From Roridomyces roridus (taxonomy: Eukaryota; Basidiomycota; Agaricomycetes; Agaricales; Mycenaceae): a stretch of DNA of 64,000 bases. The notes under the pieces were generated by a model. The model was not told where the DNA came from, did not search any database, and saw only the letters and a program-made list of their open reading frames with translations. A program made the translations under genes and the position numbers. Positions 1 to 64,000 of the stretch are shown here, in pieces. The DNA is taken from contig JARKIF010000013.1 of the NCBI GenBank assembly GCA_029378245.1, forward strand, positions 1,629,997-1,693,996, in the 5' to 3' direction. Position 1 is the first letter of the stretch. Each line of letters opens with the position of its first letter.

Positions 1-1315
1 ACACTTGGGGAAGATGAATGGATACATGGGTGAGGCCGATATGAGACAAATTCAAGCATGAATGGGTAGGTAGAGTACGTAGACGGGAGGAGAAGCGGAG
101 CATGCTGACACGCCGTACTGGGGAGTCAAGACCTCGGAAAGCCACCGGATATGCTCCTAGGACATGAAATCATGTAGTGAGGCATTGGGGGACATGCTGT
201 GATGCGTAGAGAATGGAATCTGGGAGGCGGCGAAAAGCTGGTGTGAACACGTCACGTTGCTGGCTCCCGTTCAACGTCGACGAGAGGTAAACAAGCAAGA
301 TAAGCTCTCATATCCAGGGTGGGAGTGTTAGGAACGCACCTGGATTGCTACAATTCCCGCCGAGTCCCCTACTCTCTGAAAGAAAACTCGATATGTGGGT
401 GTGGTGAAAAATGGATGTTTGCGACGAATGGTGGCAGCGAGGAGTCAGGAATATGGCCAAGATCTTGTCAAGGGCACTCAGGGAAGGGTTGATATTTGCT
501 TTAAGGCGGTGCGAGGTCCCGGGAGCACAGCACCAGCATCGCGCGGGATACAGGCGTGTCGAGTAGCTGCGTCTTGATGCGCTTGGTCGCCAACAAAAGG
601 GTGCGCAGCGGAGAGGATGGGGAGGAAAGGCGTCTGAGGAAGGGCTGAGGAGTAGCGAGAGATCTTGCGAGCAGAACGAGTACACGAGCTCGTCAAACGG
701 CGGGGTGGTCGTGGAGTGAGAGGCGATTGACTGCCAGCGATGCTAAGGAATCACGTGTTTCAGACATCCGCCCCGGTTGTTGACAGGCACAGCATCACGT
801 CAATTCCGTCAATCAACCCCAATTTCGGTTCAAGACGAGCCATTGACATCCCTTGCAATATGCGACCACAGCCAGGTAGAAATATTCGACCGACAAGCTT
901 GTATGGAGCAAGTGGCCAGGTAGCCTGTGCGGCCAGGTGGGGGGTCCCATATAGTTGTAGTTGGGTTAACTTGGTAGATGTAATCATGGAATGTATAATA
1001 TAAGTAGTGCCTCGAACCAAGGATTCAAATTAGGGTTCGAGTTTGCAAAGGTCTCAGGTACCTATCGACGTAGCTCGTTCGATTCGAGGCAGGTTAGCGT
1101 TTACAGACTGTCGCCAATACTTCTTTTCTTCTCCCTGGCTGATTCACTTTTTTTAATTGTTCTCAAGTACTGCGAAGAGGATTCCATTCCGAAATTGGGG
1201 AACCCAATCGAGCCTGGAAGACAGGTGGTTTGTGAAATTTGACCCATAGCTTCGAGGCAACTGTGGTGGGACTCAGACTCAGTTGAATTCAATCAGGAGA
1301 GAGAGAATAGAGAGA
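1..1315. other. Intergenic, no gene recognised
   Basis: I see no convincing coding exon, RNA gene or transposon terminus here. The open frames at about 300-700 have no family signature and lack flanking splice-compatible exons. The tail of the stretch leads into the first tRNA-like unit at 1316. Confidence 0.5.
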
Positions 1316-1397
1316 GACCCACGGCGGTGGTCCGCACTAGCACGCGGTTATTGTTCTCACTGCTCAGCTAGTAGTCCGTTCGATTTGGACGTGGGTC
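1316..1397 (+). ncRNA. tRNA-like unit 1
   Basis: 82 nt. The ends GACCCAC and GTGGGTC pair at 7 of 7 positions. The D-like hairpin is GCGG-TGGT-CCGC. The T arm is GTCCG-TTCGATT-TGGAC. A T5 run lies at 1429-1433, 32 nt downstream, a possible Pol III terminator. The family is described in the findings. Confidence 0.7.
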
Positions 1398-1815
1398 ATT
1401 CTTGCCAAGGTACAGGTACAGAATAATCTTTTTGATTATGCTACGTACTTGGTTGACGCATGGCTCAAGTTGTTGAATTTTCAGAAATACGAAAGCTCTA
1501 CGGTTTCTCGACAGCATATGTAGGCCTTGCCGTGCCTAATAAGTTTACTTCTCGACCCGCGTAGTCTTCTGCGGCGCCTGTAAAAATCATCATAGCGTTG
1601 GATTGGGTACATATGGACTTTCAAGGATCTTTGGACAGTTGAAATCCAGAGCAATGATATGGCAATTGAATATTGAGGAGCCTAGCAGACAAGGTGGCGC
1701 CGTTGGTTGAGTTGAACCGTCCTTCGAGGCAATGCCCGGCAGTGGTATCCGGGACAAGACTGCATTGTATCAGTTGAACTTGTTTACATAACCAAAACAA
1801 GAGGAGAGACAGAAA

Positions 1816-1905
1816 GATCCACGGCGGTGGTCCGCGCGTGCACACAGTTATTTAGAACTCTTGAGTCTGTTCCAGCGTGTTGTCCGTTCGATTCGGACGT
1901 GGGTC
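1816..1905 (+). ncRNA. tRNA-like unit 2
   Basis: 90 nt. Ends GATCCAC/GTGGGTC pair fully, with one T-G wobble. T stem GTCCG/CGGAC is perfect and the loop is TTCGATT. T7 run at 1931-1937. Its duplicate is the unit at 24038-24129; the two differ mostly in the central loop. Confidence 0.75.
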
Positions 1906-2129
1906 TTATGGTCACGTTCAGCTTCATATATTTTTTTGGACCCAATGGACACGAAGTAACGCAAGATTTTGCCCCAGCCAGAAGGATTTGGTGATCATGG
2001 CTCAAGGGGTCCGAGTCAAGGAAGGTGGGAGGCTGGGAGCAGGAGACATTCTTGCGATAGCTGGCCAGGAAGGGATAACAGTACGCAGCAGCAAGGCCCT
2101 GTGTACTATGTATTACTTACTACGCACTG

Positions 2130-2163
2130 CCAGTATACGCCCTCGTTCGATTCGAATGGTGTC
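2130..2163 (+). ncRNA. Degraded tRNA-like unit (3' half)
   Basis: A T-arm-like segment with TTCGATTC is followed by GGTGTC and a T7 run at 2187-2193. The 5' half is not recognisable. A matching relic sits at 23803-23830 in the duplicated block. Confidence 0.4.
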
Positions 2164-2418
2164 TCAATCCACGGCCAATGTGACCGTTTTTTTCAGCCAC
2201 TTACAGAGTGGATACTGGCAGAGTCTAGAATCGGCCGGGAGTCGATTTTCCAGACATGGTGTGGCGCTAGCGGATTTCCGAGGCAGGGAGGAACCCAGTT
2301 GAGTCTTGAGCTTGAGATGGGTTTGATCAAGGCCAGAGATTGGCAGAGAGAGGTTGCCCGTGTTCCACCGCGCGCACTCGTTGCTTGCTTCTTGGTCAAC
2401 GAAGACAGGAGAGGGAGA

Positions 2419-2502
2419 GCCCACGGCGGTGGTCCGCGCTTGCATGCAGTTATCGTGTGGTTCTGTGTTCCAGCTTCTTGTCCGTTCGATTCGGAAGTGG
2501 GC
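2419..2502 (+). ncRNA. tRNA-like unit 3
   Basis: Ends GCCCAC/GTGGGC pair at 6 of 6 positions; the closing G-C replaces the A-T seen in other copies. D-like hairpin GCGG-TGGT-CCGC and loop TTCGATT are intact. T5 at 2529-2533. Its duplicate at 23445-23532 has nearly the same scaffold but an unrelated central loop. Confidence 0.75.
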
Positions 2503-2632
2503 ATACATCGTGCGTGGACTCTTTTCTATTTTTGAAGCCCACTTGAGGGAGGACTCAGTCCTACAAAATTCTATGACAACTCTCTGCAAGCATCTATGAT
2601 TTCGGTTGAATCGAGGGAATACTTTCTGCGAT

Positions 2633-3698
2633 TTACTTCTCCGCGCGCAACTTCTGCGCCTCTTCTACAAAGTTCATTAACAGCTCGACATCCCCTCCAG
2701 GAACTGGGTGTTCCTGGGACTCTGCCACCCTAGCAAAGATCTCCGAAATCCCCTCGTATGTTCGGGAGCCTGCGCTCTCCCCCACGAAAGCACCCACCTC
2801 CTCCATTTCGCGGACGAAGCGATAGGCTTTTTGAGGCATGGGGGGCATCAATCGGATAATTTCTGGACGACTCGTCGGATTGGATGCAAAGAAGAGGAGA
2901 CAGACATACGATCGACAAAGGTCGGTTGGGAGAAATTGAGGGCGTGGAGCAGACCTTCGGCGGTGGATGGTGATGACGCGTTTGCGGCTGGAAACGCGTG
3001 AGTTGGGTCATGCATTTGTGTAGGTTCGTACCGAGTATCATGGTTGTAAATAGTCCAATCGTGCCCTTGACGATGCCCTGTAATACCAAAAGTCGGAGAT
3101 AATCGAGAGCAAATGTAAAACATACCGCATGCGCCATCTTTACAGCACTAGCATCACCAATCTTTGCGTCTTTTCCCTTTAAGGGAACCACATTCAACCC
3201 ATACTTGATCGACATGGCGGTGAAATCATCCAAAACCGCTGCATCTTTCGGATCCGCGCAAACGTAAATCGCAGGATTGAACGTGTCCGTGGGCGGTGTG
3301 CCGATGATAGCTCCGTCCAAAAATGTTATCCGCGTTCCCTCGAATAAGGCTGCGAGTTGCTTCGCCGACTCGGGGTTCACTGCGTTGCAATCGACGAAAA
3401 TCAGTGAACGATCACTTGCTGTCGATTTGTATGCGTCTACGACCGATTGTGCTGTGGCAAAGGCGTCGGATGGTGGGACGACGCTGTAGATGCAGGTCGC
3501 GCGTGCCACGATGTCGGCGTAGGTGGCGTGCACCATGTTAGTTGCTGCAGCGCGTTCCCGAGTTGCCTGAGATCGTCCTTCGAGATTGGTGAGTATGGAC
3601 CCGGCGCCAAAGTACGAGAGTCGGGCGGCCAGAGCGGCGCCCATGCCTCCAGGAGCGATAAGCGCGAGGGTTGGTGCTGTGGAAGTGGAAGGAGTCAT
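2633..3698 (-). CDS. 6-phosphogluconate-dehydrogenase-like NAD(P)-binding oxidoreductase, copy 1
   Basis: Predicted cytosolic beta-hydroxyacid-dehydrogenase-type enzyme; the substrate cannot be read from sequence. The N-terminus has a Rossmann start (LIAPGGMGAALAARL), followed by the family's VVPPSDAFATAQ and the lysine-bearing KIGDASAVKMAHA near residue 190. The C-terminal domain continues through small exons (…NASSPSTAEGLLHAL…, …YRFVREMEEVGAFVGES…) to the stop at 2633. Three introns of about 45-50 nt are inferred, joined in frame to about 308 residues, normal for this family. The gene is 1066 bp long, exactly as long as its inverted copy at 22241-23306, and both appear intact. A relic tail of a beta-lactamase-type gene lies just upstream, so hydrolase and dehydrogenase were probably once neighbours in the same orientation. 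Confidence 0.85.
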
Positions 3699-3762
3699 GG
3701 TCGGCTTTACTCGGTCTGAAATTTGATGTGTTTACACATTACGTGCATGTCGGCGGCGGATG

Positions 3763-3818
3763 TTGAAATTTCTGGAACCAAACCTCACGATCTGGCAAAC
3801 TTTCTCCCTCGACTCCGG
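3763..3818 (-). pseudogene. Relic 3' end of a beta-lactamase-type hydrolase gene
   Basis: Read on the minus strand, this stretch encodes a series like VEGESLPDREVWFQKFQ. It resembles the C-terminal tail of genes A and B (LQGETVRERAEVWFSKM). No other part of the gene is present. A similar relic precedes dehydrogenase copy 2. Confidence 0.6.
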
Positions 3819-3989
3819 TCGATTTTGGCAACCAATGATACAAATGCAGCATTACCATCTAGCACGGAATCAGAGTTGGGTGAATAACGACTGGCAGCAT
3901 CCGAATCAGTCTTCCGAGCTGCAAAAGTTCAGCTGAAAACAGCATGGCCATGGGTTTCACGGAAAAGAATGCAGGAAAGATGTCGCATC

Positions 3990-4073
3990 ACCCGACCCCG
4001 ACTCGAACGGTCTCCTGCTGGACAAATTTAACCCTGTGTCATTACTTGCAGGCGCGGACCATCCGCAACGGGC
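3990..4073 (-). ncRNA. tRNA-like unit 4
   Basis: Acceptor-like ends are reduced to CCCG/CGGG. D-like hairpin GCGG-ATGGT-CCGC, middle stem CCTGC/GCAGG and a T arm with TTCGAGT are present. A weak T4 equivalent lies at 3963-3966. Present only in the left arm. Confidence 0.6.
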
Positions 4074-4232
4074 TTGCCCTAATACCACAAAGGGATGCTT
4101 AGGAAAGTTGATGCAGCACAAAAACAGGCATCACTTCGAGGCGTCCTGAAGATACTTACAAAGGATTTCAACAACAGAAGAAATGGGCAAAAGAAAAAAA
4201 TTACCAGCGAATTCGAAAGCATCTCCAATAAG

Positions 4233-4303
4233 CGTCGAACCCGAATTGAACGGTTTAGAACGGGTGCGGTGTGTCGACACTCAAGCATTACACCGCCAGG
4301 CGG
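4233..4303 (-). ncRNA. Degraded tRNA-like unit
   Basis: On the minus strand a GCGGTG segment is followed by a T-arm-like CCGTTCAATTCGG. The acceptor-like stem is mostly lost. Confidence 0.3.
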
Positions 4304-4362
4304 CCATCGTTTTGATTCAAATATTGACGGAACTCACTCCCATCTTGTAAAATCTCAAGACA

Positions 4363-6612
4363 CTACTCCATTTTCGAGAACCAAACTTCTGCACGCTCTC
4401 GAACAGTTTCGCCCTGAAGAGGTTCAGCCCCTTGCCCGGGACCCCACACACCAATGAGCGCAAATCCAACATCTTCTCCGTCGACTTCAAATTCGGCCTC
4501 GAACTGGCCCGTCTTCCTTACCCAGGGCACATCGCCGTCTAGCTGCAACGGATTTTCAGTTCAAGCTTCTCAACGCATACAGAGGCAGACACTCACAACA
4601 TTCAGCACGGTCGCATTGAACTTATCGCCCTCATAATGCGACAACAGCAAGTGGTTGGACGCCGTTGTGTCGTGTCTCGCAATCAACATGGGAACCGCAG
4701 AGTCGAGCACGGTGGGCAACAGATCTCCGAATGTCTGAGAGATATCAGTGCAAGAGGAGCCACTAGTGGCGTTATGCCAAAAGAGACAAAAGTCGCGGCT
4801 GCGGTATCCTGCGTTGTGGTATTTTCCGGCGAGCGCGGTGTAAGGTACCGAGGGAGGTGCAGCATCTTTGGGACGGGGAAGCGAAGGCGTTGGGGCGGCT
4901 GCCACTAATTTCTCTCGATACCTGCGCTTATGTTAATCGAGGACTGGATATAAACATTCTGACGACAAACCGTGCGGTCCAATCAATGTATGGATGGAGA
5001 GAAAGGACTTCGTCGACGATGCGGTACTTGATAGATTCCCTGATGAATGTTCCGAGCTCTTCGTCATTCGTCAGGACGGCGACGCCAAAGTTTTCCGATG
5101 GGAATCGAGCGACTTGACTCTTGAAGCCTTGGCCATGTCCGTAAAGAGATTACAGATGAAGACGAGAAACTGCAGACCTGGGATCGAGCCGCCGTGCTGA
5201 AATAAATGAAGCATCAAACGAACAGTGTGGCCAAGGATGCCTTACCTCGATCATTTCTGCGACGGTGAATGAGAATCACAGTACGAGTCGTGCCGCGGAA
5301 AACTCACCGAATCCTCTGTAGGTACCACGCATCTGCCCACCGCCATATACCACCGGCGAAAGTTCAGGATACCCCCTGTTCGAGATGAGGACGGAAAACT
5401 GGACAAGGATGACGACGCACGCAATAGGCTTATATACAGTCACCCCAGTCGCAACTTTCTGAATCACACTGGCCGGAATGACACTCTCGTTGGCTTGATT
5501 GGTTCCCTCCCGCAAGAGCGCTTGCAGCCAGATGGCCTGTAGGTCCATGTGAGCATGGGGGAGAACTGAGCACAAAAGCATACCATATCGTGTGCGCTAG
5601 AGATGACTCCACCAGCGCCCGAGATCACTAGACGAGAATGAGTATCAGCTCGAGTAACGAAGGTACTCCTCACTGTGCGTGCTACTTATACTTTGATCCC
5701 AGAAAGGAAGGACTCGGACGTTGCCTTGGTCGAAAGGATCGTCAGTCAAGTTGGCGTCCTGCCTCGTGAATCCGTCGGCCAATCTGCCAGTCGCGACTGC
5801 GTCGTCATAAAAATATGTGGTAGCATTCAATCCAAAGGGCGCGAAGACATTGTCGTGGACGTATTGCTCGAACGGGATGTCCACCAGCGTCTTTGAGAAC
5901 GACGAGAGGACTGTATACATGTGGTTGTTGTACTGCGTCTGTTCCCGGAAGCCTGCAGACGGTCGTAGATATTGAAGTCGAGCAATCTGGATGCGAGGTT
6001 AACAGACAGACGCACGAGCAAAAAAAAAGCGACAATATCTTCAACTCCGTCCTCCCAACCCTCTATGAGATCATGCAGCGGAATTCCAGTACGGTGGCTC
6101 ATAATATCGACGATCGTGCTCTCGCTCGTGGCCACCGGATCCGCGAGCTTCCACCCAGGAACAATAGACGCGACTTTCGAATTCCACGAAATCCCGGGCG
6201 ACAGCGTCTCGTTGGAAATCAAAAGCCCCGTAGCCAGCACATCAAAAAGCTAGGCAGCGTTTTCAGAACCTAGAAAACTGTGAGGTGTACCACAACGCAC
6301 CTTGGAATTCGATCCAAGAGAAAAGAGTGTATGCTCATCGACTTTGTCTCCAGCACCAGTAGCGTTCCCATACCCTTTGCTCTCGAGTTTCCATGTCCCC
6401 GAAGCGGTCTTGCGCGCCACCGCCACTCCAGCGCCCCCAGGCGTCTTGAACTCTGCCAAGATCTCTTGGATGGCTGCGTCCAGCCCGACATTGAGTATCG
6501 GGGCCTCTTCGTCCAAGGAGATGGAGGAGAATGCCTGCTGTTGCTGTCCCAACACAGCTGCCAGGCTTGCGGCAGGAAGGGCGCAGAAAGACAGGAAGCC
6601 TGCTAGATGCAT
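4363..6612 (-). CDS. Secreted beta-lactamase-fold serine hydrolase, gene A
   Basis: Serine hydrolase of the beta-lactamase/penicillin-binding fold (PF00144 type); in fungi such proteins are usually esterases or peptidases, and the substrate here is unknown. A signal peptide (MHLAGFLSFCALPAASLAA) starts the protein. Exon 1 (6301-6612) ends at LFSLGSNSK, whose S-x-x-K would hold the nucleophile. The second motif is Y-N-N in QYNNHMYTV near 5920, and a third, H-G-G type, lies in a short exon. A C-terminal lipocalin-like part (ALAGKYHNAGYRSRDF, then VPWVRKTGQFEAEFEVDGED) ends at 4363. About eight short introns are inferred. Genes B and C are close paralogues; A and B lie head to tail. Confidence 0.75.
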
Positions 6613-7230
6613 GCTACTGGGAGGGCAGAACGAGACAGTCCGCAGCGATAAGTGGTATCAGGTGGTATCTCAGCGCTGCGCGCGCAGTAACCGGTTCACG
6701 CTTCCCATCATGTCCCTGAATTATTCACGCGCAAGATTGGCGCAAATATCAGTTTTCAATTTTGCGCCTTGGCAAATCAAGTGATACGATTGTCAGCTCC
6801 GAATGGCCGTGGCCCGTGAGCCGGTAGAGATACACAATCCGCCAAAGACCGACGGGGCATGAATAAAGGATGAGAGCGATGGTTGGCAACCAATGTTCGA
6901 GGCAGCGAGCAGACAAGGCGTCACAAGGGGCAGCCGAGTGGACGTGTCCATGTCAGCACTGGCGATCAATCAGTGTCGAAGACTTGACCTCTTGCGTGGC
7001 GAAAAAAAACATGCAAAGCATTGAAGTAATGGTTACAGTACTAGTGTAGATATCGTAGTTACGTCGTCATTCAAACCAAGCAAAAAATTGACGAAGACCC
7101 AAGACCCAAGGGAGGCCCGAGGGAGGCGACATGGGGATGTGAGATCCAACTAAATTGCTCGATGTCACGCGTATATCCAAGAAGACGACGACGGGGTTAG
7201 CCCGCAAAGACGTACGGATGTCCGTGGACC
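4363..7230 (-). repeat. Left arm of inverted duplication, hydrolase block
   Basis: Gene A and about 600 bp of upstream DNA match 16590-20455 in opposite orientation. Similarity continues through non-coding DNA, for example 6780-6870 against 16900-16990, so it is a segmental copy and not just paralogous coding sequence. Confidence 0.8.
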
Positions 7231-7292
7231 ATCGGGAATGGGAGGCCAAGGTTGAGAGGCGGAGGTTGTTAGAATTTTGAATGTGAAAGATA

Positions 7293-9536
7293 CTACTCCA
7301 TTTTCGAGAACCAAACTTCCGCGCGCTCTCGAACAGTTTCGCCCTGAAGAGGTTCAGCCCCTTGCCCGGGACCCCACACACCAATGAGCGCAAATCCAAC
7401 ATCTTCTCCGTCGACTTCAAATTCGGCCTCGAACTGGTCCGTCTTCCTCACCCAGGGCGCATCACCGTCTAGCTGCAATGACTTTCAGTTCAAGCTTCTC
7501 AAGCCACACACACGCAGGCACTCACAACGTTCAGCACGGTCACGTTGAACTTGTCGCCCTCATAATGTGACAACCGCAGGTGGTTGCCCGCCCCTGTATC
7601 GTGTCTCGCAATCAACATGGGAACTGCAGAGTCGAGCACGCTGGGTAAGATCTCCGAATGTCAGGGAGATATCAGTGCAAGAGGAACCATGAGTGGCGTT
7701 ATGCCAAAAGAGACAGAAGTCGAGGCTGCGGTATCCTGCGTTGTGGTATTTGCCAGCGAGCGCGGTATAAGGTACCGAGGGAGGTGCAGCATCTTTGGAA
7801 CGGGGAATGGAAGGCGGTGGAACTGCTGCAGCTACTTGCTCTCGATACCTGCGTATATGTTAATCAAGGACTACATATAAATATTCTGACGACAAACCGT
7901 GCGGTCCAATCAATGTATGGATGGAGGGAAAGGACTTCGTCGACGATGCGATACTTGATAGATTCCCTGATGGATGCTCCGAGCTCCTCGTCATTCGTCA
8001 GGACGGCGACACCAAAGTTTTCTGATGGGAATCGAGCGACTTGACTTTTGAAGCCTTGGGCATGTCAGTAAGGAGATTGAAGATGAAGATGACAAACTAC
8101 AGACCTGGGGCCGCGCCTCCGTGCTGAAATAAATGAGGCATTGAACGAACAGTGTGGCCACGAAGACCTTACCTCAATCATTTCTGCCACAGCGAATGAG
8201 AATCATACAACTCGTGCCGCGATAAACTCACCGAATCCTCTGTACGTACCACGCAGCTGCCCACCGCCATACACCCCAGGCGAAAGTTCAGGATACCGCC
8301 TGTTCAAGGTGAAGAGGGGAAACTGGACAAAGATGACGACTCACGCAATAGGGAAATACACAGTCACCCCAGTCGCAACTTTCTGAATCACACTGGCCGG
8401 AATGACAGTCTCGTTTGCTTGATTGGTTCCCTCCTGCAAGAGCGCTTGCAGCCAGATCGCCTGCGAATGTATGTGAGCATGAACGCAAGGGAGGTAGAAG
8501 TACAAAAGTATACCATGTCGTGCGCACTAGAGATTACTCCACCAGCCCCCGAGATGGCTAGACGAGAATGAGTGTCGAGTCGAGTAGTGAGAGAAGGTAA
8601 ATCTTCACCGTGCGTGCTACTTTGATCCCAGTAAGGAAGGACTCGGACTGTGCCTTGGTCGAAAGGATCGTGGGTCAAGTTGGCGTCTTGCCTCGTGAAC
8701 CCGTCGGCCAATCTGCCTGTCGCAACTGCGTCGGCATAGAAGTACGTGGTCGCATTCAAGCCAAAAGGGACAAAGATATTGTCGTGGACGTATTGCTCAA
8801 ACGGTGTATCCACCAGTGTCTTTGGGAACGACGAGAGGACGGTGTACATATGGTTGTTGTATTGCGCCAGTTCCCGGAAGCCTGCAGACGGTCGTAGATA
8901 TTGAAGTCGAGCAATCTGAATGCGAGGTTAAAGACAGACGGATGGGTGAGAGAAAAAGCTGACAATATCTTCAACTCCGTCCTCCCAACCCTCCATGAGA
9001 TCATGCCGCGGAAGTCCAGTACGGTGGCTCATAATATCGACGATCGTGCTCTCGCTCGTGGCCACCGGATCCGCAAGTTTCCACCCAGGAACGATCGACG
9101 CGACTTTAGAGTTCCACAAAATCCTGGGCGACAGCGTCTCGTTCGATATCAAAAGCCCCGTAGCCAGCACATCGAAAAGCTAGGCAGCGTGTTCAGAACC
9201 TAGGAAACTGTGAAGTGTACTACAACGCACCTTGGAATTCGATCCAATAGAAAAGAGCGTATGCTCATCGACCTTGTCTCCAGCGCCAGTAGCATTTCCG
9301 TACCCTTTGCTCTCGAGTCTCCAAGTCCCCGCAGCGGTCTTGCGCGCCACCGCCACTCCAGCGCCCCCAGGTGACTTGAATTCTGCCAAGATCTCTTGGA
9401 TGGCTGCGTCCAGCCCGGCATTAAGTATCGGGGCCTCTTCGTCCAGGGAGTTGGAAGAAAATGGTTGCTGTCCAAGTGATGCTGCAAGGCTTGCGGCGAG
9501 AAGTGCGCAGAAAGCCAGGAAGCCTGTTAGATGCAT
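7293..9536 (-). CDS. Secreted beta-lactamase-fold serine hydrolase, gene B
   Basis: Tandem paralogue of gene A with the same exon plan. A signal peptide (MHLTGFLAFCALLAASLAA) precedes an exon that ends in LFSIGSNSK with the S-x-x-K nucleophile motif. Later come MSHRTGLPRHDLMEGWEDG, the Y-N-N motif in AQYNNHMYTV near 8850, and FGLNATTYFYADAVATGRLADG. The C-terminal tail (DQFEAEFEVDGEDVGFALIG) stops at 7293. Introns use GTGCG, GTCAG and similar donors. I see no in-frame stop or frameshift, so the gene looks intact. The DNA downstream of B (7230-7293) is most like that downstream of the split gene C, and its upstream DNA abuts another relic hydrolase tail at 9657-9820. Confidence 0.75.
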
Positions 9537-10223
9537 TTTGCTGGGAGGGCAGAATGAGATAGTCCGCAGCTAAAAATGGTATCTCAGCTCCCTTTAACAG
9601 TCTCGCCGCCCATGATGTTGCAATTACGTAGATGTCAGCTGTGTCGAGATCTTCCATGTTGAAATTTCTGGAACCAACCTCCGTGATCCTGGCAAACTTC
9701 CTCCCTCGACTCCAGCTTGCTTGGAGTCGACACCCCATACGCCGTTGAGGGCGAACCCCAGCCTGTCCTCAGTCCGAGGACGCAAATTGAGCCTCGAAGC
9801 CCTCAATCTTCTTCGCCAAAAGCCGTCGTTGGTTGGCTGAATCCGATGGCGAAAAGAGTATCCTCGCAACAGCACTTCCAAGATTGAGACGTGAATTGAA
9901 TATTGAGGATTGAGCTTCGCAAAGGAAGGGATTTTTATGCCGAATGAGGCTCTGCTGCGTAGACTGTCGCGGCCCAACACAAAGTGCAAAATGGCACAGT
10001 CCAAGAAAAAAAGAGTTTACCAACGCGTGTACGATGACAGATCGGCGTCAGGTGCGGGGCTTTCAATTTTTTTCTGCGCCCACATATATGGAGTAGCGGT
10101 GAGGACACTGGAGTCGTCCACATGCGTAAGGGACATCGCGGTGAAGAAGAAACAGTCGGGCGTGGGAACTTTATACCGCATCAAGACCTGTCAACTCCGT
10201 CGTGGCTTTCGTGTTGTCCCGCC
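9537..10223. other. Intergenic region with hydrolase relic
   Basis: The gap between gene B and the phocein gene holds the relic tail at 9657-9820. No further gene is recognised. A CT-rich stretch before 10224 could be the phocein promoter. Confidence 0.5.
9657..9820 (-). pseudogene. Relic 3' end of a fourth beta-lactamase-type gene
   Basis: Minus-strand frames here read KKIEGFEAQF and, after a break, RLGFALNGVWG followed by VEGGSLPGS and VPEIST. These match the end of genes A and B (FEAEFEVDGEDVGFALIGVW…). A frameshift or stop separates the pieces and the catalytic part is absent. Confidence 0.6.
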
Positions 10224-12169
10224 ATGGCTCAAGTGCAGCGGCCCCTTCGAGGCTCGCGCATCTCCGCCTTCTACCCCGTCAAGAACCTGCCGTCCCTCTC
10301 TTCCCTCGACAGCGCCTTCCAGCTGCAAGAGTACATCTCGCTGCTCATCCGCCTCGACGTGCACGACGTTGACGCAATCGTCTCTGTCCCTGGCCGCGGG
10401 AAGCAAAAAGAGAAGGAGAAGGAGAAGGAAGTAGACGCTGGCGACGATGGGAAGAAGACAGAGGTCACTGTGGATGAGGCCTGTTGGAAGTACGAGCAAC
10501 TGCGGTGCGTCTGTATTACACGTCGTGGCGATTCATTCATCCAGCGCGTAACAGACGACTGGCGCAGGACCTCTCGCACCCGCTCATCACGATGCTGCAG
10601 CAAGTCTGTACGCGTACGACTTGTCCTGAGATGAAGGCAGGCGAATGGCTGTATTTATGTGTGGCTCACGGAAACGACGGGGCTATGGAGGTGCGTTAAG
10701 CGCGTCGTGACTTCGCTGAACTTACTGACGCCATCTTGTCTAGCAATGCTGCGCCATTGACTACATCCTCCACACCCTCGACAGCGCCACCGCCCTCCTC
10801 AACTCGCCCCGTGCCTTCCCTTCAAGGTATGTCCTCTTTCCCATTTCTCCGAGCAATCCATTTTCATATCCCCAGACTCCAAATCCCTCCCACCTCCCAC
10901 CGGCATTTCTCCTCCCTCGCCCGACGGCTGGGCCGCATCTTTGCACACGCATTCTTTCACCACCGCGAGGAATTCGAGCAGGCCGAAGCCGAGAGCTCGC
11001 TCTACGCCCGCTTCCTCGCGCTCACTGAAAAATTCGATCTCGTGCCTGCAGATTTCCTCGTCATCCCGAGTCGGGCTGTTGGCAATGCAGAGAACAGTAG
11101 GACAGATCGCCGCATGAGCGTCGTCCCCCTCGCCGACGTACCGCCTCCGACTCTCCTCGGTGCTGCGTTGCACGTCGACGTACCACCCACTGTGCCCGCC
11201 TCTACCTCAGAAGGCGCCACTGGACGGGAGAAGAGCGCGAGCCCTGACGGGCGCACAGCTCCTAGGTATGGGCGTAGTCGAACGGACACGATGATGCTCG
11301 ATACCGACAAGGACCGGTTCCCTCCTAGTCCTGCGAGCCCGTCGAGTGCGGTGGAAGATGGGCCGCATGGGCTTGCAGCGGCTGTGGCTGAGATGAATCT
11401 CGCGGCGAATCAGGAACGCCAGCAGCAGGCGCATCCTGCGGTGGCGGATTCACCTTCTGTTTCTCCTACAAAGCCTGCGACGCCGCCGGTGGAGGAACCC
11501 GTGGAGGAGAGCGCCCCTCCCGCTCCTGCAGCTCTGGAGCCAGAGCAGGAGACGGATAAAGAGGACCCAGAGGCGCCGAGTCCCTTGACTGACGAGCTGG
11601 AGCACAAAGAGCAGCTCGCACCCTCGGAGGACGAAGGCCTACAAGTGGTATCGCCTTCGTCGTCGACGGCACCGCAGTCCGAGACGCCCATCTTGACGGA
11701 GGTGGAGCAGGCTTCGCCTACGAGTCCTGCTGGGATTGTTCCTGTTGTGCCGCCGCCTGTTATTCATGTGGAGCCTGCGACGCCGCCTGCGGATGTTACG
11801 GAGAGTATGGAGGCCAAGATGATGATGGAGGAGGCGGTGGATATGGAGATTGAGAAGATGGAGGTGGAGGTGGAGGCGGAGAAAGAGCAAGAGAAAGTGG
11901 AGGAGAGCAAGGAGGTGGAGACGGTTGGGCCTACCATGGTACCGGTGCCAGTGCCTATTCCCAGCGAGACCGCGGTGGAGGCAGAGGCAGAAGCGAAAGT
12001 GGAGGACCCCGTTGTCGCTGACGCACCTGCTGCTCCAGCTCCAGTTGACGTGAACCAGGAGGAGGTCGAGGTCGAAGCCACTTCTACGACCCAGGAGGAG
12101 GACTTGACGGAAAAGCTGATGTCGTCGGAGGGGAGCAGTGAGGGGGCTGAGGTCCAGCCAATGCCATGA
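10224..12169 (+). CDS. Phocein/MOB4-type protein with long acidic C-terminal tail
   Basis: MOB-family adaptor of the phocein (MOB4) class; in fungi this class (often called MOB3) belongs to the STRIPAK phosphatase-kinase scaffold. Exons 10224-10504, 10555-10690, 10744-10826 and 10876-12169 join in frame to 597 residues. The MOB domain runs from WKYEQLRRL through CTRTTCPEM, CCAIDYILHTLDSATALLNS and RAFPSR to RIFAHAFFHHREEFEQ. The C-x5-C and histidine pairs are the expected zinc ligands. After about residue 210 comes a low-complexity tail rich in Pro, Glu, Val and Ala that is longer than the domain and not typical of animal phocein. A Lys/Glu-rich insert (KQKEKEKEKE) sits before WKYEQ. A single-copy gene in the unique core between the duplication arms. 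Confidence 0.88.
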
Positions 12170-12355
12170 GGCAGAGGCTTAAAATCCCCTTGATGTGAAT
12201 ATCGAGCGAGCTTGCTCGCAACGTGGATTACTTGTTACTTTGACGCTTAGCTTTTCATTCATTCATTCGTGTTCTATAGAATCGTTTCTTTCACATTCTT
12301 CAAATTCGTTCTTGTGTATTTCAGGCATTGCCTGGGTCTACTACACCTTCTAAAT

Positions 12356-13887
12356 CTAACCACGGTCGGTGAGCTTTGGATTAACCGCACTCCGTCGGAC
12401 AAAGACGGGGTCTCCAACGCTAACGACGCCAGAGGCCTCGACCGGGACAGTGTACATGCTACATCATCTCTGAGTACGCAATCCCACTCAATGACGAAAA
12501 GAGAGCCTCACCCAAAACAATACTTTGTCGGCGCCAGGCTGTCGACTTTACGATACTGCATCATGGCGTTATTGGGCATCTGCGGGTCGCGAGTGCCTGA
12601 TTCGGTGTCTACGTTGGGGAACATGCAGCGCGGACAGCGTGCTGGGAGGAGGAAGCTCTTGTTATCGCCTGTGATAATTTCCTGCCAATCGTCCTCGCCA
12701 TAAGGCTCGTCGACGCCGCTTACGATGATATTTGGGCGGAAGCGTTCGATTAAGAGGCGTTTGGAGGTTGCCCAGGCTGCGTCGGGGGCTGAGGCGTCGG
12801 GGGCTGGGTCGCAGCCTTCTTTGAGGGGTGATTTGAGCTCGCCGCGGGCCATGGCGCGGACGTTGGCTTCGGCGTCGGAGAGGGAGGCGGTGGAGCAGAG
12901 GAGGAAGGGGCTTGCGTCGGGGTAGCGGACGGTTGAGCCGCCGGTGTAGGCGAGTGGGGAGGGGTCGAAGGGGATGTCTGGGTCGAGAGGGCGGGGGGCG
13001 GGGGTGTTCATCACGAGGAGAACGCGTCGGCCGATGTAGGAGGAGAGGATTTCAGATGGAGAGCCGTCATCGGAGAGTGAGGTGCTCTCGGCGATGTATC
13101 CTTCGCAGGAGTGCCCCCATAGGATGAACCCGCTGTATTTGTCCCATCCACTTAGAGTTTCTGGGCTGGGGTCCAGGGGAACACTGAAGGAGGGAGTGGA
13201 GGGGGAGTCGGGGAAGGTGACTTCCAGGACGCCGCCGTCAGGGGAAGATGGGTCGCGTTTGATTATGGGGAACACGCGCACCAACTGGATACACAGTCAG
13301 GCCAAAAAAAAGGAGCAAAGTGAAGACGACCTTGATACCGCGATTATCGCGGGCAGACAGTTGCTTGTTCTTTTCGACGTCCACAACCATCCATTTCCTA
13401 TCAAACTGAAAATTGTGAGAATGACTCGAGGATGAGAGGGGCACATACCTTGAATCCCTCGTGGTCATAAGGGGAGCTGGTCAGGTCTATCCCTGCGCAA
13501 CTCTGTAGGATGGCAATGAAAGGGTACTCGAGAGTCCTGGGAACAAGAAATATACCTTGATAGGGTAGACTGAGGGCTCCTGGTCAAGGTACATGCTTTC
13601 ACGGGTGGATTCTCAACTCACCCATGATCCTGCTAATTCTGAGGTCCTTTCCGTGGACGGTATCTACCTTTCGGACCCATTTGTATAACTTACATTTGAG
13701 TTTTCCGGCGTTTCGCGGGTAGCAGACTTTTGCGCTCACATATTTTGAGAAACTGGTCTATGCGTCACGTTATAAAAGGCCTCTGGGGAGGTAGGATGAG
13801 TACCTTGCGGGTCAGAATGTAGAGAGAGACAGAGCCAATGGCAAGCAGCAGTAGTGGCCGAGATGGGACATAATTAAGTCCGAGCAT
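12356..13887 (-). CDS. MOSC-domain protein, molybdenum-cofactor sulfurase/mARC-like, N-terminal membrane anchor
   Basis: Member of the MOSC family, known for molybdenum-cofactor binding and sulfur transfer (mARC/MOSC). The first exon encodes MLGLNYVPSRPLLLLAIGSV…, a probable membrane anchor. The MOSC N-terminal barrel follows in small exons: VYPIKSCAGIDL, then FDRKWMVVDVEKNKQLSARD. The main exon (12512-13284) contains the MOSC core with ERFRPNIIVSGVDEPYGEDD, then CPRCMFPNVDTESGTRD, including the cysteine expected for cofactor contact, and TKYCFG. A 53-nt intron leads to the last exon, MYTVPVEASG…VGDPVFVRRSAVN, stopping at 12356. The joins around 13560-13800 are uncertain. The gene appears complete. 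Confidence 0.8.
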
Positions 13888-14402
13888 GATGGTGATTGCC
13901 GCCCAAGGAGCTCTTGCGTTCATTCACCCAACATTATTCTCCTCATCGTCGACGCCTTCTTCACTCCCGGAACCCACGTTTGGGCGACGTTGGAACGAGT
14001 CTCCAAGGAGAACAGGACTGTCTTACATGACATCGGGTGTGTCTACTTGAACCCACATTCCATCCACACCTCGATTCTGATGTTTGTCAAGTCTCCATTC
14101 CTACCAGAGGTCGGAAATCAACGCCTATTGCCAGATATTCGCATGAGGATAAGTCTGCAATGTCTGGTCCGGTTGTGTGGCGCTCGTGCCAGTGCAAAAC
14201 CCAGAGCTTTTTTCTCGCCCTCCCGCATTCCGTCCGCGCGGACCATGACTACCCTCGTCCATTACGGTTGCGGGACCCTCGTCGATGGAATAACCTTCAC
14301 ATTGCGTTACTTCAGCAAAGCCGACCACGGATTTAAGCGGACCATCGGAATTCCCATGGCCATCATTCCATTGTCCGCCATATTCCTTTCTTTCTTACCA
14401 CC
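13888..14402. other. Intergenic, possible F-box-gene fragment
   Basis: A plus-strand frame near 13960-14040 reads FFTPGTHVWATLERVSKEN, which resembles the start of agaric F-box-like proteins. It is not joined to a longer gene. The rest holds no recognisable feature. Confidence 0.3.
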
Positions 14403-16557
14403 ATGTCACTCCCTCCGTCCTTCCAGGAACCGCCTACGACACAGAGCCTGGCAGCAGCCCGCGCCACTCTGGACGAGTCCCGCAAGAATGCGTGCTCCCT
14501 CACTGACAAAATCGCCCAGGCCCAGGCTTCGCTCAAACAAATAGTCGCAGAGGCCGAGGCTGCAATCGATGATATGCTCAGGGAGCAGAGCCTCGTGGAG
14601 AAGACTATTGCGCATACTCAAGTCAGTCTTGTTCTGCTTTTTTTTCTTCCTCTTCAGCTAAAAACGTGTTTTCCGCGTGTTTTCAGGCATACCTCGCCCC
14701 CATCAGGCGACTGCCTGGAGAGCTGCTGAGGGAGCTCTTCTTGTGGTGTTTCGAGGGCCATCCCTGTTGTGCTTGGGTCCTATCTGCTGTGTGCACGACC
14801 TGGCGGTGCCAGGCTCTCAGCATTCCTCGTATATGGTCAAAGGTGCGTCACACCAATCGGGGTCTTTTCGGAGACCCGTGCAGGGCGGTCTCGTTAAGTG
14901 AATTCGCAGATACGCTTGTTCACCAATCAGAGCTCTTCTCCTGACACAATACGACTTTGGCTGGAACGCTCAGGCCCAACAGTTCCTCTCGACATCGAGA
15001 TCTATTTGCGGGTCGTGCAATCGGAGCCTGCTGCCGTCGTGCCATACCCGCGTCGCCGCCGCCACGACTATCTCACCCACACATTCCTGGCAGCGCCGCC
15101 GCCGCCACTTTTTGGCACTGGCCCTTTGCCGGCTCCTGGACATTTGATCGTTCCGCACTTTACACCGAGTGTAACCCCGTTCATCGTCCCGCAACCCGCG
15201 ATCCATCACCATGGCGGTTGGGAATCGCCACCCGCCGTGCCCATGTTTCACGGCCAGGCCGAGTCGGCCGCTCAGCCGAACTTGCATTGGGGTCACATCG
15301 CCGTGTATTACCTCGTACAGCAAATGCACCGCTGGGAACGTTTCGTCTTTCGATTCGATAAGAACTTCGGGTCCATTGCTGCTCTCAAGTCTATAACAGG
15401 CGCGTTGACAGCCTGTGTGCATCTTTCTTACTGATCGGACTCTTTTGCCAGGCGCCGCGCCGCTGTTAAGGGAATTCGAAGTGTCTTCCGCGTCGGCCGT
15501 GTTCTACCCTACAGAATGGGGGTGGCTTCCCTCATCCCGCGCGGTCCCCGGCTGGGTAAACCCTCTCCCGAAGCTGCGCACGCTGACTCTTCAGTATGCG
15601 CCCTTCAAGCCGACCTCGCCCATCTTCCTGCAAGAGGCGACCCAACTGACCACTCTCAACATCCGTGCGCTCCCTGCGTCCCTCATCCCTCTCGATCGCA
15701 TCCTTGGCATCATCTCAGCCAACAGTCGCACCCTGAAATCCCTCCGACTGCATTTTTCCTCCGTATCACATGCAGTGCTGCCGCTGCCTGCCAGCACGAC
15801 GCTCGACCACCTCGAGGACCTCTACGTCGGAGGCCACCACCTCCTCTCGCAGCTCATCGACACGCTCATTCTCCCTGACCTGTGCGCCCTCGATCTCGAC
15901 TTTGACGCACCGCGGGAACCGATCGAGGAAACCATCTCCTCGCTGTACACCCGTTCGCACAACCCCCCGCTCCGGAGTCTCGCAGTGTCGTATGGCGGGC
16001 CGACGCCCCCGCCAGGCACGCCTGTTGGTGTCTCTTCGGGGCAGACGCCATCGTCATTCTACTACGGTTACGTCGCAGCAGGGACCGTCGTTTCGTGGGG
16101 CTTCCTCGGGGAGATGGGTGGCTCGCTCGAGGTACTCAAGATTGGCGGAGCAGCACTCGAGTGTCTCATAGGCACGTTGATGGCGCCGGACGATGCTGGG
16201 GGAACCCTTATGACGGGGCCAAACGGGCCTGGAGGGCCTGCGGTGCCGGGGTGGGCGTGTCCGAAGCTGAGGGAGCTTTATCTGCGGGGATGTCATGCGC
16301 ATGCGCATGCGTCGAATGATGGGATTGGGAAGCTGGTCAAGATGGTGGATGCGAGGAACCCCGAGGGCGGGGGGAGTGCGAATGCTGGGATGGGGAGTGG
16401 GATGGTGTCGAGGCTGACGAGGTTGGAGTTGGATGATTGTGGGTTTCAGCTGGGCGGGGATGTGGTGCAGTGGCTGGAGGGTCGGATTGGGAAGGGTGCG
16501 GTTGTTTGCGTGGAGCCGCAGGTGGAAGCGTGCGTTGTTTGCTCCCCTCACTATTGA
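14403..16557 (+). CDS. F-box-like protein 1
   Basis: Probable substrate adaptor of an SCF ubiquitin ligase, one of the large expanded F-box families of agarics. A coiled-coil start (residues 10-70, LAAARATLDESRKNACSLTD) is followed across an intron by AYLAPIRRLPGELLRELFLW, the F-box-type motif. Then comes CTTWRCQALSIPRIWSKIRL and a leucine-rich-repeat-like C-terminus (LPKLRTLTLQYAPF, WACPKLRELYLRGCHAH). Inferred introns are 14622-14686, 14843-14909 and about 15415-15451; the last is unusually short at 37 nt and may be misplaced. The 3' end lies about 30 bp from the edge of the duplicated hydrolase block, so the last exon may have been changed by that rearrangement. Confidence 0.7.
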
Positions 16558-17197
16558 TTCGGTGCTGATGGCCTTCTTTGCAGGAGGACACCGATGGTCC
16601 ACGGACATCCCTACGTCTTTGCGGGTTAACCTCGTGGCATCGAGCATTTTAGTTGGATCTCACATCCCCATGTCACCTCCCTCCCTTGGGTTTTGGGTCT
16701 CCGTCAATTTTTTTTCTTGGTTTGGCTGACGACATAACTACGATATCTATTCTATTCTATCTGGGTGTACTGTACACTACTATAGGTACCACTATCACTG
16801 TATCCATTACTTCAATGCTTGCATTTCTTTGTTTCGGGACGCAAGATGTGGCACATCCGACTGCCCTTGTCATGCTCGCTACCGCGCCGAAAACATGGGC
16901 CCGCTCTCATCCTTATATTCGTGCCCACCGGTCTTTGGCGGGTCTCGGTACATTGTGTATTTCCATTCACGGCCATTCGGAGCTGACAATCATGTGTCTC
17001 ACATCGCTTGTACCGCGGCGAGGCTAAGGCGAGGCCTTGCCAAGGCCCAAACTGATCTTGCGCAAATCTTGCGCGTGAATTATCAATTCAGGGACATGAT
17101 TTGGGACATCATGAGGTCGCGTGAAACGGTTGCTGCGCGCGCAGCGCTGAGATACCACTTATAGCTGCGGCCTGACTCGTTCTGCTCTCCCAGCAAG

Positions 17198-19397
17198 ATG
17201 CATCTAGCAGGCTTCCTGTCTTTCTGCGCACTCCCCGCCGCAAGCCTTGCAGCCGCCCTTGGACAGCAACAGCAGCCATTCTCCGTGGACGAAGAGGCCC
17301 CGATACTCAATACCGGGCTGGATGCAGCCATCCGGGAGATCTTGGCAGAGTTCAAGTCACCTGGGGGCGCTGGAGTGGCTGTGGCGCGCAAGACCGCTGC
17401 GGGGACCTGGAGACTCGAAAGCAAAGGGTATGGGAATGCTACTGGTGCCGGAGCCAAGGCCGATGAGCATACCCTCTTTGCTATTGGATCGAATTCCAAG
17501 GTGCGTTGTGGTACACTTCACAGTTTTCTAGGTTCTGAAAACGCGCGCGCGCCTAGCTCTTCGATGTGCTGGCTACGGGGCTCTTGATTTCCAACGAGAC
17601 GCTATCGCCCAGGATTTCGTGGACCTCGAAAATCGCGTCCATCGTTCCTGGGTGGAAGCTTGCGGATCCGGTTGCGACGAGCGAGAGCACGATCGTCGAT
17701 ATTATGAGCCACCGTACTGGACTTCCGCGGCATGATCTCATGGAGAGTTTGGACGAGCAAGTCGACGATGTCGTCAGTTTTTTCTCCGCCCCTCCGTCCG
17801 TCTGTTAACCTCGGATTCAGATTTCCCGGCTCCAATATCTACGACCATCGACAGGCTTCCGGGAACAGACGCAGTACAACAACCACATGTACACCGTCCT
17901 CTCGTCGTTCCCAAAGACTTTGGTGGACACCCCGTTCGAGCAATACGTCCACGACAATATCTTCGTCCCCTTTGGCTTGAATTCCACCACATATTTTTAT
18001 GCCGACGCAGTGGCGACTGGAAAATTGGCTGACGGGTTCACGAGGCAAGATGCCAACGTGACCCACGATCCTTTCGACCAAGGTACAGTCCGAGTCCTTC
18101 CGTTCTGGGATCAAAGCAGCAACCACGGTCAGGAGTACCTTCTTTATTCGAGGTGAGACTCATTCTCGTCTAGTCATCTCCGGGGCTGGTGGAGTAATCT
18201 CTAGCGCACACGACATGGTATGCCTTTGTGTTCTGTTACTCGGTTCTCCCCCATGCTCACATACATTCACAGGCCATCTGGCTGCAAGCGCTCTTGCAGG
18301 AGGGAACTAATCAAGCCAACGAGACTGTCATTCCGGCCAGTGTAATCCAAAAGGTTGCGACTGGGGTGACTGTATATACTCCTATTGCGTGCGTCGTCAT
18401 CCCTTGTCCAGTGTCCCTTCTTGATCTCGAACAGGCGGTATCCTGAACTTTCGCCTGTGGTGTATGGCGGTGGGCAGATGCGTGGCACATACAGAGGATT
18501 CGGTGAGTTTTCCGCGGCACGACTCGTGTGATTCTCATTCAATGTGGTAGAAATGATCGAGGTAAGGCATCCGTGGCCACACTGTCCGTTTGAGGCCTAA
18601 TTTATTTCAGCACGGAGGCTCGACCCCAGGTCTGGAGTTTCTTCTCTTCATCTTGGATATTAGTGACATTCCCAAGGCTTCAAAAGTCAAATCGCGCGAT
18701 TCCCATCGGAAAACTTTGGTGTAGCCGTCCTGACAAATGACGAGGACCTCGGAACATCCATCATGGAATCTATCAAATACCGCATCGTCGACGAAGTGCT
18801 TTCCCTGCACCCACACATTAATTGGACCGCACGGTTTGTCGTCAGAATATTTACACGTAGTCCTCGATTAACATAAGCGCAGATACCGAGAAAAATTAGC
18901 CGCAGCAGCTCCACCGCCTTCGCTTCCCCGTTCCAAAAACGCTGCACCTCCCTCGGTCCCTTACACCGCGCTCGCTGGAAAATACGACAACGCAGGATAC
19001 CGCAGCCTCGACTTTTGTCTCTTTTGGCATAACGCCACCAGTGGCTCCTCTTGCACTGATATCTCTCAGACATTCGGAGATCTGTTACCCACCGTGCTCG
19101 ACTCTGCGGTTCCCATCTTGATTGCGAGACACGACACGATGGTGTCCAACCACTTGCTGTTGTCGCATTATGAGGGCGACAAGTTCAATGTCAGCGCGTT
19201 GCATACCTTTGTGAGTGCCTGCCTCTCCATCTATCTTGAGAAGCTTGAACTGAGAAAAACCTTTGCAGTCAGAGGCCAAGGTGCCGTGGGTGTGGAAGAT
19301 GGACGGGTTCGAGGCCGAGTTTGAAGTCGACGGTGAAGCACGGGTGACGCGGGCGGGCGAGGAATACGGCCAGATGGCCAAATTCACGAATTTCTAG
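17198..19397 (+). CDS. Secreted beta-lactamase-fold hydrolase, gene C (3' end altered by insertion)
   Basis: Third copy of the hydrolase, in the right arm. Signal peptide MHLAGFLSFCALPAASLAA, nucleophile motif LFAIGSNSK, MSHRTGLPRHDLMESLDEQ, Y-N-N in TQYNNHMYTV near 17876, and an H-G-G motif (HGGSTPG, about 18610-18630) are all present, so the catalytic part looks intact. The C-terminal exon reads VPWVWKMDGFEAEFEVDGE and then enters foreign sequence, ending after about 18 new residues (…MAKFTNF) at 19397. The original last ~35 residues now lie 0.9 kb downstream at 20265-20383. The gene might make a protein with a replaced tail, or may be failing. Promoter DNA is shared with gene A. Confidence 0.72.
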
Positions 19398-20264
19398 CAT
19401 GCACTGAGAGAAAGATTGCGAGGGCGCGCGGCTGATACGGATCAGACCAAACAACGACAACGCAACGCGTCGCGTACTTCTGCCAGACGCGTCTACCTTG
19501 TATGTGAGGCTTACCTAGCTCATTTCGGGGATCTCGGTCAAGGTTGAAGGCGGTGTATACGACCGGGAGTCTCGTTGCTAAGGCAGAAACCAATGAGATG
19601 GAGGAACAAGGATGCCCGAGGGATGCCCGAGGTGGGCTCGATGGTGTATCCTGGCGACGAAGTACTGCCTCACAGGAGAACAATGGGATTTTGGGACCTT
19701 GGTTGGATACCTAGCCAACGGAACAGCCTTTTGCAAACTGATGACGAAGGTAAACACGAGTAGTATATAAGGTAGAGTACATTTTGGTGGGTGGTAGGTA
19801 AGGAATTTACGGGACGGTTTTTGGGTTACGGTTACGGGTTTACGGAACGGATCGACTACGGGATCGACTACGGCCTTCAGCAACGGATACGACAACGGCG
19901 AATCGACTATCGGCAACACTCTAGCTTCCTTCTTACCTCGCTCTCTTCAGCCTGAACCGTGCAAGACGACTACGACAGTTCTATTTGACTTACTGACTTT
20001 AGGTTTTATTCTCTGAGCCGGCCTCATTGGACAGCAACGACGGGTTGGACGTATCTTGGACTGTAGGCTCTACACTACGACGCATCTACGCTGGCTGTGA
20101 CTACTCTGGACTGACAAGGTCGTATATTTCGATCCGAACCCCGAACACAACAATATTCGCACGCACGCTTTCACCGCTCTCAATCACACGCACCGAACTT
20201 TATTCTGTTGGATCTGGGATTTGTTGGGTTTGATTTGAGTGGTGTATCGTACGTCTGCACTTCA
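19334..20264 (+). mobile_element. Probable solo LTR inserted in gene C
   Basis: 931 bp beginning TGAAG and ending CTTCA. It is flanked on both sides by ACGG (19330-19333 and 20265-20268), while gene A has a single ACGG at the matching site. TG…CA ends, a short direct repeat and a TATATAAGG motif near 19770 fit a solo LTR of a retrotransposon. No coding frame of interest lies inside. A small DNA element with 5-bp inverted ends is an alternative. Confidence 0.65.
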
Positions 20265-20383
20265 ACGGAGAAGATGTTGGATTCGCGCTCATTGGTGTGT
20301 GGGGTCCCGGGGATGGGGCTGAACCTCTTGAGGGCGAAACTGTTCGAGAACGCGCGGAAGTTTGGTTCTCGAAAATGGCATAG
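20265..20383 (+). pseudogene. Separated 3' end of hydrolase gene C
   Basis: Frame reads NGEDVGFALIGVWGPGDGAE and ends VRERAEVWFSKMA before TAG at 20381-20383. It equals the tail of genes A and B and completes gene C if the insertion is ignored. It has no start or splice signal of its own. Confidence 0.85.
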
Positions 20384-20426
20384 TGTCTTTCGAAATTCAA
20401 TTCAAAATTCTAACAACCTCCGCCTC

Positions 20427-21560
20427 TCAACCTTGAAGCTTGACCTCCCACTCTCTTAACGCACGCCGATCAGCAGACCCATCTAGCTCCACATAATCCG
20501 CATAGCGATCACGATACCTCAACGTCCCCGAATCGACGTCAACTTGAACCAAGCTTTCCAACCCTGCATCGAGGCTTGCGAATACGACGGCCCAAGGACG
20601 CACGTACTGGTCGTCTTCAATGAACATGGAACAATCCTCCAGCGTGAGGCTGCGCAGTCCGGGGTGGCGCAGGATAAACCGCTCGACGCCGTCGTTTTGT
20701 GAGCAAATGCTTTTGAGGTGAAGCGAGGTTAGTCGGGGGATGGGGGATTTTGGGAGGATGAACTCGGGGTTGACGCCGATGAGGTGATCGCTGAGAATGC
20801 GGAGGGTGGATACGGACTTGAGCTGAAGAGGTGTTTCAGCCACAGAGAAGAAAGAACCCCGAGAGTGCAGGGTGCTTACCTGAGCCGCTGCCAGAACGCG
20901 GGACAGCTGTTTCCAAAACTCAACAATGGGCTCCGCTGAGGAGGCGCCGTTCCCGAGGGTTGCAATGGAGAGCGTTTCGAGTGGGCGGAGAAAAGCTACA
21001 AAGGCCTCTGACGCGAATATTGCGCCTGGCATCGTGATGAGGTTGTTCAGGGTCAGGGATTTGAGCTTCGGGAGTCTAGAGGTGTTCGATATGGCTTCGA
21101 GCACCGCGCGTTGGAGCATCAGCCAGTAGGCAGGCTCGTCGGCGAAACTCCACACATCCTCGTCCCAGATGTCGTGAAACTCGAATTTGAGGGAAGCCAA
21201 GTTGGGGAGCTTGGATAGCCCCTCCATTGCCTGTGAGACGCAAGTGAGCCTCGGATCGTCAACTGGCCCATGTTCTGAACGCCCTAGGATGCAAGTTCAA
21301 TTGAGTATCGAGAGCCATGTTGGAAATTTACCCCGAAACACAACAGATTGGACATGAACTGCAAGCTCGCGGGTGGACTGGAGCGCAGTAAACCGTTCCG
21401 CACTGACAAGCGCGTCGCTCACAGTGACTTGGTGGAAAGCCATCGGAGTAACCAGTCCGTGAAATGTCTTGTTCGCCGCGCGCAGAGCAAACAACTCGGG
21501 ACGATCCAGACGAGCTAGAATCGCGAGGATGAGTTCTGGAGGTACTCGTGGGGTGTCCAT
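20427..21560 (-). CDS. F-box protein 2
   Basis: Starts MDTPRVPPELILAILARLDR…, a typical N-terminal F-box, followed by ELFALRAANKTFHGLVTPMAF. After an intron of about 48 nt near 21285-21335 the protein continues through SQAMEGLSKLPNLASLKFEF and leucine-rich-repeat-like segments (RLPKLKSLTLNNLITMPGAI, SIPRLTSLHLKS-type) to the stop at 20427. A 57-nt intron around 20825-20881 is a multiple of three, so the frame stays open across it. Probable SCF adaptor; target unknown. It lies inside the right arm but has no counterpart in the left arm, so it was either inserted here or lost there. Confidence 0.7.
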
Positions 21561-22104
21561 GGCGAAAAAGCAAACGGCACCGGACTACGGACGAGGAAAC
21601 TTATATACGGACAGTTGTGGGAGTCGGGACGGCATCACTTCGCTTGCCAACCAATTGCCAACTCTGAAAAAGGCGCTCAAGCTACTTTGGGCGCGGTGCG
21701 ACCCGAGACTCCGAAGCGCCGTGCGACCCGAGACGCCGAAGCCCCGTACGACCCGAGAGCGCCGTGCGCGTGATCCCTGATCCGACACGGGCGTTTAAGA
21801 ATCAAATGTTCATAGACAATGGGGGACGTGAGTGGTTCAAGTTCATGGACAATCCTAGGCCTATCAAGTAGGCCCTACGGCCGTAAATATAGGGTCTTGC
21901 GTCGTCAGATAGGCCCTATCTTTCAAAAAGGAAATACCTCAACATTGGTAAGGCGGTCTCTTGCAAGTCTCTTGGGTCATTTTTGAAGTTCGGGAATCGG
22001 GGGGGGGCCCCGGCCTCTCTTTTCGGATGCTCCCAGTCGTTATTCACCCAACACTGATTCTCGTGCTCGCATGTCTATCACTGCCAATATCGGTGCTAGA
22101 TACC
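21561..22104. other. Intergenic upstream of dehydrogenase copy 2
   Basis: Contains a short direct repetition of an ACCCGAGA-type motif around 21700-21765 and a G9 run near 22000. The part from 22010 on matches 3830-3930 in inverse orientation. No gene seen. Confidence 0.45.
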
Positions 22105-22170
22105 TGGAGGCTAGAGTCGAGGGAGAAGGTTTGCGAGAACGTGCGGAGGTTTGGTTCCAGAAATTTCAAA
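22105..22170 (+). pseudogene. Relic 3' end of a beta-lactamase-type gene
   Basis: Frame reads LEARVEGEGLRERAEVWFQK, matching the extreme C-terminus of genes A and B. It ends about 70 bp before the dehydrogenase start. Confidence 0.65.
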
Positions 22171-22240
22171 CATCCACCGCTGACATCCACGTAATGTGTA
22201 AGCACATCAATTGCAAATTTCACACCGAGTAAAGCCGACC

Positions 22241-23306
22241 ATGACTCCTTTCACTTCCACAGCGCGGACCCTTGGTCTTATCGCCCCTGGGGCCATGGGC
22301 GCCGCACTGGCCGCCCGGCTCTCGTCCTTTGGCGCCGGTTCCATACTCACCAATCTCGAAGGACGATCTCAGGCAACTCGGGAACGCGCTGCAGCAGCTA
22401 ACATGGTGCACGCCACCTACGCCGACATCGTGGCACGCGCGACCTGCATCTACAGCGTCGTCCCACCATCCGACGCCTTTGCCACAGCACAATCGGTCGT
22501 AGACGCATACAAATCGACAGCAAGTGATCGTTCACTGATTTTCGTCGATTGCAACGCAGTGAACCCCGAGTCGGCGAAGCAACTCGCGGCCTTATTCGAG
22601 GGAACGCGGATAACATTTTTGGACGGAGCTATCATCGGCACACCGCCAACAGACACGTTCAATCCTGCGATTTACGTTTGCGCGGATCCGAAAGATGCAG
22701 TGGTTTTGGATGACTTTACCGCCATGTCGATCAAGTATGGGTTGAATGTGGTTCCCTTGAAGGGAAAAGACGCGAAGATTGGCGATGCTAGTGCTGTGAA
22801 GATGGCGCATGCGGTATGTTTTACATTTGCTTTCGATTATCTCCAACTTTTGGTATTGCAGGGTATCGTCAAGGGCGCGATTGGACTATTTACAACCATG
22901 ATACTCGGTACGAACCTACACAAATGCATGACCCAACTCACGCGTTTCCAGCTGCAAACGCGTCATCACCATCCACCGCCGAAGGTCTGCTCCACGCCCT
23001 CAATTTCTCCCAACCGACCTTTGTCGATCGTATGCCTGCCTCCTCTTCTTTGCATCCAATCCGACGTGTCGTCCAGAAATTATCCGACTGCTGCCTCATG
23101 CGCCTCCAAAAGCTTACCGCTTCGTCTGCGAAATGGAGGAGGTTGGTGCATTTGTTGGAGAGAGCGGAGGCTCCGTCACATACGAGGGAATTTCGGAGAT
23201 CTTTGCTAGGGTGGCAGAGTCCCAGGAACACCCAGTTCCTGGCGGGGATGTCGAGCTGTTGATGAAGTTTGTAGAAGAGGCGCAGAAGTTGCGCGCGGAG
23301 AAGTAA
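22241..23306 (+). CDS. 6-phosphogluconate-dehydrogenase-like NAD(P)-binding oxidoreductase, copy 2
   Basis: Nearly identical to copy 1 at 2633-3698 and the same length. Exons 22241-22813, 22862-22907, 22952-23029 and 23077-23306 join in frame to 308 residues. It starts at MTPFTSTARTLGLIAPGAMG; an in-frame ATG 30 bp upstream is not conserved in copy 1. The NAD(P)-binding loop, VVPPSDAFATAQ, KIGDASAVKMAHA and the helical C-terminus (IIRLLPHAPPKAYRFVCEME) are all present. Differences from copy 1 are scattered substitutions, mostly in the last exon, and none breaks the frame. Both copies may be active. Confidence 0.87.
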
Positions 23307-23444
23307 ATGTAGAAGGTATCCCTCGATTCAACCAAGATGCTTGCAGAGAGTTGTGACATGATTTTTAGGGTACACTGAATCTCCCTACTCGGTACTTTCC
23401 TTCACTTCAGTGGGCTTCACAAAATAGATGAGTGCACAACGTAT

Positions 23445-23532
23445 GCCCACTTCCGAATCGAACGGACCACAAGCTGGAAAAGAGGCTCTCGTAATGGACA
23501 ACTGTGTGCAAGCGCGGACCACCGCCGTGGGC
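23445..23532 (-). ncRNA. tRNA-like unit 5
   Basis: Duplicate of the unit at 2419. Ends GCCCAC/GTGGGC and hairpin GCGG-TGGT-CCGC are unchanged. The core of the central loop (about 20 nt against 16 nt) is unrelated to its partner. Confidence 0.75.
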
Positions 23533-23802
23533 TCTTTCTATCCTGTCTTCGTTGAACAAAAAGCAAGCAACGAGTACGCGCGGTGGAACCACGGGCAACC
23601 TCTTTCTGCCAACATTCTGGCCTTGATCAAACCCATCTCAAGCTCAAGCCTCAAGGCCTCAAGCTTCAAGACTCAACTGGGTTGCTCCCTGCCTCGGAAA
23701 TTCACTGGCGCCATACTATGTCTGGAAAATCGACTCCCCGGCCGATTCTAGACTCTGCCAGTAAGTAGTGGCAGAAAAAAGGTCACATTGGTCGTGGATT
23801 GA

Positions 23803-23830
23803 GACACAACTCGAATCGAACGAGCGCACA
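23803..23830 (-). ncRNA. Degraded tRNA-like unit (3' part)
   Basis: Duplicate of the relic at 2130-2163: a TTCGATTCG T-loop, a GTGTC end, and a T6-equivalent run at 23775-23780. Confidence 0.4.
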
Positions 23831-24037
23831 CACTGTCAGTGCAATAAGTAATATGCTCTCACAGGGCCTTGCTGCTGCATACTGTCATCCCTTCCTGGTC
23901 AGCTATAGCAAGAATCTCTCCTGCTCCCACCTTCCTTGACTCGGATCCGTTGAGCCATGGTCACCAAATCCTTCTGGCTGTGGCGAAATAGTTACTTCGC
24001 GTCAATCAGGTCAAAAAAAGCATGCTCATGACCCTAA

Positions 24038-24129
24038 GACCCACGTCCGAATCGAACGGACAACAAGCTGGAACAGACTCGACAGTTTGTGATAACTGTG
24101 TGCAAACGCGCGGACCACCGGCGTGGATC
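24038..24129 (-). ncRNA. tRNA-like unit 6
   Basis: 92 nt. GATCCAC/GTGGGTC ends, CGG-TGGT-CCG hairpin, perfect GTCCG/CGGAC T stem. T7-equivalent at 24013-24019. Duplicate of the unit at 1816-1905. Confidence 0.75.
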
Positions 24130-24325
24130 TTTCCGTCTCTCCTCTCGTTTTGGTTGAACGAATTCGACTGATACAATGCCAATGATGCCACCTTGTCTGC
24201 CAGCTCAACTGCCATATATCCTTCCTCTGGATTCCCAACTAACTGTTCGTGTCCCGCGGTTGTTTGACATGCGAGAGACAACTATTCATGCACTGTAGCA
24301 AATTCAAACTGCTCTACTAGTAGCT

Positions 24326-26474
24326 CTAGTGACCTGTGAGATTTCCAACGCTGTTCCAGAATCTGAAGAAAATGGACATGATTTTTCCTCGCCAGTAGAA
24401 TAAGAATACGCACTGGCACCGCCGTAGAAACGCCTCGTCCGTGTTGAAAGAACGGACATCAGGTCTCCCCGCTTCAGTCATGTTGAACAGCATCTCCGTA
24501 TTCCCCACATTGTATTTATCCCACCTGGGAATTATAGTATCGGATACCTTGATATTAGGATCAAGGTTGATAATGAACGAGGTAAAAGTCTGGGCAAACG
24601 CGTTGATAAACGCCATGTTATTGACGGGTGGTGTCGAGTTTCCTGGGTAATAGTACGCAAAGTCGCTCCCGTGAAATGCCGGTGGGACGGCGAACTCGCC
24701 CTACGAAATGTTCAGGCTAACCAAGGAGTAAGTTGAGTTATTCCAGCCCAACCTTGAAGGCCCTTCCAGCGAATGCGTGCAGCAAGGAATACGTCGGGCA
24801 AATAAAGATGGCTGAAATTTTCCTCAGACCGAGTCGATAGATCGAAAAACAACTTGCATTCTCCCATAACCCCGTTCACCTGGAACAAATCCGTTCCGAG
24901 GCCAGCATACAAAGCGCTGACTTCGTCCGCTTGAGAAGCCGTGAAATTTGGAAAGAGATCCAAGGCCTGTTCTGCAGCAGTGGCCACAACACTCTGATTG
25001 ACGAACAGCGTGCCCTCAAATGCGTTGGTGATTGAAAGCAGCACCTGGCCGTTTACTTTGCCTTGGAGGAAGGACAGCGTTGGTGGTTGGGTAATAAACT
25101 CGCCGTCGATGACCGGGGCAGTGGTGAAGGTGCCGAAAAAGCCGTCCGCAACAATATTGGTGTTGGCGGTTTCCAGCACAGTTGGGTCTGCAGCGCGGAG
25201 GCAGGCCATCGCGTTTACTACCGATGTGCAACTTACGCCGGTTATTTAATCAAGCTCAGTAACCGAGCGAATGTCACTTACTTTGTTTGAGCGACGACTT
25301 GATTGAATATGAACTGGACTCGTGACAGTGAGTGGAATACTACGACGAGAGAATACTTATGTACCTCGGAAATAGGGTCGTCAAAGGCATACTGAGACGG
25401 AACAAAAGTGGAGCTGGTAATCGCGCCTCTGAACAGCTGAGGTTGTGTTTTCCCGCCATTGGCAACAATATGCTGGAAAACAGAGCCAGCACCGGCAGAC
25501 TGGCCCCAGATCGTAACTTTTGCAGGATCTCCTCCAAACTTTGTGATCTGAAAGAGAAAGTCGGTCGGTCGACATGAAGAAGAAATAGTATGGCACGGAA
25601 TTCGTACATGCTTCTGCACCCATCGCATTGCGAATTCCTGGTCCCCTTGGCCGTGCGGTGAGATTCAAAAATTGAACATGGCGCCGATATTACTTAGGCC
25701 TGCATTCAAGGTTCCATCCTCTCTCACTGCGGCGCCAGCGAGGAAACCTGAAATTCCGTCAGATAGATTCGCGGAGAGTAAATTTGAGGTATTTACCGAA
25801 GATGCCCAGCCGATACTGTATACGCACTACCACGATGTTGTGGTTGCTCTGCCGGATGATATCTTCTCCGTTTGAGGTACTCGCTCCCCCCGAGACATAC
25901 CTAGAATCATTGAGACACAATCTATAGTTTCAACTTTTCCGCGGACATACCCACCAGCGTGGAACCACACCAGAGTCGGAAGATTCTTCATGGGCGTTCC
26001 TGTGGCATCACTCGGGTAGTAGACACTGAAATGCGAAGTCTCAGATTCCATGGTCAAGGGCCGCATCAGAACGAACTTGAGAAACAGGCAATCTTCGCTG
26101 GGTACAACCTCCGTCGCACGCCTTTCCAGTGGGTTGGTTGGGGATATCCCCTTGGCCGCTTGCATGCACTCGTTCGGCTGTACATTCGCGATCTCCACAC
26201 CCGGAGTGAATGCCGGTGATTGCGGGGCTCTGAAGCGGAGGTCACCTATGAGATAAGCAGCTCAGCGAGGTGGATCGGATTAGATTCAGAGGAATACCGC
26301 ACCGATAGGCGGCGCAGCGTATCGTACTCCCAACAATATCGTTATATTAGTGGCGGTGTCCACTGTTCCTTGGTATTGAGCGTATCCGAGATCGACAATG
26401 GAAGGATTTTGGGCAACGACGAGGGTGAAGGACCAGAGGGCGGCGAGGAGACTGTTGCGGGGTAGTGTGAGCAT
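24326..26474 (-). CDS. Secreted type-B carboxylesterase/lipase
   Basis: Alpha/beta-hydrolase that cleaves carboxylic esters outside the cell. A signal peptide (MLTLPRNSLLAALWSFTLVVA) is followed by GTVDTATNITILLGVRYAAPP and SEDCLFLKF. Next come the oxyanion-loop segment LPTLVWFHAGGY and the nucleophile elbow VTIWGQSAGAGSVFQHI (G-x-S-x-G, about 25510). FHGSDFAYYYPGN carries the likely catalytic histidine, and the protein ends …FWNSVGNLTGH at 24326. Several introns of about 50 nt break the gene; the joins at 25860-25960 and 24660-24760 are approximate. No lesion seen. Upstream is a (GCT)n microsatellite, and the next gene on the same strand is an S9 peptidase. Confidence 0.85.
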
Positions 26475-27402
26475 TTTCGATGGTGGAGATGGTGGGAGTC
26501 TGTAGATAAGGATTCTAGAGGGAGCGCAGAATCAATTCCGGTATGTTGGAATTCAATCCCGGTATGTTGGGTTTGAATTTGATGCACTAGCGTCGTGAGA
26601 CAATTTACTTCATTCCGATATTGGGACTCGGAGCCGTCCCTGTAATAGAGAGAGACAAAAATATCTGGGAAAATTCATGAGTGTATGCGATGTTTGGAAC
26701 CAATAATCTAGTCAAACCTAATGAAGCTCGCTGCTGCTGCTGCTGCTGCTGCATCGTTCATCTGCCAGTCCTGCAGCTCCCTTATCTTGGTTCCACACGG
26801 CATCCGCATCAGCCCATTGCCCGCATGGGAAGCGCTGCGATGAGCCATCCCCGGCTCCTCCCCAACCGATGTCTACAGCGTGGAGCGTGAGAAGTCCGTC
26901 TTACCGGGCGACAAGGTTGCCAAACGAGCCCAGAGGGGCGATGATTTGTCGCGAAAGCGGAGACGGAGATCCTTGGATTCCGGAAGTACTCCTGCAAGGC
27001 AAAGAAATGGCAAACCGCGGTAAGGTTATGGCACTCGTCTCGGCGCCAGGTGGATCTACCCAGAAAGTGCCCTGTTGTAGACGTTGCTCCACTAGGGCTC
27101 AAGTGAGTAGGGTAATGGTAGCTCGCACATACTTTCTCCAAGCTTTCCATAAGTATCTCATGATCAGGAACTTGGAGACGTTCATCTAAAAACGATTTCA
27201 GACGGTCCCAGAATAAATATACCCCGGAACGAAGGAACACCGCGCTCTGGGGATAGTTCCTAGTCGAGGAAAGGAGTTCTTCGTCTCCAGATCAAAGGCG
27301 TAACAGAACAAACTCGGAAGGATTTTCGCGCCCAAGATAGGATTGATTCGGTCAGAATGAGTTTGACGGAAAGAGGAGCGAGCATGCAAAACCGTCAGAG
27401 CA
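26475..27402. other. Intergenic with microsatellite
   Basis: Holds a perfect GCT/CTG repeat at 26731-26752 and two nearby copies of a CCGGTATGTTGG motif near 26540-26570. No gene recognised. Confidence 0.5.
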
Positions 27403-29663
27403 TCAATTGTTGAATCCAAAAACACCCTCAAAAAAGGCCAACTGCCTCTCCTGCACGTGCCGAACACTCTCAGCCTTCCTGAATCCATGCCCCTCATCCT
27501 CAAACCGGAGGTACTCGACGCGCCCGCCGTGTTTTCTTATTTCCTCGGCGATAGCATCTGTTTGGTCGACCGGAACGACGAGATCAAGCTTCCCATGGGC
27601 AAGCTGCGCAAGAGCGTGAGTATGTATCGTCGAGAAGAAATGAAAGAGCACGTCACGCACGAGAACCGGCGCCCGAATCTTCCCGGCATGAAACAACGGC
27701 GACCGAGCCTTATAAACGTCGGGTACCTCCTCTGGCGAGCCGCCCAAAACAAGCTCGAGGTAATGGAGCTGCAGCTTCGGTGCCTTGCGGTGCAATTCAG
27801 CGAGGTCGCACACCGACACTTTCGATGTTCCTGCGGCGTAAAAGTCGGGAAAGTTGATAAGCGACATGAGAACGGACGGGCCGCCTGGAACTCATTCAAT
27901 AAGAGATCGTGGGAAAGAAAGGACGGACTGGAGCCTGTGACAACGACGCGGTGGATGTCTATGACGCCCTTGGACGCTGTTTGACGTGTGGCCTCGACGC
28001 AGTCCTGCACGTCCAGGTCTCCCGCTTTCCCATCCAGCCGTTCCCTGACAACAGGTCAGAATGGGGATTGGTCTGGACGAAAAACCAAGCGCACATATAT
28101 TTCCGTCCGTAGCCGGAAGACCCGCTGAACATCACATCCAGCCTGGGCGGAATGAGCGAAAGAAGAGGAGGAAGCTGATAACGAACCAGGCCCATCCACG
28201 AGAGGTGTAGAGAATCCGATCCCAGAGAAACTGCGGTGTCGTCCTCGACGTCGGGCCAGCATGAAAATTGACCACACAAGGCGGCTTTTCGTTCTCCGGG
28301 GCCACGAAATCGGGGTTTGTCGGTGGGTAGAACAGAGCGTACACATCACGCCCGGCAGAATCGGTGGAGACGAACCGCTCGGGCCGTGCAACGAAACCGG
28401 CTGGAACTGGCGTCGCTGAGGAAGACGCCAATACTTGGAATGTGGGGTTTGCAACGCCACGATCGAACGATAGTTTCACCACAGCTTCGCCCGCGTCGAT
28501 TTTACTCCCAACAAACACGAATTGGTAAGGGGAGATCCGCTTGAGATACTTGATGTCGACGAAGGCGGAAGGGATTTCTTCGCAGGCGCCGCTTGAAATT
28601 GAGATCAAGATGAGGGATGCAAAACCCTTCATGACCACGACAGACAGAATATGATCGTCGTCAAAGATGGCACAAGAGGACATGCCAAGACCCCACATGG
28701 CTTCAGCAAAGTCCCCTGGAATGATATGCTGCAGTATGGGACGGGATAGAGTGTTGTGGACCCAAGGCTGAAGCCACCCATCAACGTCATGCAAAAACAC
28801 CACAGTGTCCTCGTCCACCCAGAGCGGCTGTTGCGCAACCGAGACATGGGGCTTCCCAGCGACAACGATTTCATCTCTGACGGATATCTGCCCGTCGGAC
28901 GAAAGACGGACGTCCGCGACGACGAGCTGCGTGGAGCGGAAGGGCATGTCGGGATGGTTCCACCGCAACCACGCGAGCTTCCTTCCGCTGGGACTAAACA
29001 CCGGATTCGCGTAGAAATCCGAGCCAGAAACGATGACCTTGGAAGTTCCAGTCCGCAAATCGGTGCACACGACAGTGTCGACGACGTTGGCTGGTTTTGG
29101 ATTGCTGTGGTCTTCGCGGACGGCGACCATGAGGTGTGAATAAACGGGATGCAAGGTTAGACAGGCAAATCGGAATTGCGGGGCATCTTTTGTGGATCAG
29201 AGAGCGAGCGAGTTGATCTGTACGGTACGCACCTGGCGTCACCGCTCGGACAGAGTCTCCCTCAATCTTGTAAATCCGCATATCGGGGGCATTGGTGAAG
29301 AAAATGACTCCATCGCGAATTGCAACTGGTGCACCGCCGTAGCCGTGTACCACTGACCTGATATCTACGTCAGAAGATCCCGAGGGCACAGAATGCCTTA
29401 CCTGCAGTTGTATTCCATGTCAATGACATCCTGGCGTTGACCGCTGTCAACAAGAACGCTGCGCCCTTCAATCAAGCGACGTTCTACGTGGTATATTTTC
29501 CCGTTGACAGAGTCGACGGCAATGGCTTCGTATGCCACGACCTTGGAACGATGAGAATGGACGACCGTGGAAACGGTTGAGATCCTACTTGGTCAGAGAT
29601 GATCGCTGGAGTAACGGGGCTCTGCCATGCACCATAATTGGCGACTTGCGGTTTGTCTTGCAT
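27403..29663 (-). CDS. S9-family prolyl oligopeptidase/dipeptidyl-peptidase-like enzyme
   Basis: Serine peptidase with an N-terminal beta-propeller and C-terminal alpha/beta-hydrolase domain. The chosen start gives MQDKPQVANYGAWQSPVTPA…, the usual start for this family, and joins across introns to YEAIAVDSVNGKIYHVERRL and DMEYNCRSVVHGYGGAPVAI. Propeller repeats follow (LHPVYSHLMVAVREDHSN, NPVFSPSGRKLAWLRWNHPD). The hydrolase part has CVVNFHAGPTSRT, WAWLDVMFSGSSGYGRKY and a nucleophile segment rebuilt over an intron near 27900 as VTGSSGPSVLM. It ends with a Lys-Leu-Asp loop and EDEGHGFRKAESVRH carrying the catalytic histidine. The nucleophile reads T-G-S-S-G where G-G-S-x-G is usual, so activity deserves testing. 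Confidence 0.8.
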
Positions 29664-30372
29664 GGGGTGAAGAGGCAGGAAGGGCAGTTCGGTGTCCGCA
29701 ACGGCGGTGTCCCATGACGGAGCTGATCAAGCCAAAAATGATTGACACTTGTTTGTTTCTTCCTCTTCGCTGCCGGCACAGACGACACAGACTCGGGCGG
29801 GATACCACGCGGTCCAGCGATGTATTCGCACTATTCACTGTGCAGATGACTATCTAACACTTCCCTGCTCCCGCCGCGGGTCGAGATGTGTTACTTGTCT
29901 GCCCATGGTGGCATGGTCATTCGCCAAAAAAAAAATGGGGGACTGTCCAAGCCTGGAAATAGCTCGCTCAAGCCGCTCAGGCTCCTCCAGGCGGCCCAGC
30001 AATCTATCATTCTCGAATGCCGTGAAAGCCGTGAGTCAAGTGTTCAGAATGATTAGGGCCTAATCTCAATTGACAGTAGGTCTACATTGCATTCCCGCGC
30101 TCCCCGTCCATCTACCCTGCCTGCCATACGGACCAAAGGCGGGAGCTGCCCAGGATTTCTCCCTGTGCCCTTCCGCATCTTGTCGGAGTACTCGCCCGGT
30201 CTTCCCGCCTGCACTGCAGGCCTCAATTCATCATTGGACCTGCGGTAGAAGCGCAAAGGCCTCAAGCGCCCGACACTCGTGAATCTCCCATGGAATGAAT
30301 TGCTCTGAAAATAATCTTGCACGCCATCTTATATATCGGCCTTCTCCCGCCACTGCCTTTCCTTTCCATTCC
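29664..30372. other. Intergenic, divergent promoters
   Basis: Separates the S9 peptidase and membrane-protein genes, which are transcribed away from each other. An A9 run lies near 29930. I see no exon or repeat unit. Confidence 0.45.
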
Positions 30373-31601
30373 ATGCCAAACTCTTCGCCGACTCCAGCTC
30401 AGGCAGCCGCCGCTCTACACCAGCTCCCACTGAACAGCCCCATAATCGAGATATTTCTAAACGGTCAGAATGAAGAGTGCACCGATGTGAATCAAAAGCA
30501 CTGACGCCGATGAAGGGATATTCACTTGTTTGTTCGTTTTTGCCCTCACTGCGTTATGTAGCGGCGCCCCACTCCCCAATTGCGCCATCCTCGCTTACCG
30601 TTCTGCACAGGGATGAATAAGAAGCCACCTTCCCGCAAGAGACATTGGTCGGCGCTTCTCATTCTCCTCTATTCTTGCTCGACCATCCATTCGTCCATTA
30701 CCTGGCAAAATCTCATCGTCGCTTTCCAAGATCACGGAGCATCGCCAGACGTCCTGCATGCACTAACAGACCCCAATTTAAAGCTCAAGATCCTTGCTCT
30801 TGTCGCGAGTTTTCTGGGGTTTATATTGGCTGATGCTATCATGGTATGCATACCGTTTTTTTATTGACTGAGTAGCTCATGCATGATGATCGGAGGTCTG
30901 GCGATGCTGGATTATATGGGATCGCTCGTGGCTGGTGATAGTATTCCCCATCCTGGCCGCTATTGCGGGTACAGGTGAGGTCTTGGCACACTTCAGTCCT
31001 GTAGAACGAACTCAATCTCTCTGTAGTCTGCGCAAGCCTAGGCCTCGCCGGCCAAATCTCTGTTGCGTCCAATCAAATCGCAACTACCGCCGCGCGTCTG
31101 GCGCCCTTGGTGCACTTCAGCACCCCGTTCCTCTCCCTCTCCCTCGCAGTCACACTTTATACAACCGGCCTCATCGCCCTGCGCATCCTCCACGTGCAGT
31201 GGCACTCCCGGAAACACGGCTTGAAGGCAAGAAAATCGGAGTTTTCCCCCGTCCTCGAATTGCTCATCGAATCATCCGCGTTGTACGCTGCGAGTCTGTT
31301 TGTATTCGTCGTCCTACTGGCGATCAAGAGCCCGAATCAGAATTATATGCAGAATATCCATGTTCAGATTGCTGTACGTCTCGATTCTCCCCTCACTTGA
31401 ATTGTACTGATCTGACGTTTCCTCAAGGGTATAGCGCCCACCTTACTTGTATTCCGCGTCTCGGTCGGGCAGGCGAGGAAAGACGAGGAGTGGTCAAGGA
31501 ACTCGGCGTCCGGGCTTGCCTCGCGACTTGACTTTGGCTCGACGCCAAGAACGTCAACGCATGTGGCGATGGAGCCTGGCGGGGAACCGGAGTCGGGATG
31601 A
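30373..31601 (+). CDS. Multi-pass membrane protein of an agaric-specific family
   Basis: Six or seven hydrophobic helices; function unknown. Exons 30373-30463, 30516-30557 and 30611-30843, then two more up to 31374 and a last one from about 31430, join in frame. The N-terminus is MPNSSPTPAQAAAALHQLPL. Helix 1 is IFTCLFVFALTALW. After HWSALLILLYSCSTIHSSI and LKILALVASFLGFILADAIM comes VWRCWIIWDRSWLVIVFPIL, a segment characteristic of agaric seven-helix proteins. Later helices are PFLSLSLAVTLYTTGLIAL and SSALYAASLFVFVVLLAI. A short polar tail ends at TGA 31599-31601. Confidence 0.72.
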
Positions 31602-31949
31602 GCACTCTCGTGGGACAGAAATCAATTGAACGGGGGTTGTCACTCACTACGACCTTGGGCGGAGGAGGCTATTTTCAAGCACACTGGTTTCGATCTATCC
31701 TCATGTACTCTAGAGTCATTGGCGGGAGATAAATCGCAGACACGGGTACGTTTCCAACTCAATATTCACAACAACAAAAAAGTGGGGTTGAATTGACAGT
31801 CGCATCTGAGTCAATTCAATCTGACAAGCCGCCAAAGTATTCAAGATAATGATTCATGAAGAACGGGGAGTCGGGACCGCGTCATGACCCTCGATGAATG
31901 ATTCTACACTGCCGTGTTGGCGCTCGTCGTACATTAAAAAGGTGATGGA
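31602..31949. other. Intergenic
   Basis: AT-rich promoter region between two genes on the same strand. Nothing specific seen apart from short direct repetition of TTGAATTGACA-like words near 31780-31830. Confidence 0.4.
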
Positions 31950-32983
31950 ATGTCTGTCTCAGCCGCCATTCCAACGATGTTAGCTTTAACTTTCACTTTC
32001 GCATCTCTAATTGCAGGCAAGGTCCACTTGGTTCGACGAGTCCCATTCACTCATTTATTCGCAGTCTCGATGTGCAAATCCACCCGAGTCTGCAACCCTG
32101 CTACGGGTCTCTGTTTTGAACAAATTTTCGTACGACTGGATGCCCAATTGTCAATTTGTCATCCCCGCCTCTGAAGCCTTTTTTCACAGGCCCCAAACCT
32201 CAATGTGACTGTCGGATTTGCGCTTCCTCCCCCGGGAGATGGGACGTTTGTGGATGAGGTCCTCATTCTTGGTGCGTGTTCCTCGCGATTTGCAACTGGG
32301 GCTTCTCACTTTCATGCTTCAGGCGTGAGTGTCGTGTAATGCCGAAATATTTGCTCTAATCACCAACGCAGTCTTTCCCTGTGCCCTATGGATACGCCGG
32401 AGTTGTACTAGGCGCACTTGAAGTCGGAAAACTTGGTCTCCAGAAACGCGCTGAGGGCACCATTTCGTAGGCTTTCTTCGCTCTCAATCTACGAGCAAAC
32501 CCACCTCATATCAACCATAGAGTAGAATGGTACGAAGATTTTGTGGCGGTCGAGCAGGCAGAAGCAACACCCTTCTCGATTCAGAATTGTCGAGCCGAGA
32601 TGACTACTCTGTATGTTCCACAGTTCAGCCGCACACCACGTTCACAGAAAGTTTATCCTAGCTCGAACGACACTCCCATCCCCCTCCGCGACGCACCCAT
32701 CAATGTCACATTCTCGCCGTCGACCACCTGGTCCCCTTCCTCTGCGCAGTTCATATTCCGGTGCCAGAATTGCGGCATCCTCGCAGATTACCTCACTCGA
32801 GCCGACGAGGTGGAGGTGACGGCTTTGATCAGTTCGAGTTCATACCCGGAATACCTCGACAACAGCCTCACTTTGGCCAACTTGTCGTTGGTTGGCGCGC
32901 AGTATGAGGTGCTCGTGTTGAATGCGGTGGCGGCGCGGTTTCATAATTACTCGGAGCTACTATCGGCGGCTGGATTTTTCTAG
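31950..32983 (+). CDS. Secreted CDH-type cytochrome (DOMON) domain protein
   Basis: Resembles the cytochrome b domain of cellobiose dehydrogenase, which carries electrons to lytic polysaccharide monooxygenases. A signal peptide (MSVSAAIPTMLALTFTFASL) is followed by CKSTRVCNPATGLCFEQIF and, after an intron, LNVTVGFALPPPGDGTFVDE, then FPVPYGYAGVVLGA. The C-terminal part (SAQFIFRCQNCGILADYL) carries the FRCQNC motif typical of this domain. It ends AARFHNYSELLSAAGFF at 32983. No flavin dehydrogenase domain follows, so this is a stand-alone cytochrome module, as reported for several basidiomycetes. The methionine and histidine haem ligands could not be assigned securely because exon joins at 32270-32530 are uncertain. 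Confidence 0.7.
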
Positions 32984-33088
32984 TAGTATACTTACTCCTC
33001 TCGGTGATCCGAGAATTCAACCATAAGCACGTGATCAATGTTCAAGATTTTTGACGACCGGTTGAAAAAGAGTACCGTGATATCCCAT

Positions 33089-33126
33089 GACCTACGCCCG
33101 AATCGAACAGGCTACTGCTATGGGTC
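33089..33126 (-). ncRNA. tRNA-like unit 7, internally deleted
   Basis: Only 38 nt. GACCCA and a terminal AGGTC flank the T arm (CCTG-TTCGATT-CGGG). The D-like hairpin and most of the central loop are missing. A T5-equivalent lies at 33065-33069. Confidence 0.55.
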
Positions 33127-33389
33127 TTTCCTCAATGCCGGTAACAGGTTGAATTTCAACTTCCCGATTTCTCACTGTCACTTCTTCGGGCGGCGTCGAG
33201 TGATGTCCTGGGAGCCGTTGGTGACGCGGCCACGGCTTGCCACTACAATCAAGCCTCTACTGTCCTCTACGTGACATCCGCGCCGGACTATTAGGTGTCT
33301 CTGCTGACGCTGCGCACGGGTAGGTATCCGAGGAGAGGGTATATTAAGGGCCTCGAGGCTGTCAGGAACAAGAGAGCATATCGACCACC

Positions 33390-34434
33390 ATGTCCAACGT
33401 CAACGTCTTCCGCAAGACCATCCTCATCACAGGAACCTCCTCCGGGATCGGTCTAGCCACAGCCAAATTCTTCCATCAAAATGGGTGGAACGTCGTCGCC
33501 ACTATGCGTAATCTCAAAGCTGCCCGGCCAGAGTTGCTTGCGCTGGCTGAAATCAACGATGCATCCCAGCCGCGGCTCATTCTGGAGTGTCTGGATGTGA
33601 CGGATACCACGCAGATAAAGGCGTCCATCGAGGCTGGGATACGCCACTTTGGCAAGATTGATGTCTTGGTGAATAATGCTGGATTCGCGCAAAATGGGGT
33701 TTTGGAGGGGATTTCGAGTGAAAAGGTCAAGGAGCAGTTTGCTGTGAATGTGTTTGGTGAGTTCTATTCCGGAATCCCCGAATAACTGACTGACTTTTTC
33801 TGCAGGAGTCATGGACATGACCCGGGCCATTCTACCGCACTTCCGCGCCAACGGGGGTGGTGGTGTCATCAATGTGAGCTCTGGAACCGGTCTTTGGGCG
33901 CTCCCCCTTGGCACGATGTACTCCTCGAGCAAGTTTGCGCTGGAGGGCTTCACCGAGGCGCTCTCGTACGAACTGGCGTCGCAGGGTGTATTTGTCAAGT
34001 CCGTTATTCCCCATGGCGGGGTCACGGAAACCGATTTTGCGGCTCGGTTCTTGGATTCGACACCGAAGGAGCCCGAGTCTCCGGAGCAAAAGGCAGAGTA
34101 CAAGGAGATGATGGAAGCGTATGGCCCGTTCTTGATGAAGACTTATGCAAGGTGTCGCCTACTTTCTCTCGAGTGAATCACTGCTGACTCGAAAAGCTAC
34201 CGCGCCGTAATTGAAAAGGCAGGCGTCTCATCTTCAGATGTCGCCAAAGTCATTTTCGAGGCTTCGACCGACGGGTCGGACAGGTTGAGATACATGATTG
34301 GGGTCGACACTCGGGAATTCTTGGAGAAGAGGTACAACTCCAAATCGGATGAGGATTACATGGAGTTCATGCGCGCTTTCTTCCCGCCGGTGAATGACGA
34401 GGATGTGGAGGCATGGAGGAAGACGCAGAAATGA
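33390..34434 (+). CDS. Short-chain dehydrogenase/reductase
   Basis: Classical SDR that oxidises or reduces a small alcohol or carbonyl with NAD(P)H; substrate unknown. Exons 33390-33756, 33806-34151 and 34197-34434 join in frame. The cofactor motif is ILITGTSSGIGLATAKFF, followed by LVNNAGFAQNGVLEG. The catalytic serine is in VINVSSGTGLW and the Y-x-x-x-K in YSSSKFALEGFTEAL. The protein ends FFPPVNDEDVEAWRKTQK at TGA 34432-34434. About 316 residues, normal for the family. A TATATTAAG-like promoter motif lies near 33339. Confidence 0.9.
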
Positions 34435-34503
34435 TAGTCATGTCTGTTACGTCTTCTCAAAACTTGATAATAAAATATTTGTCAGTTGACTTCGCCAAGG
34501 GAT

Positions 34504-34592
34504 GACCCACGCCCGAATTGAACAGGCAACCTGCGTGCAATGTGGAGCACTGGCACGGAGTAATCAGACCATCAGCCGCGGCGCGGTGGGTC
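34504..34592 (-). ncRNA. tRNA-like unit 8
   Basis: Ends GACCCAC/GTGGGTC are perfect. The T loop reads TTCAATT. The D-like hairpin is altered. First member of a same-strand array to 36358. Confidence 0.65.
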
Positions 34593-34850
34593 CTTCTTTC
34601 AGTTCCCGAGACTTCCGTTCAAAAGGGGAGCCTCAAGATATTTCCGAACAATGCCTACCGCAATACTTCCTACCCGGAGGCAATAATGAGTGAAAATTCA
34701 ACCAAACACGTGATCAATGTTCAACCACCATGGCAAAAAGAAAAGTCACTTTTTTCACGCTGAGCGAAGTGTTTGATCAAATCTAGGAGCAAAGAAGTTC
34801 TCAGTTGGTCGAAAAAACAATTGCCGGAAAACAAAAACCGCAGCGCGATC

Positions 34851-34941
34851 GACCCATTACCCGCGCCCGGATCGAACAGGTTCTTGTATGCAATACATGC
34901 CGAGTGCCACTGTGTGCAAGTGCGGACCAACCGCATGGGTC
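34851..34941 (-). ncRNA. tRNA-like unit 9
   Basis: GACCCAT pairs with ATGGGTC at 7 of 7, a compensatory C-to-T change against the family. D-like hairpin GCGG-TTGGT-CCGC. A few extra bases lie between T arm and 3' end. T5-equivalent at 34833-34837. Confidence 0.65.
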
Positions 34942-35070
34942 TTCCCTTTCCTCAACCCAGGGTAGAATGTAGTCTGCTCTTTGTCGCAGACACGGACTTG
35001 CCCCCTGTACCGCTATCAACGAATCGGCCTGCAGTAAAAAAAAATGGATATGCAATGATGCATCATTAAC

Positions 35071-35147
35071 GCACAAGTCCGAATCGAACGGAACAGCAGC
35101 TGACCGAGTACCAGTGGGTGACGGGTGCGGGACGTTCAACGTTGTGC
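35071..35147 (-). ncRNA. tRNA-like unit 10
   Basis: Ends GCACAA/TTGTGC form a 6-bp stem of a different sequence from the family norm. T arm TCCG-TTCGATT-CGGA is intact and the D-like hairpin is lost. T9-equivalent at 35036-35044. Confidence 0.55.
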
Positions 35148-35359
35148 CTTTTCCTTTTCACCTGCACTGATTGAGCAAAATTGAGGCTCCCTTTGCCCCT
35201 TCTGTCTGACTTTGAGCGCGGTGACGGTCACCAAGTCCCGACTCTTTTCAAGACCCAACATGTTCAATTCGGTTGTAGCTCCCACCACACTTCAATGCCA
35301 ATGTTCTTCCAATGATACGAGTAAATAAAAAGGTCATGGCTTTGTCATGGCTTCTTCTA

Positions 35360-35446
35360 GATCCCACGGCCGAATCGAACGGGCTGTCTGCGTGACGCAT
35401 CGAAAACTTTGTGATCTTCTGCAGGTGCGGGCCATCCGCGTGGGTC
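35360..35446 (-). ncRNA. tRNA-like unit 11
   Basis: GACCCAC faces GTGGGATC (one bulged A). Hairpin GCGG-ATGGC-CCGC, start of the middle stem CCTGC, T arm CCCG-TTCGATT-CGG. T5-equivalent at 35327-35331. Confidence 0.65.
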
Positions 35447-35676
35447 TGGCTTGCATGGTGCCCTCAACTTGAGGAAGACTGTACCAGCGACTCGGTGGAT
35501 TGCACTGAGAACAAACTTCAGACAATCGGGACTGCAACTCCCGAGTCCCAAGCTCTACTTCAACTGTCTCCGGCCTTGGGCGGCGGTCCCCGAGCTCCTG
35601 AATCCCCTTAAAAGATTGGATTCAGCAGAACACATATGAAAAAAAGCAAAAGTAGAGGTCTGCATGCAGACCAACC

Positions 35677-35768
35677 GCCCATGCCCGAATCGAACAGGCC
35701 GCCTGTGTAAACTGGGATCCGCACTAAGGATGACATCAATGTGGTACAGGTGCGGACCACCGCATGAC
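35677..35768 (-). ncRNA. tRNA-like unit 12
   Basis: The middle stem is CCTGT/ACAGG, a paired change from CCTGC/GCAGG. Hairpin GCGG-TGGT-CCGC intact. End stem GTCAT/ATGGC-like with one wobble. T7-equivalent at 35639-35645. Confidence 0.65.
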
Positions 35769-35989
35769 CCTCTGTGCACAACTGAATTCAATAGGTGGAC
35801 ATATGAGTTTGCTTTCAGACATAGCTGAGGCGGAGAGTTACTCATTTTCGACGGCAGGCGTCTCATATGTGCCTTGGGACATGAGTCGCCGGACGCGCAT
35901 GGTCCCGCAATCGAGAGTCTGTTGGAGGCTTGTGTTGGAAGAGCTTGGAGCCCAAAAGAAAAAGAGGACGTGCTCCGCACCCGGAAAAT

Positions 35990-36054
35990 GTCCCATGCCT
36001 GAGTCGAACAGGCCACCTGAACCAGGAGAGAATCCTGTTGAATTCGAGAGGGAC
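35990..36054 (-). ncRNA. tRNA-like unit 13, D hairpin lost
   Basis: 65 nt. End stem GTCCC/GGGAC, T arm CCTG-TTCGACT-CAGG, no GCGG-TGGT-CCGC. T5-equivalent at 35959-35963. Confidence 0.5.
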
Positions 36055-36273
36055 GGTGTTTCTTGACAATAGCGCTACTGCTTTGGTCAGGCCGCAGATT
36101 ATGTAGACTTCAACTACTAGTTCGATGGTGACAACTAGAACGTGCTGTCCCTGTAGCCTGCCTTGGAACGTAGTAGGCATGCCGATCCAATCCAGAATTC
36201 CTCGATTGAACAAACTCCGTCATATACACCCCGAGTTGCAGAATGTTGGCAAAAATGCGAGTTGAGCAGGTCT

Positions 36274-36358
36274 GACCGACGCCCGAATCGAACGGGCTCC
36301 CGCGACGCAGATGGATGGATGACGTGTTGCTGGCAGGTGCGGACCACCGCAGAGGGTC
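36274..36358 (-). ncRNA. tRNA-like unit 14
   Basis: End stem GACC/GGTC with two mismatches inside. Hairpin GCGG-TGGT-CCGC and T arm CCCG-TTCGATT-CGGG perfect. T5-equivalent at 36251-36255. Last unit of the array. Confidence 0.65.
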
Positions 36359-36688
36359 TTGGTATCAGGCAATTCAAGCCGTCCAGACTTAAACCGGAAG
36401 AATCATTGTACTTGCAAGTTCTCCTGCTTTCACCGCTAGCGCTGAGATTTCAGACGAAAGAATCCGATCGCGAAGACACATTTAGAACCAACATCCTAGT
36501 TCGCGAGGGAAGCATTTCCAACAAAAGTGAGTCGTGGGTATATCGTAAAAAGCTTCGTAAAAAGATCAATCCAGCCCAACCTCAAACGCCCACTGCACCC
36601 CATCTACATCTACCCCTCCCAACCCCTCTTCCCCATGTCTACCCAAAGCATAAGCATCCCAACAAGAGGCAAAAGAAATTAATCAAAC

Positions 36689-37706
36689 CTACGCAGCCTC
36701 AAACGCCGCCCACGCATTGCTAACCCCCGTCAAATCATCCGCATTCACCCAATCCGAGCCCGCAGAGAAAAACGTGTCCCACGTAGAGACGCTCGAAGCC
36801 GTGTCCCAGAACCGGGAGCGGATGCCGAAATCGTGCGCATTCCGAACGAGCTCTTGCATTTGAGCGGTCTGCGGGCATTAATTAGTGCTTCGGAAATAGA
36901 GATTGACGAGGACGCACATTCGAGACACTGCTGTAATCAACACTCGCTAATGGGGCGATTTCCGGACCCCATTCGAGCCCGACACCAGGCTTGGTGCTGT
37001 ACAGCTGGATGATGTTGGCGTCAAAGAAGAGGTCACGGGGTTCGGCGGCGACGACGGAGGCGAGGGGTGTGTTGCCAGTGCCGACCACGGTGACGGCGCC
37101 TTGTGTGAGGACGCCGTTGGCGTAGGTTGTTAGGTGGCCGCCGGCACGCAGGGTTTGGAGGGCGTCGAGAACGGGTTGATATGTTCTGTGTAGAGAGTTA
37201 GGGCCAATGAAGTGGAGAGGACACCGCGTACGTTGGGCCATCAGTTTTGAAGTCGATGAGGAGTTGGAGAGGGTTTGCTACAGAGATACTGGAACATGAT
37301 GAGGGACGTGGCTTCGGAGTGGGCAGACACGTACGGAGTCGCAGAGGCCACCGTCCCGTTGATGATCCCGAGTATTGGGCCGAGGTAGAGAGATTGGAGG
37401 GTGATGGACTTGTTGATCTCGCCACTCGTGTGTGCGACCTGGGGGACGTCGGGATGGGGGTGGACTTGATCAAGGAGGGACTGACATAGAGTTTTCCGTC
37501 ACCGGGAACCCACCACACGTCCGCCTCGACGCTCATGATGCTCAGATTGAGCGCGTCCCAGAGCGGGACCGCGCGGGTATCTTGGGAGATTGAGTACAAG
37601 GTCTGATGCAGCAGTCGGAAGGCGTACAGTCATTGTGCGAGTGGATGGGCTTGACGGCGACAACGGTGGTCGAGAGGAGGGCGGCGACAACGCAGAACGA
37701 GAGCAT
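36689..37706 (-). CDS. AIM6-like PLC-type phosphodiesterase family protein, secreted
   Basis: Member of the AIM6 family, which has the PLC-like/glycerophosphodiester phosphodiesterase barrel. A signal peptide (MLSFCVVAALLSTTVVAVKP) leads to IHSHNDYTRAVPLWDALNLS across a short intron, with the paired-histidine motif H-S-H-N-D-Y. SVEADVWWVPGDGKLY carries the metal-site E and D. SITLQSLYLGPILGIINGTV and NPLQLLIDFKTDGPTY follow, and the end is NAHDFGIRSRFWDTASSVST to GVSNAWAAFEAA at the stop 36689. Five or so introns near 50 nt. The frame appears intact. Substrate unknown. Confidence 0.82.
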
Positions 37707-38121
37707 CGTATCTCTAACCGAGCTCAGGAAGGAAGGGGAGGGAATATATAAAGCCGCAGAAGACGAGGAAGAGATGGCATGTGTGGGAAGCAGATGACCG
37801 TCGAAAGCACGTTTGCAAGTTTCACTGCCACTGACGGACGGCTTTGAGCCTCAGGCTATCCTCCTTTGGGTTTCTACCTGCTGTTGCTGCTGCTGCGGCT
37901 TCCCTCTCCTCTCTCATTGATTTCCCTCGCCCTGGCAGCCCTGTTCCGCGCAGCCTACGCTGGAAAAAGGCAGACGGACAAAGCCAGCGACGCACGACGG
38001 AAGATCTGCACATGTGTGCCATGCCATCGGACGATGATGTTCTCTCCATGCGTGGCTTCCAAGTTCTTAAAATGCCGCACGTTCTGCCACTCGTCCTTGT
38101 CGTCTCTGCTCCCCTCTTGAG
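37707..38121. other. Intergenic between divergent genes
   Basis: Includes GGGAATATATAAAGCC near 37739-37755, a likely TATA box for the AIM6-like gene on the minus strand. A short GCTGTTGCTGCTGCTGC stretch lies near 37880. No gene recognised. Confidence 0.5.
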
Positions 38122-38743
38122 ATGTGGCCACGTCTGCTCGCCGTCTTCGCGCTGTCCGTCGCCTCCTTGGCGTCCGCGACGATAACACTGGACCCGACCC
38201 TGGTGCATAGCTCGACGCGTCGAGCTCCTTTATCCTAATGCATCGCGACAGTGCTACACCCTCTCGGCCAACGGTACCCAATACCTCGACTCGACCAATA
38301 GCGTTCTGAAGATCCAGGTCCACGCCAAGTGCGCCGCTGCTCACTCCACCGCGTTATCGCGCTTCGCTGACACGCGTTATACAGCCGTACGGAATTGGAG
38401 CAGGGCGACGATAAGGGCGTCAGGTTTCACTTCCCTTTGGGTGAGAACGGTTGGGTCGTCTGCGAAGCCCACGACGAGCACTACGTCGGGACGACGTTCG
38501 TCAATCCTACCGAGTGGTCTACCGAGGACTCGCTGGCTTCCGCCGTCTCCCTCGCCACCATCCACATCTCCGACGCTGGCGACCAAGTATACATCACCTC
38601 GAGTCCGCGTCGCCAGATGACGTCCACCGCGGGAGGTATGCGACTTTCTCTTGCCTTGTGATATCACTGACTCTGGTTCTCTAGTGAGCAGCGCTACTGC
38701 GTTCAACTGGGATATCCAGCAGATTAACTGTCTCCTTTCATGA
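38122..38743 (+). CDS. Small secreted protein, unknown family
   Basis: About 170 residues after joining four exons. The signal peptide is MWPRLLAVFALSVASLASA. The mature part has CYTLSANGTQYLDSTNSVLK, GVRFHFPLGENGWVVCEAHD, YVGTTFVNPTEW and a C-terminal FNWDIQQINCLLS. Three cysteines; no domain recognised. Inferred introns lie at about 38195-38243, 38330-38384 and 38637-38684; each keeps the frame open. Could be an effector-like or cell-wall protein. I cannot assign a function. Confidence 0.55.
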
Positions 38744-38861
38744 TCTTTACGACTTGCTTGTACCAATTCTTTCAGGCAGAATATACCTTCGAATACCGAA
38801 TTCTGCGAATATGCATGCCCGCGCAGAGTAAGAAAAACTCAAACCATTCAATAAATGGCCG

Positions 38862-38935
38862 GCCACCGAATTGAACGGAGTTCCACAGGCGCTGGGAGTC
38901 AACCTTCGAATTGGTGCGTGGCGAACCCACGAATC
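38862..38935 (-). ncRNA. Degraded tRNA-like unit
   Basis: T-arm-like CTCCG-TTCAATT-CGG near 38870 with a weakly matching 5' part. No D hairpin. Confidence 0.3.
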
Positions 38936-39205
38936 TAGCAGCTCATGGGTGTTATGTCGGCAGATAGTACCACTCTTCTTCTTTCTTCTTTTTCTTTTTT
39001 GGTGGAGCGAACAGCAAGGGGGCAACTGATCAAATCAGCCCTCCCTCGCACACTTTTTTCTCGGGGTACACACGCCCGCGAAGAGAAAAATTACCACTCT
39101 TCGCTGACTCGATTCTGGCGTTTCTCGTGTGCAACTCTTCTGACACCAAGTTGTTACCAAGTTGGCGAAGCAAGAAAAAAAAACCAAACAATCTTTGCGC
39201 ATGGT

Positions 39206-39290
39206 CGCACCCCGGATCGAACGGGATGGAAAGGCCTTTGGGTTCCCAGCCCGGGTTTATATTCCCGTCAAAGGGTCTGTGTTACTTCAA
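39206..39290 (-). ncRNA. Degraded tRNA-like unit
   Basis: T arm CCCG-TTCGATC-CGGG with 5' GACCC at about 39287. The end stem does not pair well. A T9-equivalent lies near 39176-39184. Confidence 0.4.
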
Positions 39291-39664
39291 GCTTGGTAAT
39301 TCAAGTATGATTCCTCTTCGACCGTCGACGCCGCCTGGTTCTTGTTGCGTGCATCAAGAGTCTGGTCTGTTTATAACCTGGACCAGGGCCCGGGACTGTC
39401 TGTGAAGCGCAAGATTCTAAACAAGCTACGGTGCGTCAAGATGTACTCTTGGGACCAACGCGCTCTAGAACATGACTGCTGGACGGTTGGACGACTCTTC
39501 GGGTTGTCCCCTGTTGTCCCAGACTCCCAGTAAAACAGAGATATGATCATGAGCAGGCAGCTTGTTCGATTCAGGCGCACGTTTCGATTGCCGCATAGCC
39601 AAGCGTTTTCCACTCTTAGAGCCGCATGGAAAGAAATCCTTGGCGGCACCCGTACGGGGGTTCC

Positions 39665-39795
39665 TATAAATCGCCGCACTGCCGCACTTTTGCCGCTGCC
39701 GCTGCCGCACTGTACCGCGCCGCGCCGCCAAGTATGTCACACTACCGCGTTGTCACGCAGGGTCAGTGCCGCCACTGCCGCGGTGATTTTCAACT
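39665..39795. repeat. GC-rich imperfect repeat patch 1
   Basis: Short words GCCGC, TGCCGC and TACCGC recur in irregular order, with self-complementary CCGCGG and CACTGCCGCGGTG segments. The same words recur at 40535-40810 and 41085-41140. Confidence 0.6.
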
Positions 39796-40534
39796 GCGTG
39801 TAAATTGGCAACGGAGCCAGCGGGATCAGGGAACGAGGTCAGGGAAGATTGTTCACCCTTCGGAAAGCTGAAATTTACAATCTGACACACAGGCTGGACA
39901 TTTCAACATTGAGGTCAACATAAAGTTGAACTCCCAGTGTGTATGGTGTTGAACCCATGACGACCACGGTAATTCAGCTCCATAAGTCGCGCCGAACGTG
40001 AAGGAGATACGCACCTGCATTCAAGGCTGGAATCAAAACATACTTTCAACAGTTCTCAATTGGCTCGGCCTCAGCGAAATGTTGTTCCATGTTCAAAGCA
40101 GTCAATGGTGTAATTCAGTGGTCAGTTCGATACAGTCTGGACGACATATACTTGCTGAATTAATGTGAATATCAACTGATGCTCCCGTGCTTGTGAAGTT
40201 ATGATATGCTGCTCTCCAAAGTCGTATCGGCGGCGTCAGATTTTTTGACATAGGCGATGGAGGGAGGGGAATCTGTCGCTACCGTGAGACATTGATTGCA
40301 TGGGTGAGCCATCTACGTTGATTGAGGGGCATTACGTTGTGAAATACTGCAAAAAGCGGTCAATTCCTGACTTCCCATCACTCCCATCGTCACTTAAAAT
40401 TGATTTATTTCTGGATTGGTCGAAGTTCCGACAAAGCGGTCATCGGTGAGTCAATCCTTGCTCGTAGAAGCGTTGAATTCAGATGTAACATGAGATTGTA
40501 TAAATTTTCAGTGCGTTGCAATCGTTAAGCCAAC

Positions 40535-40810
40535 TGCGGCGGTGGCTGTACGGCGGTAGCACAACTTCGATCAAGAAGCCGGTCTACTCTGCTCAGAGTT
40601 GGACAACTCACTCGATACATGAATGCAGCGGCACCACCGTTCCTGTACCACGCTGACTACCGCCACTGCCGCGGCGGTTGTCACACCACCGCAATGTCAC
40701 TACCGCGCCATTACCGCGCTGCAGTGCCGCGCTGCGCAATTGCCGCGGTGCAGAAAAATGTTGCCGCACTTTTCAAGTGCCGCGCCGTGCCGCGAGTACC
40801 GCACTTGACA
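40535..40810. repeat. GC-rich imperfect repeat patch 2
   Basis: Dense TACCGC/GCCGC/GTGCCGC words on a background of AT-rich DNA. Patch edges are sharp. The open frames over it are a by-product of the repeat. Confidence 0.6.
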
Positions 40811-41084
40811 GATTTAACAAGACCTTTCAAAACTCATTCCAGGCCGAGTACTTGGGTCATCAAACATGTTTCATCTTTCATTTGAACTTGAAATATCCAC
40901 AGTCCCTTGTTCAACAGCAATCATGGCCCCATTGAGAATGATAGTACAAGCATACAACTTTTCAACACTCATTCAAGGCAGAGTACTGGAGATTCACACA
41001 AGTCTCGTACTCCAATTGAACTTTAATGCCTTATGGAACACCAACCACGAGTCTATTCAGAAGAATACCACATGTAGGAAATTT

Positions 41085-41140
41085 TAGTACCGCGCTGACT
41101 GCCGCGCCGCTACCGCACTTACCGCCGCGGCAGGAGAGCG
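41085..41140. repeat. GC-rich imperfect repeat patch 3
   Basis: Short patch of the same YACCGC/GCCGC words, containing CCGCCGCGGC. Confidence 0.5.
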
Positions 41141-42640
41141 GCAATCTCATCAGGAAAACCTGAAGTTGCCAATTGTCGGTAATTGCCACCATATACCGAA
41201 GAATGTCTCATTATCCAAGATTTTTCTGATGTCTAAGTGCCGATAATTTCGTACCAACTTTCAACTGAATGGCTCACAAGTGCTGACATATGGCTATCAT
41301 ATGGCCCCATTTGGAGCAGGTATCTTCGCATTCAGAACGGACATCTCTCATGTTATTTGACTGGGTGTACACGGAAATGAACTATATTGCAGATTAAAAA
41401 TGAATACAGTGGTATGTAGCTGTATGATGTACATATGCATATTCCAGATTCAACCCAAGAAACCTGCCCACTGCACCGTGCAAGCATTGATATGTATGGT
41501 GGAATCGCGACACGAGGAAGAGCTGTCGGCAAAGGGATGAGCGGCAGGGAAGTGAAGTATTCAGGATGTCACATACCTATACAGGGACGAAGCTGATGTG
41601 CAAGTAAAATAGGGGACTGCAGCTAGAACAACGATGAATAGATGTGAATCATGAAAGGAAAGGACACATACTGATGGATAGGACCCGTTCATAATGAACC
41701 AGTAAAGGCTGAGGTGGATGTGATTAGGTCATATAAGACACGAAAAAATATTACTATTCACCATTGTGAACGGAAGCAGCTGTATGCGACGGAGCGTGGG
41801 TAGGTAGGGTAACGGAAAGGAGACAGTCCAGGGATATAGAGCCACGCGGAACTGAGAACGCACCTTACAAGCCACGGCGGTCTTGCGCCGACGTGGGAGT
41901 GCCAACGCTGGTATGCATCGGTGAGGTGGCAGGGCTTAGCCGAGGGCGGTGAGCGACGGCACGGCGGTGAGTGCGAGCCTGACCCTACAGATACCAGGGA
42001 TGGATTGAGCATTAGTGGAAAGATGGCAGCAGCACCACACGCACTGCAGCTCTGAGTCATGTACATGTGCCGGGCCCGAGCATTCCCAAGATCTTGGCCT
42101 GGATGCCCGTGAACACGCGTGGAGGTACTATGGAAGTATGAGGACGGACCTGGGCACAGGGGAGATGGAGGTCGCAAGGCGGGAAAGGGTGAATGTGGTG
42201 GGTTGTCAGTGGGGAAGAGGGGGGAGGAAGAGAAAGGCGTTGACAGCGCTTCTCATCTTCTGCCGAGTTGGGTTGTCAACCAACGTCACGTGAGCGGCGC
42301 GGCAACAGAACGCCGTCTTACCGTAACTGTTACGTGCTCTCGGCAAACGACTTAACAATATTTATGAGATCGTACAAGCCAAGTACAAGCTGGGCAGACT
42401 GAAGGGTAGCGCACACAACAGCCAATCTCTTGGAGTGAACCATAGCCGGGACTCCCTGCCTGCCAGCAAGTTTCTCTCACACCGAGATTTAACCCCAACA
42501 ATCTCGGCAAATTGTTCCGGAGTTTCGGCAGTGTTCAACATTTTCGGATTGTCGCAGATTGTTGCCAAAATGGCGAATGTGGTTTTTCCTGATGTTATGG
42601 AGACCCCCCGTACGGATGTATATCATGTACATTGCGTCAG

Positions 42641-42700
42641 GCTGCCGGCTGCCGCTCCTGTTCGATCCAGGACCAGGATCAGTTCATGGGGTCATCTTGG
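42641..42700 (+). ncRNA. Degraded tRNA-like unit
   Basis: T-arm-like CCTG-TTCGATC-CAGG near 42657-42671. The end stem and D hairpin are not recognisable. Confidence 0.3.
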
Positions 42701-42718
42701 AAGATATTTTTGCCCTAG

Positions 42719-42817
42719 GCCCAGCGAAAACGGGCGTACTGGTGGCATGGATTATAACGGTACAGAGGTTGTTGATTTGATGCTGGAAGAAGCAGGCCTG
42801 TTCAATTCGGGCTGGGT
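42719..42817 (+). ncRNA. Degraded tRNA-like unit
   Basis: GCCCAGC at the 5' end pairs with GCTGGGT at the 3' end; T arm CCTG-TTCAATT-CGGG. D hairpin absent. Confidence 0.4.
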
Positions 42818-42940
42818 CACTGCGTGCATCGTCGGATATTTTTGAATCAAGTTCAAATGCAACTGGCACAGAGAAAAAAGGTATATGGGATGAAGCGCCG
42901 GAGCGGGGCCGTAGCCACAGGGAATACTCGATTCAATTCG

Positions 42941-43026
42941 GACTTTGACCAGGCGATGGTCCGCACCTACATTCAATTTGAACAAAATTGAGTAGAAGCG
43001 GGTGTCTGTTCGATTCGGGCCCAGTC
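42941..43026 (+). ncRNA. Degraded tRNA-like unit
   Basis: Ends GACT/AGTC; GCGATGGTCCGCACC and TTCGATTCGGG recognisable. T6 run near 43050. Confidence 0.45.
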
Positions 43027-43234
43027 TTTGTCCGAAGAAAGAACTCGATGCTTTTTTTCGGATTGAGTTCGCAACCCGCCGCCCAGGACACCGGTGAGAA
43101 CTGAGCTCTTTCTTCGACGAGCCTTGTATATATACTGAGTGAGTAGACTGGACTTGTTCACGCGTTCACAGGTTGCAATCCCTCGCAACCGCGGCCACAG
43201 GATAACGAAATCGTTCTGTGGACAAGGATATATA

Positions 43235-43323
43235 GACCCATGGCGGTGGTCCGTGCCTGTGCTCAGTGTTCTGGTTCTTCTTTTCTAGCTTATCCATTTG
43301 CCTGTTCGATTCAGGTGTGGGTC
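43235..43323 (+). ncRNA. tRNA-like unit 15
   Basis: GACCCAT/GTGGGTC ends, GCGG-TGGT-CCGT hairpin, T arm CCTG-TTCGATT-CAGG. T11 run at 43343-43353, the longest in the family. Confidence 0.7.
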
Positions 43324-43392
43324 ATAGGTTGAAACACAGGGGTTTTTTTTTTTGAACCAAGCGTAGTAAATTCAACTGGCATCGAGGCAAGA

Positions 43393-44013
43393 AGGGGTTT
43401 TCAAAGTTGGATTTTTCACTCGATTATTCACTTTATTTCATTTGCATTTTTCACCTTCCAAATTTGGGCAACGAAAGTGAATAAGAAAAAAGAAGTGAAA
43501 CAAGGTCGAGAGCTGTTTCATTTATTTATTCACTTTGAAACAAACCCCGTGACATCCATCCTGCACGTGTCTTCAAGCCTCGGGCACGCTCGATCGAATC
43601 CTTCGCTGCCCATCCACTCTACCTCTCGTTCTCGATGCCCCCTCGCAAGTCTAAAAAAGGACATGTCCATCAAGGGTCTCGAAGCCCAAACCAGCGCGGC
43701 CGAGGCCAAAAAAAAAAGGATTCCGCGTACAAGTGTACATAGCCTTGTAGGCCATATTGCTTCAGGGTACTTGCCTGTCGGTGTTCCGTGGTATCTCCGA
43801 GGAGGGCGCGGTTTACGGGAGTGGCGGGTGCACGTGGTGGGGCGCACGGGTCAGTGTTCGGGATGATTACATCTGTTTGGTGGTTTATTCACTTGGATTT
43901 TCAAGAGGGTGTCTTCAAGGTGAAACAAGTGAAAAATACATTTTTTCAACAAATTGAAACAAGTGAATAAACCAGTGAATAAAGAGGTGAAAAATCTAAC
44001 TTTGAAAACCCCT
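43393..44013. mobile_element. Foldback DNA element with ~100-bp inverted repeats
   Basis: Starts AGGGGTTTTCAAAGTT and ends with its reverse complement, with one mismatch in the first 16 bp. The arms continue as imperfect inverted repeats rich in TTTATTCACTT words for about 100 bp. A short internal frame at 43638 begins MPPRKSKKGHVH, the kind of basic start seen in some fungal transposases, but stops after about 35 codons. Target duplication not clear. Likely a non-autonomous derivative of a larger transposon. Confidence 0.65.
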
Positions 44014-44120
44014 AATATGTTTCCGTGCTTACATATGATGAACTTGTGGTGAATCAAAAAAAACTTGATTCAGTTCCGAGTTTGACCAGGTAAAACGGCG
44101 ATTGATGTGAGAAATAGAAA

Positions 44121-44203
44121 GACCTGAGCGGTGGTCCGCACCTGCATGACTTTAGAATGCGAGCACACTTGGAAGCAGGCGCCTGTTCGATTCAGGCCGG
44201 ATC
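44121..44203 (+). ncRNA. tRNA-like unit 16
   Basis: GACCTG/CGGATC ends with one mismatch, GCGG-TGGT-CCGC hairpin, CCTGC/GCAGG middle stem, T arm GCCTG-TTCGATT-CAGGC. T5 at 44236-44240. Confidence 0.7.
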
Positions 44204-44239
44204 TGTACCGGTGAAAATAAAGCACTATAGTGCTCTTTT

Positions 44240-45490
44240 TGAGTCTGGCTTATGCCGTTCAAGTTGGTCATTTAATCAAACACACTTTTATTTTTGTTTT
44301 CGGCTGCAAAGTTTTTATTTCCAAAGTTCAAACGGTCTTAACTCTATATTTCAGAGGCCTTTTGGCTTGAGCAACCAGTTTTATTCAGTGTCGAGGGTTG
44401 GTTCGGCAGTCGGCCGTGGCCGCCGTGCCATCATTGGCAACCAATCACTTACATATGCAGCCATTCCCGCCGTTCACACCGGTGTTGAGCAGCTTGTGAG
44501 CAGTGTCTAGCCCCAACGCCAGCGGGAACTGATGAGGTTCGTTGTGTGAGTCGGCGCGACACGATGGGGAAGCAGCACATAGGCCACCGGAATGGCCAGC
44601 GTAGACAGGTCAGGTCTGAGCGCGAGACAGGACGAGCCGCAATGAGTATGGTGCACGCAAAGCTGAAAGCCATTCCCACCACGGCACATCTGACTCATGT
44701 GCCCGCAACGCTGCGTGCGCCACGAATCCAACAGTGTCGATACCGCTGGACGAGTTCCTCGGCGCACTCCCAAATGTCCATGACATAAAGTACTCGACCC
44801 GAATCCGACACCGACTCGCATGAATTGGACGCCGCGCGTTGCGTGGACCAATGCCCACAGCAAGGACGGGGTGTGCAGGGCAGCAAAGGTGATGTGGATT
44901 GACGGTGCCGTCTATGCGGAGGTATGGAAAGGGAAGTGTTGGGGCCGCCGCGATGCCGATGGCGAGGGTAAAAGCGACCTAGACGGAAAGAATAAGAAAG
45001 ATAACGAAGGCCGCACTCGCCTCAACGCTCAGACAGTCCCCGGTGTACCACCACCATCCTCCAGAGAGCATCCATCCAACGCTGAAAGAAATCTGCCAAA
45101 TATCGGCACCGGGCAAACGCTGTCTCGACACGACAGGATACGAGGGTGGAATGCTGAGGACGTGATGTGTGGTCGACCGCTGATGATATCGGAAGGGCTG
45201 TAGCGAGATAGGATGGAGATCTATGGAGAGGCGGAAGATGAGAGCAAGAGCAGAGAGTAGGTAACGCCGGATCAGAGCATCACGTAACGGCCGCCGCCCA
45301 AACAGCTTGATCACTGGCAGGGCGCTGAAGCGGGAGAGCCCGAACGCCGCTCGGCACGACGTCCGAAACCCTGAATAATGAAATAAATGCTGGGACTGAG
45401 CTTGTGAAAAACATCTGAGGCACAGAAATAAAAGTTGGGAGCAGAAAACAAAAATAACAGCGCATTTGATTAAATGACCAACTTGAACAG
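44240..45490. repeat. Long imperfect inverted repeat pair around a membrane-gene relic
   Basis: GTTCAAGTTGGTCATTTAAT at about 44259 recurs in reverse complement near 45470-45489. Similarity continues inward for about 200 bp on both sides. The inner 0.8 kb contains minus-strand hydrophobic frames. Could be a foldback transposon or a local inverted duplication. Confidence 0.5.
44507..45240 (-). pseudogene. Membrane-protein gene relic
   Basis: Minus-strand frames contain ISFSVGWMLSGGWWWYTGD and ASAAFVIFLILSV, then after a stop VAFTLAIGIAAA and WTFGSAPRNSSSG. Hydrophobic segments and frame breaks suggest a decayed multi-pass protein. No family recognised. Confidence is low. Confidence 0.3.
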
Positions 45491-45558
45491 CATACTGGCT
45501 TGCAGGAAAGCACAGTTTTTCTCCGCGCGGTGCTCTAAATGCGGACTACAATGAGGAA

Positions 45559-45629
45559 GACACCTACAGCAGTGGTCCGCACCTGCTCAGCATGGTTCGG
45601 CAGGCGCCCGTTCGATTCAGGCTTGTGTC
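45559..45629 (+). ncRNA. tRNA-like unit 17, shortest complete form
   Basis: 71 nt, close to true tRNA length. End stem GACAC/GTGTC, hairpin GCAG-TGGT-CCGC, middle stem CCTGC/GCAGG closing a 13-nt loop, T arm GCCCG-TTCGATT-CAGGC. T6 at 45650-45655. Confidence 0.75.
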
Positions 45630-46041
45630 ATACGGAGAGTGGCGTTCTCTTTTTTGGAATGGGCTTGCAAGAAAAATATATTGCAAGGATCTCGCCGCAA
45701 ATTATATTCAAAACTGGGCGGTAATGACGGTGAGTCATAGCTGGGCAATTGAGAAGTACTCACAGCAGAAGACATCGCCCACTCTACTGCGGCGGCACTC
45801 AGCGAAACTCGAATTCGAAGGGTATCCGCGCGCCTTTCCCTGCTTGTGCACATGAGCACGCCCAGCCATATTGCCTGCTATTCCCACGGCTGAGCCTAAA
45901 TTAAAGATTGAACGAATAGAATAGCGGAAAGGATGCTCACTGTCAAGTACATCAATGCTGACACTCCGACGCCAGGGCGCAGGGCAAATGGCTGGTTCAG
46001 TTCAAAGTTCAATAAGACAAATGCTGGAATGAGAAGCGAAA

Positions 46042-46123
46042 GACCTGCGGCGGTGGTCCGCACTTGCATGCCGTGGGGCTCCATAGTATCAGAAGCAGGT
46101 GCCTGTTCGATTCAGGCCGGGTC
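46042..46123 (+). ncRNA. tRNA-like unit 18
   Basis: Middle stem ACTTGC/GCAGGT keeps pairing through a T-G wobble. Ends GACC/GGTC; hairpin and T arm perfect. T4 at 46152-46155. Confidence 0.7.
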
Positions 46124-46234
46124 ATGGGGGACCGCCAATGTCTTCAAAGCCTTTTGCTCCCAAAAGAGCGCCCGGTTGTTATATCGGGGCCGCCAGGCTG
46201 GTGATTGTGGCAGTGGGTGCAACCTTGAAAGAAA

Positions 46235-46318
46235 GACCCGCGGTGGTGGTCCGCGCCTGCATTCAATTTGAATGGGTCTCGGAAATTTTGCTGGCAGTGT
46301 TCGATTCAGGCGTGGGTC
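46235..46318 (+). ncRNA. tRNA-like unit 19
   Basis: GACCCGC/GTGGGTC ends (one G-T pair), GCGG-TGGTGGT-CCGC hairpin with a longer loop, TTCGATT T loop. T6 at 46343-46348. Confidence 0.65.
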
Positions 46319-46575
46319 TTGAATCCCTGGTGCTCATCAATATTTTTTATCCAACTTGATTGAGGAAAATTATAAATATGCAAATCGACGGGCGGGAGCG
46401 GGGTTGCATCCTTTTCTCTGTGCCTAATAAGAAAACATGTCAGCTGAGTACGAACGTTACTTAGCGATGTTCACATACCTACATCCGGCACATGATGATC
46501 ATCCACGCAATGAAGGTGGTTGATCCGGTTCAAAGTTTCACAAAGCCGAATCCCAGGGTGCTGGACAGAGAGAAA

Positions 46576-46663
46576 GACCCGCGGCGGTGGTCCGCACCTG
46601 CGATCCATGTGTCGTTTCGCATACGAATTTAGACGCAGGCGCCTGTTCGATTCAGGCCGGGTC
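46576..46663 (+). ncRNA. tRNA-like unit 20
   Basis: GACCCG/CGGGTC ends, a compensatory A-T to G-C change. Middle stem CCTGCG/CGCAGG, T arm GCCTG-TTCGATT-CAGGC. T7 at 46683-46689. Confidence 0.75.
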
Positions 46664-46783
46664 TTTTGAGCTGTGGTTTGGATTTTTTTGGGACCGGTTT
46701 GCAACAGAATAGGGCACCTGGTTCTTCGTTCGAGTGAGCAGTGATAGGCCGGTGAATGGGTGGAACTGCGTGAGTGAAAGAAA

Positions 46784-46869
46784 GACCTGCGGTGGTAGTC
46801 CGCACCTGCATGGAATAGCTGATATATTCAACATAGCGAAGCAGGCGCCTGTTCGACTCAGGTTGGGTC
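46784..46869 (+). ncRNA. tRNA-like unit 21
   Basis: GACCTG-type start with TTGGGTC end; hairpin GCGG-TAGT-CCGC; middle stem CCTGC/GCAGG. T7 at 46889-46895. The DNA after the T run (GGGACCGGTTT) is shared with unit 20. Confidence 0.7.
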
Positions 46870-46977
46870 TTTGGGGCTGTGGTTTGCATTTTTTTGGGAC
46901 CGGTTTAGTTCGCCCACTTCTTCGACTGGGAGCTGCCACGCTGGTGGTTCTGTGTGCAACCGCTTGAACGAGAGAAA

Positions 46978-47074
46978 GACCTACCGCAGTGGTCCGCACC
47001 TGCATGCAGTAGTTGAGGTTCCAGAATCCATCACAAGATTTCGGTAGGCAGCCTGTTCGATTCAGGCGTGGGTC
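46978..47074 (+). ncRNA. tRNA-like unit 22
   Basis: 97 nt. GACCTAC/GTGGGTC ends with one T-G pair. T arm CCTG-TTCGATT-CAGG. T5 at 47096-47100. Tandem-duplicate partner of unit 24 at 53398; the central loops differ. Confidence 0.7.
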
Positions 47075-47400
47075 TTGACGTCTGATGTGCCAAGATTTTT
47101 GAACTTCGCTCAAACTTCGCTCCAAAAATAGACCTTTCGACGCGCCAGGGGGTCACCGCCTTACAAAAGTGTTTACAGCTGCTGAAAGCTGTGGCTGGTA
47201 GGTATGACTGGATGGCTGATTCGGATCGGTGGGACTCACCCAGACGCAGACGCCCATTTCTCTGGCGGCGGCAGCATTAAACGCAACTTTGATGGTTCTC
47301 CAGCCCCTTCAAGTTCTCCCGCCCCTCCAAGTTCTCTTCCTTGTACAATGACCAAGCCCGCCAAATGGAGAAGCCCGCGCTAATGCTGATGACAACCGTG

Positions 47401-47405
47401 CAAAC
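47401..47405. repeat. Target-site duplication CAAAC (left)
   Basis: CAAAC directly precedes the LTR end TGTCA and is repeated at 52615-52619. The length fits Copia integration. Confidence 0.95.
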
Positions 47406-47704
47406 TGTCAAGATCTGTAATAGCGCGAATAGCGCGTACCTCAGTTCACCCGCAATGTGGGATAAAAGACTGATATATTAATCACCTGTAATAGCGCGAA
47501 TAGCGCGTACTACGATACAAGTAAGTAAATAAAATATATAAAGTGAAAGGCTGTGCTCACCCTCAGTTCACCCGCAATGTGGGATAAAAGACTGAGGGTG
47601 AGATGCGAGCATGAGCAGTATATATACGTAGAGTGTGGTATGAATCTAAGAAGAGATGGGAACTGTCAACGGAGGCCCGGGCGGAAGATCATCATTTCTT
47701 GACA
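47406..47704 (-). repeat. 3' LTR of Copia element
   Basis: 299 bp, TGTCA…TGACA. Contains two copies of a TAATAGCGCGAATAGCGCG motif and a repeated CAGTTCACCCGCAATGTGGG segment. A purine-rich tract (GAGTGGGGG in sense) borders it on the internal side. Confidence 0.93.
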
Positions 47705-47928
47705 CCCCCACTCGACCCAGGCCGTAGTCCCATAGCAAGACAGAACTTCATGTGTTTCTCATGTGGTAGAGCTTTTGTGAATATATCTGCCACCATCTCA
47801 TCTGTTGGATACCATAAGACTACACACTCTCCTTGTCGGACCAGGTCATCTCGCACATAATGATATTTGCGCTGAATATGCTGAGTCCATGCTCGGAACT
47901 GTGGTTCATTGCAGAGTATGATAGCGGC

Positions 47929-50511
47929 TCAGTTGTCACAGCGTAACTCTGTTGCGTCTTTCTGTGGTTGACCAAGCTCTTCAAAGAATGAATGAAGCCA
48001 CGCTAGATGTTGTCCAGCATTTGCTAGCCCAATGTATTCACTCTCAGTAGAGGAGAGAGCCACCATAGACTGGCGGCGGCTTGACCATCCAATTGCTCCA
48101 CTGTTTGAGATGAAAACATATCCTGAAGTTGATTTTGAGGTATCTTTATCTCCATTCCATTCTGCATCACTGTATCCATAGAAAGTCATATCCATGCCCA
48201 TGTCAGCACCATTGTAATGCAAGGCCCAGTCACGAGTGCCCTTCAAGTATCGGAGCAGTCGTTTGGCTGCAGCCCAGTGGTTTTTCTTGGGATTTGCACT
48301 GTAACGACCAAGTACTCCAACAGTATGTGCAATATCTGGTCTTGTCCCTCGCATGGCATACATTGTAGATCCAACAACACCGGAATATTGGACTTCTGGT
48401 CCACCAGTTGCAAGTTGCATCGCTGGTATGACCTGGTCATCCTCTGGGTCTTCAGTGGTAAGGTGGGATCCAACTGCCATGGGAGTAAAGACTGGTTTGC
48501 AATCAGACATGCCGTAGCGGGCAAGGACCTTGTCAATGTATTGACGCTGGCTAAGGGATATGGTTCGCTTTTTCCGGTCACGGATGATCTCAATTCCTAG
48601 AAGGTATTTTGCAGGACCAAGATCTCGTATCTTGAAGCTGGAAGCAAGCATTTCTTTGATTTGCTTGGAGAACTGCGGAGATGTAGTTGCGAGTAATAAA
48701 TCATCAACATAGACAACCAGGAAGCATGTCTGTTTTCCATGCTTGTACACATAGAGGCATGACTCTGAGTTGAGACGGTGGAAACCCAACTTCATGAGCT
48801 TTGCATCAAGTGTCCTGTTCCAGGTTCTCCCAGCTTGCCTCAAGCCATAGAGGGACCGTTTTAAGCGCCAGCAATGTCCTTCTGGAATTTCAACACAATT
48901 CGGAGGTAGCATGAAGATTTCCTCTTTGAGTTCACCATTGAGATATGCAGTGGAGACATCCATTTGTTCAAGTTCAAGATTGTACTTGGCAGCAAGAGCA
49001 CAGATGATTCGGATTGACTCAAGGTTGGCGGTTGGAGAGAAAACTTCCTTGTAGTCAATTCCTTCTCTTTGTGTATCACCTCTAGCAACAATACGAACTT
49101 TGTAGCGTGGTTGCGAGTAGCTGCCAGTTTCATCTGGTTTGACTTTTAGAACAACTTTGGATCTGATTGGTTTGACCCCTTCAGGAATGGGTACAACTTC
49201 ATAGACATCATTTGCGTCGAAAGCTGCTAACTCTTCCCTGAGTCCATCCATCCACTGTTCAGCATTTGGGCCATTCATTGCCTCTTGCCAGGTGCTTGGA
49301 TCAAGATCAGACTGGGTAGCATATGCTTCAGCGATTACATCTTCCCAACTGGCCAGTAGAATAGCTTCTTCAGTGGTTTGAGAATCTTTGTCTGAGGGAG
49401 TTTGGCTTTCTGCATCTGAGAGTGCGTCTTGCCTGGCTTTACGATCAGCTATTTCAGCTTGTCTTTGAGCCTTGCTTTGGCTTTGCTGAGCCATTGCAGT
49501 CTTTTGATAAGCTGCATTTGGATGTTCAGCAGGAGTATGAGTGCGTGTTGAACGGCGCGTTGGCTCAGTTCGAGCACCTCCAACCCTGCGTAGTGGTGGT
49601 ACATTATGGTCTGACGGATGGGATATTTCTGGTGCTGCAGATGTAGGAATTTGATCCCCCACTGAATCTGGTATGCCTGTGGGCGTTGAATTGCCCCCCA
49701 CTGAACCTGGAATGCCTGCAGAAATCTGGGTTGTTCCTGTAGTCTGAGGAACCACATCATCGTCATCTTCATCGTAGTAAGGACGGACACTTTTACGGAT
49801 GTTTTGGGAAACCTGTTCGAAATCCTTTCGAGATGTAACTTGGGATTCGACCTGAGGAATTTCCCGAGGCACATAGGGAGTCTCATCAAACTTTACATGC
49901 TTGGAGTGAATGATGGCCCCATATTTTCCGTTAGAGTCAATTGGAAGCAAGTCATAGGATTTGCTGTGCTCTCGGTATCCAATGAAGATGCAGTACTTTG
50001 CTTTGTCCCCAAATTTCTGTTTCCGGCGTTTTTCCTCTGGAATCCAGGGGTAGGCTTTGCACCCAAAAACATGCAAGTGGCGAATATCTGCTGGGCGATC
50101 AAATAGGATTTCATATGGTATGCGGTAACCTCTCGCTGAAGTTGGTGTTCTATTTAGAGTATAGATAGCTGCCTTCAGAGCATATGTCCAGAATCGGCGA
50201 GGTAGGTGAGAGTCAATCAGCATGGTAGTTGCACGGGTCACCATGGTGTAGTTTAACCGCTCAGCGAGACCATCCTGCTCAGGTGTATATGGAGCAGTTG
50301 TCTCATGAATGATTCCTTGCTTCTTGAATTCAAGCTCCATTTCTCCAGAGGTATATTCACCACCACCATCGGTGCGAAAAAATCTGGTCCAACCTGAGCA
50401 AAACTCCCAGTGTCCAATGTGAGTATGGAACAACTTCTCAAGAGTTCCTTGAGCAGCCGGTAGACACCAGATTTCTTCTTTGCAAACAGGACCCATACAA
50501 AATGAGACCAA
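47929..50511 (-). CDS. Copia pol, C-terminal part: integrase end, reverse transcriptase, RNase H
   Basis: 860-codon frame. It begins inside the integrase region and contains FFRTDGGGEY and YTPEQDGLAERLN (catalytic D and E). The reverse transcriptase has YVDDLLLA and the chain ends in RNase H with STSGYVF and LSSTESEYIGLANA. The frame stops at ELRCDN; coding character continues beyond the stop (TEMVADIFTKALPHEKH-like in sense) to about 47700, so the stop looks premature. Confidence 0.88.
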   Translation of the reverse strand: MVSFCMGPVCKEEIWCLPAAQGTLEKLFHTHIGHWEFCSGWTRFFRTDGGGEYTSGEMELEFKKQGIIHETTAPYTPEQDGLAERLNYTMVTRATTMLIDSHLPRRFWTYALKAAIYTLNRTPTSARGYRIPYEILFDRPADIRHLHVFGCKAYPWIPEEKRRKQKFGDKAKYCIFIGYREHSKSYDLLPIDSNGKYGAIIHSKHVKFDETPYVPREIPQVESQVTSRKDFEQVSQNIRKSVRPYYDEDDDDVVPQTTGTTQISAGIPGSVGGNSTPTGIPDSVGDQIPTSAAPEISHPSDHNVPPLRRVGGARTEPTRRSTRTHTPAEHPNAAYQKTAMAQQSQSKAQRQAEIADRKARQDALSDAESQTPSDKDSQTTEEAILLASWEDVIAEAYATQSDLDPSTWQEAMNGPNAEQWMDGLREELAAFDANDVYEVVPIPEGVKPIRSKVVLKVKPDETGSYSQPRYKVRIVARGDTQREGIDYKEVFSPTANLESIRIICALAAKYNLELEQMDVSTAYLNGELKEEIFMLPPNCVEIPEGHCWRLKRSLYGLRQAGRTWNRTLDAKLMKLGFHRLNSESCLYVYKHGKQTCFLVVYVDDLLLATTSPQFSKQIKEMLASSFKIRDLGPAKYLLGIEIIRDRKKRTISLSQRQYIDKVLARYGMSDCKPVFTPMAVGSHLTTEDPEDDQVIPAMQLATGGPEVQYSGVVGSTMYAMRGTRPDIAHTVGVLGRYSANPKKNHWAAAKRLLRYLKGTRDWALHYNGADMGMDMTFYGYSDAEWNGDKDTSKSTSGYVFISNSGAIGWSSRRQSMVALSSTESEYIGLANAGQHLAWLHSFFEELGQPQKDATELRCDN

Positions 50512-51392
50512 TGGTCAGTCACTGTTATCCAATATTTTGCACCACCAGGACCTTCCGGTGTCACTGGACCACCAACATCTGAAGATACAATGTCAAGAGG
50601 TCCACGAGGTTGGGATTTACTATCTGTGAAAGGCAATTTCTTCATTTTTCCAACTGCACAAGGTTCACAGAATTTGGGTGATCCTGTTAGTGATGTTATA
50701 TCACCCAGTTGACCCTTTCTGTACATCCTCTGTAGGTATTGGAAATTGGTGTGTCCAGTAATGCGATGCAAATGGTTGATGTCCATGGCAAATAGTGCTT
50801 TGGGGTCTGAGCTCAGAGGTACTGCCGAGATGTGGTAGAGGCCGTGTTGATATTTAGCCTCAATCATCCGTCTGCGATTGGTGTCACGAACTACGCACTG
50901 ATCACCTTCAAAAATGCACTTGTAGCCTTTTCTGGCAATACGTGGGACTGAGACAAGAGTTAAACCAAAGGTTGGAATATGCAAAGCTTTCAACGAAACA
51001 TCAGTGGTTCCGTCCTTGGTTTTGCAAGATAATCTGATGATTCCAGTGCCAATGGCGTCACAGAATGAGTTGTCTCCCAAGCGTACGCGCCGTGGTGGAT
51101 CCAAGACCTTGTAAGTGCCAGTTTCAAACCAATCGAGGTGAGGTGTCATAGTGGTGGATGCACCAGAGTCCATGATTATCACATATTTAGCTTTCTCAGA
51201 GTCCCACGAGATATAAGCGGACATAGCAGCATAGGATTTGGAAGAAACAGAATATTCTACAGCTAAATCAGCATGATCCTCCTCTTCAGAGTCAGAGTCC
51301 AATGCAGCTGGGTTTGCAGTATTTTTGCGACCTTTGCGACCTTTGGCAGATGGAGCTTGGTTCTGCTTGGAATTCTGTACCATCTGTATCAT
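50253..51392 (-). CDS. Copia pol, N-terminal part: protease and integrase start
   Basis: 379-codon frame overlapping the end of gag by ATGA. Protease motif MDSGASTTMT, then the integrase zinc-binding H-H-C-C region (HRITGHTNFQYL…CEPCAVGKMKK) and the start of the core (DIVSSDVGGPVTPE). After KSGVYRLLKELL the frame leaves the integrase reading; the remainder is in the frame of the neighbour, so a small indel near 50450 separates them. Confidence 0.85.
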   Translation of the reverse strand: MIQMVQNSKQNQAPSAKGRKGRKNTANPAALDSDSEEEDHADLAVEYSVSSKSYAAMSAYISWDSEKAKYVIIMDSGASTTMTPHLDWFETGTYKVLDPPRRVRLGDNSFCDAIGTGIIRLSCKTKDGTTDVSLKALHIPTFGLTLVSVPRIARKGYKCIFEGDQCVVRDTNRRRMIEAKYQHGLYHISAVPLSSDPKALFAMDINHLHRITGHTNFQYLQRMYRKGQLGDITSLTGSPKFCEPCAVGKMKKLPFTDSKSQPRGPLDIVSSDVGGPVTPEGPGGAKYWITVTDHWSHFVWVLFAKKKSGVYRLLKELLRSCSILTLDTGSFAQVGPDFFAPMVVVNIPLEKWSLNSRSKESFMRQLLHIHLSRMVSLSG

Positions 51393-52192
51393 ACTCCGGC
51401 ATTCCTCCGTGGTATGTGTAGCGTTCTGTTTATGGAGAAGACAGAATTTTTACGCTCACGGCCCACTTTGTCCTTGCCAGACTTGGAGGCAGCTGAAGCC
51501 AGAGCAGCTTCATCCCCAGATTCACCAGGTGTGGGATTAGCTCCAATGGCTATAAGCCGGGAGCGGACTTTGTCCCAAGTGATTCCTGTACCCAGAGAGG
51601 ACACAATGTTTCCTCTGATGCCAGCCCAATAGATATTATCAGGGAACGTGTTGAGCAACACAAGTGGCTGCAGATCCTGGGATAGGGGATATTTGAGTCT
51701 GAGGAGCCGGTCAAGGTGGCCTTTGACAATCCGGATATGATCCTCGATCTGTTTCTTCTCTGGGGTCTTGTCCTGTTCAGCTACAAATTTTGTGCCAAAC
51801 AGCTGGGCAAGAACGGACATGGCCATTTCGGCGGGATTGTCCTCCTCAAAACGTGTGCGGAGTTTGACCCAGAGGAGACCAGCAGAGGATTCCTCCATAT
51901 ATTCGAGCTGCAGTTCTGGAGCTAGGTATTTGTTGATAATGCCAACTGCCCGGCTGTTGCGTTCCTCTGGAGCATCACGCAAAGGACCTGTATGGGGAGG
52001 AACTACAGACCCAGGAGTCCCAGGAATAGGAGTGGAGGCTGCAAGAGAAACCAAGGCATCTGTGCCAGAGGGAGCAGTGATGACTTTCTCCAGAATAGTG
52101 AAAACACCTTCCCGGCGCAGTTCATTTTGAACAGCCAGTCGGAAGGGCATCCAGTCAGAAGCCGAAGACAGTTGAAGAGTTTCAGAAGACAT
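51389..52192 (-). CDS. Copia gag polyprotein part
   Basis: 267-codon frame starting MSSETLQLSSASDWMPFRLA, a typical basidiomycete Copia gag. It runs to SGKDKVGRERKNSV. A Cys/His-type segment (CLLHKQNATHTTEEC) just after is in the next frame, so gag probably once continued across a run of five A at about 51447. Confidence 0.8.
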   Translation of the reverse strand: MSSETLQLSSASDWMPFRLAVQNELRREGVFTILEKVITAPSGTDALVSLAASTPIPGTPGSVVPPHTGPLRDAPEERNSRAVGIINKYLAPELQLEYMEESSAGLLWVKLRTRFEEDNPAEMAMSVLAQLFGTKFVAEQDKTPEKKQIEDHIRIVKGHLDRLLRLKYPLSQDLQPLVLLNTFPDNIYWAGIRGNIVSSLGTGITWDKVRSRLIAIGANPTPGESGDEAALASAASKSGKDKVGRERKNSVFSINRTLHIPRRNAGV

Positions 52193-52295
52193 GATAGTGA
52201 TCTGTATCTGTCAATGGCCGTGGGTTGATTGATTGTTGCACGAGGCGATACTCGTAGGAGTGAGTCTTCTTGCAGGGAGTCTGTTTAGAGCAGTA

Positions 52296-52315
52296 GCGCT
52301 CCGGGGCCTATAACC
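52296..52315 (-). promoter_or_regulatory. Putative primer-binding site of Copia element
   Basis: Next to the 5' LTR the sense strand reads GGTTATAGGCCCC. The first bases resemble the complement of the initiator tRNA anticodon arm used by many Copia elements. The match is partial. Confidence 0.4.
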
Positions 52316-52614
52316 TGTCAAGATCTGTAATAGCGCGAATAGCGCGTACCTCAGTTCACCCGCAATGTGGGATAAAAGACTGATATATTAATCACCTGTA
52401 ATAGCGCGAATAGCGCGTACTACGATACAAGTAAGTAAATAAAATATATAAAGTGAAAGGCTGTGCTCACCCTCAGTTCACCCGCAATGTGGGATAAAAG
52501 ACTGTGGGTGAGATGCGAGCATGAGCAGTATATATACGTAGAGTGTGGTATGAATCTAAGAAGAGATGGGAACTGTCAACGGAGGCCCGGGCGGAAGATC
52601 ATCATTTCTTGACA
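52316..52614 (-). repeat. 5' LTR of Copia element
   Basis: 299 bp, identical to the other LTR except for about one base. In sense direction it precedes gag. TATATATACG at about 52531 may be the promoter region. Confidence 0.93.
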
Positions 52615-52619
52615 CAAAC
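52615..52619. repeat. Target-site duplication CAAAC (right)
   Basis: Second copy of the 5-bp duplication; see 47401-47405. Confidence 0.95.
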
Positions 52620-53187
52620 GAGCAGAATGATTTGCCACCAGCCGATATCCCTGGAGCAAGAGGTGAGCTATAGACAATATATATTCGTTGGTGGTGAAAG
52701 CTCTACTTACTGGTGGTGTGTCGCTCTTATAGCGATCTGGCAACTGGCAAGCCTGTGGTCAAGTTCAAGTTCAAGTTCAGTGACGGCGGGTGGGGTAGGC
52801 GGTCAAGGTGAACATACGCGAGATCGCAGACGAAGAAAATGGCTGGAGGAAGAATTCGTTCAGTCTACATTCGAAGAGGGGCTGCGCAGAGAGTTACTGA
52901 AGCTGTCAAATCGTATTGGCAGGGCTCTAAGTACAAACAGAGCAATGAATGGTACGTACGTGATTGCTTTTGAGAGAGCAGATTGGCGCGGCATGGGTAG
53001 GGGTGCAGAGAAGACAAGGGTGCTGCGCAGACGACGTACTTATATATTCCCCAGATGACATCTCGTTGACGAGAGTCACATCCATGATGGGATTGTGATG
53101 GGAATAGAGTAGCGGGAAGATACACAGCCTAAAATGCGGGACCAAGTACAACGAGTAAATGCTGACCCCTGGGATCAGTGACTCAAA

Positions 53188-53269
53188 GACCTGCGGCGGT
53201 GGTCCGCGCCTGCATGCAATAGGTTGTCTTTCGCATCGAGGCAAGTGCCTGTTCGATTCAGGCTGGGCC
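53188..53269 (+). ncRNA. tRNA-like unit 23
   Basis: GACCTGC start, hairpin GCGG-TGGT-CCGC, T arm CCTG-TTCGATT-CAGG. End stem imperfect. T6 at 53302-53307. Tandem partner of unit 21. Confidence 0.65.
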
Positions 53270-53397
53270 TTTGAATGAGCAACATGTACAGTGGGCACAG
53301 CTTTTTTGGACCGCAAGAGTGCGCACATACGTAGTTAGTTCTTCGACTGGGAGCCGCTAGGCTGGTGGTTACCTGGTCCAACCTTGGATCAGACAAA

Positions 53398-53485
53398 GAC
53401 CTACCGCGGTGGTCCGCACCTGCATGCAATGTCTTGTAATTGAGCTCCATTTCGGCAGGCAGCCTGTTCGATTCAGGCGTGGGTC
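53398..53485 (+). ncRNA. tRNA-like unit 24
   Basis: GACCTAC/GTGGGTC ends, CCGC-GGTGGT-CCGC region, middle stem CCTGC/GCAGG, T arm CCTG-TTCGATT-CAGG. T5 at 53511-53515. Partner of unit 22. Confidence 0.7.
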
Positions 53486-53559
53486 TTGTCAATCGAGGTA
53501 TCAACTATCATTTTTATGAGGTAGGCTCAGGAAAAATAGGTTTCGACGGGCGCTTAGAG

Positions 53560-54270
53560 CTGCTGGAAGCTGTGGTCAGTAAGTCACCACCGGATGGCTG
53601 ACTCGGAGTTTACTCACTAACAGACGAGGACGCCAACTCTCCTGGCGGCTGCAGCATTACACGAAACTTGGATGGTTCTCCAGCCCTTTCTCTGCTTCGT
53701 ACACTGACCACGCCCGCCAAGTCGAGAGCCCCGCGCTAATGCTGATGATAATCGTGCACACGAGCAGAACGATTCGCCACCAGCCGATATCGCTGGAGAA
53801 ACAGGTGAGCTGCACGTGGATATATATTATTTGTTGGCGGTGGAGGCTACTTACTGCTGGTGCGTCGCTATTAGAGCGATCTGGAGAGCGGCAGCCCTGT
53901 GGTCAAGTTTAGTGGAGGCGGGTGAGATAGGCCTGAGTGGAGGGGAGTATACGTACGCGAGATCGCAGACGAAGAAAATGGCTGGAGAAGGAGGTCGTTC
54001 AGTCAAGATTCGAAGGGATGCGCAGAAAGTTACTTACTGAAGCTGTCAAGTCGTATTGGTATGTAGGGCTCTACAAACAGAGCAATGGTACGTACGTGAT
54101 TGCCTTTGAGAGAGCAGATTGGCAGGGCATGGATTGGGGTGCAGAGAATGCGCAGACAACATACTTATATATTCCCCAGAAGCTGTTGAACGGTGACATC
54201 TCGTTGACAAGAGCCATGCATTGTCCATATGGCGACGATGGTAATAGAGTAGCGGGGAGGTACACAGAGA
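53560..54270 (-). pseudogene. Tandem membrane-protein gene, copy 2
   Basis: Minus strand encodes SDIGWWRIVLLVCTIIISIS followed by AGLSTWRAWSVYEAEKG, a transmembrane helix and conserved W-R-A-W. An intron-like gap precedes it (QLT-CFSS). Further exons toward 54270 are unclear. The unit repeats 47160-53130 and, with its two upstream tRNA-like units, forms a tandem duplication. It may still be a gene; I cannot assemble a full frame. Confidence 0.4.
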
Positions 54271-54289
54271 CAGCCTAGCATGCGGGACC

Positions 54290-54520
54290 AGAAGCGTATC
54301 CATCCCTTTCTTCCTTGTATTGCTTCCACGCCCGCCAAGTGGAAAACCCGGTGCTCGCAGCGAAAAAGACGAAGCAAGCGAGGAGAGTGTATCTCCACCA
54401 CTCGGGACGGCTAGAGAAATTTGGCGTGAGCTGCTGACGGGAGTCACTTGGAGTTGAGAGAGAGGTTTACGGGTGGCGTGTCGCTAGCGAGGCGATCAGG
54501 AAGCCGATATAGCTGCGACT
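54290..54520 (-). pseudogene. Tandem membrane-protein gene, copy 3 (partial)
   Basis: Encodes RPEWWRYTLLACFVFFAAST then GFSTWRAWKQYKEGK, paralogous to copies 1 and 2. Only this exon and a short upstream piece ending ASRHP are seen. Confidence 0.4.
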
Positions 54521-54858
54521 AGACTCAGCCGAAGGCGCGATAGATGCAATGGAACGCACGCAAGATTGAAGAGGAATATCGCAGCTGGTCGGAAAACCTC
54601 GTCAAGTGGGTCGCACAAGCTCAAGAAAACTGGAAATACCCGAGCTGAAAATGGACTGGTGAGTTTGACTCGGAGACCCGGGAAAACGCACATTAGGAGC
54701 ACTGTGCGTTTAGAAAAGGGGAAAAACGCGGGCATGGCGAAGGAAGGAGGAGCAGAAGGTCGTGCAGGTCATATATTCGTCCGAAAGCTGTCAGATACGG
54801 ATCAGAGGCTGTACGCTTTTCCTCCCCCTTTCTTCCCACTGCCCCGCCTTGGCCCGCC

Positions 54859-56646
54859 ATGGATTTCTTCAATATCTGGGCACTCTTACTCCCGCTCTTC
54901 TCCTCCTGGTACGGCGAGAACTACGATAAATGTCTCGCCCTCAAGTCGAGCCTCAATCTCGACAACACCACCATCCTCGACGTGTCTTATGTCCCCGCCC
55001 GAGGATCTGTGAAAACTTGGCATGCACCATGCGGCGCCAAGTCACAGCGTACCACCGCCTCGTTCTGCCGAGTACAATTTTCGACAGAGACGAGCTCGAC
55101 GTCGGCGATCCGCGCAGAGGCGTGGCTCCCCGATGAGTGGTATGGACGCTTCTTAGCTGTGGGGAATGGCGGCCTCGGTGGATGTGCGTCTCCTTGCCAA
55201 TCTTTCCGAGAATATGACCTATAGCACGATGCAGGCATTGCATACCGAGACCTCGACTACGGCTCCGCGATGCACTTTGCCACCGTTGCCTCTAACAACG
55301 GGCATGATGGCAATTCGGGCGTCGCTTTCCTCGGGAACCCAGAGGTCCTAAAAGACTTTGCCTCCCGCTCAATCCACACCGAATCTGTGATTGGGAAGCA
55401 AATCGTCGAAGCGTACTACGGGCGTGAGCACGACAAGTCTTACTACCTCGGCTGCTCGACGGGCGGACGGCAAGGGACGTACAGTGCGCTTCACTACCCC
55501 CAGGACTTCGACGGAATTCTGGCGGGTGCGGCGGCGACGGACTTTAACCATCTTCTCCACTGGACGGGGATGTTGGCCCGCGCGACTGGTGCCCCAGACC
55601 AATCCTCCCCAGCTTACATCCCACCGAAACTATGGAAACTCGTCACGGCAGAGATTCTCTCGCAGTGCGATGCCATAGACGGCGTCCTGGACGGTATGAT
55701 CACCGAACCGGACGCGTGTGATTTCCGCCCCGAGGCACTAATCTGCCCCGGGGGTGAAAGTGGCGACAAATGCTTGAGTCGCACGCAGGTAGAGGCGGTT
55801 CGCAAGGTTTACTCGCCGTTGTATGGCGCGGACGGCGAGCTCATCTACCCGCGCTTCGACCCGGGTCCGGACCCCATCCAAGGCGGCCTTCTGGCGCTTT
55901 CAGATGGCGAATTCCCTCCTTATACGAAGGTGAGTGGACTCTCCCTCGAAATCCATTCATGCCCAACGCATATAGGATTGGCTTCGATATGCCGTCCTCA
56001 ATGTTTCCATCGAGGAGACGTTTGATTTTGGGACGTACGGCGCCAAGCAGGGACGACGAATGGAAGCCGTCAACCCTGGTGGGATTGCCACGTTTAACGG
56101 CGACATGTCTGCGTTCCGTGAGGGCGGGGGCAAGTTTTTGACGTATCATGGGAGGGGAGATGCGGTGCGTCGCAATTCAAATTGCCGTGGATCCGAGATT
56201 TGACTGAACCAACGAACATCTGTTAGCTCATCCCTTCAGGCAATTCGAAGAGGGTGTACAACCTCATAGCAAGGACGCTTGGTACGCCGTCTTTGGATGA
56301 CTTTTATCGACTGTTCCTCGTCCCTGGGATGGATCACTGTGCCGGCGGTGTTCAAGGTGGAGTTGCCGGAGCCTCCGAGTTTGGGCAGCTCGGTGGGACG
56401 AATAAGGTGAGTGGGATTTCGCTTTGTGTGATGACGCAGGATCGTTGATTGGCTGCCTCATAGGGTGTCAACGCATCCTCGCATAACATCCTCCTCGCGC
56501 TCGTAGATTGGGTCGAGGGGGGTGTGGCTCCGGCGAATATCACTGGTACCGCGACGGGTAAGGGCAAGGAGGAGCGCGTGCATTGCCGGTATCCGATGAG
56601 GAGCGTGTGGGATGCCGAGGAAAAGGTTTTTGGATGTGTGGTTTGA
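54859..56646 (+). CDS. Tannase/feruloyl-esterase family protein, secreted
   Basis: Ester hydrolase of the tannase family acting on plant phenolic esters. The N-terminus MDFFNIWALLLPLFSSWYG is a probable signal. The body has IRAEAWLPDEWYGRFLAVGN, YGSAMHFATVASNNGHDGNS, the nucleophile segment YYLGCSTGGRQGTYSALHYP (Cys-Ser of the C-S-D-H-C motif) and YPQDFDGILAGAAATDFNHL. Further on are LVPGMDHCAGGVQGG (His-Cys of that motif) and a final exon ending HCRYPMRSVWDAEEKVFGCV. Introns at about 55184-55241, 55930-55977, 56165-56226 and 56407-56463. About 500 residues, normal for the family; no lesion seen. Confidence 0.88.
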
Positions 56647-56844
56647 GTGCGTTTCTGCTTGTCGAGAGCTAACTGTGAAGTTAGGATTTGTATAGATACC
56701 CTTTGGGCTTTAACGTGTAAATGGTGGAATGCACTGTTGTGTATTGTGGATACCAAGGATCGTGAACGTCAAAGCCTCTGGTGTGTCTGCTGCAATCGCC
56801 ATGGCTGTTAGATTTCGTTGGAAAAAAAAATTGGACTCGGGAAT

Positions 56845-56929
56845 GACCCATCCCCGAATCGAACGAACAGTCCTGCTGAAAATGCAGCCACCGATATATA
56901 GTGCGCAGGTGCGGGACCACCGCTGGGTC
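56845..56929 (-). ncRNA. tRNA-like unit 25
   Basis: GACCCAG/ATGGGTC ends (6 of 7), GCGG-TGGTC-CCGC hairpin, middle stem CCTGC/GCAGG, loop TTCGATT. T9-equivalent at 56822-56830. Upstream palindrome-like CACTGCAGTA at 56965. Confidence 0.72.
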
Positions 56930-58100
56930 TCTCTATGTGCAGCTCCCAAGCTGATTCAGATATACACTGCAGTACTTGTGTTTGGCCAACAGGAAGTTTG
57001 TTCCCGTTGAGCGGAGGTTGCACCACATGGATCCGATTCCGAGGCTCGTTTCTTGAACCCACGGCCGAATAAAGGTCGGAACAAAGGAGTGCGTCCGGGA
57101 GTTGGGATAACCGGAGCACCGGGGCACCGAAGCACCGATCATTTGGTGATCTCGGTGTTTTGCCGCTCGGCACAAACAAGCAAACACATCAGATCATTAC
57201 TCCTGAGTCCTGACTTCACCATGACCACGCCCATTGTCCACGCCTGCCCCCGCCAGCCCACCTGGTTGCCTCGCGAAGTCTGTTGCCTTCCACGTCCCTC
57301 ATCCCTCGTCGCCGTCGCATCGCGACAACGGTCGGAAACAAGTCGGAAATCGGCATTGCATCAAAGTGGCAATATCGCAAGTCCCTCACGTTGCCAACCC
57401 GCATGCCCACGGCCACAACAGCTCTTGGAAACATCTCAGGGTTGATGGAGGAGCAAGGGAGGACAGAAACACTCATGGCGAGGCTCACCTTGGTCTCACC
57501 CGCACTCGTAAGTCGCTATTCATCTTGATTCTTGATCATGAAGTCGCCCAAGCGTCCAGATACTGTCCCTCCCACCGAGTGTACGTCCAGGCCCTCATCC
57601 TTTTGCGCATCGACTCCCATCCCGCTCCACCCCTTCTTCTCTTCCGTGACTCAGATGGACATGTTCCCACCTCATCGCTGGCCCCTCGAGTGCATATCTG
57701 CCGCCTTCCCCTTCTCATCCCGAACTTGTCCCAGCCCATCTGCTCGTCTCGCCCCCGCATCGCCCCCGCTTTGCGCCCCAAATCTGCCGCTCCCGCCGTT
57801 CGGCTGCTTCACCCTTCTCTCATAATAGTATTAGATACAATGTGATTCGATGCTGATTTAATATTACATGGCATTGAGTATGAACTGGTCAATGGAGAAA
57901 GAGGGAGTGAATGGAGGACTGTCCAACGAGCCAGAGACGAGCGAGGTGATACATGTTGGCCGTGATGGCAGCCGCAGCGGCAGATCACTGTAGCACAGCC
58001 ATCCGATCGTCGGTGCTGCGGTTATCCCAACTCCCGAATTTTGTGGAACAAAGTTTCTTTTCTTTTTTTTGAATAAAATAAAGTGAGACGACCGCTCAAT

Positions 58101-58185
58101 GACCCATTCCCGAATCGAACGGGTTTTCCTGCTGGAAAGATTGCCAACCCAAGACGGTGTGCAGGTGCGGGGCCACCGCTGGGTC
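58101..58185 (-). ncRNA. tRNA-like unit 26
   Basis: GACCCAG/ATGGGTC ends, middle stem CCTGC/GCAGG, perfect T arm CCCG-TTCGATT-CGGG. Upstream TATATAAAGG and palindrome CACTGCAGTG (58217-58226). Confidence 0.72.
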
Positions 58186-58363
58186 TGTGCCTTTATATAG
58201 CTTCCAAGCTCATATACACTGCAGTGTTTCTCCAAGGGAATCCTTTCCCGTTGCGTCGGTGGCTCCACGCTCGACCCTAGGCTCGTTTCTTGAACCTAGG
58301 AGTGAGTAACGGTCAAAATGAATTTCAAAGAAAAATAAAAAGAAATGTGAATGTCCACCGAAT

Positions 58364-58453
58364 GACCCATTCCCGAATCGAACGGGTTATGCTGCTGGAA
58401 AGATTTCGATCATTCAGTGGACAATGTGTGCAGGTGCGGGCTACCGCTGGGTC
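58364..58453 (-). ncRNA. tRNA-like unit 27
   Basis: Same scaffold as unit 26 with a different central loop. Hairpin GCGG-TAG-CCCGC, CTGC/GCAG. T5-equivalents at 58331-58341. Palindrome CACTGCAGTG at 58481-58490. Confidence 0.72.
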
Positions 58454-58620
58454 TGTTGGTATACCTTCCAAGCTGATATACACTGCAGTGTTTCACGTAA
58501 GGGCGGCACCACACTCGCCGTTCGCGAGACCAGAACTGTTAGATGTCGATAACGGCTGGAAAGAGGCGAGAAAGAAGCCTGGATAAAAAATGGTTGGACT
58601 CAAGTTGACGTCCAGCGCAT

Positions 58621-58673
58621 GACTCGTGCCTGGATCGAACAGGCTGCCTGCTTGCAAAGGTTTATCCACGAGC
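58621..58673 (-). ncRNA. tRNA-like unit 28, D hairpin lost
   Basis: 53 nt. CTCGTG/CACGAG ends pair 6 of 6, unlike any other copy. T arm CCTG-TTCGATC-CAGG. T6-equivalent at 58585-58590. Confidence 0.55.
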
Positions 58674-58868
58674 TTGTCTTGGATGGCGAGCATGCTCGGA
58701 GGAGCAGCAGGATCAAATTGCTTGGAGCTGTTGAAATCTCCCGACAATCAGGGATCTGGTACTTGTGGTTGTGATAAGAGTAGAGCAAAAATTGAGAGAA
58801 TAAAAGGTGTATAATACTGCCACTGGGGGACTCCAAAAAAAAACACTTTGCTCACAAACTACCACAAC

Positions 58869-58949
58869 GTCCACTCCTGAATCGAACAGGGACTATGCTG
58901 GTACGTAGATGCATGACGACTGAACGCGGATGCAGACCACTGCAATGGC
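58869..58949 (-). ncRNA. tRNA-like unit 29
   Basis: Hairpin GCAG-TGGT-CTGC: both strands of the stem changed together against GCGG/CCGC. T arm CCTG-TTCGATT-CAGG. End stem weak. T9-equivalent at 58835-58843. Confidence 0.6.
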
Positions 58950-59237
58950 TTCATTGATCGTTAGAATTCGCTCCACAACAGAGCAAAGCTGGTGCCATCA
59001 GTCTACTTCCCACGGTTGAATCTGCGGTCAAAGGAGTTTTCTGCGACAATTCGGCGGAACTTCTCCACAACTCACTTACTTGCCACCAAATGAGAGTGTT
59101 CCTGTGAATATGCTGCCTCAAAAAATCGGGTGCATAGGCTGCTCGTACCGGTAACCCAGTGAATCGGTGGACCCCAGTCTCAGGTGGGATGCCGGAGACA
59201 AGTATTTCTGGTGGGTTCGTCTTGAACAAAAATCGGA

Positions 59238-59290
59238 CTCGAGTCATCCCGAACTCAACGGACTCCCGGTTGGCTGAACTCGACTGTTAC
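59238..59290 (-). ncRNA. Degraded tRNA-like unit
   Basis: T-arm-like CCGTTGAGTTCGG and a GACTCGAG end near 59238, with a T5-equivalent just downstream. Confidence 0.3.
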
Positions 59291-59358
59291 AGCCACGAAA
59301 AACTAAATTTATGTAAACCAGAAATAGGTTTGGACGGTAGCTATAGATATTAGGGGTT

Positions 59359-60728
59359 TCAAGTCGAACATGGCAACTCCTCCCCCCTCATCGTCTGCAT
59401 GAACATCTGCCACGCCGCCTCTCCACGCTCCAGCCCATCCGCCTCGTTCCCATACGCAGGAACCTCGTGCCCCGCGCCCTTGACGCGCAAATACGAGAGC
59501 AAACCCGTGGCCTTGTACAGCCCTGCGTTCTTGCCCTTGACGGTGTACGTCTACAGCGCCTGTTGAATGCGCTGCTGAACCGTGTCGTTTCCCCCGTTGT
59601 TGCACGCGATGATCTAGATGAATGAGACCTCCTGACCTTTTAAAGAGAAAGAAGGGAAGGTACCTGGTCCTTGCACCCTCCCGTTTGGTTCCATGCCGTT
59701 TTGGCGTCAGCGATCCAGTCGGTGGGGACCAGCGTGACGACGTAGGGGTTCTCCTCGGCGTAGGTTATGTATTCCGAGTATTGCGTAAACGAATCCTGCA
59801 TGATGTTCCGTAAAACAGCAGTACGACGATAGGAGGAACTCGGCGCACAGTAATACCATTGCCGATCCCCAGCGCTTTCATGTTGAGGTGAACACCCGCC
59901 GTAGTGTGGCCCCGGATGGCGGTATTTTGTGCGAGAAAGTATTTGGCAAACACGGGGCCGTAGTGTCCCCCATATCTTTCAATTGTTGCAAGTATGCACA
60001 CGAAACGACTGAAGACGACGCACGACTCGGTCCAAATACCCAAATCATTCTTGACCAAATGAGCGAACCTTTCGTCGGCCAAGAACATTTGGAGGAACGT
60101 CCAGAGATCCGCGGCAGCCTCCTCCGATGTACCTACTTTCTCCTCCCCGTGCGAGAAGCCGACGCCGACGGGTTGGTCGATGTACGAGTCATTGGTGATG
60201 CGGCAGGGACCGTTTTCTTGCAACAGGCCTATCATGCTGCTACTGCCGGGCTGAAGAGCGATCAGGATGATGGAATGCGCGTCGACGACGGACGTACTCC
60301 TCCGTTAAACCACAGAACGAGGGGCGCGTTGGCCGGGTTCTTGCGCGCGTCAAAGTACCAAAACCTACGTGGAATTCGAGTAAGAGAACGCGATGCGAAA
60401 TATACGCGTACCAAATGCTCTGATTCGCCGCAATGTCCCCATACCCAGACGCCTGGTAGACGTTCTGCGTCGTTTTCTAGTCGCGTGCGGCGCGTGAGCA
60501 GGCAGGATGAGCCACGAAAAGGGCGAAGAATTTACCACAGATGCCAGAGTTCTCCGTGACGCGCAGCTTGCCTGGCGTCCGCGCGACTGCCGGGGTAGTC
60601 TTGATTGTGAAACTCTTGTCGCCAACACCGCCGATGACTCCATTCCGCTCGGGGATTTCACCGGTACTCTTGAGCGCGAGAGTGGCGGAGGGTATAACAG
60701 CAAGAGCGAGCCACTTGGGGAGCAGCAT
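59359..60728 (-). pseudogene. Serine carboxypeptidase (S10) with internal deletion
   Basis: Begins as a normal vacuolar or secreted carboxypeptidase: signal MLLPKWLALAVIPSATLAL, FDARKNPANAPLVLWFNGG joined over an intron to SSSMIGLLQENGPCRITNDS, YIDQPVGVGFSHGEE, and the nucleophile in ESYGGHYGPVFAKYF (rebuilt over an intron near 59980-60025). After CNNGGNDTVQQRIQQAL there is an in-frame TAG, then the far C-terminus (YLRVKGAGHEVPAYGN, with the catalytic histidine). About 150-200 residues expected between them, including the catalytic aspartate, are missing. The copy is probably inactive unless the gap is an unrecognised intron join. Confidence 0.72.
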
Positions 60729-61344
60729 GGGCGAGGGAGAGAAAAGACGACAAGAGACGCGTCGTGCGCGTCTGGTTTTTCAAACAAGCCGATGATCGGC
60801 GTTGCGTAGGACTGATTGGTGTTTCATCGAACTGCGGCAGACTGCGGTTTATTGGGACTCGCCGTTCTACCATGGGGAGCTGAGCTGCGGGCCAAGCCAT
60901 CACGATGGCTCTTTCCTGATGCCTGATGGAAGCCACGTGTCAAAGCGCAGCAAAGCGCCAAGCAGTTGACTGTTCTTATCAAACGTCCCGTTCTGCCGAG
61001 TCCCGCGATCATTTCGGCACTCCTCTTTCTGGAGTCCGTAGTGAGTCTCTTTGTAAGCCCGCCGACCCTTTCCCATCGGCTCATCCAGTTGAACCTGCGT
61101 CTCCGTTGGTTGAGTGCGCACCCACATTGAGCAAGAGTTTGCTTCGTTTCCAGCAAAAAGAAATAGCGCGCGCACTGAGCTGCATGGCTGGAGCCTGGAT
61201 CAAACAAGCGGGCCTGCCTCATGGGAGGGGCGGAGGGCCACCGCCTCCAGCGTTTCATCACACCGTCGAGTGAGTGTTCGTCTCGTTGAGAATTTAGCAT
61301 CCATTGGTCGCATAGAGAGATACATAGTGAAATTGCGAAAGAGT
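60729..61344. other. Intergenic with one tRNA-like unit
   Basis: Contains the unit at 61187-61251. No protein gene recognised. Confidence 0.5.
61187..61251 (-). ncRNA. tRNA-like unit 30, divergent end stem
   Basis: 65 nt. Ends GCTGGAG/CTCCAGC pair at 7 of 7 although the sequence is unlike GACCCAC/GTGGGTC. D-like hairpin GCGGTGG…CCGC, T loop TTTGATC. T5-equivalent at 61155-61159, 28 nt away. Confidence 0.6.
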
Positions 61345-62137
61345 TCAATCGTCCAGGGGGACAGGCTCGCCGACCTTTTCGTACAGTATGTCTGAGCGTA
61401 CGGTGACCTTGACGCCTCCCGTAACCAACTCGCCCGTATGCAGCAAATCGGCGTGCTGGAAGATCAAGGCGCGGCCAGGGCGCGCCTCTACGTCAGCGTA
61501 GTCGTCCCGATCGTCGTCCAAGGAGAGGAAGCGCGTCGACCCGCCTTGTGGAGGTAGAAAGCTCTCGTCTGACCCAGAGGCGTTGGACGGGAGGTAGAAC
61601 TGAAGCGTGAAGAATGTGCGTTGCTTCGTCTCTCTACAATTGGCGTTCAGACAAACTTGAGAACGAGAGACGAAAGTTGACTCACTGGCAGACGTACGTG
61701 CCATCGGCATGCTCTTTGAAAAAGCCGCCCACGGGGTACCTCAAGTACCTCAACCGTTCATTTAACCTCACCATCCGCCACTTCTGCCTCGCCCTCGTCA
61801 TCTCGCGGCCCCGGATGTATGCAGGCATCTCGATCTCTTCAATGGCCCCCAAGAACGGGCGCATCCGCGCGAAGATCTTCTCGGAGAGCTCAAACGAGTC
61901 GTAGATGAGGCGATCCCCTTTCCTGTACGACGTGTCCGTAAAGGCGTAATCCCCAGCGTTGATTTGGGCTATCTGCCAAGGGCCAGAGGATTCGGCTTCG
62001 GCGAGGAAAGCGGTGAGCTCTTCGCGAGTGAAAAGGGAGTCGAGGACGATGGCGTAGCAGGATTTGTACTCGGGAAGCCCGGCTGCGGGGAAGTCAACGA
62101 GGCCGCTGGGGACAAAGCGCTGGTTGGGGTCGGACAT
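61345..62137 (-). CDS. 2-oxoglutarate/Fe(II) oxygenase, prolyl-4-hydroxylase-like
   Basis: Non-haem iron dioxygenase with the double-stranded beta-helix fold. The chosen start is MSDPNQRFVPSGLVDF; an upstream in-frame ATG at 62377 adds 80 residues that look like untranslated leader. YRKGDRLIYDSFELSEKIF and LNERLRYLRYPVGGFFKEHA lead to the iron ligands H-A-D. After an intron of about 60 nt (near 61625-61685) come TFFTLQFYLP, RALIFQHADLLHTGELVTGG with the second histidine, and VRSDILYEK with the 2OG-binding arginine. About 240 residues. Substrate may be protein proline or a small molecule; it cannot be told. No lesion seen. Confidence 0.82.
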
Positions 62138-62720
62138 GGTGGTGGGTTGGAAGAAGAGATGGGAGAAGCTGTGAAAGTCCAGGCTGTGTATATATATGTA
62201 TGGGCGGTGCCGAAATGCCCAAGGAATCTGTCTCACGTCAATCGGATAACTGGAAGAGTCCAGAGAGGAGGTGGCAAGCGGTGGCAAGCGGTACACGGCG
62301 CTGCAAGTAGAGGGAAAGCTGGATACGGAGGGAGACTGGGAAAGTGTTAGCCCCTCTTCGGCAGTAGAAGGGTTCAATAGGGGTGGCTTTGTGACTCGAT
62401 TTCTGATCCGTCGGTATGACTCGCGGTGAAGCTTGGGTGAGGCAAATGCGGCAGGTGAAGGGTATGGTGTGGTACAGGCGACGATCTATGGCGATGGTAC
62501 GCAGACCAAGGGAAGTCGGTACATATCGATGGTGGTGGGAGATAAGAAGCGTTTCAAACTCCGATCATGATTTGATTGCCGTCAGATGTTTCTTATGCTG
62601 TTCTCGATGTAAGAATCGGATCCGTGGCACGGTTCAATCATGTGCGTATGCTAGTAGGATGATCGGCACTGAGCCAGAAAAGAAAGAAAAAGAAAAAAAG
62701 AGGGGGCGAACAGGATGGAT
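62138..62720. other. Intergenic
   Basis: Includes a TATATATATG motif near 62190-62200, a likely TATA region for the oxygenase gene, and a duplicated AGGTGGCAAGCGGTGGCAAGCG near 62270. No gene recognised. Confidence 0.45.
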
Positions 62721-62804
62721 GTCCCACTCCCGAATCGAACAGGACTCACTGCCAAAACATGGTCGACGGGTGTTGAGTGCAGAGGCGGACCACCGCCGCG
62801 GGAC
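62721..62804 (-). ncRNA. tRNA-like unit 31
   Basis: GTCCCGC/GTGGGAC ends pair with one G-T; hairpin GCGG-TGGT-CCGC; T arm CCTG-TTCGATT-CGGG. T7-equivalent at 62693-62699. Confidence 0.7.
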
Positions 62805-63021
62805 GTGTTTACCTAGTCACACAATATGCTCATATGCAGACTAGAGTTTGTCGTGCCTCGCGCTGGTGGCATTCCCACGGTTGAAATGCTTCTGACCCGC
62901 CGGACATAAATACTGATCCAAACACCGAATATCTAACAGTTTGCTTGCTGAAATTCGGCTTTCAAACTCATTTTTTTTCTGTCAGCTCGACGTTTGCAAA
63001 AAAGCCGACCAAGAGAGCCAC

Positions 63022-63113
63022 GACACGCGCCTGAATCGAACAGGCTCCCGCTAGCTAACTTTACAAGCAAATCAAAGAAAAGTTGGCGGGCGCGGACCCG
63101 CCGCAATAGAAGG
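63022..63113 (-). ncRNA. tRNA-like unit 32
   Basis: 3' end CGTGTC with T arm GCCTG-TTCGATT-CAGGC. The 5' end stem is lost. Middle GCCCGC/GCGGGA-type stem. T6-equivalent at 62998-63003. Confidence 0.6.
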
Positions 63114-63224
63114 GTGATCAAGTGTCTAAACAACTCGTTCGTGATGGCCTTGAGCCGGACGTTGGATGTGAGCAATCCCGGCACACCACAAAAGTATCAA
63201 CTGTATCGACTACATACTATGCAT

Positions 63225-63270
63225 GAAGGCCGAATCGAAACAGGCTCCGGCGGATCAATACACCTTGAAA
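63225..63270 (-). ncRNA. Degraded tRNA-like unit
   Basis: T-arm-like CCTGTTTCGATTCGG with an inserted T, and a short TGATCCGCC remnant of the 5' half. Confidence 0.3.
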
Positions 63271-63506
63271 GTGGGCTCTCAGATCTCAGACGTCGCATAG
63301 CCGTTGCTGCAGTTGAATATCAACCGGGTGGTATAGCCTATGTGGGCTGAAATGGGAATAATGAATTATTCAGCAAAAAAGCTTCCGGAGACCCGGATAT
63401 AGACTCGAACCAGTCCACGGGCACTTTTGCAGGGGAAGGTATTGGTGTCCCATAGGAGGTATTCCTGAAGTAAATGCTGGTCCGAGCATAAGTACGACCA
63501 AGCCAT

Positions 63507-63596
63507 GACACGCGCCTGAATCGGACCGTTAGTAGAGGATCGTCGATTCCTAAGACTTCACATTCAACGGATGCGGACCACCGCAATACACGTGTC
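63507..63596 (-). ncRNA. tRNA-like unit 33
   Basis: GACACG/CGTGTC ends pair fully, a compensatory set of changes against GACCCA/TGGGTC. Hairpin GCGG-TGGT-CCGC intact. T loop TCCGATT. No clear T run within 40 nt. Confidence 0.65.
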
Positions 63597-63739
63597 TGGT
63601 CGAGTCACTGGAAATGCATAAGTCTGGTTGTTAGCCCGGTCTCGGAAAACAAGGGCAACGACTTGGATTAGTAACCTGAGTTGCGTGTGAAGAAAAGTTC
63701 TCCGCTGGGATACTGTCGCACGGCAGAGAGTTGAGTGTA

Positions 63740-63979
63740 CTGTAGTATTTCGTTCAATTCGTATGGTCACATGTCACAGCCAATTTTTTATACGGAAAAT
63801 TTCGTATGTCACAGGTCACAAGCCAAATTTTCGCTCCGCCGAGCCCTGCCGGTGCGTGCGCCGCCTGCCGGCGGATCAAATTGCCTTTTTGGGACGTGCC
63901 GGCCGTCGCATACGAAAGGTTCCATTCGTATAGAAAGTCACACGTCAAATGTCCATTCGAATTGAACGGAATACTACAG
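63740..63979. mobile_element. MITE, TA-flanked, Tc1/mariner-like
   Basis: 240 bp. It starts CTGTAGTATTTCGTTCAATT and ends in the near-perfect reverse complement (…AATTGAACGGAATACTACAG). Dinucleotide TA lies on both sides (63738-63739 and 63980-63981). Inverted similarity of about 30 bp extends weakly inward through CGTATGG words. No coding capacity. Confidence 0.82.
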
Positions 63980-64000
63980 TACTACACGAGTTCAAAGTAT

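Follow-up and report, generated by a model that had tools for sequence, protein, structure and literature searches.

The window, a 64,000-nt stretch of the Roridomyces roridus genome, contains repeated tRNA-like units that, as judged from the sequence, probably represent an undescribed, fast-evolving multigene family transcribed by RNA polymerase III (Pol III), whose products would be tRNA-like non-coding RNAs. The units share an anatomy, carry a T-run at a fixed distance past the acceptor stem, show paired change in two stems and, between diverged copies, change more slowly in the core and the T-run than in the flanks. From these features we infer that the units are transcribed, processed and act as stable structured RNAs.

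A covariance model (R1), proposed in the preliminary description of this DNA, was built from 25 window units. At E<=1 it matched the window 43 times, and at E<0.01 34 times; all 25 training units were among the 34, leaving nine independent matches, and the earlier count of at least 33 copies in 64 kb was borne out (Table 1). No R1 match at E<=0.05 was found in 40 kb of the same genome (L045-L048). TTCGATT occurred 35 times in the window compared with 10.3 expected, and modules of a T arm (at least 4 bp) with a downstream T-run were found 39 times in the window and 0 times in the reversed (uncomplemented) window. Together with the R1 matches, the data indicate that repeated units of the anatomy first described are real, extending from 1316 to 63592.

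Table 1. Units and weaker candidates in the window; Tn at +x is a run of n T located x nt past the acceptor stem.
Feature	Position	Strand	Evidence
Unit with 7-bp acceptor, D-like hairpin, inner stem and T arm; T5 at +31	1316..1397	+	R1 72.4 bits; cloverleaf fold, z -3.67
Unit, T7 at +25	1816..1905	+	R1 81 bits
Unit, CCTGC/GCAGG stem absent or weak, T5 at +25	2418..2503	+	R1 80.6 bits
Unit, T4 at +22	3989..4074	-	R1 39.3 bits, E 6.7e-9
Unit, CCTGC/GCAGG stem absent or weak, T4 at +19	23444..23533	-	R1 75.6 bits
Weak, reduced module (T arm), T6 at +21	23802..23838	-	R1 13.2 bits, E 0.093
Unit, CCTGC/GCAGG stem absent or weak, T7 at +18	24038..24129	-	R1 70.3 bits
Reduced unit, little beyond acceptor and T arm, T5 at +19	33089..33126	-	R1 29.3 bits, E 3.7e-6
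Unit, D region altered, T4 at +28	34504..34592	-	R1 30.8 bits
Unit, T5 at +20	34858..34941	-	R1 58.3 bits
Weak unit, T9 at +25	35070..35129	-	R1 20.7 bits, E 8e-4
Unit, D loop 5 nt, T5 at +29	35361..35446	-	R1 60.3 bits; minimum-energy fold non-cloverleaf
Unit, T7 at +30	35676..35771	-	R1 52.5 bits
Weak unit, T5 at +26	35990..36054	-	R1 22.1 bits, E 3e-4
Unit, T5 at +18	36274..36358	-	R1 66.8 bits
Weak candidate, T4 at +22	39493..39583	+	R1 15.3 bits, E 0.025
Weak candidate, T5 at +19	42773..42819	+	R1 12.6 bits, E 0.13
Unit, T7 at +24	42946..43027	+	R1 54.9 bits
Unit, CCTGC/GCAGG stem absent or weak, T11 at +19	43235..43323	+	R1 67.9 bits; minimum-energy fold without T arm
Unit, T5 at +31	44120..44204	+	R1 66.4 bits
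Unit, inner loop short, T6 at +20	45561..45629	+	R1 53 bits
Unit, T4 at +27	46042..46124	+	R1 65.3 bits
Unit, T6 at +24	46235..46318	+	R1 63.1 bits
Unit, T7 at +18	46576..46664	+	R1 69.9 bits; cloverleaf minimum-energy fold, z -2.31
Unit, T7 at +18	46784..46870	+	R1 56.7 bits
Unit, T5 at +21	46978..47074	+	R1 72.5 bits
Unit, T6 at +31	53188..53270	+	R1 71.1 bits
Unit, T5 at +25	53398..53485	+	R1 79.9 bits; cloverleaf minimum-energy fold, z -2.42
Unit, T9 at +14	56845..56931	-	R1 58 bits
Unit, T4 at +22; TATATAAA immediately upstream	58101..58185	-	R1 62.1 bits; minimum-energy fold non-cloverleaf
Unit, T5 at +22	58364..58453	-	R1 59.7 bits
Weak or reduced unit, T6 at +30	58621..58674	-	R1 20.8 bits, E 7e-4
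Unit, T9 at +24	58868..58951	-	R1 55.9 bits
Weak candidate, T5 downstream	61186..61252	-	R1 24.5 bits, E 8e-5
Unit, T7 at +21	62721..62804	-	R1 70.8 bits
Unit, T6 at +18	63022..63112	-	R1 39.3 bits
Weak unit, T-run absent within 110 nt	63507..63592	-	R1 17.4 bits, E 0.0065

The units had been described as dispersed at about one per 2 kb; they are instead clustered, partly in tandem, with a spacing of ~170-240 nt in dense arrays and a gap from about 4.1 to 23.4 kb without an R1 match at E<0.5. Their strands change largely blockwise (plus at 1.3-2.5 kb, a single minus unit at 4.0, minus at 23.4-36.4, plus at 42.9-53.5 and minus at 56.8-63.6). The claim that they lie between genes on both strands holds for the strands; its gene part was checked in a subset, where Pfam matches above cut-off in 7 ORFs (20 of 57 long window ORFs scanned) overlapped no unit. 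The window is the end of its contig. Further clusters are present elsewhere in the R. roridus genome, and a genome-wide count, as had been suggested, located one 20-nt 3'-end pattern at 111 places, alleles included, with 0 for the reversed control. A set of 90 units was hand-picked from the R1 matches in the window and at other loci of the genome. It retained 36 of the 43 window matches (those at 61186, 39203, 1058, 42622, 18412, 38857 and 2144 were left out); at the other loci, matches that overlapped or were allelic, along with many weak ones, were left out, and a few alleles remain. T-runs are present at most of the seven omitted window matches too.

The acceptor and T arm of the units have tRNA geometry. 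A T stem of at least 4 bp was formed at 102 of 123 distinct TTCGATT sites (shuffle mean 65.7, maximum 76; 1000 shuffles) and an acceptor of at least 6 bp in 43 of 56 anchored units (shuffle mean 25.4, maximum 33; 300 shuffles), where the shuffles leave the relatedness of the units in place. The paired-change test proposed earlier thus favored a tRNA-like fold in the acceptor and T stems, but not in the D-like hairpin and the inner stem, whose covariation stayed within shuffles (33/56 vs. mean 29.6 and 34/56 vs. mean 28.6, respectively). The CCTGC/GCAGG stem, originally listed as a common feature, was seen in many units but was absent or weak in several (2418, 23444, 24038 and 43235), and a few modules, such as 33089-33126, retain little beyond the acceptor and T arm. 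Folding energy was modestly below that of shuffles (z -3.67 to +0.66, median about -1, 18 units), and the minimum-energy fold was not a cloverleaf in 4 of the 18. Automatic T-loop parsing gave 106 candidates with many false D arms, of which 51 were retained and 27, the best parsed, used for loop statistics. The D loop was mostly 4-5 nt, and in place of a 7-nt anticodon loop the 27 units carried loops of 27-39 nt (27-35 nt in 26, 39 nt in one).

A T-run of four or more (T4+) was located at +11 to +42 past the acceptor in 86 of the 90 units, and one of five or more (T5+) in 68, compared with 9.1% and 3.1% of random 32-mers and with 4 and 1 of 90 upstream stretches. The median position of the first T4+ was +22 in units and +4 in tRNA genes of the same genome (19 of 20 loci; L077, with two tRNAs, was left out). 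Inside the unit body, T5+ occurred in 1 of 90 and T4+ in 11 of 90. The oligo-T run at about +22 is a feature absent from the preliminary description. A reading of the A-T5-7-G pattern as an Sm site was dropped in favor of a terminator, as the 88 preceding bases comprised 36 A, 35 C and 17 G. The proposed B box stood: GTTCGATTC in the T arm is B-box-like, as the TTCGATT excess also indicates, and this core is nearly invariant, the most invariant stretch of the unit alignment. A B box near GTTCGANTC lies within the putative gene, as in Pol III type 2 genes. The proposed A box, TGGTCCGCACCTG, was unconvincing; by eye, a better fit is a truncated A box whose last bases are the D-loop GG.

Divergence between copies was compared in 118 segments (the 90 units and 28 further matches, alleles included), with pairs sharing members and the core taken as the 5'-terminal 27 nt plus the 3'-terminal 31 nt of the unit, loops included. 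Under a strict rule, 9 pairs among the 90 units aligned over at least 80% of the unit +-110 nt at 60-97% identity; a laxer rule gave 98 pairs among the 118 units and alleles with flank divergence under 32%. In 13 pairs with flank divergence of 3-10%, divergence was 0.080 in flanks, 0.176 in the leader, 0.137 in the loop, 0.161 in the trailer and 0.079 in the core, so that leader, loop and trailer diverged at roughly double the flank rate. In 31 pairs with flank divergence of 20-32%, the core was at 0.109 and the T-run at 0.082, compared with 0.23-0.25 in the flanks. Core and flanks changed alike in the 13 close pairs and in 21 near-identical ones (8/1217 vs. 17/3604), so that constraint is visible only between diverged copies. 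Transcribed tRNA genes have a raised mutation rate. The divergence profile and the terminator-like T-run at a fixed distance support a putative Pol III origin. Allelic SNPs between two contigs, C98 and C15 (leader 0.025, core 0.017, inner 0.027, trailer 0.022; near flanks 0.003-0.004, elsewhere 0.015), were set aside because part of the signal came from aligned paralogues. Common flanks were almost confined to members of one cluster, a pattern as after local duplication.

In the proposed mechanism, local duplication would expand the family into clusters. The internal B box would recruit Pol III, perhaps aided by a truncated A box within the D-like arm, and transcription would stop at the T-run ~22 nt past the acceptor. 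The transcript is predicted to fold into a compact cloverleaf with a ~7-bp acceptor, usually 1-2 nt, a 4-bp D-like hairpin with a short GG-containing loop, a ~5-bp inner stem in many units with a ~27-35-nt loop and, after a few bases, a canonical T arm; A and then U would be favored past the acceptor. Trimming of the leader and trailer would be expected to depend on RNase P and tRNase Z, as it does in tRNA. Ordinary tRNA maturation is an assumption for the units, since the Rfam tRNA model (RF00005) gave no match at E<=10 on window units or in 7 other loci. Owing to the oversized loop, the RNA should not decode unless the loop is shortened, e.g., by splicing.

The units might instead be mobile-element relics with a tRNA-like Pol III promoter and no function of their own, either SINEs, for which such promoters are typical, or solo LTRs of Helenus-type TRIM retrotransposons. 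The many diverged copies would fit this unlikely explanation, but the cluster-confined flanks and the ~170-240-nt spacing of dense arrays argue against it, and the one retrotransposon LTR pair in the window (47402/52312) has no unit inside. The predicted Helenus structures are reported to give no support for function (PMC10886601), whereas the core and T-run of the units are kept relative to flanks between diverged copies.

It is quite unlikely that the units are odd or decaying copies of intron-containing tRNA genes (anticodon near NCA, Cys- or Trp-like) that arose by tandem duplication, some of which might be spliced and charged. The anticodon-like loop had R at place 6 in 25 of 27 units, T at place 7 in 22, C at place 4 in 14 and A at place 5 in 12; the loop lengths fit 7 nt plus an intron, and same-genome tRNA matches that span 98-133 nt point to similarly sized introns in true tRNAs. 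ARAGORN called four units in 23 other loci as tRNAs (Pro, Tyr, Trp and Ala; all its calls there were on units), which keeps this reading under consideration. Against it, ARAGORN made 0 calls in the window, where the Rfam tRNA model also failed on the units, its four isotypes differ and the "anticodon" triplets vary widely. The D loop is shortened, the ~22-nt trailer is kept in units of several clusters, and, unlike in pseudogenes, the core is still constrained at 20-32% flank divergence. The earlier view that the units are unlike normal cytosolic tRNAs agrees with the Rfam result but not with the four ARAGORN calls.

Action at the DNA level, with B-box clusters binding TFIIIC untranscribed and affecting chromatin, is very unlikely. 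The invariance of the B-box-like core would suit it, but the fixed-distance T-run, the paired change in acceptor and T stems and the accelerated divergence of leader, loop and trailer between close copies point to an RNA being made. RNase P/tRNase Z processing signals in longer Pol II non-coding RNAs, as mascRNA is in MALAT1, are extremely improbable: the compact D arm and short variable region are mascRNA/menRNA-like, but nearly every unit has its own T-run ~22 nt downstream, dense-array units recur every ~200 nt, and the mascRNA-menRNA model (RF01684) matched no unit.

The tRNA-like body could conceivably be a processing module for a genome-encoded, hypervariable small-RNA library, from which tRNase Z would release a ~22-nt U-tailed trailer; we consider this decidedly improbable. 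The first trailer base was U in 74% of the 90 units. Trailer length is kept while the sequence changes ~2x as fast as flanks in close copies; such fixed length with free sequence is unusual and directly testable. A guide/target role was not borne out for the one unit of 90 searched genome-wide for near-perfect pairing (up to 3 mismatches): the trailer and loop segment of unit 53398 (25 nt each) matched only themselves and two allelic contigs. Exact 12-mer complementarity of outside-window units to the window showed no excess over mononucleotide shuffles (trailers 2 vs. 4.3, loops 8 vs. 8.4). If the units are expressed, the mushroom makes a large, fast-evolving, multigene-family-like set of tRNA-shaped RNAs, probably outside translation, which would offer natural tests of the uses of the tRNA elbow and acceptor/T stack in the absence of decoding and of the extent to which transcription by Pol III increases mutation. 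Other agarics may harbor comparable sets that have escaped notice, given that the window units go undetected by the Rfam tRNA model and few of those elsewhere are called by ARAGORN.

The preliminary description knew of no named family with this architecture, which holds at Rfam 15 cut-offs, where no family was found for the units; among the papers listed by literature searches, none describes such a family in fungi, judged by titles and abstract openings. No E<=10 match to RF01684 (cut-off 42.5 bits) or to tRNA-Sec (RF01852, cut-off 47 bits) was found in the window or 7 loci. Their genome-wide bests were 21.4 bits, among 68 of 23,625 candidates scored, and 26.1 bits, among 53 of 11,601, respectively, none on a unit. 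Cytosolic tRNAs share with the units the 7-bp acceptor, TTCGATT T arm, D-loop GG, internal B box, A past the acceptor and T-run terminator, whereas the units have a D loop of mostly 4-5 nt and, where best parsed, a ~27-35-nt loop replacing the 7-nt anticodon loop, and the first T4+ lies at ~+22 instead of +4. tRNA-Sec has a 4-nt TGGT D loop and a long variable arm; that D loop is common to the units, which have a 4-bp D stem and lack the long arm. mascRNA and menRNA have a compact tRNA-like fold with a small D arm and little variable loop, as do the units, but the units add their own terminator-like T-run, tandem clusters and a long inner loop. Viral tRNA-like/miRNA transcripts (TMERs) and tRF-1 trailer RNAs likewise consist of a tRNA-like module and a 3' extension with a terminal U run, whereas the units have short trailers and, in the few inspected by eye, hairpins were small or absent. 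Helenus TRIMs resemble the units in that numerous tRNA-like sequences bearing Pol III promoter boxes occur in fungi, including agarics (PMC10886601), but the units have no LTR around them in the window, have cluster-confined flanks and keep their core between diverged copies.

A covariance model (R1) was trained on 25 of the tRNA-like units in the window. Within the window it returned 43 matches at E ≤ 1, including 34 at E < 0.01, 25 of which were the training units themselves. A model-free search for modules that combine a T loop of the form TTC[GA]A[TC][TC] with a T stem of at least four pairs and, some 8-45 nt beyond the acceptor, a T4+ run found 39 modules in the window versus 0 in the reversed window. 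The data support the family of at least 33 units proposed in the preliminary description as real and apparently undescribed, clustered rather than dispersed, tRNA-like and equipped with Pol III signals.

In the best-parsed units, a 7-bp acceptor was usually followed by 1-2 nt, a 4-bp D-like stem with a loop of TGGT, TAGGT or similar, a single base that was often A, and a 5-bp inner stem (e.g., CCTGC/GCAGG). The inner loop was 27-35 nt long in 26 of 27 units and 39 nt in the remaining one, with R at place 6 in 25/27 and T at place 7 in 22/27; 1-4 nt separated the inner stem from the T arm, which had a 5-bp stem and the loop TTCGATT. The bases after the acceptor were A (60%) and then T (74%). 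Units on contig C224 had a 5-nt D loop, TAGGT, and the D arm of units on contig C179 was parsed as GTGG-TCGG-CCAC, with a longer loop as the alternative parse. A clear inner stem was absent from several window units, and a few modules were pared down to little beyond the acceptor and T arm.

Against shuffles, which do not control for ancestry, the T stem formed at least four pairs at 102 of 123 distinct TTCGATT sites (mean 65.7, maximum 76; 1000 shuffles); it did so at 1 of 6 such sites in a unit-free 40 kb. Among 56 sequence-anchored units, at least 6/7 acceptor pairs were present in 43 (mean 25.4, maximum 33; 300 shuffles) and a 5/5 T stem in 35 (mean 17.9, maximum 24). The tRNA-like fold described previously was thus borne out for the acceptor and T stem, whereas the D-like stem (33/56, shuffle mean 29.6) and inner stem (34/56, shuffle mean 28.6) of these units lay within the shuffles. 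In an alignment fitted to the model (A3), 117 double-change cells were counted versus 50.6 in shuffles; paired cells amounted to 81.6% in the acceptor helix and 94.4% in the T helix, and the D and inner helices were badly aligned (50.4%, 16.0% and 27.6%). Folding energy z values over 18 units spanned -3.67 to +0.66, with a median near -1, and lend weak support to the tRNA-like fold. The MFE structure was cloverleaf-like by eye in 14 of the 18, the exceptions being the units at 35361, 43235 and 58101 and a C179 unit.

In 90 units hand-picked from R1 matches (a few alleles included), the first T5+ run, or else T4+, was located at a median of +23 nt from the acceptor end (quartiles 20-27) and was missing in two. 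Between +11 and +42, T4+ was present in 86/90 units and T5+ in 68/90, compared with 9.1% and 3.1% of random 32-mers; the mirror-image upstream stretch carried T4+ in 4/90 and T5+ in 1/90, and A5+ was found downstream in 2/90. For 19 tRNA genes of the same genome, the median T4+ position was +4 (range 0-40). The trailer, from acceptor end to T-run, kept its length across clusters, and its sequences looked unrelated between clusters. Given this longer trailer of maintained length, the units cannot be ordinary tRNA genes that merely happen to have a T-run nearby. It is quite unlikely that the trailers carry a hypervariable small-RNA repertoire; a genome-wide search for near-perfect pairing with 1 of the 90 units found no targets.

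Rates of change were compared in pairs with flanks sharing words, aligned over the unit ±110 nt, with the core defined as 27 nt at the start plus 31 nt at the end of the unit; the pairs have members in common. At 3-10% flank divergence (13 pairs), differences were 81/1008 upstream and 73/913 downstream in the flanks, 40/227 in the leader (before the acceptor), 59/745 in the core, 40/292 in the loop, 45/280 in the trailer and 3/76 in the T-run, and the leader (13/13), loop (11/13) and trailer (10/13) changed faster than the flank. A stricter 9-pair set gave 0.35 for the trailer, 0.23 for the leader and 0.20 for the loop versus 0.11-0.13 for flanks. At 10-20% (33 pairs), the values were 0.15-0.17 for flanks, 0.20 for leader, 0.19 for loop, 0.21 for trailer, 0.10 for core and 0.05 for T-run; at 20-32% (31 pairs), only the core (0.11) and T-run (0.08) clearly differed from the flanks (0.23-0.25). 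Twenty-one near-identical pairs held too few differences (trailer 6/445, core 8/1217, flanks 17/3604). The core and the terminator-like T-run are therefore constrained between diverged copies, and the unpaired, presumably transcribed parts change faster in close copies, which would fit either mutation raised by Pol III transcription or diversifying selection. Transcribed tRNA genes have a raised mutation rate.

The window is the end of its contig (C35) in an assembly of 90.8 Mb and 501 contigs, in which both alleles are present at least in part. Its last ~13.5 kb was matched by contigs C98 (99.7%) and C15 (99.0%), both running on past the window; R1 gave 81 matches at E ≤ 0.05 on 170 kb from these contigs, none of which fell in the 40 kb of fetched pieces L045-L048. 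In the array beyond the window, the two alleles (L039-L044 versus L045-L055) showed sizeable insertions and deletions relative to each other, and copies of units were rearranged. Further clusters were found on C224, C179, C334, C105 and C61, and at 1.46 Mb on C35. The pattern GTTCGATTCRGGCGTGGGTC, with up to two mismatches, yielded at least 111 matches genome-wide versus 0 for the reversed-pattern control. The count of matches includes alleles and covers one 3'-end type only, so it does not give the copy number or set an upper limit to it.

Other features of the window
Feature	Window position	Description
Copia-type retrotransposon	47402-52611	amid units; pair of direct repeats (99% identity), each at least 300 nt long
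Inverted segmental duplication	1762-3905 and 22022-24179	86% over ~2.2 kb
Tandem duplication	4357-9252	copy spacing ~2.93 kb; individual pieces 87-95% similar
71-nt inverted repeat pair	44251-44321 and 45425-45494	86% alike; near two units
Tannase ORF	55225-56025	best match a Roridomyces roridus protein
GC-rich stretch at contig end	63760-64000	paired CATACGAA/TTCGTATG motifs, by eye

The Copia-type element, with gag, integrase-side and RT regions in separate open frames, is probably a young insertion, and the GC-rich stretch may be where a mobile element ends. The inverted duplication holds an NAD-binding-domain gene plus tRNA-like units. Elsewhere in the genome, a 76-nt tRNA match with an identical score of 56 bits occurred at 25 places (alleles included). 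One of these (L065, Ile TAT) shared its upstream flank with the similar L060 (Ile TAT) and L061 (called Leu TAA), so either duplication or a mobile element may account for the spread of these copies.

No Rfam 15 family reached its cut-off in the window, in agreement with the earlier statement that no named family was known to have this architecture. At E ≤ 10, three matches in the window and eight in seven other loci were all below cut-offs, and none belonged to the tRNA, tRNA-Sec or mascRNA families. One of these eight, to RF03015 at 2855-2913 of piece L058 (27.8 bits, cut-off 42.7, E 0.076), overlapped a C179 unit, probably by chance. Genome searches yielded nothing above cut-off among 68 of 23,625 candidates for RF01684 (mascRNA) and 53 of 11,601 for RF01852 (tRNA-Sec).

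ARAGORN called 0 tRNAs in the window and four in 23 other loci (Pro, Tyr, Trp and Ala), every one on a unit. The calls show a predicted fold close to that of tRNA and are compatible with an origin of the units as odd or decaying copies of an intron-bearing tRNA gene, which we nevertheless consider unlikely. A mobile-element origin, with the nearest rival being Helenus, a group of retrotransposons described from some agarics whose LTRs are tRNA-like (PMC10886601), is disfavored because flanks are common almost only to units within one cluster (98 of 6903 possible pairs) and the unit core is constrained. Judged from sequence, the units probably represent a gene family for stable tRNA-like non-coding RNAs: Pol III would transcribe them, and tRNA enzymes would mature the transcripts. 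The tRNA elbow requires GG in the D loop and TTCGA in the T loop, and the units have both.
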